From assembly GCA_935421135.1 (NCBI GenBank), contig OW285190.1, positions 19,602,501-19,666,500 of the forward strand: a stretch of 64,000 nt of DNA, read 5' to 3'. The notes under the pieces were generated by a model. The model worked only from the letters and a program-made list of their open reading frames with translations, was not told the DNA's origin and did no database searches. Within the stretch, counting starts at the first letter, position 1. Each line of letters begins with the position of its first letter. The stretch comes from Bugulina stolonifera. Its lineage: Eukaryota; Bryozoa; Gymnolaemata; Cheilostomatida; Bugulidae. Positions 1 to 64,000 of the stretch are shown here, in pieces. A program made the position numbers and the translations under genes.

Positions 1-60
1 TACTACTACTACATGTACTACTACTGCTACAGCAAACTGCATTGCAATATTAGCTTACTG

Positions 61-531
61 TGTAGTGTGTACATGTATGTAGTATGTACATGTATGTAGT
101 ATGTACATGTATGTAGTGTGTACATGTATGTAGTGTGTACATGTATGTAGTGTGTACATGTATGTAGTGTGTACATGTATGTAGTGTGTACATGTATGTA
201 GTGTGTACGTGTATGGAGTATGTACATGTATGTAGTATGTACATGTGTGTAGTATGTACATGTATGTAGTATGTACATGTGTGTAGTATGTACATGTATG
301 TAGTGTGTACGTGTATGGAGTATGTACATGTATGTAGTATGTACATGTGTGTAGTATGTACATGTATGTAGTATGTACGTGTATGTAATATGTACATGTA
401 TGTAGTGTGTACATGTGTGTAGTATGTACGTGTATGTAATATGTACATGTATGTAATATGTACATGTATGTAGTGTGTACATGTGTGTAGTATGTACGTG
501 TATGTAATATGTACATGTATGTAATATGTAC
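61..531. repeat. 17-bp minisatellite
   Basis: About 27 tandem copies of a 17-bp unit of the form tacatgtatgtagtRtg, with variants at a few positions. The unit lacks stops in several frames, so long spurious open frames of Tyr/His/Thr/Cys-rich peptide run through it. I see no gene in it. It may lie in an intron or upstream of the PLXDC-like gene that follows. Confidence 0.9.
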
Positions 532-1263
532 ACCACAGGAGGAAATGTGAATATTTCCTTGAATGGTGTTATACTATTATACTACCATATATATTTACAC
601 TCTACTTGTACTGCAATGTAGTCAGTCTCCAAAACCATAAATATTATTTATTGTGCTCACATAGCTGGTAGCTGTGTACCACCAGGCGCTTTGTTGGGGG
701 GGGGGTATCACTAACCCCTCCATAACTATACCATGTGACTTCAGGTATACACAGGGCACAGGTAAACAGCTGTCACATGATTTCTACTGCAAATATAAAT
801 CATAGTCCTTGTGCATGCATGCATACCTTCTATTGTGTTATATATAATGGTATGTCTATTATATCCTAGTATTATAATAAATGTGCATACATACATATTA
901 CATAGCATATTGTACTAAATACATACTTCTATTATACACTTTATTAACTCTCCTGTGACTATAATATATAGTATATAGTTTAGTATATTATCAGCCAATA
1001 GAGTTTATAATAGCAGTTATATAACAACTGGGATATAGGCACACATTTTGCCTCTTGCATACATGTGTAGTGTACATAACATGTAGGTTATGTCTTGCAA
1101 TCCAATTGTGTAACAGTAGAATCAGCACTGCTCTGGCTTACAAGAGCTGTATAGGTTGGAGTTGTCACCTCCCCTATGCTGTTTGAAGTGTATAGCTTAG
1201 AGTTATTTTCCCTTGTATATGGCATACAGAGTATATAACTAAGATTTATCTCCTCTGCTATAG
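532..1263. other. Non-coding stretch before first visible PLXDC exon
   Basis: AT-rich sequence with a poly-G run near 695-705. I could not identify an exon here. It is probably intron, because the first recognisable exon at 1264 starts in mid-codon behind a good acceptor, so coding sequence must lie upstream, most likely outside the window. Confidence 0.4.
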
Positions 1264-3838
1264 GGTTCCTGTATATGAGTGACTTCCTCCATTCATTTCT
1301 CACTGCCAGCCAGTACATCGCACCTCTCATGGCCAACTTTGATACGTCTATCGGGTCAAATGACTCAGAAATACTCTACAAAAACGACGGTAAGTAATCT
1401 ACTCCATACCAGTCTGAGTGTAGCAATGGTAAGCTGCTAGTATTACCACGAGCTAAAGAAGTGATAACTCCTCACATCTGTTGATAGTGATGTAAATGTT
1501 TGAGTGTAGAATATGATTACTATTATACTGTGTTATATTACAGGTGATGCCTTTATAGTCCAGTGGAATAATGTGTTTATGAAAGGAAAGAAGGATTGTA
1601 AGTATAACATACAGCTACGTACGTATAGATACAGTACAGTATATATAACTATATAGAGAGTATACTATAACATACAACTATATACATATACCATGTATAT
1701 TCAGTGCTACATGTACATTGTATATAACTATATAGAGAGTATACTATAACATACAACTATATACATATACCATGTATATTCAGTGCTACATGTACATTGT
1801 ATATAACTATATAGAGAGTATACTATAACATACAACTATACATATACCATGTATATTCAGTGCTACATGTACATTGTATATAACTATATAGAGAGTATAC
1901 TATAACATACAACTATATACATATACCATGTGTATTCAGTGCTACATGTACATTGTATATATCTATATAGAGAGTATACTATAACATACAACTATATACT
2001 TATACCATGTATATGCAGTACTAAGTTGTATATTTTTATTCAGTGGGGAAATTCTCTTTCCAAGTTCAGCTTTATAAAGATGATGGTAAGATTATAGCCG
2101 CATACAAAGACATCCCCTACCCTGTTGCTAACCTCTCTTCTGCACAGCATCCAGTCAAGGTCGGGCTCTCTGATGCCTACTATTGGGACGGTAAGTAGTC
2201 TACCCTTAGTCAATTGTCTCGGGGTGGGGGGGGGGGGCTGTGGTGAAGCTCAGTCTAGATTTCACATTTCCAACAATATGAAGGGTGAACTAGTTCCTTC
2301 GCTGCGCGATCATAGTGGTAGTCTATATTCCATACATAATAGTGAGACTATACAAACATGATAGCCTGTGTTCTATACTTAGTAGTAAGGCTGTGCATGA
2401 TAACCTGTGTTCTGTACTTGTAGTTAAGCACTACAGGACTATTTACCCATACCACACATACAATGCCTCCAGGGATAAAGTCAACTCTGACACTGCTATT
2501 ATATATACACATCTCAAGAGTAAGTTTGCTATTATATATACACATCTCAAGAGTAAGTTTGCTATTATATATACACATCTCAAGAGTAAGTTTGCTATTA
2601 TATATACACATCTCAAGAGTAAGTTTGCTATTATATATACACATCTCATGAGTAAGTTTGCTATTATATATACACATCTCATGAGTAAGTTTGCTATTAT
2701 ATATACACATCTCAAGAGTAAGTTTGCTATTATATATACACATCTCAAGAGTAAGTTTGCTATTATATATACACATCTCAAGAGTAAGTTTGCTATTATA
2801 TATACACATCTCATGAGTAAGTTTGTTATTATATATACACATTTCAAGAGTAAGTTTGCTATTATATATACACATCTCAAGAGTAAGTTTGCTATTATAT
2901 ATACACATCTCAAGAGTAAGTTTGCTATTATATATACACATCTCAAGAGTAAGTTTGCTATTATATATATTTAACATATTCTTACAGCTTGTAACATGCT
3001 GACCAACTGTGATGACTGTCTCAGATCCCAACTGAAGAATTTTCAATGTCACTGGTGCAGTGCTATTAACGCCTGTTCTGATGCCTTTGACAGGCAGAGG
3101 CAGCTCTGGGTGACCAAGGGATGTGTCTATAATGTAAGTACTCTGCCTATAACCATAGTACTGTGCCTATAATGTGAGTATGACTTGTTATTAGCTACCT
3201 GTACTGTATGTATGTCCTGATGTAATATGGGTAATGTTATTATACAGATCACACAGACAGACTGTGATCACATGTTCTCCACTCCGGTACCCTACTTTCG
3301 GAGGAAGACATTTGACAACTCAGAGTTTCAAAGATCTACTAAATCGTCAGGTTAGTTGAAATATAAACTCCGCCCACTCTAGCTATGCCGATACACATTT
3401 ATATAATATATAATGGTCTGTGTGTAATACAACTGCTAGTTCACTTACATACTACTTGTATTACTTACATACTACTTGTATTACTTACATACTACTTGTA
3501 TTACTTGTATAGGTAACAGGACGTGGGTGGCAGTGACCGCTGCTTTATGTACTATATTTGCTCTGACGGCTGCCGCTATACTTGGTGTTGTGGTATACGG
3601 CTATAGGAACCCGACTGGTACAATCGGTCAGTGGTTGGTCAGGGTAGGTGTCCTCTCTCCATTCCTATCCTGTGATATTATCCATTGTATTCAGCCATGG
3701 CATTGGTTGTTCACACTTAGTCACTTTATACTTGACCGTACTGGTTGGTTGTAGAATCGACCTTCTGAACTCTGGAGGAAGTTCAAGTCGTGGAAAGACA
3801 AGGACAGTGATGCTAACCAGATGTCACAGATAGGGTAG
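1264..3838 (+). CDS. Plexin domain-containing protein (PLXDC1/2, TEM7-like), 3' part
   Basis: Type I membrane protein; vertebrate relatives are endothelial/neuronal receptors. Eight phase-consistent exons: 1264-1389, 1544-1597, 2044-2190, 2424-2519, 2988-3133, 3248-3350, 3513-3643, 3755-3838 (TAG stop), together about 294 codons. Reading order: a nidogen-like segment with QYIAPLMANFD, VQWNNV, FSFQVQLYKDDGKI and HPVKVGLSDAY; RTIYPYH; a Cys-rich PSI/plexin repeat (NCDDC, CHWC, WVTKGC); a spacer; a TM helix (about 3545-3600); a short basic tail starting NRPSELWRKF. Vertebrate PLXDC2 has the same block order. The N-terminal exons are missing, lying left of the window or unrecognised. The exon ending at 2519 has its donor repeated 14 times (see the 33-bp repeat), so its true 3' end is ambiguous. 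Confidence 0.85.
1640..2020. repeat. 79-bp minisatellite in PLXDC intron
   Basis: About 4.6 copies of a 77-79-bp AT-rich unit, recognised by tatagagagtatactataa recurring at about 1652, 1731, 1810, 1887 and 1966. It fills most of the intron between exons 1544-1597 and 2044-2190 and does not include either splice site. Confidence 0.85.
2500..2972. repeat. 33-bp tandem repeat spanning a 5' splice site, about 14 copies
   Basis: Each 33-bp unit contains the end of a PLXDC exon (cacatctcaaga) followed by gtaagtttgc, a strong donor. Donor copies fall every 33 bp from 2520 to 2949. Because 33 is divisible by 3 and the unit has no stop in the exon frame, each copy could be exonised as 11 residues (AIIYTHLKSKF-like) without changing the frame at the next exon. 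A few copies carry atgag for aagag. Confidence 0.9.
3440..3512. repeat. 20-bp repeat next to the TM-exon acceptor
   Basis: Three copies of a 20-bp unit (acttacatactacttgtatt) lie directly upstream of the 3' splice site at 3511-3512 that starts the transmembrane exon of the PLXDC-like gene. Confidence 0.8.
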
Positions 3839-6206
3839 ACTCCAGTTATAACCGCACCAACAAACCACAGGCTCAATCATACGTGAACACAACTGACCTT
3901 GACCTCAACAGGAAGTAGATATTCACCTTGACCTTATTCTCATTTACTACTATTCTGCCATAAGTAACAAATTATCGGTGCCCCATAGTAGCATGTATAC
4001 ATTACTCCAGTACATAGTGGCTACAGTGTGTACGGCTCCTTACAGCAACAAGTACATTGAGTACTGCTCCTTACAACAACAAGTACAGTGAGTACTGCTC
4101 CTTACAGCAACAAGTACATTGAGTTATTTATTTAATTTGTTTCCAAATGAAAGAAGTTAATTTGTGATTTTAAGTTTTATCAGTAACTCCTAGTTTCAAA
4201 CGTATCCCTTTCGTATAGAACTAATGCTCCTATTGTGATGGAAAAGGTTATGCTATAGTAGCCTGAATTAATTGGGAGTTGTAGTCTCTCTCCACATTCA
4301 TATCGAGAGAAGACAACTCCTAATTCAGTATCTTGTCTCATGAAAACACTCCTACTTTGGTTTGCTCTCAACTACTAACTAGAATCATATCAGATAACAC
4401 CTTATACTCTACCTTCATTCTCCAGTGAGCTAGGACCATGAAATATCTTATAATAATTTGTTTTCCTTTCAACACTATATACAAGTAGCTCCAGAATGTT
4501 ATGCATTATTTTGTTTATTTTAAGTATTATTATACCAGGTAAATCCTCTTGGTTTATATTTTAAGATATTTTCTAACTATTCTACAACTCGATTCTCTAC
4601 ATTCCATTTTATTTTATCTACACATATGTATATATGTAGCAATTATTGTTCTATTAGAAATCTCTATCAGTGGTTGTTGTTGAAGCTTCAACTATCTACA
4701 AATATTTTTTATTATTTCACTTTTAAGCAATAAAAAGATCTGCTTTTGGATAATGAACGGGTTTCTCTTCTAATACTAGACTGTCCTATTCAGTAGCCAG
4801 AAACCCTCTAGCAGAGAGAATGTGTGTGGAATATTCTACAATGTAGAACCTTCTGTCAATGGAACCTTTGAATTGAGCACCAGGATGGAGTAGAGATGTA
4901 CATGATCTTATCCCAGTGAATCGGGATCAGAGTGAAATGTCTAAAATATCCAGTTTCCTGCATATAATATTAATTAGATCATTGATAAAAAGATGGGAGT
5001 GTTTGAATTTACAGTTTGTAAAGCTGATCTTGGGAATTAATATCTTCTGTCATACTCAAAACCAGGTAGGCCATTGTTTATTAACAAATAAGGTTTAGAA
5101 TATTACAATAGTTGAAAAAACAGTGGAAATAGGAAACTTATATTATATTGCTACACTCCCAGGGCAACTGGGGGAAGATGAGAGGGTTGAACTACAATGG
5201 GCTATGTACATGTAGTGCTCCCATTTTACTGTAGATCGGAGTTGCCCCAACATGACACCATGAGGAAGACAACTCCAAATTTGTTAAAATAGCAACCCAG
5301 GTTCTTTGACGCGCTATCATTATAATTGCGCGGGACTTTAATTACACCGCCGACATTATGTTGATCCAATGATGTCTCAGTTATCTAGAATGTAGCAAAC
5401 GTGAGCATTCCTTTCCAACTTCTCAATTTATGAACTACAGCTAAACTCTCAACAAAATCCAGTTCCGTTTGAGTTAAAATTCAAGTTAAATTCAATAGAA
5501 TAGAAAATTGAGGTTAAATTCAATAATAATAGTAAAATTTTAAAGATTTTAGATTTATGTTCAAAGTAGCATAGCTGTTGTTCTGAGAATTGATCCAAGT
5601 ACAAGTACCACACTGAGGGGCGTTAGTACAAGTAGTTTTTTGACATTCACATTGAGAGCAAGTACAAAAAATACAAATTAATTATCATTGATTATGATTA
5701 TGAAATTACAAGTAAAACTACATATACATGTAGGACAGTATCTTGTAATTGCATATCCAGATTGTTATGACAAGTGCTATAAAAATGGATGTCATTGTTA
5801 TGTAACAACGCATTGGTGATCGAGACGATTAGACGTGTTTTCCGCGGCGCTCTTGAATTGCAACTCACATAATAATATTTTGCATGCTATTCTTCTATAA
5901 ATTTATTCTCTTTCAATACTCTAACTACTAATATCTGGCAGAACGACTATACTGACTGCTACAGAATCACTACTACTAAATTATTGACTCATGACTGTAA
6001 CTAAACGTTGCAGTACATCAAGATCAATTTGAACTTGACGGTTAATTTGATTTTTCATATTCATATTATATTCATAAACTTTTTGCCATTGAGAGAACAG
6101 TAGGTAAGAGACAAGTAGCATTACAAGTAGCTACTTATATTTTTGTTTTTCTTCTCTCTTTTTTTTTATTTTTTTTCTTTGACAAAGCTCAATAACTATA
6201 AGAACA
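3839..6206. other. Intergenic region between PLXDC-like gene and LINE
   Basis: No coding sequence recognised. It should hold the PLXDC 3' UTR; a possible polyadenylation signal aataaa is at about 4729. About 3 copies of a 30-bp unit (ctccttacagcaacaagtac) lie at 4036-4120. Two short inverted-repeat segments with ggagttg...caactcc ends lie at about 4273-4321 and 5236-5274. The last few hundred bases probably include the LINE 5' UTR, whose start I could not place. Confidence 0.5.
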
Positions 6207-6962
6207 ATGTCGAATGGCAAAGACAAATGTGGCGGGTGCAAAAGAAATATTAAAGGTGATTGCATTCAATGCAACATTTGTAACCAGTGGTTTGAAACCA
6301 AATGTTCCGGAGCTGATCAAGATGCTGTGAATTTTCTCCAATCAAAAGCTGGTAAAAGTAGTACAATTCATTGGTTTTGTCCAAGCTGTGAGATAAGTTC
6401 AAAAAAAATTCTGCAGCAAATGACTGTAATGGAATCGAAGATTAGAGAAATAGATGCAGAAGTGAAAAGCTTGAAGGAGGTAGTATTAGATATTTCTACA
6501 AAAACTTCTCAGTTATTGGACCAACAAAGTTCTAATTCCCAGTGTAGTCAGAGTGAAAATCGAAATGATAGTAAGCTCACCGTCAATACTGTTGTAGAGG
6601 AACTCAGAGAGAGAGAAAAAAGAGCCAAGAATGTTGTCTTCTCGGGTGACGCTTCTCAAGAGAAAGTTGTGGCTTTCTTGGCTAAAGTACCAGTTGATTG
6701 CGCAGGTATAAAAAAAATTGGACCAAATACTAAACAAATTTTCTTAGTTTCCTTTCAAAACGAGGCAGATAAATGGAAACTGATTAGTAAAGCGAAGGCA
6801 CTATGCACATCTATAGCAGAGTTTAAAGGAATGTATGTCAATCCAGATCTGACAAGAACTGAACGAGATGAGCAGTATAAGTTGAGACAAGAATGTAGGG
6901 AAAGAAAGTCAAAAGGTGAAAATGTGAAAATCAAAAGGGGAGCTATTGTAATGGTCCAATAG
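6207..6962 (+). CDS. LINE ORF1 protein (PHD-like finger, RNA-binding type)
   Basis: 251 residues. The N-terminus carries a Cys-rich PHD-like zinc finger (CGGCKRN, CNICNQWFETKC, HWFCPSC, about residues 8-62). A predicted coiled coil follows (about 72-105), then a C-terminal domain ending in NPDLTRTERDEQYKLRQECR and GENVKIKRGAIV, a motif typical of ORF1 proteins of CR1-like elements. In the family such proteins bind RNA and assemble the RNP. The ATG at 6207 follows a T-rich 5' leader. No frame breaks are seen. Confidence 0.8.
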   Translation: MSNGKDKCGGCKRNIKGDCIQCNICNQWFETKCSGADQDAVNFLQSKAGKSSTIHWFCPSCEISSKKILQQMTVMESKIREIDAEVKSLKEVVLDISTKTSQLLDQQSSNSQCSQSENRNDSKLTVNTVVEELREREKRAKNVVFSGDASQEKVVAFLAKVPVDCAGIKKIGPNTKQIFLVSFQNEADKWKLISKAKALCTSIAEFKGMYVNPDLTRTERDEQYKLRQECRERKSKGENVKIKRGAIVMVQ

Positions 6963-7007
6963 GCTATAAATAATGGGAAAAGTCAACAGGACATAAACCT
7001 AAAAAAA

Positions 7008-9704
7008 ATGGAAATGTTTTATGTAAATATTAGATCACTAAGAAACAAAGTCACGGATATTCACTGGGAATTAGCTTCTAACCCTAACATAAAGATTATC
7101 TGTTTGACTGAAACTATGCTAGACAACCATATTCAAAGTGGTGAATTAAAAATACCAGGTTTTTCGTTGTATAGGAATGACAGAAATATAAAAGGAGGAG
7201 GGGTTGCTGTGTATGTGCATAACTCCTTAATATCTACCATAATACAAGTAGAATCCATGGCTGAAGCCCTTTGTCTCAATATTACTTTAAAAAATGCTCA
7301 ATTTATACTACTGAATGTATATAGGCCTCCAGGTAATCATGACTCTGCTTTGATCCCCGATTTGTTACAGGAGGTGTGCAACATCTCTTTGAAAACAAAC
7401 TCTTCACTAGTGGTCTGTGGTGATTTCAATTTCCCTGCAATCTTGTGGGAGGATAACACACATTCTGGAAATAAATCACTGTATGACCCATTCATTGCTA
7501 AAATTTGCTCTCTAGACTTGCAACAACATATATTTGAACCTACTCATATAAAAGGTAACATTCTAGATCTAGTATTCAGTAGTACTTCTATCATTGACCA
7601 GATTGTTGTGCAGCCACCTACTTTAAGTGATCATTCACATATTACTATATCTCTAAATCTTTCCATCAAATCTAGTGAAAAACCTACAAAACTTATTTAC
7701 ATTTATAAAAATGCGGACTTAAATAGCGCTACTCAAATTTTTGAACCTTTCCAAACAGAAATCAACCGCCTAATAAACGATCAGATGCCCATTGATGTGG
7801 TATATGACAAATTTCAAGAAGGTGTTTTACTGTTAAGAGATGCATGTGTTCCAACTAGATTGATTTGTACCAACCAACAGAATCCTCCTTGGATGAATAA
7901 TACATTAGAGAAAGCTTTAAAAAAACAAAAGCATCTTTACAACCAAATGAAGACTTGTCCATCCACTTATATTAAGTCCAGATATAGCAAGCTCCGGCGA
8001 GCAAACAAAAAAGCCGTCAAGTCTGCTAAAAAGAGCTATTTAAATAAACTCTTATATAAACCCCTACACACAGGCAATTCTAAACCCTTCTACAAATATC
8101 TGCGGCAATGTAGAAGTAATGACTCTAACTTGATTCCTAAGCTGAAACATAATAATGTCATAGCAGAAACATCAGAGCAAAAAGCAACTGTATTTAATGA
8201 GTTTTTTGAATCAGTCTTTACAATAGACGACAATAGATTTTGTCCTATAATAAATTTTTCTCCACAAGGACGTGCTGCAGAACCTCTTCAGGTTGACAAA
8301 AACGGAGTTTTAAAGTTGTTGAAAGACATCGATTGTGCAAAGTCTTGCGGTCCAGACGAATTAACAGGGAAAATGTTGAAAACTTTTTCTTCAATAATTT
8401 ATACGTCTGCATCCGAAATTTTTTGTTACTCCTTAAAGACTTCCACTCTTCCATCTATATGGAAAGTGGCTAAAGTCATTCCAATTCATAAGAAAGGAAG
8501 CACGCAATCTGCCAGCAATTATCGTCCTATATCACTTACTTGCCTATTATGTAAACTTTTTGAACATATATTATCATCACATATAAATAACATACTAAAG
8601 GACTTGAATTATTTCACTGATAGCCAACATGGTTTTAGAGCTGGAAGATCATGTGAAACCCAGTTGGCCCACACACTTGGCCATATTTCCTGCCTGCGTG
8701 ACACTGGTAAAACAGTAGATCTAATTATCTTAGATTTTTCTAAAGCCTTCGACTCTGTCAATCACAGAAAGTTATTGTACAAGATTAGAAGCATTGGTTT
8801 TGATAGCCTAATTTATTCATGGCTAGCGGAGTTTCTTCACAGTAGAGAACAATATGTGGTAATCGAAGACACGCAGTCGACTAGGAAACCAGTTGTGTCT
8901 GGGGTTCCACAGGGTTCCGTTTTGGGCCCTCTTTTATTTTTAATTTATATAAATGACCTTCCACAACAAATTCAATCACACTGCAGACTATTTGCAGATG
9001 ATGCTATTATATATAACACCAGTGAAGATAAACAAATTTTGCAAGAGGATTTGAAAGCTCTCCAGAAATGGTCGTCTGAATGGCAAATGTCATTCAATTT
9101 TTCCAAATGCTTCTTTTTACAGGTTGGTTCAGATCATCAATCACAATATTCTTTTGATAACAAAGCAATAGAGCGAGTAACATCTCATTCCTACCTAGGT
9201 GTGTGCCTCCAAAATAACTTGAAATGGGATTCGCAAATTTCCAGAATGGTAACTGCTGCAACCCAAAAATTAGGTCTACTAAGAAGAGTCTTAAAAACTG
9301 CAGACACCAAGACTCGAAAAACAGCATATTTCGCAATAGTACGACCTCATTTGGAATATGCATCCCAGATATGGGACCCACACCAAAGGAAATACATAAA
9401 ACAACTTGAAAAAATACAAAATCAAGCATTAAGATTTATTTTCAGAATAAAAGGGCAAGTAAGTTTCACAAACATAAGAGAACACACCCAAATAGAATCC
9501 TTAACTGAAAGGCGAAAAAAGGCCAGACTAAAACTGTTCCATCGTTGTATTACTGAGGGGATTGAACCACCTTTCGATTACAATTACCTCAATAAGTATA
9601 ATACGAGACAATGCCAAAACACTTACACACCATACATAAAAACGAATCAATTTTATTACTCCTTCTGGCCAAAAACCATACGTGATATGCGTCTTGAGAG
9701 CTGA
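7008..9704 (+). CDS. LINE ORF2: AP endonuclease and reverse transcriptase
   Basis: 898 residues, normal for CR1/L2-type ORF2. The N-terminal APE-like endonuclease shows NIRSL, LTET, GGGVAVYV, VVCGDFNFP and SDHSHI (about residues 5-220). The reverse transcriptase shows NYRPISL (about 504), QHGFRAGRSC, LDFSKAFDSVNH, GVPQGSVLGPLLFLIYINDL and the catalytic FADD (about 661). A C-terminal region with RPHLEYASQIWDP follows. The protein nicks target DNA and copies the element RNA by target-primed reverse transcription. All key motifs are present and no stop interrupts the frame, so the copy may be competent. Confidence 0.93.
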   Translation: MEMFYVNIRSLRNKVTDIHWELASNPNIKIICLTETMLDNHIQSGELKIPGFSLYRNDRNIKGGGVAVYVHNSLISTIIQVESMAEALCLNITLKNAQFILLNVYRPPGNHDSALIPDLLQEVCNISLKTNSSLVVCGDFNFPAILWEDNTHSGNKSLYDPFIAKICSLDLQQHIFEPTHIKGNILDLVFSSTSIIDQIVVQPPTLSDHSHITISLNLSIKSSEKPTKLIYIYKNADLNSATQIFEPFQTEINRLINDQMPIDVVYDKFQEGVLLLRDACVPTRLICTNQQNPPWMNNTLEKALKKQKHLYNQMKTCPSTYIKSRYSKLRRANKKAVKSAKKSYLNKLLYKPLHTGNSKPFYKYLRQCRSNDSNLIPKLKHNNVIAETSEQKATVFNEFFESVFTIDDNRFCPIINFSPQGRAAEPLQVDKNGVLKLLKDIDCAKSCGPDELTGKMLKTFSSIIYTSASEIFCYSLKTSTLPSIWKVAKVIPIHKKGSTQSASNYRPISLTCLLCKLFEHILSSHINNILKDLNYFTDSQHGFRAGRSCETQLAHTLGHISCLRDTGKTVDLIILDFSKAFDSVNHRKLLYKIRSIGFDSLIYSWLAEFLHSREQYVVIEDTQSTRKPVVSGVPQGSVLGPLLFLIYINDLPQQIQSHCRLFADDAIIYNTSEDKQILQEDLKALQKWSSEWQMSFNFSKCFFLQVGSDHQSQYSFDNKAIERVTSHSYLGVCLQNNLKWDSQISRMVTAATQKLGLLRRVLKTADTKTRKTAYFAIVRPHLEYASQIWDPHQRKYIKQLEKIQNQALRFIFRIKGQVSFTNIREHTQIESLTERRKKARLKLFHRCITEGIEPPFDYNYLNKYNTRQCQNTYTPYIKTNQFYYSFWPKTIRDMRLES

Positions 9705-9974
9705 TAAATAGTTCTTTTTTTTTTTCTTTTCTTTTTTGTTGTTGTATGACATGATAAATAATAAAAAATATATAAATACTATTCTAAAGCACATATAAAA
9801 AATATAAAAAAAAAATATTAAACATTATAAATTATATATAAAAAGGGAATAAAAGTTATCGAAAAAGAGAGAAAAAGAAAAAAAAAAAAAAAACATCCAT
9901 ATTGTGTTCCCACATCTCTTCCGTTTTCCTGACGGTCTCAGTGGGAAAATTTAAAAAAAAAAAAAAAAAAAAAA

Positions 9975-11184
9975 CATATAATTAGCCGGGGCTAATTATC
10001 ATTATGGTAGCACTCAGCTTATCTGTGGGCCTAATGGGATGACAGCTTGAGCTTAGATAAAAGCTTTAAATTGAAATTGGTATTTGACCAGAAAAAGCTA
10101 GTAGGTACAAAACGAAAATGAAAGCATTATTTTATAAAATAAGAATCATAAAACGCCTGTTTCTCTCACCATTTTAAAGACTACTATAACTATTGGCTCT
10201 TAAGTGTTAACAATCTAGCAAGTACAAGCAAGTAGGTAAAAGACTTGAGTTGGTATTTGACCAGAAAAATAAAATTTGGTAAATGCGAAATAGTATTAAA
10301 ATTAAAATGTCCCTTTTTGTCACAGTGGTAAAATCTACTATTGGCTCTTAACAATATAGCACGTAAAAGTACAAGCTATACAAGTACAAGCAGGTAGAAG
10401 TGTTGACAAGTAGGTACAAGTACAGGTATTTTTTTTACAAAGCTAGTACTAGCAAAGTATCTACTTGTAAGTAAACTAGCATAGCTCTGGCAAATAGTAG
10501 TCATTAAGACTTACAGTCAAACGGTTGTAACTACTAAAGTCTTGGGAAGTTCTCTATGCTGCCAACTCTAATATAGCTTTGTCTAGTAATGACTCAAAAC
10601 CTCACTTTGTATTTGGTATTAGTTCTTAATTTGAACTTAATTATATATATTTTTTTATATTTTAATTTATTTTTAATTATATAATCTTGTATAATTGCTA
10701 GCGACCACTTACTAGTAGAGTGAACCTCAACTAAAGTCAAAACCGATTAAAGATAACTATTTAAATATTTGTATTAATGTAGTTAACTGATTAAAGCAGA
10801 ACTGTTAAGTACATAAACTATGCCTATAGGCTATATCTTATGGTTGACATTTGATTCTTGCTCAGCCCACCAACGTAGAGGGAATTAGGCTTGTAGTAAT
10901 TTTTATCACAAACTGATTGTGAATCATCTAGTCTTGACTTTGTGATTTACTGGCTAAGCTGCAGGCATTGGGGTACTAAAGAGAAATGATTTCGTATGGC
11001 CGTTGTTAGGAATGTTGATGTCTCTTATAACCATTGATATTTTAAAATACATGTAGCTGTCAAATCTATTAAATACTAATTGTTATTTACTCAACTACTG
11101 TCGTCCTATTTATGTTGGTTGTATTATAATTTAAAATTTGGTTCTTTTCTTAGTTACTGCTTATGTAAAGCTGTGACACCTAGA
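9975..11184. other. Intergenic region and 5' leader of GRAMD4-like gene
   Basis: No coding sequence recognised. 10,200-10,480 is rich in short acaagta-type motifs. A likely acceptor (ttcttttcttag, ending 11152) precedes the ATG at 11185, suggesting a 5' UTR intron. Confidence 0.45.
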
Positions 11185-14100
11185 ATGGCATCAGGAGGAA
11201 CTGGTGGCCTGAGCTTCAGGTCTCTTCTGAAGGACAAGATCAAACACTCTGCTATCGGGGAGACGGTCAGCGGGAAAATCAACAGCATAATTAAACACGA
11301 GTATAAAGATGTATCACATGTGAGTTTATAGCCATAGTTTTACTCGATTGTCAGGTTGCTCTTTGTATTTACGGTGGCATATATAGTTATTAAGACTGCC
11401 ATCCATGGAGTAACTGGATTTCGATATCCTTGGAAGTGTACCAGAATATTAAACTGCTTAGAAATTAAATGCGCCATGTAACATCATATGGGACTATGTA
11501 TTTATATTGTATTTTGGCTGCATTTTGATAGTTGCAAGACTTCAATCTAATCTCAAAGACTACCAGGTTCTTCTGGAACCCATATGAGAAATATTATATG
11601 ACTATATATCTACATTGCTTTGGTTATCCATATGCTCTACTTGATACTAGCACATTATATACATGTTGTACTCCTCCCATTCAACAGTCTCCCATATAAT
11701 ATGGTTTTCAATTAACCGTAAATTTGTTAGATATAACTTAATGTGAAGCCTGTTTTACAGCCTCAACATCTGGCGGTGGGAGCAGAGCAAGCTGTTAACT
11801 TCACACCTGGCCATGTACGCTCTGCTTCCATGGACTCTGTTGGAAGTAGCAGAGAGAATACGGGTTCCTTCAAGGAATCTCTCTCAGCAAAGAACTCGTC
11901 AGCTAGTGACAATCGTAGGAACAGTTTTGAGTTGGTAGACTCAGCAGAGGGAGTGAAGGAGGCTCAGAAGGCCGACATGTACGAACAACAGTTGGTTCAG
12001 CTTCAGGAGCAGCTTGTCAGCTCTATGATTGAGAATCAGAATATTGGTGAGTGACTGCATTGGAGTGGTCAGTGGTGTCCACTCTCTATCAGTGGTGTCC
12101 ACTCTCTATCAGTGGTGTCCACTCTCTATCAGTGGTGTCCACTCTCTATCAGTGGTGTCCACTCTCTATCAGTGGTGTCCACTCTCTATCAGTGGTGTCC
12201 ACTCTCTATCAGTGGTGTCCACTCTCTATCAGTGGTGTCTACCTACTAGTCTATATGTATGTGTCTGTATCGTTACATAACTACTATGTTATAGTAATGT
12301 ATTACTGTATTGCTGTGATGTTACTCTATTGTTGTATTACTGTATTGCTGTGATGTTACTCTATTATTGTATTACTGTATTGCTGATATTATTGTAGCTG
12401 CTGAGCTGAAGACGATTAAGGATGATAAACAGTTGCAAAAGATGGAGAGGGAACTCGCTCATGAGAGGAAGAAAAATGAGGAGTTAGTCACTCGGATTAC
12501 AAACCTCACACGGCTAAACACTTCTAGGTAATATCATATGACCTTGACATGTGACACGACTCAGTAGTTATAGCTAATATAGAGTAAACTATGAGGAGTG
12601 AAATGGCTGTTTATTCTACTAAAACACATAATATGGTGTATTTATAGGCAAGAGAGAATAACTCCTAGTGATACTGAGAATACAAGTGAGGAAGGAGAGA
12701 GAAGTTCAGCAGTGAATACTACCACTGCAGTTATTAGAGATGATAGCGAGAGATCCGCTACGGAAACACATGGTAATATATTTTAGTGCTGTTGATTGTT
12801 GCTACTGTTATATGAATGATGTTGTGATAACAAAACATTGCAATTGACTGTTGACTGTATGGGGAGATAACCCTAGTAATAGAGGTGATACTGCTACTTA
12901 TGGACCAGTGGTAGTCATGTATTAGACAACCATCTCATGTGTGTACGCTGTGGAATTTACTGTCAAATACAATGTTAGAAATATATATGTAAATGAGGTA
13001 TAGCCTGGGGTACAATGTGTATAGTCTGTAGTACTATGTACATATAGTATGTAGTATAATGTGTGTATAGTCTGTAGTACAACGTGTGTATAGTCTGCAG
13101 TATAATGTGTATAGTCTGCAGTATAATGTGTGTACAGTTTGTTAGTACAATGTGTATAGCATGTAGTACATATGATATGTAGTACAATGTGTGTATAGTC
13201 TGTAGTATAATGTGTGTATAGTCTGTAGTATAATGTATATACATGTACAGCTAACCTGTCACATATTGATATTTGGCAGGTAGTTAAGTGCTAATTATGG
13301 AGTCAATGAACCATATTCTAGTTTGTTTGGAGTAATTATATAACTGTACTATACTGTAGAAGCTATACCTGTATATATTATATTATGTGTATATTAAATA
13401 TATCTCTCTTATACTGTATATATTATACAGTAATGTACTGATATATATACATGTAGTTATCTCTCCTATACTGTATATATTATATAGTAATGTACTGATA
13501 TATATACATGTAGTTATCTCTCTTATACTGTATATATTATACAGTAATGTACTGATATATATACATGTAGTTATCTCTCTTATACTGTATATATTATATA
13601 GTAGTGTACTGATATATATACATGTAGTTATCTCTCTTATACTGTATATATTATACAGTAATGTACTGATATATATACATGTAGTTATCTCTCTTATACT
13701 GTATATATTATACAGTAATGTACTGATATATATACATGTAGTTATCTCTCTTATACTGTATATATTATATAGTAATGTACTGATATATATACATGTAGTT
13801 ATCTCTCCTATACTGTATATATTATATAGTAATGTACTGATATATATACATGTAGTTATCTCTCTTATACTGTATATATTATATAGTAATGTACTGATAT
13901 ATATACATGTAGTTATCTCTCTTATACTGTATATATTATACAGTAATGTACTGATATATATACATGTAGTTATCTCTCTTATACTGTATATATTATATAG
14001 TAGTGTACTGATATATATACATGTAGTTATCTCTCTTATACTGTATATATTATACAGTAATGTACTGATATATATACATGTAGTTATCTCTCTTATACTG

Positions 14101-17100
14101 TATATATTATACAGTAATGTACTGATATATATACATGTAGTTATCTCTCTTATACTGTATATATTATACAGTAATGTACTGATATATATACATGTAGTTA
14201 TCTCTCTTATACTGTATATATTATATAGTAATGTACTGATATATATACATGTAGTTATCTCTCTTATACTGTATATATTATACAGTAATGTACTGATATA
14301 TATACATGTAGTTATCTCTCTTATACTGTATATATTATATAGTAGTGTACTGATATATATACATGTAGTTATCTCTCTTATACTGTATATATTATACAGT
14401 AATGTACTGATATATATACATGTAGTTATCTCTCTTATACTGTATATATTATACAGTAATGTACTGATATATATACATGTAGTTATCTCTCTTATACTGT
14501 ATATATTATACAGTAATGTACTGATAAGGCCTCCTCTACTATCCTCAATCTCTTCAAGTTCACCTCATTGTAGATACATACAGTTTAGACTGGACATCAA
14601 GTCTACTATTCTGTACCAAGTACAGTGTAACTACAGTGTGCGTACAGTGTAAGTACAGTGTAACTACAGTGTAACTACAGTGTAACTACAGTGTAACTAC
14701 AGTGTAAGTACAGTGTAAATGCAGTTCAGCTCAGTGCAGTGGTGGTGGTGGAGAGCAGTAGATTGATATTTGTATCAAGGATACTACTGCGGTAAACAAT
14801 ATACAGGAAAATAATTCACATGTGACGGTTATTCGAATAGCAAGTCCAGCTTTTCCCTACTAATCACTATTGCACTTAACTAAACTGTACTTACTGCTTG
14901 GTACCGAATAGTAGGTCTGGTGCCCAGGCTAACATACAGTATACGTAGGGATAGATATCATGGTATGCCCTCATCTCTGTACATGTGTATATTATAACAG
15001 AGAGTAAACCTGGCTGGATAGATAAGGTATTTCATGCACTGCTACACAGATACTATGAGATTGTAGAAGACTTCTCTGTCACATCTGAAGATATTGAACA
15101 ACCTGAGGTATGCGTTTCTCTCTTTCTACTTCAAAATATACTGTGTGGTGCAGGTGGTTGAACAATATATTGGATAATAATGATAACTGTTACAGATGGT
15201 TGGATAGTATATTGGGTAATAGTGACAACTGTTACAGGTGGTTGAACCCCTCTCAGTCAAGATACTCAAGCACAATGTGAAGAGGTTTGGGTCTGACATC
15301 TCACCAGTGTTTGACATGATGACCAGCTTCTATCTGCTCTTTAACTGGGACATGCCTTTGCTCACTGGAACTGTATTTATTGTATGTATACATGGACCTC
15401 AGTCTATACATATACATGTATATATAAATAGTGTTTATTGTATGTATACATGGACCTCAGTCTATACATGTACATGTAGATATGTAGTATTTATTGTATG
15501 TATACATGGACCTTAGTCTATACATGTACATGTATATATGTAGTATTTATTGTATGTATACATGGACCTCAGTCTATACATGTACATGTAGATATGTAGT
15601 ATTTATTGTATGTATACATGGACCTCAGTCTATTCATGTACAAGTAGATATGTAGTATTTATTGTATGTATACATGGACCTCAGTCTATACATGTACAAG
15701 TAGATATGTAGTATTTATTGTATGTATACATGGACCTCAGTCTATACATGTACAAGTAGATATGTAGTATTTATTGTATGTATACATGGACCTCAGTCTA
15801 TACATGAACATTTATATATAAATGGTGTTTATTGTACATGTATGTATCCATGGACCTCAGTCTATTCATATACACATCGTATATATCTCAAATGTATGGT
15901 TGTACATGTATGTAGTACATGTATATCGAATACAACATAGCAATATCTGTACTGTTAGTGTATGTACATGTTATTTCAAATGAACTATAATTATGTGGTA
16001 TATTATATACATATAGACATAACTGTTAGCATATGTATCCATTATAACTAATGCGGTTTTATTGTAGGTATACATGTACCTATGTTGGACTGGGTTCCTT
16101 ATACCTGGGCTGTTGGCTGTTCTGGTTCTAAGGCTGAGTCTTAATCTACTAGAAGAGTGGTAGGTTTAGTACTATAGCTGAACAGTGGCAGCAGGTACTT
16201 GCATGTGGTTACCCATAGTATCCTATGTAATGCAATGAATTGACTGGTATTAATGTACATGTAGTTATATAATATTGTGTAATGTGTGTTAAAAGGTATT
16301 GTAGTCAAATCTAGTGTTTATTTGTACTCTACTGTACTATACTGTACTCTACTGTACTATACTGTACTCTACTGTACTCTACTGTACTATACTGTACTCT
16401 ACTGTACTATACTCTACTATACTATACTCTACTATACTATACTCTACTGTACTCTACTGTACTCTACTGTACTCTGCTGTACTCTACTGTACTCTACTGT
16501 ACTCTACTGTACTATACTGTACTCTACTGTACTCTACTGTACTCTACTATACTATACTGTACTCTACTGTACTATACTGTACTATACTGTACTCTACTGT
16601 ACTATACTGTACTATACTGTACTATACTGTACTCTACTGTACTATACTGTACTCTACTGTACTATACTGTACTATACTATACTCTGCTGTACTCTGCTGT
16701 ACTCTACTGTACTCTACTGTACTATACTGTACTCTACTGTACTATACTATACTCTACTGTACTATACTGTACTCTACTGTACTCTACTGTACTATACTGT
16801 ACTCTACTGTACTCTACTATACTATACTATACTGTACTCTACTGTACTATACTGTACTCTACTGTACTCTACTGTACTATACTGTACTATACTGTACTAT
16901 ACTGTACTATACTGTACTATACTATACTCTACTGTACTATACTGTACTCTACTGTACTCTACTGTACTCTGCTGTACTCTACTGTACTCTGCTGTACTCT
17001 ACTGTACTATACTGCACTATACTGCACTATACTGTACTCTACTGTACTCTACTGTACTCTACTGTACTCTACTCTACTCTACTGTACTCTACTGTACTCT

Positions 17101-20100
17101 ACTGTACTCTACTGTACTATACTCTACTGTACTCTACTGTACTCTACTCTACTCTACTGTACTATACTGTACTCTACTGTACTATACTCTACTCTACTGT
17201 ACTATACTCTACTATACTATACTATACTATACTGTACTCTACTGTACTATACTCTACTGTACTCTACTATACTGTACTCTACTGTACTATACTGTACTCT
17301 ACTGTACTGTACTCTACTGTACTGTACTCTACTGTACTCTACTGTACTATACTGTACTATACTATACTATACTATACTATACTGTACTATACTGTACTCT
17401 ACTATACTATACTATACTGTACTATACTGTACTATACTGTACTCTACTGTACTCTACTGTACTCTACTGTACTCTACTGTACTATACTGTACTCTACTGT
17501 ACTATACTGTACTATACTATACTCTACTGTACTATACTGTACTCTACTGTACTCTACTGTACTCTGCTGTACTCTACTGTACTCTGCTGTACTCTACTGT
17601 ACTATACTGCACTATACTGCACTATACTGTACTCTACTGTACTCTACTGTACTCTACTGTACTCTACTGTACTCTACTGTACTATACTGTACTATACTGT
17701 ACTATACTGTACTCTACTCTACTCTACTGTACTCTACTGTACTCTACTGTACTCTACTGTACTCTACTGTACTATACTCTACTGTACTCTACTGTACTAT
17801 ACTGTACTATACTGTACTATACTGTACTCTACTGTACTATACTGTACTATACTGTACTATACTGTACTCTACTGTACTATACTGTACTCTACTGTACTGT
17901 ACTGTACTCTACTGTACTATACTGTACTCTACTGTACTCTACTATACTATACTATACTGTACTATACTGTACTATACTATACTATACTCTACTGTACTAT
18001 ACTGTACTCTACTGTACTCTACTGTACTATACTGTACTCTACTGTACTCTACTATACTATACTATACTGTACTCTACTGTACTCTACTGTACTCTACTGT
18101 ACTCTGCTGTACTCTACTGTACTCTACTGTACTATACTGTACTCTACTGTACTATACTGTACTATACTATACTCTACTGTACTATACTGTACTCTACTGT
18201 ACTCTACTGTACTATACTCTACTATACTATACTCTACTATACTATACTATACTGTACTCTACTGTACTCTACTGTACTCTACTGTACTCTGCTGTACTCT
18301 ACTGTACTCTACTGTACTATACTGTACTCTACTGTACTCTACTGTACTATACTATACTCTACTGTACTATACTGTACTCTACTGTACTCTGCTGTACTCT
18401 ACTGTACTCTGCTGTACTCTACTGTACTATACTGCACTATACTGCACTATACTGTACTCTACTGTACTCTACTGTACTCTACTGTACTCTACTCTACTCT
18501 ACTGTACTCTACTGTACTCTACTGTACTCTACTGTACTATACTCTACTGTACTCTACTGTACTCTACTGTACTCTACTGTACTATACTATACTCTACTGT
18601 ACTATACTGTACTATACTGTACTCTGCTGTACTCTACTGTACTATACTGCACTATACTGTACTATACTGTACTCTACTCTACTCTACTGTACTCTACTGT
18701 ACTCTGCTGTACTCTACTCTACTCTACTGTACTCTACTGCACTCTACTGTACTCTACTGTACTCTGCTGTACTCTACTGTACTATACTGTACTCTGCTGT
18801 ACTATACTGTACTCTACTGTACTCTACTGTACTCTACTGTACTATACTATGCTCTACTGTACTATACTGTACTATACTGTACTATACTATACTATACTAT
18901 ACTGTACTCTACTGTACTATACTCTACTGTACTCTACTATACTGTACTCTACTGTACTATACTGTACTCTACTGTACTGTACTCTACTGTACTGTACTCT
19001 ACTGTACTCTACTGTACTATACTGTACTATACTATACTGTACTATACTATACTGTACTATACTGTACTATACTGTACTCTACTGTACTATACTATACTCT
19101 ACTGTACTATACTGTACTCTACTATACTATACTATACTGTACTATACTGTACTATACTGTACTCTACTGTACTCTACTGTACTCTACTGTACTCTACTGT
19201 ACTATACTGTACTCTACTGTACTATACTGTACTATACTATACTCTACTGTACTATACTGTACTCTACTGTACTCTACTGTACTCTGCTGTACTCTACTGT
19301 ACTCTGCTGTACTCTACTGTACTATACTGCACTATACTGCACTATACTGTACTCTACTGTACTCTACTGTACTCTACTGTACTCTACTGTACTCTACTGT
19401 ACTATACTGTACTATACTGTACTATACTGTACTCTACTCTACTCTACTGTACTCTACTGTACTCTACTGTACTCTACTGTACTCTACTGTACTATACTCT
19501 ACTGTACTCTACTGTACTATACTGTACTATACTGTACTATACTGTACTCTACTGTACTATACTGTACTATACTGTACTATACTGTACTCTACTGTACTAT
19601 ACTGTACTCTACTGTACTGTACTGTACTCTACTGTACTATACTGTACTCTACTGTACTCTACTATACTATACTATACTGTACTATACTGTACTATACTAT
19701 ACTATACTCTACTGTACTATACTGTACTCTACTGTACTCTACTGTACTATACTGTACTCTACTGTACTCTACTATACTATACTATACTGTACTCTGCTGT
19801 ACTCTACTGTACTATACTCTACTATACTATACTATACTATACTGTACTCTACTGTACTATACTCTACTGTACTCTACTATACTGTACTCTACTGTACTAT
19901 ACTGTACTCTACTGTACTGTACTCTACTGTACTGTACTCTACTGTACTCTACTGTACTATACTGTACTATACTATACTGTACTATACTATACTGTACTAT
20001 ACTGTACTATACTGTACTCTACTGTACTATACTATACTCTACTGTACTATACTGTACTCTACTATACTATACTATACTGTACTATACTGTACTATACTGT

Positions 20101-23100
20101 ACTCTACTGTACTCTACTGTACTCTACTGTACTCTACTGTACTATACTGTACTCTACTGTACTATACTGTACTATACTATACTCTACTGTACTATACTGT
20201 ACTCTACTGTACTCTACTGTACTCTGCTGTACTCTACTGTACTCTGCTGTACTCTACTGTACTATACTGCACTATACTGCACTATACTGTACTCTACTGT
20301 ACTCTACTGTACTCTACTGTACTCTACTGTACTCTACTGTACTATACTGTACTATACTGTACTATACTGTACTCTACTCTACTCTACTGTACTCTACTGT
20401 ACTCTACTGTACTCTACTGTACTCTACTGTACTATACTCTACTGTACTCTACTGTACTATACTGTACTATACTGTACTATACTGTACTCTACTGTACTAT
20501 ACTGTACTATACTGTACTATACTGTACTCTACTGTACTATACTGTACTCTACTGTACTGTACTGTACTCTACTGTACTATACTGTACTCTACTGTACTCT
20601 ACTATACTATACTATACTGTACTATACTGTACTATACTATACTATACTCTACTGTACTATACTGTACTCTACTGTACTCTACTGTACTATACTGTACTCT
20701 ACTGTACTCTACTATACTATACTATACTGTACTCTACTGTACTCTACTGTACTCTACTGTACTCTGCTGTACTCTACTGTACTCTACTGTACTATACTGT
20801 ACTCTACTGTACTATACTGTACTATACTATACTCTACTGTACTATACTGTACTATACTATACTCTACTATACTATACTATACTATACTCTACTATACTAT
20901 ACTCTACTATACTATACTATACTGTACTCTACTGTACTCTACTGTACTCTACTGTACTCTGCTGTACTCTACTGTACTCTACTGTACTATACTGTACTCT
21001 ACTGTACTCTACTGTACTATACTATACTCTACTGTACTATACTGTACTCTACTGTACTCTGCTGTACTCTACTGTACTCTGCTGTACTCTACTGTACTAT
21101 ACTGCACTATACTGCACTATACTGTACTCTACTGTACTCTACTGTACTCTACTGTACTCTACTCTACTCTACTGTACTCTACTGTACTCTACTGTACTCT
21201 ACTGTACTATACTCTACTGTACTCTACTGTACTCTACTGTACTCTACTGTACTATACTATACTCTACTGTACTATACTGTACTATACTGTACTCTGCTGT
21301 ACTCTACTGTACTATACTGCACTATACTGTACTATACTGTACTCTACTCTACTCTACTGTACTCTACTGTACTCTGCTGTACTCTACTCTACTCTACTGT
21401 ACTCTACTGCACTCTACTGTACTCTACTGTACTCTGCTGTACTCTACTGTACTATACTGTACTCTGCTGTACTATACTGTACTCTACTGTACTCTACTGT
21501 ACTCTACTGTACTATACTATGCTCTACTGTACTATACTGTACTATACTGTACTCTGCTGTACTCTACTGTACTATACTGCACTATACTGTACTATACTGT
21601 ACTCTACTGTACTCTACTGTACTATACTGTACTCTACTGTACTCTACTGTACTCTACTGTATTATACTCTACTGTACTCTACTGTACTCTACTGTACTAT
21701 ACTGTACTCTACTGTACTATACTGTACTCTACTGTACTCTACTGTACTCTACTGTCCTCTACTGTACTCTACTGTACTCTACTGTACTATACTCTACTCT
21801 ACTGTACTCTACTCTACTGTACTCTACTGTACTCTACTGTACTCTACTGTACTCTACTGTATTATACTCTACTGTACTCTACTGTACTCTACTGTACTAT
21901 ACTGTACTCTACTGTACTATACTGTACTATACTGTACTATACTATACTATACTGTACTCTACTGTACTCTACTGTACTCTACTGTCCTCTACTGTACTCT
22001 ACTGTCCTCTACTGTACTCTACTGTACTCTACTGTACTATACTCTACTCTACTGTACTCTACTCTACTGTACTCTACTGTACTCTACTGTACTCTACTGT
22101 ATTATACTCTACTGTACTCTACTGTACTATACTGTACTCTACTGTACTATACTGTACTATACTGTACTATACTATACTATACTGTACTCTACTGTACTCT
22201 ACTGTACTCTACTGTACTCTACTGTACTATACTGTACTCTACTGTACTCTACTGTACTCTACTGTACTATACTATACTCTACTGTACTATACTGTACTAT
22301 ACTGTACTCTGCTGTACTCTACTGTACTATACTGCACTATACTGTACTATACTGTACTCTACTGTACTCTACTGTACTATACTGTACTCTACTGTACTCT
22401 ACTGTACTCTACTGTATTATACTCTACTGTACTCTACTGTACTCTACTGTACTATACTGTACTCTACTGTACTATACTGTACTCTACTGTACTCTACTGT
22501 ACTCTACTGTCCTCTACTGTACTCTACTGTACTCTACTGTACTATACTCTACTCTACTGTACTCTACTCTACTGTACTCTACTGTACTCTACTGTACTCT
22601 ACTGTATTATACTCTACTGTACTCTACTGTACTCTACTGTACTATACTGTACTCTACTGTACTATACTGTACTATACTGTACTATACTATACTATACTGT
22701 ACTCTACTGTGCTATACTGTACTCTACTGTACTCTACTGTACTATACTCTACTCTACTGTACTCTACTCTACTGTACTCTACTGTACTCTACTGTACTCT
22801 ACTGTACTCTACTGTACTCTACTGTACTCTACTGTACTATACTGTACTCTACTGTACTATACTGCACTCTACTGTACTCTACTGTACTCTACTGTACTCT
22901 GCTGTACTCTACTCTACTCTACTGTACTCTACTGCACTCTACTGTACTCTACTGTACTCTGCTGTACTCTACTGTACTATACTGTACTCTGCTGTACTAT
23001 ACTGGTACCTCATGTTACAGGAAAGTTATACCTTCTATATATCTACTGCCCTGTAAGAGGAGGGTGGAGCCAGAGAAGGAGAAAGAATCTAGTAGTGTCA

Positions 23101-26100
23101 GCGACAAGTTCAACATAGTCCTAGAAGTAGCTACTAAAGGACAGGTAGGTAATATAGTCCTAGAAGTAGCTACTAAAGGACAGGTAGGTAATATAGTCCT
23201 AGAAGTAGCTACTAAAAGACAGGTAGGTAATATAGTCCTAGAAGTAGCTACTAAAGGACAGGTAGGTAATATAGTCCTAGAAGTAGCTACTAAAGGACAG
23301 GTAGGTAATATAGTCCTAAAAGTGGCTACTATAGGTGAGGTAGGTGACACTGCTAATAAGTTTGAAATTATCCAAAGAGATAGAAGATGTTAAGAGCCAT
23401 TAGTTGTTAGAGTAGAGCCACTGAAAGTAAATGGGTACCACATTGGGCCTATAGCTAAGAATCACAAAAATATAAAAAAGTTTCATTGTTTTGGATTCTT
23501 AGCTATAGGCCCAATATGGCAGCCATCTACTTTCAGTAGCTCTACTCTCACAAATAATGGCTCTGATGACTTATATAAGATTAACACTGTACGCTGTGTA
23601 AGATGTGAACCCCCAGCAGAGATGCGAATCCCCCCAGTAGAGGTGTGAACCCCCAGCAGAGATGTGAACCCACCCCCTCCCCAGTAGAGGTGTGAATCCC
23701 CCAGTAAATATGTGGACTATGCATTTAAAAGTGGCTAAATGATTCTTTGTAGAACAAGTTGGGTCAGCTGGCAGATAATTTAGAGAAAGCAAAAAAGTAA
23801 GTTTCATGAAAATAGTAAATTGTAGTTGTTATTCAGGCTTGTATTACCTATATTGGCTGTGACTGTGTTCTATACTTAGCTGTGTGTTCTATATTTTGCT
23901 GTTCGTTCTATACTTAGCTGCCTGTTCTATACTTAGCTGCCTGTTCTATATCTAACTGTTTGTTCTATATTTAGCTGTTTGTTCTATATTTAGCTGTGTG
24001 TTCTATATCTAGCTGTTTGTTCTATATTTAGTCTACTCATGTGGAAAAGGGTGGAGGACACTAAGCAGATATTTATACCTCTGTGTGTGGTCTTCATCAT
24101 GACCCTGTTTCTGAAGATAGACACTGTGGTATTCGTAGCAGGTGAGTTATACACTGTGGTATTTATAGCAGGTGAGTTATACACTGTGATATTCATAGTA
24201 GGTGAGTCATACACTGTGATATTTGAAGCAGGTGAGTCATACACTGTGGTATTCATAGCAGATAAGTTATACCTTTTCTATAGCACTTGATATTGAGGTG
24301 TTGCTTGGTAATACAGAAGCTAAATTCTAGTGGTAGCCTGCCATGAAAGCTTGCAAAGATAATAATCTACTGATGTACTATTATCTCGTGAAATCATTTT
24401 TTATTTTGTACACTCCTTCTTATAAAGCAGCTAAAATACTGAAAAAACTTGTATGGTGTTCATTATGAGCTGGAGCAGTCTTCGTTTCCAAGTTGCATTT
24501 GAATCTTGATCAATAGCGTCATGTGATCAATAGCATCATGTGAGCAATAGCGTCATGTGATCAATAGTGTCATGTGATCAAGTGTCACTAAGAGAACACA
24601 ACTCTGTAAATTTCAAACAAAGGCTGCATTGAACATGTATATGCTGAGTTAAATAGGAGGTCACAGGTGATATATTGTATTATATAGCACCTGTTACACC
24701 CCATTTAACCCAGCTGTGACACTGTACTTGATTACTAAGTATGTATGATACTATGTCTTTTGTACCTACTAGAGCACAAACTGGTGAACAAAACACCATG
24801 TGCCGTAGTCATTGGTTATTGGTGTGGACCAGACCTCTGGTATCGTCCTGTTTCACACTTGCACTGGTAGAACTACTATACAATGTGTATATATAACTTT
24901 TATTCCCTCACCACCATGTGGTGCTAATTGTATCATTATCTAGCACATGCCCTAACTCTACGTAATGTAATGCATAGTGTAATATGTATTATGTCTATCC
25001 TACAGGCTGGTTCCTTGGTCTCAAACTGTTTATAATTAGTCCAGTATACAACAGATTCCCTAGAATTAGGGACAGGTATGATAACACCCACCGTCTCTGG
25101 CAGAACCTGCTCACAGATGCTCAGCTAGAGAAATATACACTACGCAATGCTAACAATCAGGTTAGTCAGTTGTCTGTATGTCTTGACATGATCATGTGAC
25201 TGATATAAATAATAAGAGTATATTCTCTCCTCACTTTTACTGTTTGATAAATTAATATGATAACTGCATCATTCTAACAGCTGTGGTTGTTGTCTGTTGA
25301 AGATGATACTGCCTAAGAACCAGTCCAGTCCCAAGTCGGGTTCTCTGGCTCCTGGATCCAGACAGTCTTCCTCTGGAGCTCTCACAACTCCGATCGACTT
25401 GATGTCAGACGAGGACAGAGAGTTTTGTGACAGGTTTGACCTTCCGTCAGACGAGAGACCGGTCACTACTGGACGTGAGTAGATATGTTAGTATCAGTAA
25501 CTAGCTCTAGTAGATTGTTTAGGTATGAGCACAGTGATATTATGATGACCCACTAATACATGTACTTGTACTACATATATTTGTATATTTCTTATTGGCA
25601 GCGTTTAAAGGGGGCAGACACTGCATCCATGTAGACAAGGAGTCTTCCTTTAAAGTTTCCACAGCCTTACAGAATCATGCTAAGTTATACCTGACTCCAA
25701 GGTGAGTGAGTATCACAGAACTATGCTAAGTTATACCTGACTCCAAGGTAAGTGAGTATTACTCTACAGGTATGGGGGAGTTATTGGTCACTGCAAAAAC
25801 TGTCTAACAGTTGTCTTCTCTGTGAATACTATTCCTCCATAGCGGAAGACAACTCCATAATAAGTATCAGTTGATATGATTGTTTCACCTTAGCCACAAT
25901 TCTTACATTCACAGACATCCTCTGCTTATCAAGTGTAATATTTACATTCCGAGTATCTTAATCAGTCCATTTTACCTGAATATCTACAATTTTCTGAGTT
26001 TTTTGTGTTGGCGATCATTGTATGATAGAGTAATGAGTTGAATACTAGACCAACAGTATAAGACTAGTGTCAAAGTACTTACATTTAGTTATATACATAC

Positions 26101-26739
26101 AATGTACTTTACGCACTTATGTACACTCTTGTTATAATGACAGCTTCCTGTGCTACGAGATGATGAGGACGGAGGAACGTAAAGTGATCCCATTGGCTAA
26201 TATTGTCAGGATAGAAAAACGAAAACCCATTTCATTCCTCCCCGGGAATGGAATGTCTCTGGAGATAGTAGAGCAGGGGTTTGATACAGTGAGTTTAGAT
26301 ATTCACTGCAGACCTGCTGTTAATTAGTTACACTCCTGTCACATGACTGCAGTTCCATTGCTTTGTATACTAAGCACACAGTTGTGCACATTTATACTGA
26401 ATCTTTATGTGTTCATTAGTGGGCTGAGATTTCAACATGTAAATTGTATACTGTAAAGGGTATATAATGGATGTGATTAGGGAGAAGACAACTCTGTGGT
26501 CCCATATGTACATCTGTGATTAATTGTACAATGATGTGTTACAGCCGCACATATTTGGAGGTCTGCTCAACAGAGACCTGTGCTATAAAGTTCTCATGGA
26601 CATTGGTAGAGCCAACTCTCTCATATATGCTGACTCACACGAAGAGATCACTGGTCAGATGAGGCTCAGTCAACTGTCTGTTAGTGAAGAGGTCAGTGTG
26701 GAGGAGTCTGCTGCTGCAGCAGACAGTCATTTTGAGTGA
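11185..26739 (+). CDS. GRAMD4: GRAM domain-containing protein 4 (GRAMD4/DIP) homologue, complete
   Basis: Fifteen exons with matching phases: 11185-11319, 11761-12046, 12398-12527, 12648-12772, 15001-15107, 15238-15381, 16068-16159, 23021-23144, 23753-23796, 24032-24141, 25006-25160, 25303-25474, 25602-25701, 26144-26288, 26545-26739 (TGA). They sum to 2,064 bp, 687 residues. Domain order matches vertebrate GRAMD4: Ser-rich N-terminus, coiled coil (MERELAHERKKNEELV), a block with RYYEIVEDF, TM segments (around WTGFLIPGLLAVLVLRLSLN and QIFIPLCVVFIMTLFLKI), the KFNIVLEVA...KNLLMW block, then a C-terminal GRAM domain (GGRHCIHVD...LYLTP...FLCYE). In vertebrates the protein acts at internal membranes and promotes cell death. 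The N-terminal 45-residue exon is not recognisable from the family. Several exon ends lie inside tandem repeats, listed separately, so the 3' ends at 15381, 23144, 24141 and 25701 are the simplest reading. Confidence 0.88.
12067..12240. repeat. 20-bp minisatellite after GRAMD4 exon 2
   Basis: About 8.5 near-identical copies of agtggtgtccactctctatc, starting 20 bp after the donor at 12047. Each copy contains the short palindrome agtggtgtccact. It does not include the splice site. Confidence 0.95.
12292..12397. repeat. About 44-bp repeat upstream of GRAMD4 exon 3
   Basis: Two and a half copies of a unit containing tattactgtattgctgtgat and ttactctatt, running up to the acceptor at 12396-12397. 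Confidence 0.7.
13000..13255. repeat. Degenerate about 24-bp repeat
   Basis: Imperfect copies of a unit like gtagtataatgtgtgtatagtct, in the intron between GRAMD4 exons 4 and 5. Confidence 0.75.
13397..14526. repeat. 57-bp minisatellite, about 20 copies
   Basis: Twenty highly similar copies of a 57-bp unit containing ttatactgtatatattata, gtaatgtactgatatata and catgtagttatctctc. Copies differ mainly at c/t and a/g in ataYagtaRtg. 57 is a multiple of 3, so a spurious 19-residue repeat frame stays open. It is intronic in the GRAMD4-like gene. Confidence 0.95.
14628..14720. repeat. 11-bp repeat
   Basis: About eight copies of tacagtgtaac, some reading tacagtgtaag. It lies in the GRAMD4 intron just downstream of the 57-bp array. 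Confidence 0.8.
15147..15247. repeat. 42-bp repeat spanning the 3' splice site of GRAMD4 exon 6
   Basis: Three copies of a 42-bp segment, each with cag followed by RTGGTTGRA. Exon-like starts fall at 15154, 15196 and 15238. Only the last leads into the open exon (VVEPLSVKIL). From the 15154 start the exon frame reaches a TAA after seven codons. It looks like a tandem duplication of the acceptor and the first exon bases. Confidence 0.8.
15371..15880. repeat. 56-58-bp repeat spanning the 5' splice site of GRAMD4 exon 6
   Basis: About nine copies of a unit beginning with the exon end and donor (tttattgtatgtatacatgg) and containing acctcagtctatacatgtac. The true donor is taken as gtatgt at 15382, since the phase-0 join to the exon at 16068 gives the family-conserved hydrophobic stretch. 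The later units repeat the same tttatt|gtatgt junction. Confidence 0.85.
16321..23004. repeat. 6.7-kb TACTN pentamer array with higher-order repeats
   Basis: Almost pure TACTN pentamers in which N is G, C or A (tactg, tactc, tacta), with rare substitutions such as tgctg and tgcac. It fills the intron between GRAMD4 exons 7 and 8. Larger segments are copied: the block from about 18.9 to 19.79 kb recurs 940 bp downstream with the same order of N bases, and another copy starts near 17.4 kb. No stop codon can arise on + from TACTN in any frame, so spurious frames of over 2,200 codons result. These are not genes. Confidence 0.97.
23105..23350. repeat. 39-bp tandem repeat spanning the 5' splice site of GRAMD4 exon 8, 6 copies
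   Basis: Each unit holds the exon end (aacatagtcctagaagtagc with ctactaaaggacag) plus the donor gtaggt. Donors fall at 23145, 23184, 23223, 23262, 23301 and 23340. The unit is 13 codons and open in the exon frame (NIVLEVATKGQVG), so any of the six donors gives an in-frame product. The first donor gives the length seen in vertebrate GRAMD4. Confidence 0.92.
23393..23564. mobile_element. 172-bp foldback/MITE-like inverted repeat
   Basis: Two arms of about 75 bp are inverted copies of each other. They begin agagccattagttgttagag and end with the reverse complement, with attgggcctatagctaagaa on the inner part. A short A/T spacer separates them. No target duplication was resolved. It lies in the GRAMD4 intron before exon 9. 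Confidence 0.8.
23604..23715. repeat. About 21-bp C-rich repeat
   Basis: Five imperfect copies alternating gtgaacccccagcagagatg and gaatccccccagtagaggtg. Intronic. Confidence 0.8.
23868..24031. repeat. 19-20-bp repeat resembling a 3' splice site, about 8 copies
   Basis: Units of the form ctgtttgttctatatttag. Most end in a pyrimidine-rich stretch and (t/c)tag or close variants. The last copy is the real acceptor of GRAMD4 exon 10 (exon starts 24032). The exon is therefore preceded by an array of acceptor-like sites. Confidence 0.85.
24118..24270. repeat. 30-bp repeat spanning the 5' splice site of GRAMD4 exon 10, 5 copies
   Basis: Each unit has acactgtggtattcatagca followed by ggtgagttat. 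Donors fall at 24142, 24172, 24202 and 24232; the fifth is degenerate (gataag). The unit is ten codons and open in the exon frame (YTVVFIAGEL), so extra copies could be retained without a frameshift. Confidence 0.9.
24505..24590. repeat. 17-18-bp repeat
   Basis: Four copies of gatcaatagcgtcatgt with small changes, in the intron before GRAMD4 exon 11. Confidence 0.85.
25666..25760. repeat. 46-bp duplication spanning the 5' splice site of GRAMD4 exon 13
   Basis: The exon end gctaagttatacctgactcc plus aag and donor gtgagt (25702) is followed by a second copy ending in gtaagt (25748). The offset is 46 bp, so the second donor would shift the frame. Confidence 0.85.
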
Positions 26740-27863
26740 GTCAGTAGTGACTGCCTCAGTGATTCATGATCCAACTGTATAGCCTGTGTTCCAAGGTCAG
26801 GTTCCACAGGCACTCATTTGGAACACAGGTGTATACTATCACTGAGTCTTTCTGCATGTGTTACTGGCTACTAATCTCCCATCTTCCTAGTCATTTAAAC
26901 TATTTTTATATTCTGAACTAAACAACACTAAATGTGTATGATAATTTATTTCTAGCAAACATCATAATATATTCCTATTTATTCTGTGTCTAACCTCTTT
27001 AATTTCCTAAAGATATATATTTTTTAAATTTCCAGACAAATCACTTGAGGTTAACTCGAGCATTATTTTCTCATATGTTTAGAGAGCTCAGATTGGATGT
27101 TTGTTATAAATATTAGATGGTTCAGCCAATCATGTCTCTTTTGACACACATGTATTTGTATCACACAGCAAGAATAAGAGCAGGATAAATACATTATGTA
27201 TAATATATAATTATACGGATACAATATTCAAAAACACATGATTATATAAAATAAAATATATAATATAAAGTCTCTTGAGTATTCTATTGATGATTGTAAA
27301 GTTGCAAGACACTCTTCCTGGGACGACACCATTTGTATCTGCTTGCAAGGCAGTAGAGATCCACTGGCTTACACTAATTTCTACTTTGTGTAATTACTAG
27401 TGATCTTACCAGCTACAATATAAATGTGCCAGAAATAGTCTGTTTTTACTGGAAGTTCCCATAGTCTGAGAAAGCTTCAATGTAACTCTGGAGTGATTTG
27501 TACAGGTAGAAGTAACTTTCCTACAACAGAGAGTAGATAACTCCTACTACATGTATCTATTTATAATGCAGTACAGTAAAGAGAGTAGATAACTTCTACA
27601 AGCTACAAGTACCTGCATATAATTATATGCACTACAGCACGGAGAGTGTATGAATCTTACTCCTACATGTAGCTGGCTATTACATGTACTGTACATGTAT
27701 ATACATTTACATATACAATACAGTATCTAGAGCGTACTATGATAGAGAAAAGACAACTCCCATAACAGGCAAAAACATGTATAAAATAATGTTACTACTA
27801 AACTTGACTAAACCAGAGGCTGATTGCTCTTTTTCTGACATTGGAGCTGAGATCTGACGATGA
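26740..27863. other. Intergenic gap between convergent genes
   Basis: No coding sequence recognised. It should contain the 3' UTRs of the GRAMD4-like gene (+) and the phosphatase gene (-). An aataaa on + lies at about 27250 and tttatt (aataaa on -) at about 26947, but neither could be confirmed as a polyadenylation signal. Confidence 0.45.
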
Positions 27864-30800
27864 TCAAGCCTTTAGTGTACATGGACATCTAATAGCAAGC
27901 AGTTCTTGAAGTAGCACTATTATTACATGTAGGCCTACATGTATACAGAGCAACTGAGCATGATATAATAATATATAAAGTGTGTTCTGTAGAGGTTGAC
28001 CAATCAGGAAACACTTACCAAATCAGATGTAAACTGGTATCTGCTATACCTTGCTGTCAACACGCTGCTATATAAATCTACTTCTTGGGTGGTCTTTAGC
28101 TTCTCCACAGCAATGTATGCACAGATAAACAGACCACATCTACTGCTGCCATTCCTAAGTACAACACATGTAACATAGCTATAATTATATGAAATAAAAG
28201 AATTTTATGGAGAAATAAATAGCCCTGGTACCTAGGAGAAGGTGAGAGGTCATTGGTGGTGCTAGGAAGGGAATTCAAGCTTACAATGCTCCTGTGTCAC
28301 CTGGCCGCTTTGGTGCCATCTTCACCCCAAACTAGCAAGGATGATAGACAACAGATGTCTGGTTCACACTTACATGTCAGTAACACAAATCTTCTGGTCT
28401 CCAGTACTTTGTTGCTGCTTCTCCATCGCCCCAAGACTAGAGAGAATTATAGATACGTCTGGTAGCTTACCATTCTCTTCAGGCCATCCGGTTACCAGCA
28501 GTAATACCACATCTCTCTCCTGTAATACATGTTCATATTAACAGTAATACCACATCTCTCTCCTGTGTACATGTTCATATTAACAGTAATACCACATCTC
28601 TCTCCTGTATACATGCTCATATTAACAGTAATACCACATCTCTCTCCTGTATACATGTTCATATTAACAGTAATACCACATCTCTCTCCTGTGTACATGT
28701 TCATATTAACAGTAATACCACATCTCTCTCCTGTATAATACATGTTCATATTAACAGGTAAATATTTGAGTCAATATAAACATCTTCAGATGTACATGTG
28801 CACTCAGATAATATAGCTACTTCAGATGCACGTATTATGTGTGACCAATGGACAAAGGGTACACCAATATTACTGTGTGATCTAAAATCTACTGAACACA
28901 TTGTAAGTTTAAATCTACACGACAAACATATGTATGTGTACTATCTACTACATGTATCTTACTCATATCCTACCTTCTTGTTTGATTTAAAGGAGAGATT
29001 GATAATGGAAACATCTTGTTGTACTTCCTGGTTCTTCCTAGTAACAATGACGCCGTCATAAGTGGCTCCTTGTCCATCACTGTCTGGGTAGAACTCGTCC
29101 TCCTGGTGATTACAACAAATAGTTTATGTAGAAATGTGATACTGACTGAGGTAAGAGTTGTATTGGGTGTGACTCAAGTTTAATCAAGTACACATCGCTA
29201 TGCTATGAGTCTGGAATACAATCATTCCGTCACATTATTGTAGTTGTAGATTTCCACACTGTTTTCTATTTACCTGTTGTTGTAGTTGTATGATAACTCC
29301 CACACTTTGCTCCTCTATCATAGTCCAAAAATCCTTCACAGTGCCAGGTAGAGGTAGCTGAGTAGCTATTATGTGTTCTTTCTTTCTGTAGTCCTACATA
29401 CAGGATGCATACAGTTTAACTAGTGTGAATTAAACTTCAATTCTACTCGGTGTGTTTATCTTAAACCCATGACTTGTACTATACACAACAGCTAACAATA
29501 GCATATACAATATTATAGCTGGACTTGGCTAGTACACGTGCAGGTGACATAATTCTCGTTAGTGGCAGGAGAGCAGTTGGTGCTAATCTGGTAAATACTG
29601 TTATACATGTACTTACATCAACTGCTACTGCATTGATATAACCTCCTCCAGCAAACATGCTGTGGCTCAAATCTACAGAACACATATAATTCTACATGTA
29701 CCGGCACATTAACATGTAGAATAGTACAGTAGTAGTATAGTCAGTGCAGATCTGCACAGACACCCGGCCATTTCCGCGTCTTATTAGCCCTAGATCCAAA
29801 AACTCCCCGGGCGGACGACCACCCCACCCGTCCTCTCGCCCCCTCCCCTTCCCTAAACCTCACTCTATGTGCAAAGCCCTAGAACCTACCCCCCGATCGC
29901 GGGTGGGGTTTCAAAAACCTCATCGGCTGTTCCGTAGAACCCAGTCTAAAGAGCAAACCCCGCGCCCCGTCCCCGTCCCGTCCCACGGCTCGGGCGAGGG
30001 GGCGCGCGTACGCGCGCGCCCCCCCGCCCCGCGAACCCCACCCGTCCTCCCTCCACCCGTCCCCGCCCCTCCCCACCCCTCTCCTCCGCCTCGCCCTCCG
30101 CCTCGCCCTCCGCCTCGCAGCGGTTCTCGTTTGCGAGTCCAGCCGTGGCCCCACGCCGCCCTCCCCCCGCCCATCCCCCGCCCCTCCCCCGCCCTCCCGC
30201 CCCAACGACCCGTCGCGGCCTTCGCGGGCGGACCGTCGGCTGGAGTAGGGTGAAGCGAAGGAAAATACGGGTTAGAGTAGTGATATCCGGCTATGAAAAA
30301 CGTGAGCGAGGGTAATGGTACACGAATTTGTTTTAAATTTCAATACGTTTGAGAGTAATAGTACGGTGAAGCGAAGAAAAATACGGGTTGGAGTAATGAT
30401 AGGGTACGCCCGTGCGGAGTGCCCGTGCAGAGTTTACGACGCTGACTATACTACTATAAGAAACTTACCGAGTGGTGGTGGTGGTGCTTCCGGATGATTT
30501 CTTCGCCGGGGACTGTTGAGACTGAACTGGTCGGGGTGACACCGCACTCGCGCGCTCCTCCGTTCGAGCGCCCCCGGACCTCCGATGAAAGACTCGCGCC
30601 TTAACCCTCGTTTCCCCCGGACCCTCCCCTAGGGAAATCGCCCGTCCCCGTGACGAGCGGCGAGGAAAAGTGAAGGCGGTGGCTCTTTCGCGCTTCAAAC
30701 CGTAGACTTCGCGAGGTGGTTCGCCGGCGACATCCTCGCTCGGAGGGGTAGAAATAGATAAATGGAATAAATGGATGGCTGTCTTCTCATCATCATCATC

Positions 30801-33800
30801 ATCATCATCAACATCATCATCATCCTACAAATAGACCCGCCTCCACGATGATGTCGTTGACTCCCCACCAATTTCTTCGACCACCGCGTCCACTTTCCCC
30901 CGGGTAGCAAACTCCGATAGGGAGAGAGCGCATCGTGCGCGTGCGATGTCACCCCCCACCTACGAATGAAGACGATAGAAGAAATGTGAACTGATAAGGG
31001 GTGAGTATGAGTGGAAGTTGCGCTAGTACCGTCTACCCCTTTGGTTTGGCGAGGTAAATGGTTTTTAATGTATTAGCTAGTGTTTTATTGCTCGGTTTTA
31101 AGGTTACAACCGGTAAACCCTCCGTTTTGAGGACGGAGACCCCTTACAATAGATAGTGAATGTGAAGAAAAACATACGGGTATATGTACAAGGGTTATGT
31201 TGCACTGTTCGTTTACTCTCCAATTTATCGAATGAAGTAGTCTCATCTCCGAGAAATCAGTACTAGCATTCTATAGGACTCGTACTCACCCCGTCTTCTG
31301 CAACCTTCCGCTTACCATAGAGGTAGGTGAGTCCGGTCTTTAGCTGGGTGTAGCTATACGTTTGGTTTCCTCTTCTGATAAATTTTTATCTTTTCGGATG
31401 GGCGCATCTATACTACGAGCACTCAGGGCCATGTAAGCGCTATCCGTGTCCATTTCTACGTACTCAAACTTCTCTCTGCTGACGAATCTGTGAAATTAAA
31501 ATGGACGGGTTGGAGGGTGCTGACACCGAAGAATAAATAGAGAAGGATTTGATAAAATCTTTGTGTAGTCTAGTTCTACTCATCTATCCATATGTGTACA
31601 CATGTTAAAATACCTTTATATAATAGTTCAAACACAATTGAATGAATAAAAGACACATATCTAAAGGAGTATGTCATAGCTATTATTAGCAAGAAAAGGC
31701 TGTGTGCATGTGTTAAGTCAGCATATATAATACATTAAATAAACTTTTCACAATAGTAGCAATAGAATAAATAAAAGGTTGTGTGCATGTGTTAAGTCAA
31801 CATTATGTAATTCATTAATTAAACTTTTCACAATAGTAGCAATAGAATAAATAAAAGGTTGTATGCATGTGTTAAGTCAGCATTATGTAATACATTAAAT
31901 AAACTTTTTACAATACTAGCAATAGAATGAATAAATGTGTACACATGGTAAAATACCATTATATAATAATTTAAACACAATTGAATGAATAAAACGCACA
32001 TATATGTAAAGGAGTATGACATACCTATTATTAGCAAGAAAAAGCTGTGTGCATGTGTTAAGTCAGCATATATAATACATTAAATAAACTTTCCACAAAG
32101 TCATCATAATATATACAATGTAATACATTAAATAAACTTTTCACAATAGTAGCAATAGAATAAATAAAAATTTGTGTGCATGTGTTAAGTCAGCATTATG
32201 TAATTCATTAAATAAACTTTTCACAATAGTAGCAATAGAATAAATAAAAGATTGTGTACACATGTTAAAATACCATTATATAATAATTTAAACACAATTG
32301 AATGAATAAAAGGCACATATGTAAAGGAGTATGACATACCTATTATTAGCAAGAAAAGGCTGTGTGCATGTGTTAAGTCAGCATATATAATACATTAAAT
32401 AAACTTTTCACAAAGTCAGCATAAGATATAATACATTAAATAAACTTTTCACAATAGTAGCAATAGAATAAATAAAAGGTTGTGTGCATGTGTTAAGTCA
32501 GCATTATGTAATTCATTAAATAAACTTTTCACAATAGTAGCAATAGAATAAATAAAAGATTGTGTACACATGTTAAAATACCTTTATATGATAATTTAAA
32601 CACAATTGATAGAATAGGCTGTGTGCATGTGTTAAGTCAGCATATATAATAGATTAAATAAGCTTTTCACATACCTATTATTAGCAAGAAAAGGCTGTGT
32701 GCATGTGTTAAGTCAGCATATATAATAGATTAAATAAGCTTTTCACAATAGTAGCAATAGAATAAATAAAGGGTTGTGTGCATGTGTTAAGTCAGCATTA
32801 TGTAATTCATTAAATAAACTTTTCACAATAGTAGCAATAGAATAAATAAAAGAGTGTGTACACATGTTAAAATACCTTTATATAATAATTTAAACACAAT
32901 TGAAAGAATAGGCTGTGTGCATGTGTTAAGTCAGCATGTATAATAGATTAAATAAGCTTTTCACATAAAATACCTTTATATAATAATTTAAACACAATTG
33001 AAAGAAAAGGCTGTGTGCATGTGTTAAGTCAGCACATATAATAGATTAAATAAGCTTTTCAATAGTAGGTAGGTGTCACTGTTTTAGTCTCCCTATAATA
33101 AATATAAAGTAGCAGGGTGTAAGTAATTTTTTAGCTTGATAGCATTATATACAATAAACACTTCACAATTGCTGCCAATTACCCTATTTAGCACTAACCT
33201 TATGTTCTACTTGTTGAAATCTCTGATGAGGTGCTGACTAGTAGGTAGCGGTCTCTGTTTTAGTCTCACTCTGTTGACTAGAGGCTGATTGTACATACTG
33301 CTAGAGTGAAAAACTCATACCTTAAATAGTAGTATTCAGTAGGCGGAGTCTAACCATTTCCCCACCCTTTGCAATACCACCCGATGCGTCCCGATGTCAA
33401 TCCGAAGCCTCCCGATGCACCCCGATGTCAATCCGAAGCCTCCCGATGCACCCCGATGTCAATCCGAAGCCTCCCGATGCATCCCGATGCACCCCGATGT
33501 GAATCCAAAGCCTCCCGATGCACCCCGATGTGAATCCGAAGCCTCCCGATGCACCCCGATGTGAATCCGAAGCCTCCCGATGCGAATCCGAAGCCTCCCG
33601 ATGCACCCTGATGCGCCCTGATGTGTCAATTCGGGAGGCTTCGGATTCACATCGGGTGCATCGGGATGCATCGGGAGGCTTCGGATTGGCATCGGGAGGC
33701 TTCGGATTGACATCGGGGTGCATCGGGAGGCTTCGGATTGACATCGGGATGCATCGGGGTGGTATTGCAAAGGGTGGGGAAATGGTTAGACTCCGCCTAC

Positions 33801-36800
33801 TGAATACTACTATTTAAGGTATGAGTTTTTCACTCTAGCAGTATGTACAATCAGCCTCTAGTCAACAGAGTGAGACTAAAACAGAGACAACTACCTACTA
33901 GTCAGCACCTGATCAGAGATTTCAACAAGTAGAACATAAGGTTAGTGCTAAATAGGGTAATTGGCAGCAATTGTGAAGTGTTTATTGTATATAATGCTAT
34001 CAAGCTAAAAAATTACTTACACCCTGCTACTTTATATTTATTATAGGGAGACTAAAACACTGACACCTACCTACTATTGAAAAGCTTATTTAATCTATTA
34101 TATATGCTGACTTAACACATGCACACAGCCTATTCTTTCAATTGTGTTTAAATTATTATATAAAGGTATTTTAACATGTGTACACAATCTTTTATTTATT
34201 CTATTGCTACTATTGTGAAAAGTTTATTTAATGAATTACATAATGCTGTCTTAACACATGCACACAACCTTTTATTTATTCTATTGCTACTATTGTGAAA
34301 AGCTTATTTAATCTATTATATATGCTGACTTAACACATGCACACAGCTTTTTCTTGCTAATAATAGGTATGTGAAAAGCTTATTTAATCTATTATATAAA
34401 GGTATTTCAACATGTGTACACAATCTTTTATTTATTCTATTGCTACTATTGTGAAAAGTTTAATTAATGAATTACATAATGTTGACTTAACACATGCACA
34501 CAACCTTTTATTTATTCTATTGCTACTATTGTGAAAAGTTTATTTAATGTATTATATATGCTGACTTAACACATGCACACAGCCTTTTCTTGCTAATAAT
34601 AGGTATGTCATACTCCTTTACATATGTGCCTTTTATTCATTCAATTGTGTTTAAATTATTATATAATGGTATTTTAACATGTGTACACAATCTTTTATTT
34701 ATTCTATTGCTACTATTGTGAAAAGTTTATTTAATGAATTACATAATGCTGACTTAACACATGCACACAAATTTTTATTTATTCTATTGCTACTATTGTG
34801 AAAAGTTTATTTAATGTATTACATTGTATATATTATGATGACTTTGTGAAAAGTTTATTTAATGTATTATATATGCTGACTTAACACATGCACACAGCTT
34901 TTTCTTGCTAATAATAGGTATGTCATACTCCTTTACATATATGTGCGTTTTATTCATTCAATTGTGTTTAAATTATTATATAATGGTATTTTACCATGTG
35001 TACACATTTATTCATTCTATTGCTAGTATTGTAAAAAGTTTATTTAATGTATTACATAATGCTGACTTAACACATGCATACAACCTTTTATTTATTCTAT
35101 TGCTACTATTGTGAAAAGTTTAATTAATGAATTACATAATGTTGACTTAACACATGCACACAACCTTTTATTTATTCTATTGCTACTATTGTGAAAAGTT
35201 TATTTAATGTATTATATATGCTGACTTAACACATGCACACAGCCTTTTCTTGCTAATAATAGCTATGACATACTCCTTTAGATATGTGTCTTTTATTCAT
35301 TCAATTGTGTTTGAACTATTATATAAAGGTATTTTAACATGTGTACACATATGGATAGATGAGTAGAACTAGACTACACAAAGATTTTATCAAATCCTTC
35401 TCTATTTATTCTTCGGTGTCAGCACCCTCCAACCCGTCCATTTTATTTTCACAGATTCGTCAGCAGAGAGGAGTTTGAGTACGTAGAAATGGACACGGAT
35501 AGCGCTTACATGGCCCTGAGTGCTCGTAGTATAGATGCGCCCATCCGAAAAGATAAAAATTTATCAGAAGAGGAAACCAAACGTATAGCTACACCCAGCT
35601 AAAGACCGGACTCACCTACCTCTATGGTAAGCGGAAGGTTGCAGAAGACGGGGTGAGTACGAGTCCTATAAAATGCTAGTACTGATTTCTCGGAGATGAG
35701 ACTACTTCATTCGATAAATTGGAGAGTAAACGAACAGTGCAACATAACCCTTGTACATATACCCGTATGTTTTTCTTCACATTCACTATCTATTGTAAGG
35801 GGTCTCCGTCCTCAAAACGGAGGGTTTACCGGTTGTAACCTTAAAACCGAGCAATAAAACACTAGCTAATACATTAAAAACCATTTACCTCGCCAAACCA
35901 AAGGGGTAGACGGTACTAGCGCAACTTCCACTCATACTCACCCCTTATCAGTTCACATTTCTTCTATCGTCTTCATTCGTAGGTGGGGGTGACATCGCAC
36001 GCGCACGATGCGCTCTCTCCCTATCGGAGTTTGCTACCCGGGGGAAAGTGGACGCGGTGGTCGAAGAAATTGGTGGGGAGTCAACGACATCATCGTGGAG
36101 GCGGGTCTATTTGTAGGATGATGATGATGTTGATGATGATGATGATGATGATGAGAAGACAGCCATCCATTTATTCCATTTATCTATTTCTACCCCTCCG
36201 AGCGAGGATGTCGCCGGCGAACCACCTCGCGAAGTCTACGGTTTGAAGCGCGAAAGAGCCACCGCCTTCACTTTTCCTCGCCGCTCGTCACGGGGACGGG
36301 CGATTTCCCTAGGGGAGGGTCCGGGGGAAACGAGGGTTAAGGCGCGAGTCTTTCATCGGAGGTCCGGGGGCGCTCGAACGGAGGAGCGCGCGAGTGCGGT
36401 GTCACCCCGACCAGTTCATTCTCAACAGTCCCCGGCGAAGAAATCATCCGGAAGCACCACCACCACCACTCGGTAAGTTTCTTATAGTAGTATAGTCAGC
36501 GTCATAAACTCTGCACGGGCACTCCGCACGGGCGTACCCTATCATTACTCCAACCCGTATTTTTCTTCGCTTCACCGTACTATTACTCTCAAACGTATTG
36601 AAATTTAAAACAAATTCGTGTACCATTACCCTCGCTCACGTTTTTCATAGCCGGATATCACTACTCTAACCCGTATTTTCCTTCGCTTCACCCTACTCCA
36701 GCCGACGGTCCGCCCGCGAAGGCCGCGACGGGTCGTTGGGGCGGGAGGGCGGGGGAGGGGCGGGGGATGGGCGGGGGGAGGGCGGCGTGGGGCCACGGCT

Positions 36801-38426
36801 GGACTCGCAAACGAGAACCGCCGCGAGGCGGAGGGCGAGGCGGAGGGGAGGGGTGGGGAGGGGCGGGGACGGGTGGAGGGAGGACGGGTGGGGTTCGCGG
36901 GGCGGGGGGGGCGCGCGCGTACGCGCGCCCCCTCGCCTGAGCCGTGGGACGGGACGGGGACGGGGCGCGGGGTTTGCTCTTTAGACTGGGTTCTACGGAA
37001 CAGCCGATGAAGTTTTTGAAACCCCACCCGCGATCGGGGGGTAGGTTCTAGGGCTTTGCACATAGAGTGAGGTTTAGGAAAGGGGAGGGGGCGAGAGGAC
37101 GGGTGGGGTGGTCGTCCGCCCGGGGAGTTTTTGGATCTAGGGCTAATAAGACGCGGAAATGGCCGGGTGTCTGTGCAGATCTGCACTGACTATACTACTT
37201 ACAGTATACATTAACATGAAGAATAGTGCAGTATACATCAACATGTAGAATAGTGCAGTATACATTAACATTTAGGGTTTAGAATATCAAACTGGAAATA
37301 TGCCAAGTCGTCATTGGCACTAAATATTCAAAGCTCCATGTTACATTTTCTCTTTTAATTTGCATATAATGGGGGAAAGTCGATGCTGATATTTATATTT
37401 CCTGACACGTGAATGAAGTCCAGTCACATTAAACCATCATCAGAATAATGTGTTTCTAAATATAAAACGACAATACAGTAGCGTAATAAACTGGTGAGTA
37501 CATACAGACTGTAGTACTTGTATGTTCATACTCTAATGCTAAGCTAAGTAAACCACTGAGAGAAATAATGGGGTATACTGAGGCATGTGTCATATCCTGT
37601 GATGTCATATCCTGTGATGTCATTGTGTAATATTGTAATGGTTTCTGTGTTTTGGTGCGGTCGTCCTTGGACGACTATCGACCCAGAAACGAAGCGCCTA
37701 TGAGTGGTAATAAGACTTCGCATTACATGAAAGATCGAGCGGTCTCAGTAGCCCAAATACTACCAAAGACGACCCATCTGATCTCAAGTCCGACCTTCAG
37801 ACTATACAAGGAAAGAGAAAGATCCGACCTAGTAGGCAGTTCGCTAAGCGAATGACCTGGCAAAAGGAAGTGAAGATCTCTGTATCAAGTATAGATGTGT
37901 CTTTATTGAAAGCCAAGTGAAGACTGAGACAATGAACAGTAAAACAGTGCCCTTTATATAGTATGAGGACTTCCGGCCGACGTGACGTCGGGAAAAGACG
38001 ACGTGTGGTTGTCCGGAAGTTGCGCAACAAGATGGCCGCCGGAAGCCCGACGGCCGACCCAAAATAGGTCGGGTTCTACAAAAGCTGCTTAAAATGGTCC
38101 AATTCATGTACAAAATGAATATCAATGGATTCTGAGAGGTCGGGCCTCTGTACATGGGTATAAAAGGCATTAAAAGACTTAGTAACAATCAGTCAACTAT
38201 ATACAATAACATATAGTAAGGTACAAGCAGATATATACATGTATGTGCACACAATAATGAGTGTCGGATAGAAGATACGACTTGGCGTACCATCACAATA
38301 TAATACACACTATGTGTGGAAGTACATACTTGGAAGGATGGTGGGATCTCGGTTCTTCTTCACATTCTCCTCCTCCAGGCCCAGAGAGTAATTCTGTTCA
38401 GCAAGATTCAACTTTACCTCAATTCT
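27864..38426 (-). CDS. RPTP D2 domain, predicted inactive (seven exons)
   Basis: Exons 38426-38330, 29672-29617, 29393-29274, 29102-28974, 28519-28374, 28154-28019 and 27986-27864. Motifs: [45 protein letters not shown], then [16 protein letters not shown]. Alignment to HCSxGxGRTGxF puts Asp at the catalytic Cys and Thr at the His; the P-loop Arg is kept. The WPD Asp is Glu. D2 domains of many RPTPs are weak or dead and act in regulation. The 7.5-kb palindrome and one solo LTR lie in the intron between its first two exons. The terminal exon (stop at 27864-27866) is tentative. Confidence 0.83.
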
Positions 38427-41400
38427 CTACAACATGAGAAAAATAGCCTAATGGTCCTGAGTCTATGTGTGCATGCAGTTAGTAGGCTACTAGATGGGGG
38501 ACTAGAACACATGCTACAGTAGATACTTGTGTATAAGAACATTGATGAGAGTCTATGTTGAAATATAAACATACAAGTGATAAAATAAACTAGAAAAATA
38601 CAGAGCTTGAGATAGGGTTTGTATTCCTCATAGTTAGAGCTCCCAGAAAAATCTGACAGCTGTTGGCAGTAGGAGCATAGTAGCACAGTGTTTTGTACAC
38701 ATGTATACAATTTACAAGTACATTAGTCAAATATGATAGACATCACCTTGACCCTAAACCACTAGCTTCTACCTGAAACTCCTGTGATATGACGCTACTC
38801 TCAGCGGATCCACCACCAATGTGTGAAGATATCTTTGTCTGAAGCTGAGCTGGTTCACAGATGAACTCTTCCGTAGCCAGAAACTCTTCCAGGGCACGGT
38901 GCAGGAACACGTACTGGTCCTGGGAAATACCAATACATAGCATAAGCTAGACATCTAATGGGTACTCATAAGCTATTGGATACCTTACTGTAGAGTTGTC
39001 TTCACCCAATCGGCAAAGAGAAACTTCTCTTTACAGACAGCAGGTACTGCTGTATATACACGTACATTCTACAAGTGTTACATTTGTGAGCTAGTGGAGA
39101 TACGCCTGACAATAGCCTTACGTCTGTCTGCACCATGCAAGGTCTTCGTGTTCTCATCTGTCTCACGCACTCATATGGGTTCACTTTCTGTTCCTGTACA
39201 GCCTGCTTAGAAAGGATGTCCAATGAAATGAATGTACCAGTACGTCCAACACCAGCACTGCAATCAGGAAAGACTTTACTATACTATGGACTAAGCATAC
39301 ACTTGCATCATAGTACTAAGCATACACTTACATTGTAGTAAAGTTGTTTCTAGAACTTTCTTTATGGATTTGCCTATTTGATCAACAGGCTCTAGTTTTA
39401 TTACCTGCAGTGAACCACCATGGGGCCTGACGTTCTGCTTGTCTCAGAGCGAACACGTCTCACAAAGGCCAAAAATGGACTGATTCTCTTTGGAACTCCA
39501 TGGTCAGGCCACGACTCAAAGTGGAATTGCTTTATCTTCCTAGATTCCTCTCCCTACAGTTCGACAAGTTTAGTTTAGATTCATATACATGTATGTGCAC
39601 ATATAATATGTACATATGTATACAGGTAGTTACTACTATGTGCACATATAATATGTACATATGTATACAGGTAGTTACTACTATATGCACATATAATATG
39701 CACATATGTATACAGGTAGTTACTACTATATGCACATATAATATGTACATATGTATACAGGTAGTTACTACTATATGCACATATAATATGTACATATGTA
39801 TACAGGTAGTTACTACTATATGCACATATAATATGTACATATATATAGAGGTAGTTACTACTATATGCACATATAATATGTACATATGTATACAGGTAGT
39901 TGCTACTATGTACACATATAATATTGTAATGGTTTCTGTGATTTGGTGCGGTCGTCCTTGGACGACTATCGACCCAGAAATGAAGTGCCTATGAGTGGTA
40001 ATAGGACTTCGCATTACATGAAAGATCGAGCGGTCTCAGTAGCCCAAATACTACCAAAGACGACCCATCTGATCTCAAGTCCGACCTTCAGACTATACAA
40101 TGAAAGAGAGTAGTTCAACCTAGTAGGCGGTTCGCAAAGCGAATGACCTAGTAAAAGGAAGAGAAAGTCCCTGTATCAAGTATAGATGTGTCTTTATTGA
40201 AAGCCAAGTGTAGACTGAGACAATGAACAGTAAAACAGTGCCCTTTATATAGTATAAGGACTTCCGGCCGACGTGACGTCGGGTAAAGACGACGTGTGGT
40301 CGTCCGGAAGTTGCGCAACAAGATGGCCGCCGGAAGCCCGACGGCCGACCCAAAATAGGTCGGGTTCTACAAAAGTTGCTTATAATGGTCCAATTCATGT
40401 ACAAAATGAATATCAATGGATTCTGAGAGGTCGGGCCTCTGTACATGGGTATAAAAGGCATAAAAAAGGACTTAGTGACATTCATGTGACTATGTACAAC
40501 AACATATAGTAAGATACATGAATAAGGAATGAGCATAAACACATGGAGACATGTATATAGACGGTAATTAAGTACTTTGAACATGCAATGCAGTTAAAGG
40601 TAAGTATACGAGCACTAATTGTGAGAATGTTAGTGTCAGGTGAGTAGCGCTGTAACAACTACTAGGCACTTAGGGTGCGGTGGAGCTTCGTCCGGGAGTT
40701 GGGGTCGTATACAAATGTCCTGTACCATCACAATATGCACATATGTATACAGGTAGTTGGTACTGCATGCACATATAATATGTACATATGTATACAGGTA
40801 GTTGCTACTGCATGCAAATATAATAGAATTGAAACTCAGTCCTTTCGATTCCACCCATAAAAAAGAAGCTATGAGCATGAACCAATTAGGAGTGACATAA
40901 TATACAGTGTATAGTAGAATATACAGAAGTTAGTAAGAGATGGTGCATTTGGCAAACACCAAACTGGTGAATTTATAGTGGTTACTGGAATGATGCGTTA
41001 GAAATCATAGCCTGCTGGTCAGGCAATGGCTACTCCTTCGTGGGCTGAACAAAGACGTTTGAGGCCAAGTCTTGCATCTTCCCTTTTACTATCCTTGCTC
41101 TATACGTTGACATAATATGTCAACATATAGAGCAAGGATAGTACTGTATGGAGAGATTACTAATCGCGATAACACACAGTGTATCTCTCCCAGATATCTT
41201 TATTTGATATAGGAGACCACAGTTACCTTCTGAACTGAAAGAGTTCTGATAGTGTAGTCTGCCAATAGCTCTGTAGAAGTCAAGGTCACCACAGTGTCAC
41301 CAAATGATTGACTTCTACCGCACCTCTCTGGCCAGTACCTCTTACATTTATCCTAGTATAACAGTATAGAGCAATCATTGTACACGTCATGTAGCACAAC

Positions 41401-44400
41401 TTGTAATAGAAAGCAGACCTAACACTGACTACTTTGTAATGGCCAAAATAGTAAGCAAAGTTAGAAACCAAGGAACTGACCAACCCAAGACAATGACTGA
41501 GGGGCAATTAGTGTAGAGCTACACATAAACGTACACATAGTAAGGGCGTATAACTCACCCTTCCCATCTCTACTAAGTTTGTAACCATGACAATAGCCTT
41601 TGCTCTTTGCTGCCAGACCATCAGCCAGAAAGCATCAACTGTAGCGGGTTGTGGTCCTGAGTTTATACAACAAATATTGTGAGAGCTTTGAACTAACTAT
41701 CAGTATATCATCACCAATACATACCATACAGTCGTGACACGAGCATAGTCAAAGCAAGACGTCGTCGGCTTACATGCGGACTATATTCTGTATTGTCTAC
41801 ATATTGATTGACGAAGATATTGGAGCTGTATGAGACAGACTGCTGATATAATTGTAGAAATGATAACAAATATGGTGTGCAAGTATAACAGTATACATAC
41901 AGTACTATATAGTAGCTACCTATGTGTAAGTATAACAGTATACATACAGTACTATATAGTAGCTACCTATGTGTAAGTATAACATCATACATACAGTACT
42001 ATATAGTAGCTACCTATGTGTAAGTATAACAGTATACATACAGTACTATATAGTAGCTACCTATGTGTAAGTATAACAGCATACATACAGTACTATATAG
42101 TAGCTACCTATGTGTAAGTATAACAGCATACATACAGTACTATATAGTAGCTACCTTTGTGTAAGTATAACAGTATACATACAGTACTATATAGTAGATA
42201 CCTATGTGTAAGTATAACAGCAAACATACAGTACTATATAGTAGCTACCTATGTGTAAGTATAACAGTATACATACAGTACTATATAGTAGATACCTATG
42301 TGTAAGTATAACAGCATACATACAGTACTATATAGTAGCTACCTATGTGTAAGTATAACAGTATACATACAGTACTATATAGTAGATACCTATGTGTAAG
42401 TATAACAGCAAACATACAGTACTATATAGTAGCTACCTATGTGTAAGTATAACAGCATACATACAGTACTAATAGTAGCTACCTATGTGTAAGTATAACA
42501 GTATACATACAGTACTATATAGTAGCTACCTATGTGCAAGTATAACAGTATACATACAGTACTATATAGTAGCTACCTATGTGTAAGTATAACAGCATAC
42601 ATACAGTACTATATAGTAGATACTTATGTGTAAGTATAACAGCATACATACAGTACTATATAGTAGCTACCTATGTGTAAGTATAACAGCATACATACAG
42701 TACTAATAGTAGCTACCTATGTGTAAGTATAACAGTATACATACAGTACTATATAGTAGCTACCTATGTGTAAGTATAACAGCATACATACAGTACTATA
42801 TAGTAGCTACCTATGTGTAAGTATAACAGCATACATACAGTACTAATAGTAGCTACCTATGTGCAAGTATAACAGCATACATACAGTACTATGTAGTAGC
42901 TACCTATGTGTAAGCATAACAGCAAACATACAGTACTAATAGTGCTGTAGCTACATGTGCCTCTCCGCTGCAGAATATAGCTTACCTTGAGATGGGATAA
43001 ATATTTCATCCTTAGAGTAGCCCTACAAATGGCAAACATGTGTAATAATATATATGTATATTGTAAGACTTGTTGTAGAGTGGTGTTATACATGTGTTTG
43101 TAAATAAGAATGAATTCAGTAATCTACATGAATTGTAGCCTGTGAGGGATTTCCTGTTTCCACCCTTTTCTCTACCCTAGGAGCATATTTATGTCACCAA
43201 ACTATGTTAGGCAGCACAAAGTGGTACCACTTTGAGGCAGCACTAAGTACTCAAAGTGTGAGGTTTAGTTTACTGTGACCTTCACACTACTTGACCCCAC
43301 CCTTGCTGGTTGAGATATCACACTCACATTAAACAACACTATTCTCCTACCCAAGTATGTACATTCTATAAGAGAATAGCTATGGTATATTGTATAATAG
43401 TATATTATGTTACTATATACCTGGAGATAGGAAGCATTGATAAAGTCTGTACCAGGTTTACCCTCTCTGTCCAGTATTACTCTGGTAGAGTCCTCTGCAC
43501 GTGTATCAATATAATATACATTAGTAGACAGTTACATGTGTGATTATACATGTGCATAGTGATAGTTTACATACATTTTACATGTAATAATGTAATGGTT
43601 TCTGTGATTTGGTGCGGTCGTCCTTGGACGACTATCGACCCAGAAATGAAGTGCCTATGAGTGGTAATAGGACTTCGCATTACATGAAAGATCGAGCGGT
43701 CTCAGTAGCCCAAATACTACCAAAGACGACCCATCTGATCTCAAGTCCGACCTTCAGACTATACAATGAAAGAGAGTAGTTCAACCTAGTAGGCGGTTCG
43801 CTAAGCGAATGACCTAGTAAAAGGAAGAGAAAGTCCCTGTATCAAGTATAGATGTGTCTTTATTGAAAGCCAAGTGTAGACTGAGACAATGAACAGTAAA
43901 ACAGTGCCCTTTATATAGTATAAGGACTTCCGGCCGACGTGACGTCGGGAAAAGACGACGTGTGGTCGTCCGGAAGTTGCGCAACAAGATGGCCGCCGGA
44001 AGCCCGACGGCCGACCCAAAATAGGTCGGGTTCTACAAAAGTTGCTTATAATGGTCCAATTCATGTACAAAATGAATATCAATGGATTCTGAGAGGTCGG
44101 GCCTCTGTACATGGGTATAAAAGGCATTAAAAGACTTAGATATAATCATATAATCATATATAACAATATACGAGTGAAGTACAAGCAGATATATACATGT
44201 ATGCACGCAATAATGAGTGTCAGATGTAAGATACGACTGGGCGTACCATCACAATAATACATGTAAATGATGTAAGTAAACATAAACATACCTGGGTAGA
44301 GTCCCACATACTTGCATTGGCCTTTATTTTCAGGTAAAACAGCGACTGTCATCTGAGGTTTGGGCTGTTTCTCCAGGATCTGGTAACATAAGTAACATCA

Positions 44401-47400
44401 TTGTTACAGATAATATTATATTCTCGGGTTTGACTCGTCAAAGAATCCAAAACATCTAGAGTTCAGACAGGATGCAGATGATGGCAGTAAGCTGAAGGCA
44501 TCAGCTGACCAATGAGTAGTGATAATACAGTTGAGTTTACAGCCAATCAGATGTTGATGTGTCACATGTTTATTCTCTTTAGTTAGTCAATTGTTGAGAC
44601 TCAGTAAACCCCCAACTCTACATATACATAGACTCACACCTCAACACATGCAGTGTAATTGTATAGCGGATACATCCTTGACCCTAAGTAATATTATATG
44701 AATAGTAGTACATAGATTCCATACCGCGTACTGGTGAAGGATATGCCCCTCTCTCTCAGCTATATACTGGGCTAGTTGGTTCACTGGAACTGAAGCATTT
44801 CTTGGCATTAAAGGGGGAGGTGACTCAGGCTTTACTCCAACCACTGCAGGGGATGTTGTTGGGGAAGGATCTAGGTGTAGGGGTTCGACTATTGTAACGT
44901 AACACATAATATACAGATTAGATAATATGTCTCACATACTCTACTCCCTGCACTACTTTTTCCACTCATACGGGATATGTATGTATTTACACCAAATCAG
45001 TGATAACTGACTGAGACTCCCCTGCTACAGCCTCCAGTAGCTCATCTAACATGGCTGACTGTATAATATCATGGAACCACCTACATATGTTGTTGAACAG
45101 GTGCACCAAAGGCTCTGCCATCAGAAATAGATATGACATGATTGCTACGCAAAAATCCCATTTAAAATGATTTTTGAGCAGTGAATCCAGGAGTACTAAA
45201 GCTAGAGTTTTGGATGTACTTACTATCCGGCATTGAGATATTTTCATATGTGGGACCTTTTGGTTGGTTTTCTCCCCTGTAACACAAAATATGACCATTG
45301 TGTGAAATAGTGTCAGTCAGTGTAAATGTACATGGAGTTGTGAATCTGTTCTCTCATTAAAACATACAAGTACATACATATGCATATACAGTGTAACAAT
45401 AGCAGTAGCAGCGTTGTATCAAGGTGTAAGGTGAAGTATATAATAGTACAACATCTACAGACAGCAGCTTTAATACCTTCTTCTAATGAAGATGAACCTA
45501 GCCAATAGGAAACCAACTACTGCCAGACAGACGACCAGGCTGACGACAATACCAGCTATACAACCTCCTCCACAAACTACAGCTGGTGCAACTGTAGTAG
45601 TAGCAGTCTGAACCTCTGTGAGCCCTGGTGCTGTAGAAAAGTGATTGACAATTATATACATGCATATATATTATATATGTACGTTATGTACACGGTATAT
45701 ATATCTAGGCCAAGTTTGATTTCATTCAATCCACTTACATGAACAAAAAATCTAAGAAATAGCATTTGATGAACGGAAAGTGTGCATTTACTGTCCACCA
45801 CCTGATGAACAGCATAATTTTCATCACAGCACAGTTTCACTAGTTGAATTCCTGAAACCTATGTAAACATACATTGGTATGCAACGTACGGCATATTACA
45901 TGTAGTATGATAGTACTACTCAGTACTGTTACACTAGCTAGTACTCCATAGAGTAGAATATACTACATACTTTTGAAGGTGATAGTTGGCAGATAGTCAA
46001 CAAACTCTCTATCGTCACCCTATAAGGAATAAAATGTCAAATATACATGTAGATTATCAGTACTTTAGAATGATCCTACATTAGCAGTAGCGGCGCAGTA
46101 GCGACGTAGTAGTGGCATAGTAGCAGTGCAGTAGTGGTGCAGTAGCGTCGTAGTAGCGGTGCAGTAGCAGTAGCTGCGTGACACATGTGTACATACATGT
46201 AATACGTACGCATGTGTCATGTAACGTCTGGCAAGAGAAATTTTGTAACTGAACAGGAAGTAGCCTGCCCTTACGTTGAACACAAGTGTAAATTGAGGTG
46301 TCCTTTGACTGTATTATTGTTACTTATTCAGATAGAGTAGAGACAGAGTATAGAGATACAGAGTTATCTTACCTTAACCACTACAACTACAGTCACTTGT
46401 ACTACATACTCTACTCCAGGAACCAAGGCTACATTCTGATATCCACCATACATCTTCTCATCACCAAGGTCAAAGTTTAATACACCGTTTTCTGCACCAG
46501 TACCATTGATCTCTGCTGTTATGTAACATGATAATCCCTTCTCTACGGACACTGTATAACTGTAGAAGTTGTTAGAGTCACATGTTCCACTGTCAAATGA
46601 GAATGCTCGTTTTCTTCTTCTCTCCTTGGTACCCCTATCCACTATAATTCTGTATTTGCTGAAAAATGATGCTAAAATAAAATACTACCTCAGAACAGAG
46701 TCTGCAATGGCACTCATCAGAGGAAAGGAGGTGAACTCTTTAAGCAAGAGTAGGTAGGCTAATGCCATGTATGCTACTGTATACAATAAGGATTACATAC
46801 GTACCTCACTTCTCCATTTTCATAAGCTTGTTCTTGAAAGCTGGTCTTTATAAGATTCCCTGGCAACGGACTATCCACTTTTGGTTGTGTCTGGTTTGTT
46901 ATAGCTACAAGTATACAGCCGGATAATGATGCACGTACATATACTCTGTATATTCCCATATTGTATAAACATGCACATCTGCTCTGTGTATTCTCTAACT
47001 TACCTTGTAACTGTGTGTATCCATACTCTACTACTGATGTACTCTCTCCAGCTCCATTCACACCTCTAACTTACCTTGTAACTGTGTGTATCCATACTCT
47101 ACTACTGGTAGACTCTCTCCAGCTCCATTCACACCTCTAACTTACCTTGTAACTGTGTGTATCCATACTCTACTACTGATGTACTCTCTCCAGCTCTATT
47201 CACACCTCTAACTTACCTTGTAACTGTGTGTATCCATACACTACTACTGGTAGACTCTCTCCAGCTCCATTCACACCTCTAACTTACCTTGTAACTGTGT
47301 GCATCCATACTCTACTACTGATGTACTCTCTCCAGCTCTATTCACACCTCTAACTTACCTTGTAACTGTGTGTATCCATACACTACTACTGGTGGACTCC

Positions 47401-50400
47401 CTACAGCTCCATTCACACCTCTAACTTACCTTGTAACTGTGTGTATCCATACTCTACTACTGGTGTACTCTCTCCAGCTCCATTCACACCTCTAACAGTA
47501 CACGTTACTTTACTAGCTGAAGTAAGTCCACACGCTGTAGGCTTCTGTCCGTTCTCCAAGTCTGTTACTGTTGTATTGTGGAGAGGTCTGGAGACATTGT
47601 GATCTACTTCACTGGGAATGGTGCCCGAACTACACCCAAACTGTAATAACCAACCGTCTAAGCACTGTAACTCTGGCTACTACCTCAAGTACATAGTTGG
47701 CTCATAAATCAGATGTTGATTCATTGAAAATGTAACTGCACTGTTTTATATGTATGGCAGAGCAGAAACTCAAAGTAAAACTTTCTGCACTGAAAAACAC
47801 ATACAACAGATCTACAGCCTAGCAGCCTAGCAGATACCAGGATTACAGCTACCTTTAGCACGTTTACATCTGACTTACCATGACCCACCAATTAATCCTA
47901 TTTTCTACAGACATACTTTCAGATCTACAAATACTTACCAGATAGTGGGTTATAATTCCATTTGGTCTCTCAGGAGGTTTTATATTTAGAGTTACACAGC
48001 TGGAGTTGAAGTCTAATTCAACTTTCGGTGAGTCACTTGGTACTACAACACAATGATTGTAATATGGTATACTAGTTTGTTATCTACTACATGTACATGT
48101 ACATGTGTATTTGCTGGAATAGATTCAGTGATATGGTAAAATGAAGAAAGGTGGTAGGGAAGGTGATTTGCAAACACTGTCACTTCAGCTGAAAAATGGG
48201 TGTTTGACAAATAACAAGTGAGAATGGCAAATTCATATAATGTTTATCCCACGTAAAAGTAAGTACTCCTATCTACATGTAGTTTCTATCCATGTTACAG
48301 CATTGGTTGCAATCGTACATCGCACAAGTCTCTTTAAAATCTATGACTTACCAAGTTCTCCTGTCTGCACAGTCCAGTTAACTAGAGTCGTAAAGTTCTG
48401 GTTGTTAACTGCTCTGATACTAAGAGTGTAGTTAGTCAGAACATCTAAACCATAGAAATATGATCCTGTAGGAATGTACTCTGTGTCTACATCTAGTAGT
48501 CTGTACTCTAGAGTCAGCAATCTCTTACAGTTTATCTTCATATTCTGTTGACATGATTATACAATATTACAAGTAGAGTGTACTTCACCAGGAATATCAG
48601 ACATTGCATATGTAAAGTGAACATTGTAGTTCACTTTATGTCTGCATGTCGTGTATATTATGTAGGTCTAGCAACCAAACAATGATACATTATATGACTG
48701 ATGAGTTGGGCAGCTACAAAAGTAAAGGCGAGGAAAAGTACAAGAATACAATAAGAGAATTAAATTATGCTGCACTGTAGAACTTACATAATATGATATG
48801 ATTTACCTCTAAAGGAATATCCAGGGTAAGTTTAATCCTCTGATCATTACCATCTCCAGTATCACCAGTAGCAGTACCATTAGTAATGTTGGTAGTAGTA
48901 TTGTAACCCTCTAGTTTGATGTAAGGCGAGAGATCACTGGGAAGTTCAGGGTCTAGAACCAATAGAAAATATTTATTTGTAAATCTAGTGGATAGATGGA
49001 TTAGCAGTATTCACAAGTAAGTGTGCTGAAATATCAGTACACGTACTTGTGAACGTGGTAGTACTACACCATATATTAAAACACATGGTAATAATAAAGT
49101 AGAATTGAGTGAAACACCAGCTGAAAAAGTAAATAAAAGACCCAGAGGTAGCTTACTTTGATCAACCAAAAATTGCAGACTGCCAGCTCTTTTAATGGAG
49201 GTCGAGGACAGTTTTACCGCATTTACTTGTAAACTAGATCTGTCTAAGAGGCTATGAAAAAACCTACGTGTATGGCAAAAATCAATATAATCATGAGTAC
49301 ATTATACACTACTACCATGGTCACACTGGAGCTGACATAGTTTTATTACAATGAAGAATAAGGATAAAACTACCTGTACATATGATTTTTATCTCCTCAG
49401 TAGCAATATCACTCTTTCCTTTATTATTCACAGCCCTTAGCTCACACTGGACAAGCTGATTGGCTGAGAATCCACAAATTGGAGCACTGTCTGCTAAACC
49501 CTCAGTAGTTTTCATCCAATTAGAGAATTCTGTACACTTGTACTGTAAGTAAGAGTAAAGCACATACACTTGCTTTCATCTAATTAATAATTATACTTTT
49601 ACTTTTTATCGTAAAGGCAGATGAAATAATTAATAGTTGTAACAATAGTTGTAATGGGTTAATGAAATACAGCCATATATGTACATCCACTTTTACAGTG
49701 TACATGTAAATCGTACATGTAAATATGTGTTAATATATAAATCATGTACATGTATACATGTATAAGCATTGCTATGTTGTCATGAAGGTAGATTATAAAC
49801 TGATAGTCATACTCAATACCTCGTAGGATGTGATTGGTCCATTAGGATACTCAGGTGGCAGCCATGACAGTTCTATACAACTTGAGTTCTTCACCTCCAG
49901 ATCAAAAGACTGAGGTGCTAGTTGTGGTCCTACATATAATATAAAGCAACTGTAACTGCAGACTTCGTGCTTTCTACTGTTGATAGTGAGACTGTAGTAA
50001 AGTAGCAAAATAGTTCTCACAATGAGGACATGGTGTATAGACTTACTATATTACTAAACACCCAAATAGAGTCTAACTATATGTACATGTAGTATTCTAT
50101 ACTCACTAAAACCCTCAGATACGATGCTCATAGCCTCAGGTTCTGATACATTTCCAGCATTATTAACGGCTCGTACCCAGAATATCACCTCTTTATTACC
50201 ATCTGTATATACAGTTCTACTTGTAGAGGTCTTTGTTATTGTCTTAGAGGTTGTGGTTGGGAATCTAGTCTCATACTCAGCTATACTCTCACAGTTTATG
50301 GAGGATGGAGTCTGGAACAGAATGGTTGAAATATAATGAAATATTACCCATAGCTAGTTACATAATTTCTGCCCATGTGAGCACTGAAATGAACTAACAG

Positions 50401-53400
50401 TGACATTATGATTTTATTCTCTGTCATTGCATACAGTAACCAGTGAGACTATACAGTTAGGTCTATAATATAAAACTCACATTCCAACTGACTAAGTACT
50501 TCCTCCTTCTCCTTCCTTCATTATCCTCTATACCTTTATTTATAAACTGTATAGACAGAGGGGCTGACGGAGCTGGAAGCAAATAATTTGAACTAGTACA
50601 ATGTTTACTTCTACTATATTAGATAATATAATAGTGGGTGAATAAATCTGATTATTATAAGAAGCTAATACAAACATTCTATATAGCTTAGTACACCTGT
50701 ACCTGAGGAGGAAGTGTTATTCAACTATTCACTAATATACATGTATTATAATAGTCAGTATTGCACTGATATATACTTTTTCAATACATAATGTATATAT
50801 TATAATATTATAACACATCATGTACACCCATTTGTATTCTATATTCCCAACATTTACACCACATTCCAATAGGCTACTCTATGCCATATTCTGTCTCTGA
50901 TATACACAGAACCACATCATACATGTAATATGTACCTCATGACACAGTTATACATAGGGCTGCGCTCTCAACCCTTGCACATGTCACCAGTATACAGGTA
51001 CATGGAGAGGCTGTATGTGTATATAGACTATAGAGTCTGGCTTCATGTACACGTTATTTTACACATGCATGTGATTACCAACCTGCACACAGAGTTGTAG
51101 CTGATGGTGATGTTAAAGTATCTCCTATATCTGCATCATTTATAGGTCTGACCTTACACTTTACTTCACTGTAAGCTGGATATCCACATACCAGACTGTT
51201 AAGTTGATCTGAGGTGACCAGTGTCCACTCAGTGTGGTCAGTACACTTGTACTGTAAAGCATTTAGTAATCAATATTGTTTTTTCCCACGTAATAACAGA
51301 GATAACTGTTACCATCTGTTATTATATGAAGTGAAAATATGTAGAGTGAATTACAGCAGATACAGCTCACACTGGGATATGTGTCAACGCTATCCAAAGC
51401 AATATTGTTTATTGTATGCCTTGCTCAGATATAAATGTAGTGACGAATTTCAAATTTCAACAGTCAAACTTTCTTTAACCAACCCAGACTATAGAATCGA
51501 TAGTACAGATTATTTAGTTATGGCATAACACTCACCTCATATCTCAGATTGTCTCCATTAGGATACTCTGTTTCATTCCAAGATACAGTAACACATGAAC
51601 TGTTGTATGTCTGTATGTCTACAGTAACTAATCCCCACTGTGGTTCTGTATGTATATGGGAAAACTACAGTTAATAGACAGTTGAAATCTAACATACATC
51701 CTCAAATTAAATTATACCTCAAAGTGTAATGGCTACAAGGAGATATTGTAATGTTTTCAGTGCAGGTTTACATGCAGGTGCCGAGGCACGAGCATGGGAA
51801 GGGCTTGGAAGTTGGTAGAGGACGACCAAGTGACCTTCCACACATTACATAAAAGAGTGAACAGTTATTAGGTGCTCTTGTTATTATATATCTGACGTAG
51901 GCCGATGCTGAGACTCATTAAAGAGTCCAGGGTCGACGTAGGTCTTGTAGACTTTATACTCCAGAGGAGTGCAATGAAAGATCTGGTATTCTAGGATCTT
52001 AAGCCCGACGCTAGATTCACATAGAATCCGGGATCGACCTAAGTCATAGAAGTGGTGTAGAGATATGCTTAAACGAGGATGGGGATAAACTCGAGCCGTA
52101 TGGATCTATGGATCCGCCGGTGGAGTTACCCGCCTACAAGAGTAAGCCTCTATAGGTTTGAGTTAGGAGATGTTGCTTTATTCGAGCGCAATCAACAACT
52201 GATTTCATTCAGAAAATGCGCTACCTTATATACTAAATCTACTTCCGGCAAAAAGAGGCCGCTAAAGTATCGGCCAGCCGATAAGGTATCGGGTCCGGAA
52301 CTGATGCAACAACATGGGTGGTTCCGCCCGACGTCGGCCACAAAAAGGGTCGGCCTTGGCACAAAAGGTGCTTACAATGGTCTGAAATGGAAAGTGTATA
52401 AGTATGAGCCTATTCCAAGATATCGACCTTAAAAAGTACATGGTAAAAGACTCAGTTTAATACAATCAGATAAGAGAAGATAATTGCTTATAATATGTGG
52501 GAAAAACCAAGTGTAATTGCAATAATCTGATTGGAGGATAACAATAATAGAGCACACGATAAAGTGGTTGGTTATAAAATAGTATAAGCATGCATGTATA
52601 ATAATGGTACAAGGTAAGACAATAATGCATGAATGAATAATATGGATAAGACAGTGTCAATGTCACTGTGCATGCGTAATCATGTACGCAATGTTAACGT
52701 ATATAAACCATAAGAACTCAGTCTATGTCTAGGCAGGCTGTTTCACCACAATATTTACATGTATTGATTTATCATTAGTATACTTACTAAAGCTCTCAGA
52801 CGTGATGCTCATAGCCTCAGGTTCTGATACATTCCCAGCATTATTAACAGCTCGTACCCAGAATATCACCTCCTCATTACCATCTGTATATACAGTTCTA
52901 CTTGTAGAGGTCATTGTTATTATCTTAGAGGTTGTGTTTGGAAATCTAGTCTCATACCCAGCTATACTCTCACAGTTTATGATGGATGGAGTCTGGAACA
53001 TCACATAGAATAGTGCGTGTGGTACGCCATTATTATTAGGAGAAGTGTACAATATAAACATAATTATATAGGCCAATCAACTCTTTCCATACCTGCCAAC
53101 TAACCACATTATATTCCCCTTACTCTATAATAGTACACTGTAGTGAAATATAACCCTACCATACCTGCCAACTAATCACATATTTTCTTCTCAATCTACC
53201 ATCACTAGTAACAACTTCAGTATCTCTGAACTGTATGGAGTTGGGAGGTGTGGAAGCTGTGAGTAGAACATAGAAATCATATGAGACTCCATAATATTTA
53301 TACTGATTAAGTCATTTGAAGGTTACAGTGGGTGCAGAGTATAACAATGATATTATGACACTACAAATGCTTTGGTAGACTGTACTACTGTATTACTGTA

Positions 53401-56400
53401 TTACTGTATTACTGTATTACTGTATTACTGTATTACTGTATTACTGTAATACTCAATGTGCATGTTTGAAGCATATAGTAGTTAATATACTCACCTGCAC
53501 AATGAGTTCTATGTGATCTAGCTGAGAGTATACTACTATATGTCTGTTCATTCCAAGCTCTGACATCACAGTGTACTTCAGTATATGGGGAGAATCCACA
53601 TATCTGTGTACTGAGTACGTTAGGTTCCACCTCTGTCCAGTCTGTATGGTCAGTACACTTGTACTAAACATGTATAAAATAATCATTCAACATGTACATG
53701 CAGTTTTCTGCCAAACCTATAGTTATAGTATTTCATAAATAAAGGTATGAAACAGGTGCTTGCATTCTGCAACGCACTATATGGTGGCTGTGTTGACCAG
53801 AAAACTATCAAAGGTTATACTTGGACCAATACTGAGACCATAGTTGCTGTAATGATGAGCTATGAGCTATTACTGGTCTACCATTATTCCCTTCCATACC
53901 ATTTGTATTACTCATTTCAGTAGCCCTAATTTCTGACAGCAGAACTGTGTACATAAATTCAAACACATTATTTTCGTTCCCAGGAATTGTGAAAATGCAT
54001 AGTGAATTTATCTGGGAAAAATTGAGAACTTACAGTACAAGGGATTGCTGTATACACTGGGAGCATATCTGGAAGATTTACATGCACGTTTCAACTGTTT
54101 ACTGCTTGTTTACATCTAGCAGTAGCCAAAAGGGTTAAAACAAACTAAAATTTGTGGATTATAAAAGTCGAAGGATTATTTTTATATTAGCATCCAAACA
54201 ATTCTTGAATAGAATATACATTGTATTATGTACAAGAATAATAAAACATGATGACTGTCATAAGCATGTGAAATATGTTTTACATGATTGTATAATTGGA
54301 TCGAATTTTCGACTGCTACATTGTTGCTTAGATATACAAAAGTAAATGTTTTGGGATACTTTTTTTAAAAAATAAATCATTTATGGCATAGAATTGCCAA
54401 AGAAGACCGTCGAGTAATTTGATAAATCCAAATTGTCCACTAACTACCTTAGGTTGTCTAGGGATGTTTATAGCTAGTTAGGACTTACCTCATACTTGGT
54501 AATGTCTCCACTAGGATATTCCGGTTTAGTCCATGATATAGTAACACAGTAGCTACTGTCTACTTTTATATTCAGTTTAGTAGTTCCTACCCATAGAGGT
54601 CCTGTAGAATATAATACTTCAATATACATGTATACACTGCTAGAGCCTATTAGGTTATGCATTATAACTGATTTAGAGTCTTTGTTATTAGTAAAATACT
54701 CTGTAATTCTGAACACTATCAGTCAGTTACCATAGTTACCATAGTTATCATAGTTACCATAGTTACCATAGTTAGTCTAAGATTACTCACAATATTTATC
54801 AAGTGGTAGCAACTAATTGTATAGCTATATCAAATATGTGTGCATGCACTGCCAATTTGATAGGATATGTTACTATGATTTAAAATGAATGGGTCTGAGA
54901 ATTACACGGTCCATCCAAAATTTCATCCAATTCTATTAAAAACTTTATTGACATTTCAAAGAGGATGTTCTAGATTCTGCTAATTCACATGGTACGTGTA
55001 CTAAAAAAAACTTGGCACGATATTCTACTGATTCAGAATAGTGTGTAAGCACAACCATGTATGTGTACACCTACATGTATGCATCTCTTTTGATGGATAA
55101 AAGGATTCTAATATAAGGGCGGCATTTGTGTCTATTTGTGAAAAATTTTAAATTGTGATCGTCTAAGGGTTTCATTAGCCAGGTTTTATTTCATACCGAC
55201 CCCCTCAATATCATATGAGATATGTCTACAATGTCACCAGTTCACACACCATATAGTTATCGTCTTGAATTCATATATTATTGAATATATAAATAATTAT
55301 ATACATTCACCGGGCCTGCACATAACTATATGTACTTGTATCAAAATGTAAGATGGCCTACCTGTGAATTAACTAATAACATACCTCATTTTGTATAATA
55401 TATTACTTGGATTAGTTAAATCACTCACCTATCTTATCCGAAGTAAACACCAGAGTATCGTACTCAGAGTAGAGACCAGCATCATTCATTGATCTTACAG
55501 ATAGAGTTATCCCCACATTCCCACTAGTTAGTATACTAGTAGTAGTACCATTAACTAGTATTAGTGTTGATGTATTAGTAGGATATCTAACTTCATAGTT
55601 AGTTATACTCTCACAGTTTATGTTTGTTGGTATCTGAAGAGAATGCGATGTATTAGTGTTTAGTGTTATACAATAAGCTCAACATTTTCTGTAAAGCAAG
55701 AAGTTATGTTAATATATAAGCAACAATTTTAGAGAACCAAACAGGCATGCTAAAGTTGAAGGTCATTTTAGTGCAGGTGATTTCAACTCTTCCGGTAACG
55801 AGCAATTATACATACAGTTTTTCATGAAAGGCTAGTGCAAGAACAAAGCCTGATAAAGCTTAAAAACAAGGCAACTTGTAAGATTTAAAATCTTTTATCA
55901 ATTTGCTATCTACCCAATTAGGAATGGATTCATCATTATTATAGTGTTGCTAGTGGATATCACAATAAGCTCAAACAAAACCCACTGTGGGACCGATGAT
56001 GTGAGGGACGATTTAATGATTATCCAAATTTTCAGAATTTGGCTCTTCACATTTTCCTCAACCTTGAAGCTCTGAATAAGCCTAATATACATATACATGT
56101 AAGTATCATAGTCACTCACCATCCAGGTTACTATGTAAGTCGACAGAACTTGCCCATCTTCACTGATGTGTTTAAAAGGAGATTTGGTTGGATATTGAAT
56201 CTGAGGGGGAGATGGAGCTACAGATAATATATTAGATGGAATCATGTTAGAGAATGTAAACAACTGTAACCAGAATGTTATACCAGTGCTACTGATTGGA
56301 GGAAACTTATACATTTGTACTGTACAGAGTTTATTAATATCTTGTACCTGAACAAAGTGTCCTGATTGGTTCAGTTGTGATGATGTCACTAGCACCAAAG

Positions 56401-59400
56401 CTGGTCCAAAATCTGACATCACACTTTACATCTGTATATGCAGAGTATCCACAGATCTGTACACTGAGTTGGGTTGGGGTGGTACTATTCCACCCTGTGT
56501 TACCAGTGCAGCGGTACTGTTGGAACATAGTTTAACAGGCATGGGATTAGTTGCATATTGAAATAAGAATATAAGGATTTCCCAGCAACCCACTATAATA
56601 TTATTATAACATCATTCATTACACGTACATGTACAGTAAAGGTACTGTTACCCAGCATAAAAATACTGAGCTCAGAGTAGTGTAACAAAAATTTGCTGCT
56701 CTTACAGTAATTATGTTTGTATAATACATTGTCTACTGCAGTATTTACTAGCACTAGGGTGGCAGGGTGTTGTTGTGGTTAAATTGCTGATTTGTAGACC
56801 ATAGGTTTACTTGCCCCACACACTCTTGTAGCCTAGTGGAAGTGAGCTCTTCCACTCAGAGCCCAGCGCCTGCCACTTATTTGACCTTCAACTTCTGAGA
56901 TTCGTTAATTAGGATGGCTAAATGCGTCTTAGCAACAAAGAAAACGTGAAATACCTACACACAAGCTTGCGTGATTTTCACAGAAGTAGAGGTGGAACGA
57001 GACAGCATTTTTGGATTCGAGACGAGATTCGAGACACTACTTCTAAAAAATTTGAGACTAGACTGGGTTTTAGGATTCAAGGGAATTATTCTAAAAAGTT
57101 TGCCAAATTCTATGTATTTGCATGTTAAAACTCCAATAGTTTTAACTGCTACCCTGTAGACTCTGTATTTTATCATTATGCATTTCAATAAAAGGTGAAC
57201 AGGGGGCTGTGAAATATATTGCACATGTATTCCATGTACATTATATTGCATGTACATTGTACATAGGTATTAAAATAATAATGTATGTAATTTGACAAAT
57301 TAGTATGGAGTTATGTTTCCTTTAATGAAATAATCTCACGAGTAGACAACTTTTTGGTAAGGACACAGCTAATGCAATGTTATAACATCGCATTATGGGA
57401 GTGGTGATTGACAGTCGTTAGTAATTCTGTATGACTTGTCGTGATCGACTCGTAGCTCAGCGTTAGCTGCAATCCTATTACTAGGAAATCGGTGCTGGGA
57501 ATCTACATGCAGGTAGTATTACTAAATAATTTGAATAACAATTTTCTATTTGATAAATTTATTATTGATTAGCAATTAATTATATGATAATTATTAATTT
57601 ATTATAAATGAAAATTATTAGCTGCTAATTGTTTTCCAGTCTCGAATACTAATTGCCATCTCGAGACGACTTTCGAGACAAGACAAGTCGATACGAGACT
57701 CGAGAAATCTCGAGTCTCGTTCCACCTCTACACAGAAAGTTGTGATCTGTACAGCAATGAGTGGCAGCCTTTTTATTGTACCTACACTATGCCTATATGT
57801 TGGTATTAGTGCAAATAAATAATACAGATTTGAATGGTAATGTGTCAGGGATATGGCTGCTGTTGGTAATGGAAACGGTTTCAATTAAATTTATGCACCA
57901 AAGGATTCATTCATTGTGCAGTATTATGATCTTATTAGAGTTTAGTTGTTGTCAGCGTACACGAGCAGTAAACCATTAAACAAGGTAATAAAACATACTT
58001 CATATATTACTATGTCACAACTAGGATACTCTGGTTCTCCCCAGGACAGAGTAACGCAGGAACTGTTGACTGCTTGTAGTTCAGTTGTAGTGGATCCCCA
58101 GTGTGGACCTAGAAGCCATATTGTATTATAAACAGAAAGCATGCTAGTGTTATTAACTGAATGCCTCCTGTTATTAGCTGATTATTACCAAAGAATGCAT
58201 CTCAATGTTCAAGGTAACCCCACTAAAAACTATGCCACTTTGTAGTGACATTGCAAGTACATGCTATTAGCTTGAAAACTGATCGAACCGATTCCAATGA
58301 ATTAAATAGACCAGGAAGTACATGTATAATATTATTATAATAACTGTTGAATACCAACTATTAGTTTCACTAGTAAAATAACTTGTACCAGTAAAACTGA
58401 TCACTAACTTTAAGGAAGCTGAGGCTATTTCATCTTGGAGAGAGCACCATATCTACGAACATCTCGTACTGTTCATAGAACTCTATAAAATTTTTTGGCT
58501 AGACTTTGAAATCAACTTGACATTTAGGTGATCTATGACTTACCTACAGCATATACTTCCACCTCTGTGATGATTAGACCAACACTGTTAGTAGTATACA
58601 GAGCTACATGTCTAGCCTGTAGAACCTCATCTCCAGTAAACCCATAGGATAGTCTAGTATCATCATCTTTGACTCTAGATATACCAGACTGTATCACAGT
58701 CCAGTTTGTACTTTCAGGGTGAGGAGCTTCTGTTACTTTAGACTCAGTTGATACCAGAATAGAGACGTCTTTAAACCTTCCATCTATATACAAAATAAAC
58801 AGTTTAATACTTTACAGTTAACACATGGTTGATCTAGCACTAAACAGCATACAGTCATGTATATTATATTCCTGCACAGAATTATTATCATGTATTGTAA
58901 ATTGATGGTGTTGCTTGGCTAGTGGTGTATGTATAGCACAATCTAAATTGTCTATTCCAGGACTTACAATGTGTACCAAGATGTCTACTGCATGTATTTA
59001 ATATACTTGTTCTAACTTACAGTGACGGTTGTAGATGACAATCTCTTGTACACAGAAGTCTGCTGCTAGATCTACTCTCCACCACTGGTCAGGTGATTCA
59101 TTGCTTGCAAAGTAGTTATCCGAACCACTTACATCTACATCACCATCTACTGCTTTACTACAAACTGTGATGTCATCATACTCTGAACTACAGGATGTGT
59201 CCTTCCCTCTAGCTATATTTTGTACTGTAAAAATAAAATCATAGATATGATACCATAATATTATATCAGACATTGACTTGGTGCTGGGATCTTAAAATTG
59301 GAATCCATAGCTTTTTGTTACAATAAAACAATTACAAGTTTTATGGATATCTGTGAAAGAATATATATTAGCATGGTGAGGTAATTTACATGTAGTCACA

Positions 59401-62400
59401 CATCGTAGAGTAGCAGTTTATAACTGGATGTTTTCATTTATGATTTGTATATGCATGACTGTAATAAATAGACCTTAACATGTATACGTTCAGTGTAGAT
59501 ATAGCACAATCATAGCAGAATAACCTGTGCTTTGCTGTTTACTCAGTAAGTTGTGACCAACCACAGTTGGAAATTCCCAAAATTATGAGTCATGTAGATG
59601 ACTGTATAAGCAGGTATATCTCTAGTTGTATAGACAATATCATTAGAACATTTAGGCTCTTCTCAGAATAGAGTAACACAAGAGCTGTTATCTGCTTGTA
59701 GTCTAGCTGTTGAGGATTCCCAGCGTGGTCCTAGAATGTTCATATTATACCGTGGGCATGTACTGGTGCTCTATCCATACTAGTTGTATTACAATACAAG
59801 TAAACAGCCAAGTAATAATCGCAGAATTTAACGGTATGATATTGTTACAGTTTTCTGTTAGTACACCCAATGAGGTGTGTGCGGAAAGCTAAGCTAATGC
59901 ATCTAGCTAGGCAGGTAGAGAGATAGACAAACTGTGCAACCTATGACATTACAACATTGGTGTATTGTGATTGTATATTAATACATCTTACCTGTAGTGT
60001 ATACTTCCACCTCAGTGATGATTAGACCAATACTATTAGTAGTATATAGAGCTACATGTCTAGCCTGTGGAACCTCATCTCCAGTAAACTCATAGGATAG
60101 TCTAGTATCATCACTTGCGTCTCTAGATATACCAGACTGGATCACAGTCCAGTGTGTACTAGTAGGGGGAGGAGCTTCTGCTACTCTAGTTTCAGTTGAT
60201 ACCAGAATAGAGACGTCTTTAAACCTTCCAGCTACAAGGAATAAGAATAATACTGTAATGGTCAGGACATTTTCTTACACGATGGACGACATACACACAA
60301 CCCCCCCCCCCCAAAAAACATTACAACATTATACTCCTAAAATACTGATGCTAGCTTATCACAAACATCGATGCTTTTATCACAGCCTATATAGGTTGTT
60401 TAATTGAAAAGTATAGGTGAGCACATATACTACCACTACTCTCACTTACCATGATGGTTGTAGATGACAATCTGTTGGATCCAGTAGATATTCCTCAGAT
60501 CTACTCTCCACCACTGGTTGGGTGCATTTACACTTCTGAAGTAGTCATTACTACCTACATTACCATTTATTGTTTTGTAGCAACCTTTGTTTGCATCGAA
60601 CCGTGAACTGCAGTATACTGCTTTTCCTTTGGCTATATTCTTTAGTTCTAAAATAACAGCATATGATATGGTAGAACTGGCATTGCTGTGATTATTAAAT
60701 TAGATTCAAATCCTCACTCCTGATAATAATACAAAATAAATAAATAGCAGATACTCAGTTTAGTTTGTGCCTTGTAAATTGGTATTTTACGGCTTATTTT
60801 TCAGTTTTTTCTTTGACTAATTATATGTATGTGAATTTACATGTATTAGACCAATTAAAACAGTGTATTGCAATGGCCGACCCTTGTGGTTGTCATATTA
60901 CTATATTATAATATAAAGCTGTTTTGTATTATTAATGTCTGTACTGGCCACTGGGGGTTGACTTGAGAACAACGGAGTTTGATAGGATAGGATATTATCC
61001 TCTAAACTGGTGAAAACTGTAATAAAATTGTATAACAATAAATGAAAGCTAAATATAGACTAATAACATGCAGTAAGCTATAATATTCACTTGTATTAAA
61101 ATGACCACAAATATGTACTCAAAAGGTATTAATTGCTTAGGTATGAACATTGACAGCAATCAAACCACAGTATTTGGCATCATGACAAAGTAATAATATT
61201 ATTGGATAAATTACCTCTTTTGAGTCTCCCAGTAGCAGTAATATAATATAAGTTTCTGGTAGTAAAATATCTGTTCCAAAATATAGCAGATCTTGATGTT
61301 ATACACCCATAGTAACATTTGGCCTTTTAAATTTCCATATTTCAGAGGTATACTTATATAAGAGTAAAATAGATAAAAATAGCAATAATTGATGTTATAT
61401 TGTGACATCATTAGCTGGGTATGTATGTACTTGCAGTCACATTGGGTCAGCACTGAATAATCTTTAGGCAGCATATTATGATAAAAATAACAAATAAGGT
61501 AAAACTGGTTCTAACTAGGATAATGAATAATGCAGGATGTTTGTAAATGTAAAACTGTAAATAAAATACATCCTGGTATAAAGTAGTAAACAAAAACGGT
61601 ATGTCAGCAAATATGAATCACATGTTGGCCATTTACAACGTCTTTATTTTATATATAAGCAATTACAGTAATGTTGTTTGTACATATTATATTTATGTCA
61701 TAGAGGACGACTCTTAGCAAGGGTTGGCCATTTCTTTAACGTAATAGTAGTAGTCGTCCAAACGTCTTCTTTCTTCTCTTTTCCTATAAAAAAGATTAGA
61801 ATACTGTCATGCAGTGCAGTCACATTTATACTTTCAAGCTGTGATGATCATTTAAATAATTATACTTATACTTTATACTTACATTTTTGGAGTTATGCTG
61901 GTGCCATAACTGCAAGCTTGAGGCCGTTGAGGCACATGGACTGCTGAGGCTAGGTAGCCAGTCTGCTTGATAAGTAGTCTGGCTCGTGTACAAACCTTGG
62001 GCCACAACCACAATAGTGTTATGTTAATCACTTCAGTGGTAGATTTACACAGGTTTGTTGTGATGATATAATATTGACCATGTCGTTAGAATAGTAACAT
62101 TATCTGATCCAGTAGCTACCACTGCTACCAGTGGCACAACAACACTGGGAGGTATAATTGTAGTGGATATGATATAAGGCTATAGCCTCAGGGCCCAGGA
62201 TAGTCTGATACTCTTATGATACACTCTGTGTATCAGAAATACTTACTGCCTATTATTCAATTGTGCTTACAATGCTTCTCCTGCTACATGTATACATCAT
62301 AATATTATGTTACATGTACATGATTGTATACATAATTTTGTTATATTGCTAAATAATAATATACATTACTATGTTATTATTAGCAATATAACAGAAATAT

Positions 62401-62910
62401 TGTGTGGTAATTATATCATAGTAGTAGTACTACTGCTTGTGACAATATCAGGCAAGCAATAGTTTTATGTATTTAATATCATTTTTTATTTAGTAATTTG
62501 TTGACTTGCTGCGGTTGTTTGTAGACACTATTTACAACCTATTTTGATGTGGTGCTACTATCCTCCCCTGTCTGAGGACCATACAGAACAGAGAGACAAG
62601 ACAGCAAAATCCATAACAATATTACACTAATATAATTATATGCAATGTTCATGTTCAACATTATATTACTACCTGTACGAGTACCATAGATGGTTGATGG
62701 TATCATAATGAGAGTATCACTCATACAGTGTATAATATAAGCTAATAGTTGAACTGGATGCAAAAGATAATAAAAACATGCAAACATGTTAATACAAATT
62801 AATTTATTATAATAATACACTGTAAATGTAGATAACATACCTGGTACTCCCTGTCCAGTAGCTACCACTACAACCAATAGTATGATTGATAGATAGTAAC
62901 ACAGTGTCAT
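27864..62910 (-). CDS. Receptor-type protein tyrosine phosphatase, fucolectin-like + FN3 ectodomain, two PTP domains
   Basis: Forty-four exons, all phases joining, sum 6,090 bp (about 2,029 residues). In transcription order: 62910-62841, 60647-60450, 60231-59992, 59224-59021, 58783-58544, 58108-57999, 56516-56348, 56217-56120, 55633-55429, 54601-54489, 53663-53495, 53256-53165, 52992-52788, 51645-51536, 51251-51083, 50572-50481, 50311-50107, 49929-49820, 49542-49374, 48952-48807, 48544-48352, 48042-47939, 47640-47430, 46904-46805, 46658-46373, 46019-45971, 45630-45477, 45276-45224, 44888-44725, 44379-44292, 43494-43421, 43022-42986, 41656-41559, 41352-41227, 39553-39405, 39257-39122, 38919-38773, 38426-38330, 29672-29617, 29393-29274, 29102-28974, 28519-28374, 28154-28019, 27986-27864. 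It should dephosphorylate phosphotyrosine at the plasma membrane. The last exon is the least certain. The fucolectin-like N-terminus is unusual beside LAR-type RPTPs (Ig + FN3). No symbol is assigned because orthology is unclear. Confidence 0.88.
28500..28758. repeat. 42-bp repeat spanning the 3' splice site of an RPTP D2 exon, 6 copies
   Basis: On the - strand each unit has an acceptor (tatacag or tgtacacag) followed by the exon start GAGAGAGATGTGGTATTACT. Exon-like starts fall at 28730, 28688, 28646, 28604, 28562 and the real one at 28519. In the exon frame the five upstream copies run into TGA within ten codons, so only the last acceptor gives a product. Confidence 0.9.
29725..29730. repeat. 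Left target-site duplication tacagt
   Basis: Six bases directly before the palindrome, identical to the six directly after it. Confidence 0.8.
31340..31486 (-). pseudogene. DNA polymerase family B fragment, left arm
   Basis: Mirror copy of the fragment at 35456-35602, reading [12 protein letters not shown] on the - strand with a stop at the inner border of the frame. It is only about 48 residues, so it is a remnant, not a working polymerase. Confidence 0.6.
31600..33080. repeat. About 80-bp AT-rich tandem array, left arm
   Basis: Copies of a unit with tgcatgtgttaagtcagcat, aaataaacttttcacaatag and tagcaatagaataaataaaa. Its inverse lies at about 34080-35340. Confidence 0.9.
33377..33765. repeat. 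31-bp repeat at the palindrome centre
   Basis: Units of the form cccgatgcaccccgatgtga plus atccgaagcct on the left half, and their inverse on the right half. The turnaround is near 33,629 with almost no spacer. Confidence 0.9.
34080..35340. repeat. About 80-bp AT-rich tandem array, right arm
   Basis: Inverted counterpart of the left-arm array (atgctgacttaacacatgca, ctattgctactattgtgaaa). It has fewer units than the left, which explains the unequal arm lengths. Confidence 0.9.
35456..35602 (+). pseudogene. DNA polymerase family B fragment, right arm
   Basis: About 48 codons follow an acceptor-like ttttcacag and end in [20 protein letters not shown] contains the family B palm motif C (DTDS), in the form I associate with protein-primed polymerases of Polinton-like elements (recalled, not searched). 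The rest of the polymerase is absent, so this is a captured or decayed fragment. Confidence 0.6.
36150..36480 (+). other. Open GC-rich segment in right arm, possible exon
   Basis: A frame open from about 36190 to 36478 encodes a basic Arg/Ser/Gly-rich peptide containing [13 protein letters not shown] and [14 protein letters not shown] and ends at a gtaagt. The same segment is mirrored at about 30460-30780 on -. I do not recognise a family. Low-complexity GC-rich composition could alone keep the frame open. Confidence 0.3.
37200..37205. repeat. Right target-site duplication tacagt
   Basis: Six bases directly after the palindrome, matching the left flank. Confidence 0.8.
37634..38297 (-). mobile_element. 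Solo LTR copy 1 (664 bp)
   Basis: Read on - it starts tgtgatggtac and ends accattaca (TG...CA), flanked by atat on both sides. On - a tatataaagg box is followed about 60 bp later by aataaa, the layout expected of U3-R in an LTR. No internal retroelement sequence is present. It lies in an RPTP intron, in sense with the gene, 33 bp after the donor of the exon ending at 38330. Confidence 0.82.
38773..44379 (-). CDS. RPTP catalytic domain D1 (eight exons)
   Basis: Exons from 44379 to 38773. Recognisable PTP elements in order: [38 protein letters not shown], the WPD loop WPDHGVP, the P-loop [12 protein letters not shown] with the catalytic Cys and Arg, and the Q-loop VQTDDQYVF. All catalytic residues seen are intact. 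The usual KNRY phosphotyrosine loop is replaced by a [14 protein letters not shown] sequence. Confidence 0.9.
39586..40822. repeat. 43-bp minisatellite interrupted by LTR copy 2
   Basis: About 7.5 copies of gcacatataatatgtacata plus tgtatacaggtagttactactat at 39586-39924, then two more copies at 40733-40822. The LTR insertion explains the gap. Confidence 0.9.
39925..40732 (-). mobile_element. Solo LTR copy 2 (808 bp)
   Basis: Same family and orientation as copy 1; the U3 side is longer and diverged. It is flanked by atat on both sides and has split a 43-bp minisatellite, which resumes at 40733. Confidence 0.8.
41878..42950. repeat. 47-bp minisatellite, about 23 copies
   Basis: Units contain agtataacagtatacataca and gtactatatagtagctacct. 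Variants (cat/tat, ctacc/atacc, loss of ta) recur in patterns suggesting block duplication. It fills the intron between two D1 exons. Confidence 0.95.
43591..44253 (-). mobile_element. Solo LTR copy 3 (663 bp)
   Basis: Nearly the same sequence as copy 1. It is flanked by ataa on both sides and lies 39 bp after the donor of the RPTP exon ending at 44292, in sense orientation. Confidence 0.82.
44725..45276 (-). CDS. RPTP cytosolic juxtamembrane exons
   Basis: Exons 45276-45224 and 44888-44725. The first carries [10 protein letters not shown], where YEN fits a Grb2-SH2 type pYxN motif if phosphorylated (inference). The second is Pro-rich and ends [16 protein letters not shown], resembling the segment just before D1 in other RPTPs. 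Confidence 0.75.
45477..45630 (-). CDS. RPTP transmembrane exon
   Basis: A short Thr-rich stalk ([15 protein letters not shown]) is followed by a hydrophobic helix ([18 protein letters not shown]) and a basic stop-transfer stretch (RRR). It sets the ectodomain outside and the phosphatase domains in the cytosol. Confidence 0.9.
46078..46176. repeat. gcagtagcg-type short repeat
   Basis: Degenerate 9-15-bp repeats of gtagtagcggtgca composition, in an RPTP intron. Confidence 0.75.
46373..48042 (-). CDS. RPTP FN3 cassette 5 with membrane-proximal region
   Basis: Exons of 104, 211, 100 and 286 bp. Motifs: [67 protein letters not shown] followed by AF resembles a furin site; vertebrate LAR-family RPTPs are cleaved at a similar membrane-proximal place. 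The 211-bp exon ends in the 71-bp donor-spanning array. Confidence 0.78.
46990..47495. repeat. 71-bp repeat spanning the 5' splice site of an RPTP FN3 exon, 7 copies
   Basis: Each unit contains the exon end (gttagaggtgtgaatggagc ... cacagttacaag on -) and donor gtaagt. Donor complements (acttac) begin at 47424, 47353, 47282, 47211, 47140, 47069 and 46998. The coding join uses the first (exon end 47430). Reading past it meets TGA within seven codons, so the other donors would truncate the protein. Confidence 0.92.
48352..49929 (-). CDS. RPTP FN3 cassette 4 (four exons)
   Basis: Exons of 110, 169, 146 and 193 bp. Motifs: GPQLAP (first residue split), [66 protein letters not shown] and [10 protein letters not shown]. 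It is more divergent than cassettes 1-3. Confidence 0.8.
50107..51645 (-). CDS. RPTP FN3 cassette 3 (four exons)
   Basis: Exons of 110, 169, 92 and 205 bp. Motifs: [65 protein letters not shown] and [17 protein letters not shown]. Exon sizes and phases match cassette 2, so the two arose by tandem duplication. Confidence 0.85.
51747..52750 (-). mobile_element. Related solo LTR copy 4 (1.0 kb)
   Basis: Diverged member: it starts tgtaatgttttc, ends caccaca on +, is flanked by atat on both sides, and shares blocks such as ggtgcttacaatggtc and gtcggcc with the other copies. It lies 38 bp after the donor of the RPTP exon ending at 52788. Confidence 0.68.
52788..54601 (-). CDS. RPTP FN3 cassette 2 (four exons)
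   Basis: Exons of 113, 169, 92 and 205 bp. Motifs: [72 protein letters not shown] and [17 protein letters not shown]. The last exon is nearly identical in nucleotides to that of cassette 3. Confidence 0.85.
53087..53180. repeat. 70-bp duplication of an RPTP exon end and donor
   Basis: ccatacctgccaactaaYcaca occurs at 53089 and 53159. On - this is the exon end TTAGTTGGCAG followed by gtatgg. The upstream copy (53159) joins in phase to the exon at 52992. The intervening sequence is not copied perfectly. Confidence 0.65.
53383..53452. repeat. 8-bp microsatellite tattactg
   Basis: About eight copies of tattactg in an RPTP intron. Confidence 0.9.
54726..54773. repeat. 9-bp repeat accatagtt
   Basis: Five copies of accatagtt, one with a single base change, in an RPTP intron. 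Confidence 0.9.
55429..58108 (-). CDS. RPTP FN3 cassette 1 (four exons)
   Basis: Exons of 110, 169, 98 and 205 bp encode two FN3-type domains. The first shows [23 protein letters not shown], then [23 protein letters not shown] and TLCSG. The second shows [21 protein letters not shown] and SVRSMNDAG. The paired cysteines recur in later cassettes. Confidence 0.82.
56765..56880 (+). repeat. Possible degenerate tRNA-derived SINE fragment
   Basis: gttgttgtggttaaattgct and tagaccataggttta resemble the promoter boxes of tRNA-derived SINEs, but the second box is weak and no tail or target duplication is clear. Confidence 0.25.
56987..57730. mobile_element. hAT-like MITE, 744 bp
   Basis: Terminal inverted repeats tagaggtggaacgagac at both ends, with further gag/cgaga-rich subterminal repeats. 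Flanks are cacagaag (left) and cacagaaa (right), an 8-bp duplication with one mismatch as in hAT elements; alternatively a perfect 6-bp acagaa if the TIR starts one base earlier. No transposase is encoded. It lies in an RPTP intron. Confidence 0.78.
58544..59224 (-). CDS. RPTP fucolectin-like domain 2 (two exons)
   Basis: Exons 59224-59021 ([29 protein letters not shown]) and 58783-58544 ([28 protein letters not shown]). The second exon is the same length (240 bp) as its counterpart in domain 1 and very similar at the nucleotide level, pointing to recent duplication. Phases are 1-1. Confidence 0.85.
59663..59730 (-). pseudogene. Degenerate FN3 exon between the two fucolectin domains
   Basis: Behind a proper acceptor (ctag) the frame reads [11 protein letters not shown] and NSSCVTLF and then hits TGA (59665-59663). 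The homologous live exon at 58108-57999 has NSSCVTLSW, with TGG at the equivalent site. It also lacks the end of the exon and its donor. It appears to be the leftover FN3 exon of a tandem duplication of [fucolectin + first FN3 exon]. Confidence 0.8.
59992..60647 (-). CDS. RPTP fucolectin-like domain 1 (two exons)
   Basis: Exons 60647-60450 and 60231-59992. The first reads [22 protein letters not shown] and IVIYNH; the second reads [28 protein letters not shown] and ITEVEVY. This is the pattern of the F5/8C-like fucolectin/tachylectin-4/pentraxin (FTP) fold, often a glycan-binding module. Both exons are phase 1-1, so the domain can be duplicated or skipped in frame. Confidence 0.82.
62841..62910 (-). 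CDS. RPTP exon 1: signal peptide
   Basis: [20 protein letters not shown] is a hydrophobic leader typical of a secretory signal. The exon ends in phase 1 with gtatgt. It joins directly in phase to the fucolectin exon at 60647. Confidence 0.7.
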
Positions 62911-64000
62911 CCTCACATAATATAACTTACTAGATGTACATGTACTGTCATATAAATACAAGCTCGTAGTTGAAGTGAATGTACAGAGAAATTAATACTA
63001 CCATATATAGCCTGTGGTTTAACAACTACACAGCTATAGTAGTTTATACTAATAGAAACACAAGTATAATTTAAGGAACACAGTATATCATGCACTACTT
63101 TCTCTTCAGCAAATAATTGCACCTGAATGAATTTGAATAGACTAGGATTAAACAAACTTCCCTGTTGATTGTCTACTGAATACATTAAGAACTGAGACTA
63201 TTGTTGTAATATTTACACTGTTAATGTTAGGGGGTTTCGCAATTTTTTTCATAATGATATATTTTTAGCAAGGAAATTGTTTCTGAGCAGTCAGAAACTT
63301 GTTTCAAATCTATGAAAATACCAGTCCCTGACTGGGGTTTGAACCCGAGGCCTCTACGGCACCTAATCGCCTACTACAGTGAGCAGAACATGCTACCACT
63401 ACACCAGCTAAGCAACTGGTTGCTAAAAACACATCATTAAATAGAAGAAGTAGACTGGGTGGATGTAACCAGGGAGGTTAGGAATTGAGATGTGCAGTCT
63501 GGGTGGGGGGGGGGGAGGGCACCACAATTTGAGTTATGTAACAGTCAGCAGTGAGTATTATTTACCTGCTAATCCATTATTTTGTACGTGTGTTTAGCAA
63601 CTTTCATCTGGTATTATTTGCTTATATTTCAATGTGTAACTCTGTAATAGAACCTCAATAGTTTAGTTTCAGAAATATAGAGGAGACAATTACTACACTA
63701 GCAGCACCACAATAATTATATAAGCATACAGTAGTTACAGTAATTGGTTTTGGTTATTGTGAATCTTTAATACATGCAGGGGTTTAATTCAGATCACTAA
63801 GCAACAGACTAAATAAATGTAATATACCATCTTGTAAATTATAACACAGTGGAGCATAGATTGTTCACCCTAACATATTATTATTAATGTATTCACTTTG
63901 CTATACACAGATATTCTGTAACCAAAAATTATACTTGCACAAGGTATTTGTGAATCTAAAAATGCTGCAATGTAACAAGTCTAATTTTAATACATGTACA
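62911..64000. other. Region upstream of RPTP start codon
   Basis: Apart from the tRNA-like segment and a poly-G run near 63505, I see no genes here. It should include the 5' UTR and promoter of the RPTP gene, but no promoter element could be fixed. Confidence 0.4.
63318..63412 (-). repeat. tRNA-derived SINE-like sequence
   Basis: On - tggtgtagtggtagcatg fits a pol III A box and ggttcaaacccc fits a B box, about 45 bp apart. The T stem has a mismatch and the anticodon arm does not fold cleanly, so this looks like a tRNA-derived SINE or relic, not a working tRNA. Confidence 0.5.

Follow-up and report, generated by a model that had tools for sequence, protein, structure and literature searches.

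Tandem copying of exon-intron boundaries has been described in amphioxus under the name 'mirages', in the globin genes BflGb6 and BflGb9 and in Adh3, TnC, and PGBD5 (PMC3087553, PMC3902484). In the passages that describe them, mirages are minisatellite-like tandem duplications of the boundary on its 5' or 3' side, with units of 10-160 bp; splicing was normal by RT-PCR, and both haplotype and somatic instability were seen. A comparable phenomenon, 'exon stuttering', is reported for the dot chromosomes of chicken, where some of the short intronic expansions were founded on the adjacent exon edge and its splice site, whether donor or acceptor, as described by Hron et al. 2026 (PMC12954441). The exon stays intact, the expansions are of local origin, and 190 of 236 introns lie on dot chromosomes. 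The abstract of that report presents exon stuttering as unreported in other vertebrates, and its main text does not use the term 'mirage' (PMC12954441).

A 64,000-nucleotide stretch of the bryozoan Bugulina stolonifera (contig OW285190.1, positions 19,602,501 to 19,666,500; hereafter the window) contains a pattern that matches the phenomenon described in lancelet and chicken. The likeness to mirages, as far as the amphioxus passages describe them, lies in boundary-spanning minisatellite units, at both 5' and 3' boundaries and in several genes; the bryozoan arrays differ in belonging to another phylum and in occurring many at once in three neighbouring genes. Regular splicing was seen by RT-PCR in amphioxus, whereas in the bryozoan the outermost copies are predicted to give a protein conserved in two relatives. 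Instability was observed in amphioxus, while the bryozoan arrays are known from one assembly alone. A genome-wide bias toward donor words is a bryozoan feature, unreported in the amphioxus passages. As in the parts of the chicken report that describe exon stuttering, a lateral part of the exon and its splice site are copied into the adjacent intron with the exon unaltered. The difference from chicken is one of distribution, not structure: the chicken cases lie mainly on dot microchromosomes, the bryozoan cases in AT-rich sequence on large contigs.

No bryozoan case of junction-copying repeats was found in the open-access literature. The lancelet and chicken cases were each described as a lineage oddity, and the bryozoan adds a third, unrelated lineage and a whole-genome count. 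This makes a general question testable, namely whether donors attract tandem duplication or donor copies outlive acceptor copies, and both possible answers matter for understanding intron growth and origin. There is a warning for gene annotation as well: in genomes of this kind an exon end can be accompanied by identical decoys.

Junction-Spanning Arrays in Three Neighbouring Genes

Tandem arrays were called with TRF, and the gene-body set comprises 30 arrays with a period of at least 10. In nine of these a junction is duplicated together with exon bases, at seven donors and two acceptors of a PLXDC-like, a GRAMD4-like, and an RPTP gene. An earlier note on this sequence had named nine arrays, and TRF and the sequence place all of them where it put them with about the periods and copy numbers it gave.

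The PLXDC-like gene (+ strand) carries an array of 14.4 copies of 33 bp at 2494..2969, identified by TRF and from the sequence. The exon ends at 2519, the donor GTAAGT stands in 14 of 14 copies, and the array, whose unit is in frame, almost fills intron 2520-2987. The next donor, absent from the earlier list, is spanned by 2.7 copies of 20 bp at 3127..3180 (exon end 3133), with the donor lost in a degraded middle copy.

Six of the splice-site arrays lie in the GRAMD4-like gene (+ strand), for which the exon numbers of the earlier note match the final 15-exon model. At the acceptor of exon 6, the 42-bp period described before stands at 15151..15247, with 2.3 copies by TRF instead of three; the exon starts at 15238, and the upstream units contain an in-frame stop. 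The donor of the same exon (exon end 15381) is covered by 8.8 copies of 56-58 bp at 15373..15874, with GTATGT in all eight aligned copies. Further donors are copied at 23115..23345 (39 bp x 5.9; exon end 23144; GTAGGT in 6/6 copies), at 24121..24272 (30 bp x 5.1; exon end 24141; GT lost in the last of five copies), and at 25669..25759 (46 bp x 2; exon end 25701); the units of the first two are open and in frame. An array of 19-bp units at 23866..24031 abuts the exon 10 acceptor, copying its AG, but stops on the last intron base before the exon start at 24032. Since it contains zero exon bases, the earlier description of all nine arrays as a splice site plus exon bases holds for eight.

The RPTP gene is read on the - strand. 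The acceptor of an exon of its second phosphatase domain (D2; exon 28374-28519) is spanned by 6.1 copies of 42 bp at 28499..28757. These copies were read directly from the sequence, as the automated copy finder gave only one; AG is present in every copy read, and the unit has an in-frame TGA. The donor of an FN3 exon, at 47429, is spanned by 7.1 copies of 71 bp at 46993..47496, with GTAAGT in 7/7 copies. The founding unit of this array is bounded by the 7-bp direct repeat GTTAGAG.

Gene Models and Founding Exons

The gene finder was fitted with realistic intron costs. Five GRAMD4 junctions match bryozoan homologues: PE|VVEPL (array 15151-15247), TVFI|VYMYLCW (15373-15874), ATKGQ|NKLGQ (23115-23345), TVVFVA|GWFLG (24121-24272), and LTP|SFLCY (25669-25759). 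Two PLXDC junctions, THLK|TCNM (2494-2969) and GCVYN|ITQTD (3127-3180), match Bugula and Watersipora. The proteins of these two relatives conserve what the GRAMD4 and PLXDC units take from the exon, without inserted repeats, and the exon is therefore the founder of these arrays. Because the junctions are confirmed without extra copies, the outermost copy is enough and the remaining copies can be intron.

The RPTP junctions are based on gene-finder output and visual reading of the sequence. Pfam's phosphatase model matches this gene at window positions 29208-29408, 39122-39277, 39404-39571, and 41550-41666; the array-bearing D2 exon, searched alone, had no Pfam match. A GRAMD4 exon of the first model, 24773-24866, was wrong and was dropped after comparison with Bugula, and the protein query of one homologue search still included EHKLVNKTPCAVVI, the first part of this false exon. 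An Rfam search gave no match, nor did a Pfam scan of a fragment from a transposon-like palindrome.

Taken with the conserved founding exons, the arrays are probably minisatellites that arose locally from exon ends, with the structure of amphioxus mirages and chicken exon stuttering. A short junction-spanning segment would first be duplicated in tandem and would then expand, presumably by the slippage or unequal exchange that acts on minisatellites elsewhere. Such a duplication would be tolerated because the old mRNA would still be made from the outermost copy, be it the first donor or the last acceptor, with the others intronic.

Junction Hits and Chance Placement

Many minisatellites among short exons and introns will hit junctions by chance, and the window may simply be a lucky, array-rich one; this is a possibility of some weight, though we think it the less probable account. 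The window was picked for the very pattern being tested. When a minimum of 1, 4, or 8 bases is required on both sides of the junction, 9, 9, and 8 of the 30 arrays qualify as spanning it. Uniform placement predicts 5.9, 5.2, and 4.3 (P 0.11, 0.055, and 0.045), and placement barring positions wholly inside exons predicts 6.9, 6.0, and 5.0 (P 0.22, 0.12, and 0.09). The excess of 8-9 hits over 4.3-6.9 expected (P 0.045-0.22) is thus marginal. With arrays collapsed, the genes hold 132 junctions in 32,092 bp, or ~1 per 240 bp, so that 4-7 hits are expected by chance, and for the window the earlier note overstates how rarely randomly placed repeats should strike a junction. An earlier array-overlap test had counted 13 hits in the window, of which five, inside the transposon-like palindrome, were dropped in the curated test.

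Sampling outside the window also favours chance. Of the 78 arrays in 20 evenly spaced 10-kb stretches of contig C1, seven span a junction predicted there, versus 6.3 expected (P 0.43), and those 78 arrays are spread over 200 kb compared with 44 in the 64 kb of the window. Junction-centred tests found no excess in 20 loci outside the window, nor in 28 loci chosen without regard to arrays, where donors were duplicated in 4/221 cases (95% interval 0.5-4.6%) and acceptors in 1/224, against 232/16800 noncoding points (1.4%). Within the window, by contrast, 6/66 donors are duplicated versus 38/1000 noncoding points, although acceptors give 0/66. The motif GTRAGT occurs in the units of 9/44 window arrays (3.5 expected) and of 5/78 arrays elsewhere (2.6 expected), with control words at 0.4-2.0 fold; this frequency is suggestive only. 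Chance placement is harder to reconcile with the genome-wide counts that follow.

Donor Words across the Genome

For the genome-wide comparison words stood in for annotated splice sites, and tandem pairs were counted per word occurrence. The strong donor word AGGTAAGT is in tandem pairs in 3165/17835 occurrences (17.7%), with 105/10478 for its reversed word, and AGGTGAGT in 1535/13274 (11.6%), with 178/7999 for its reversed word. The weakened donor AGGTAAHT gives 2251/38421 (5.9%; reversed 335/31716) and the one-base-killed donor AGHTAAGT 289/23031 (1.25%; reversed 277/34607). Strong donor words are thereby paired 5-18 times as often as reversed or killed words, the killed control covering AGGTAAGT and the reversed word being the only control for AGGTGAGT; reversed words overall are paired in 0.8-2.3% of occurrences. 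The acceptor word TTTNCAGG shows no excess, at 501/32319 (1.55%) versus 416/18212 reversed. These pair counts are inflated because some arrays have many copies. By clusters in the same 2.74 Mb, with denominators taken from genome-mean density, the counts are 16/~208 for AGGTAAGT, 7/~448 for AGGTAAHT, and 3/~269 for AGHTAAGT (Fisher P 1.6e-5), and the donor excess shrinks to an estimated ~4-6 fold. Genome-wide, arrays are enriched for strong donor words and not for the acceptor word, which supports the idea of a repeat excess at junctions for strong donors only.

The word itself might be responsible instead of the splice site, if arrays are rich in GTA/TAC words and AGGTRAGT is common in them through composition or replication, with no link to splicing. 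We regard this as possible but doubtful. In its favour, AGGTAAHT reaches 5.9%, and composition alone (order 1-2) accounts for ~4-5 fold of the 17.7 between AGGTAAGT and its reversed word and for 1.7-2.1 of 5.2 for AGGTGAGT. Without junction arrays, however, composition favours AGGTAAGT over AGHTAAGT by 1.0-1.3 fold at order 1-2 and by <1 at order 3 (up to 1.4 if junction arrays are kept), compared with the 14-fold difference observed. At cluster level AGGTAAHT is close to AGHTAAGT, and both are far under AGGTAAGT.

Fifteen AGGTAAGT arrays, fetched in list order, bear on both sides. Eight begin at a sense exon end, which speaks against the word alone. No exon is visible in five, and two lie on the acceptor side of a gene running on the opposite strand; AGGTAAGT is thus array-prone outside donors too. 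The exons at two of the arrays have clear Pfam matches, to condensin (1e-25) and dynein (2.8e-11). Like structure is found at loci L026 (three copies of 58 bp that TRF did not call), L023, and L005, and junction arrays occur on contigs C1, C2, and C4, each at least 19.6 Mb, in AT-rich sequence.

If the arrays are minisatellites founded on exon ends, their donor bias may be mutational (donors being duplication-prone), may reflect survival if copied donors do no harm and copied acceptors do, or may be due in part to the word. The strongest version, in which tandem amplification strikes preferentially at functional 5' splice sites, scaling with donor strength and sparing acceptors, for instance through transcription- or U1-linked slippage, seems rather unlikely. 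Were it true, donors followed by head-to-tail copies of their own sequence would number in the hundreds, introns would be steadily lengthened, and material for new introns would be supplied.

Intron Gain and Selection

Introns are said to arise when a splice-site-bearing segment is duplicated and a new intron forms between the copies, a model attributed to Rogers and to work on the amphioxus globins; tandem genomic duplication reportedly also produced an intron of the potato RdRp gene. The bryozoan arrays share with the potato type a tandem duplication spanning splice-site-like sequence but, unlike it, are seen to lengthen an intron. That they are raw material for, or footprints of, intron gain is improbable. 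The case for it is GRAMD4 intron 15382-16067 (+), where the 24 bases around donor and acceptor are identical at 22 positions (span 15376..16081), a candidate signature of tandem duplication; its score of 19 is reached by ~0.3% of 600 mismatched donor-acceptor pairs. Compared with the spliced mRNA, however, both copies have four additional bases, and a simple AG|GT duplication therefore fails to explain this intron. It is the only one of 63 introns tested with direct repeats at both ends, apart from introns in which one array reaches from the donor to the acceptor; such an array explains the other two top scorers.

Selection favouring redundant junctions, which the earlier note had raised, or favouring in-frame alternatives for the exon end is very improbable, given that periods are multiples of three in 7/18 donor arrays (one third expected, P 0.39), that both acceptor units have in-frame stops, that the relatives lack the insertions, and that GT is lost in copies at 24121-24272 and 3127-3180, even though three window donor arrays (33, 39, and 30 bp) read through in frame and the donor hexamer varies less than the remaining unit sequence in 6/7 window donor arrays (3/252 vs 58/1631, P 0.054, suggestive only).

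Tandem arrays at exon-intron junctions

The window (C4:19602501-19666500, in a genome of 235 Mb and 27 contigs) holds a PLXDC-like gene (to 3838, plus strand), a GRAMD4-like gene (11185-26739, plus strand), and a receptor tyrosine phosphatase gene with FN3-like exons (27446-60647, minus strand) that is split by a palindromic insert of 7 kb; the FN3 label and certain other protein names were assigned by eye. The PLXDC-like protein is 75% identical to that of Bugula neritina and 64% to that of Watersipora subatra, and the GRAMD4-like protein 69% and 49%; these identities point to what is probably a cheilostome bryozoan near Bugula. The 85 rows reported by TRF merge into 44 arrays with a period of at least 10. 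Gene bodies contain 30 of these arrays, and nine straddle a junction, so that they include both exonic and intronic bases: seven at donors (2494-2969, 3127-3180, 15373-15874, 23115-23345, 24121-24272, 25669-25759, and 46993-47496) and two at acceptors (15151-15247 and 28499-28757). The junction arrays described in the earlier note are real and copy junctions together with exon bases, except for 23866-24031, which halts at the acceptor and includes no exon base.

The splice signal is kept in most aligned copies of the seven donor arrays (14/14, 8/8, 6/6, 7/7, 4/5, 2/2, and 2/3). The amino acids encoded by the exonic portion of the GRAMD4 and PLXDC units are conserved in Bugula and Watersipora, whose proteins have no repeats at the corresponding junction points. 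The exon end is thus the founder of the array, and use of the first donor or the last acceptor would yield the old protein.

Placement relative to chance

When exons were curated and each array was reduced to one or two copies, the window gave nine junction matches (eight at the strictest setting) against 4.3-5.9 expected under uniform placement and 5.0-6.9 when positions wholly inside exons were barred, with P of 0.045-0.22 over both placements. Site-centred duplication in the window was found at 6/66 donors, 0/66 acceptors, and 38/1000 noncoding points. Loci chosen blind to arrays comprised twenty 10-kb stretches at even steps along the first 27.6 Mb of contig C1 and eight phosphatase loci, annotated by an HMM gene finder that had been fitted to these loci together with the window. 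In the C1 stretches, 7 of 78 arrays cross a predicted junction, where 6.3 would be expected; a closer look showed two of the seven to be transposon-like and a third to be doubtful. Across all 28 loci, with duplication taken as 19 or more of 24 bases recurring within 120 bases, no junction excess over noncoding sequence appeared (donors 4/221, acceptors 1/224, noncoding 232/16800; 2, 1, and 171 at 20/24), in tests blind to diverged arrays and to exons missed by the gene finder. Among the nine donors that carry AGGTAAGT, duplication was seen at one. An array in stretch L026 that repeats a donor in three copies of 58 bp went unreported by TRF.

Ordinary junctions are therefore not detectably preferred for duplication, within wide limits. 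The contention that random placement should not hit junctions this often is too strong for the window; genome-wide word counts support an excess for strong donors and none for an acceptor word.

Dependence on donor strength

Words were counted on both strands across the whole genome, alone and when followed by themselves 12-42 bases on, with the backwards word as control. Tandem pairs per occurrence reached 3165/17835 (17.7%) for the strong donor word AGGTAAGT (backwards 105/10478, 1.0%) and 1535/13274 (11.6%) for AGGTGAGT (backwards 178/7999, 2.2%). Weakening the donor at +5 (AGGTAAHT) lowered the rate to 2251/38421 (5.9%; backwards 335/31716, 1.1%), and destroying the GT (AGHTAAGT) to 289/23031 (1.25%; backwards 277/34607, 0.8%). 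The acceptor-like TTTNCAGG gave 501/32319 (1.55%; backwards 416/18212, 2.3%), with two dispersed repeats supplying many of the matches listed. These repeats contain short tandem copies internally (TTTACAGGAACGCATCAACATTACT and TTTGCAGGGTGTCCAG) and recur on C1 and C2 among the matches listed.

A composition model of order 1-2, built from 53-72 units of sampled arrays with junction arrays excluded, puts AGGTAAGT at 1.0-1.3 times the level of AGHTAAGT, but the ratio it predicts to the reversed word is four to five for AGGTAAGT and 1.6-2.1 for AGGTGAGT. Because composition favours both words over their reversals, the clean comparison is with the killed donor, and after correction the reversed-word contrasts fall to about 4 fold for AGGTAAGT and about 3 fold for AGGTGAGT.

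Pair counts exaggerate the number of arrays. Clusters judged by eye among the matches listed in the first 2.74 Mb of C1 numbered 16 for AGGTAAGT, 7 for AGGTAAHT, and 3 for AGHTAAGT; the first against the other two gives a Fisher P of 1.6e-5, with occurrences taken from genome-mean density in a stretch where AGGTAAGT pairs run at about 2.7 times the genome mean (100 rows vs 37 expected). Scaled by pairs, the estimated number of AGGTAAGT arrays in the whole genome is about 500, and the estimated excess per locus 4-5 fold. Such a genome-wide dependence of arrays on donor strength is unexpected. A 41-bp array of about 45 copies at C1:394240-396095 has units with both AGGTAAAT and an opposite-strand GGTAAGT word (ACTTACC).

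Location of AGGTAAGT arrays

The 16 listed AGGTAAGT clusters comprise one in stretch L009, where no exon was seen alongside, and 15 in separately fetched stretches. In 8 of the 15, the first donor copy marks the end of an open coding exon. The gene finder places that end in L029, L031, L032 (weak score), L035, L038, and L043 (in a frame different from that read by eye); in L030 it ends the exon at an earlier GTGAGT copy, and in L033 the end was read by eye. A Pfam scan of the L029, L030, L031, L038, and L043 exons matched condensin in L038 (1e-25), dynein heavy chain in L030 (2.8e-11), and, with bare support, MENTAL in L029 (1.2e-4); the L031 and L043 exons had no match. Two arrays (L034 and L036) lie on the acceptor side of an opposite-strand gene, and five (L037, L039, L040, L041, and L042, the last longer than the stretch fetched) have no exon at the array. 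Given these exon-less and antisense arrays, the word is array-prone beyond visible donors too, and a donor-specific reading is unproven.

Origin and known counterparts

The arrays likely began when a segment reaching from exon into intron was duplicated in tandem. A 7-bp repeat, GTTAGAG, which occurs in both exon and intron 71 bases apart, bounds the unit of the FN3 array. Expansion and homogenisation would then have followed as in other minisatellites. A donor duplication leaves the first donor intact, and an acceptor duplication places competing AGs upstream; both acceptor units also contain in-frame stops, so selection should purge acceptor duplications more often. Such removal can account for the donor-acceptor difference without a hot spot, but does not by itself explain the excess over plain intron sequence. 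Selection for junction redundancy, proposed in the earlier note, is not supported: periods are multiples of three in only 7 of 18 donor arrays (seven in the window, those of L005, L023, and L026, and eight fetched), and frame is not under selection in them.

The arrays are of a kind known yet little studied. Amphioxus "mirages" (PMC3087553, PMC3902484) and chicken "exon stuttering" (PMC12954441) share this structure, which makes the bryozoan a third lineage with tandemly copied exon ends; it also has a whole-genome donor-word bias, which the consulted passages on the other two do not mention. One GRAMD4 intron, whose two ends match at 22 of 24 bases, is the strongest candidate for the intron-gain model drawn up for amphioxus.

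Other repeats in the window

In one GRAMD4 intron, a 10-bp unit is repeated about 679 times over 6.7 kb (16323-23004). Between the PLXDC and GRAMD4 genes lies a non-LTR retrotransposon-like remnant (6188-9458), its reverse transcriptase match (6.5e-4) under the curated cut-off. The 7-kb palindrome (29731-37199), within a phosphatase intron, has longest arm pairs 97-99% complementary; its ends are GC-rich, it contains short open frames, and repeats of 80 and 31 bp lie close to its centre. A DTDS motif in one fragment is reminiscent of B-family DNA polymerases; a Pfam scan of that fragment gave no match. Phosphatase introns also hold three copies of a 420-base repeat (37727-38147, 40018-40438, and 43684-44104) with near-identical minus-strand translations. 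Closely related 45-bp units in two arrays of this gene (39592-39924 and 40732-40825) suggest that a piece of array was copied.
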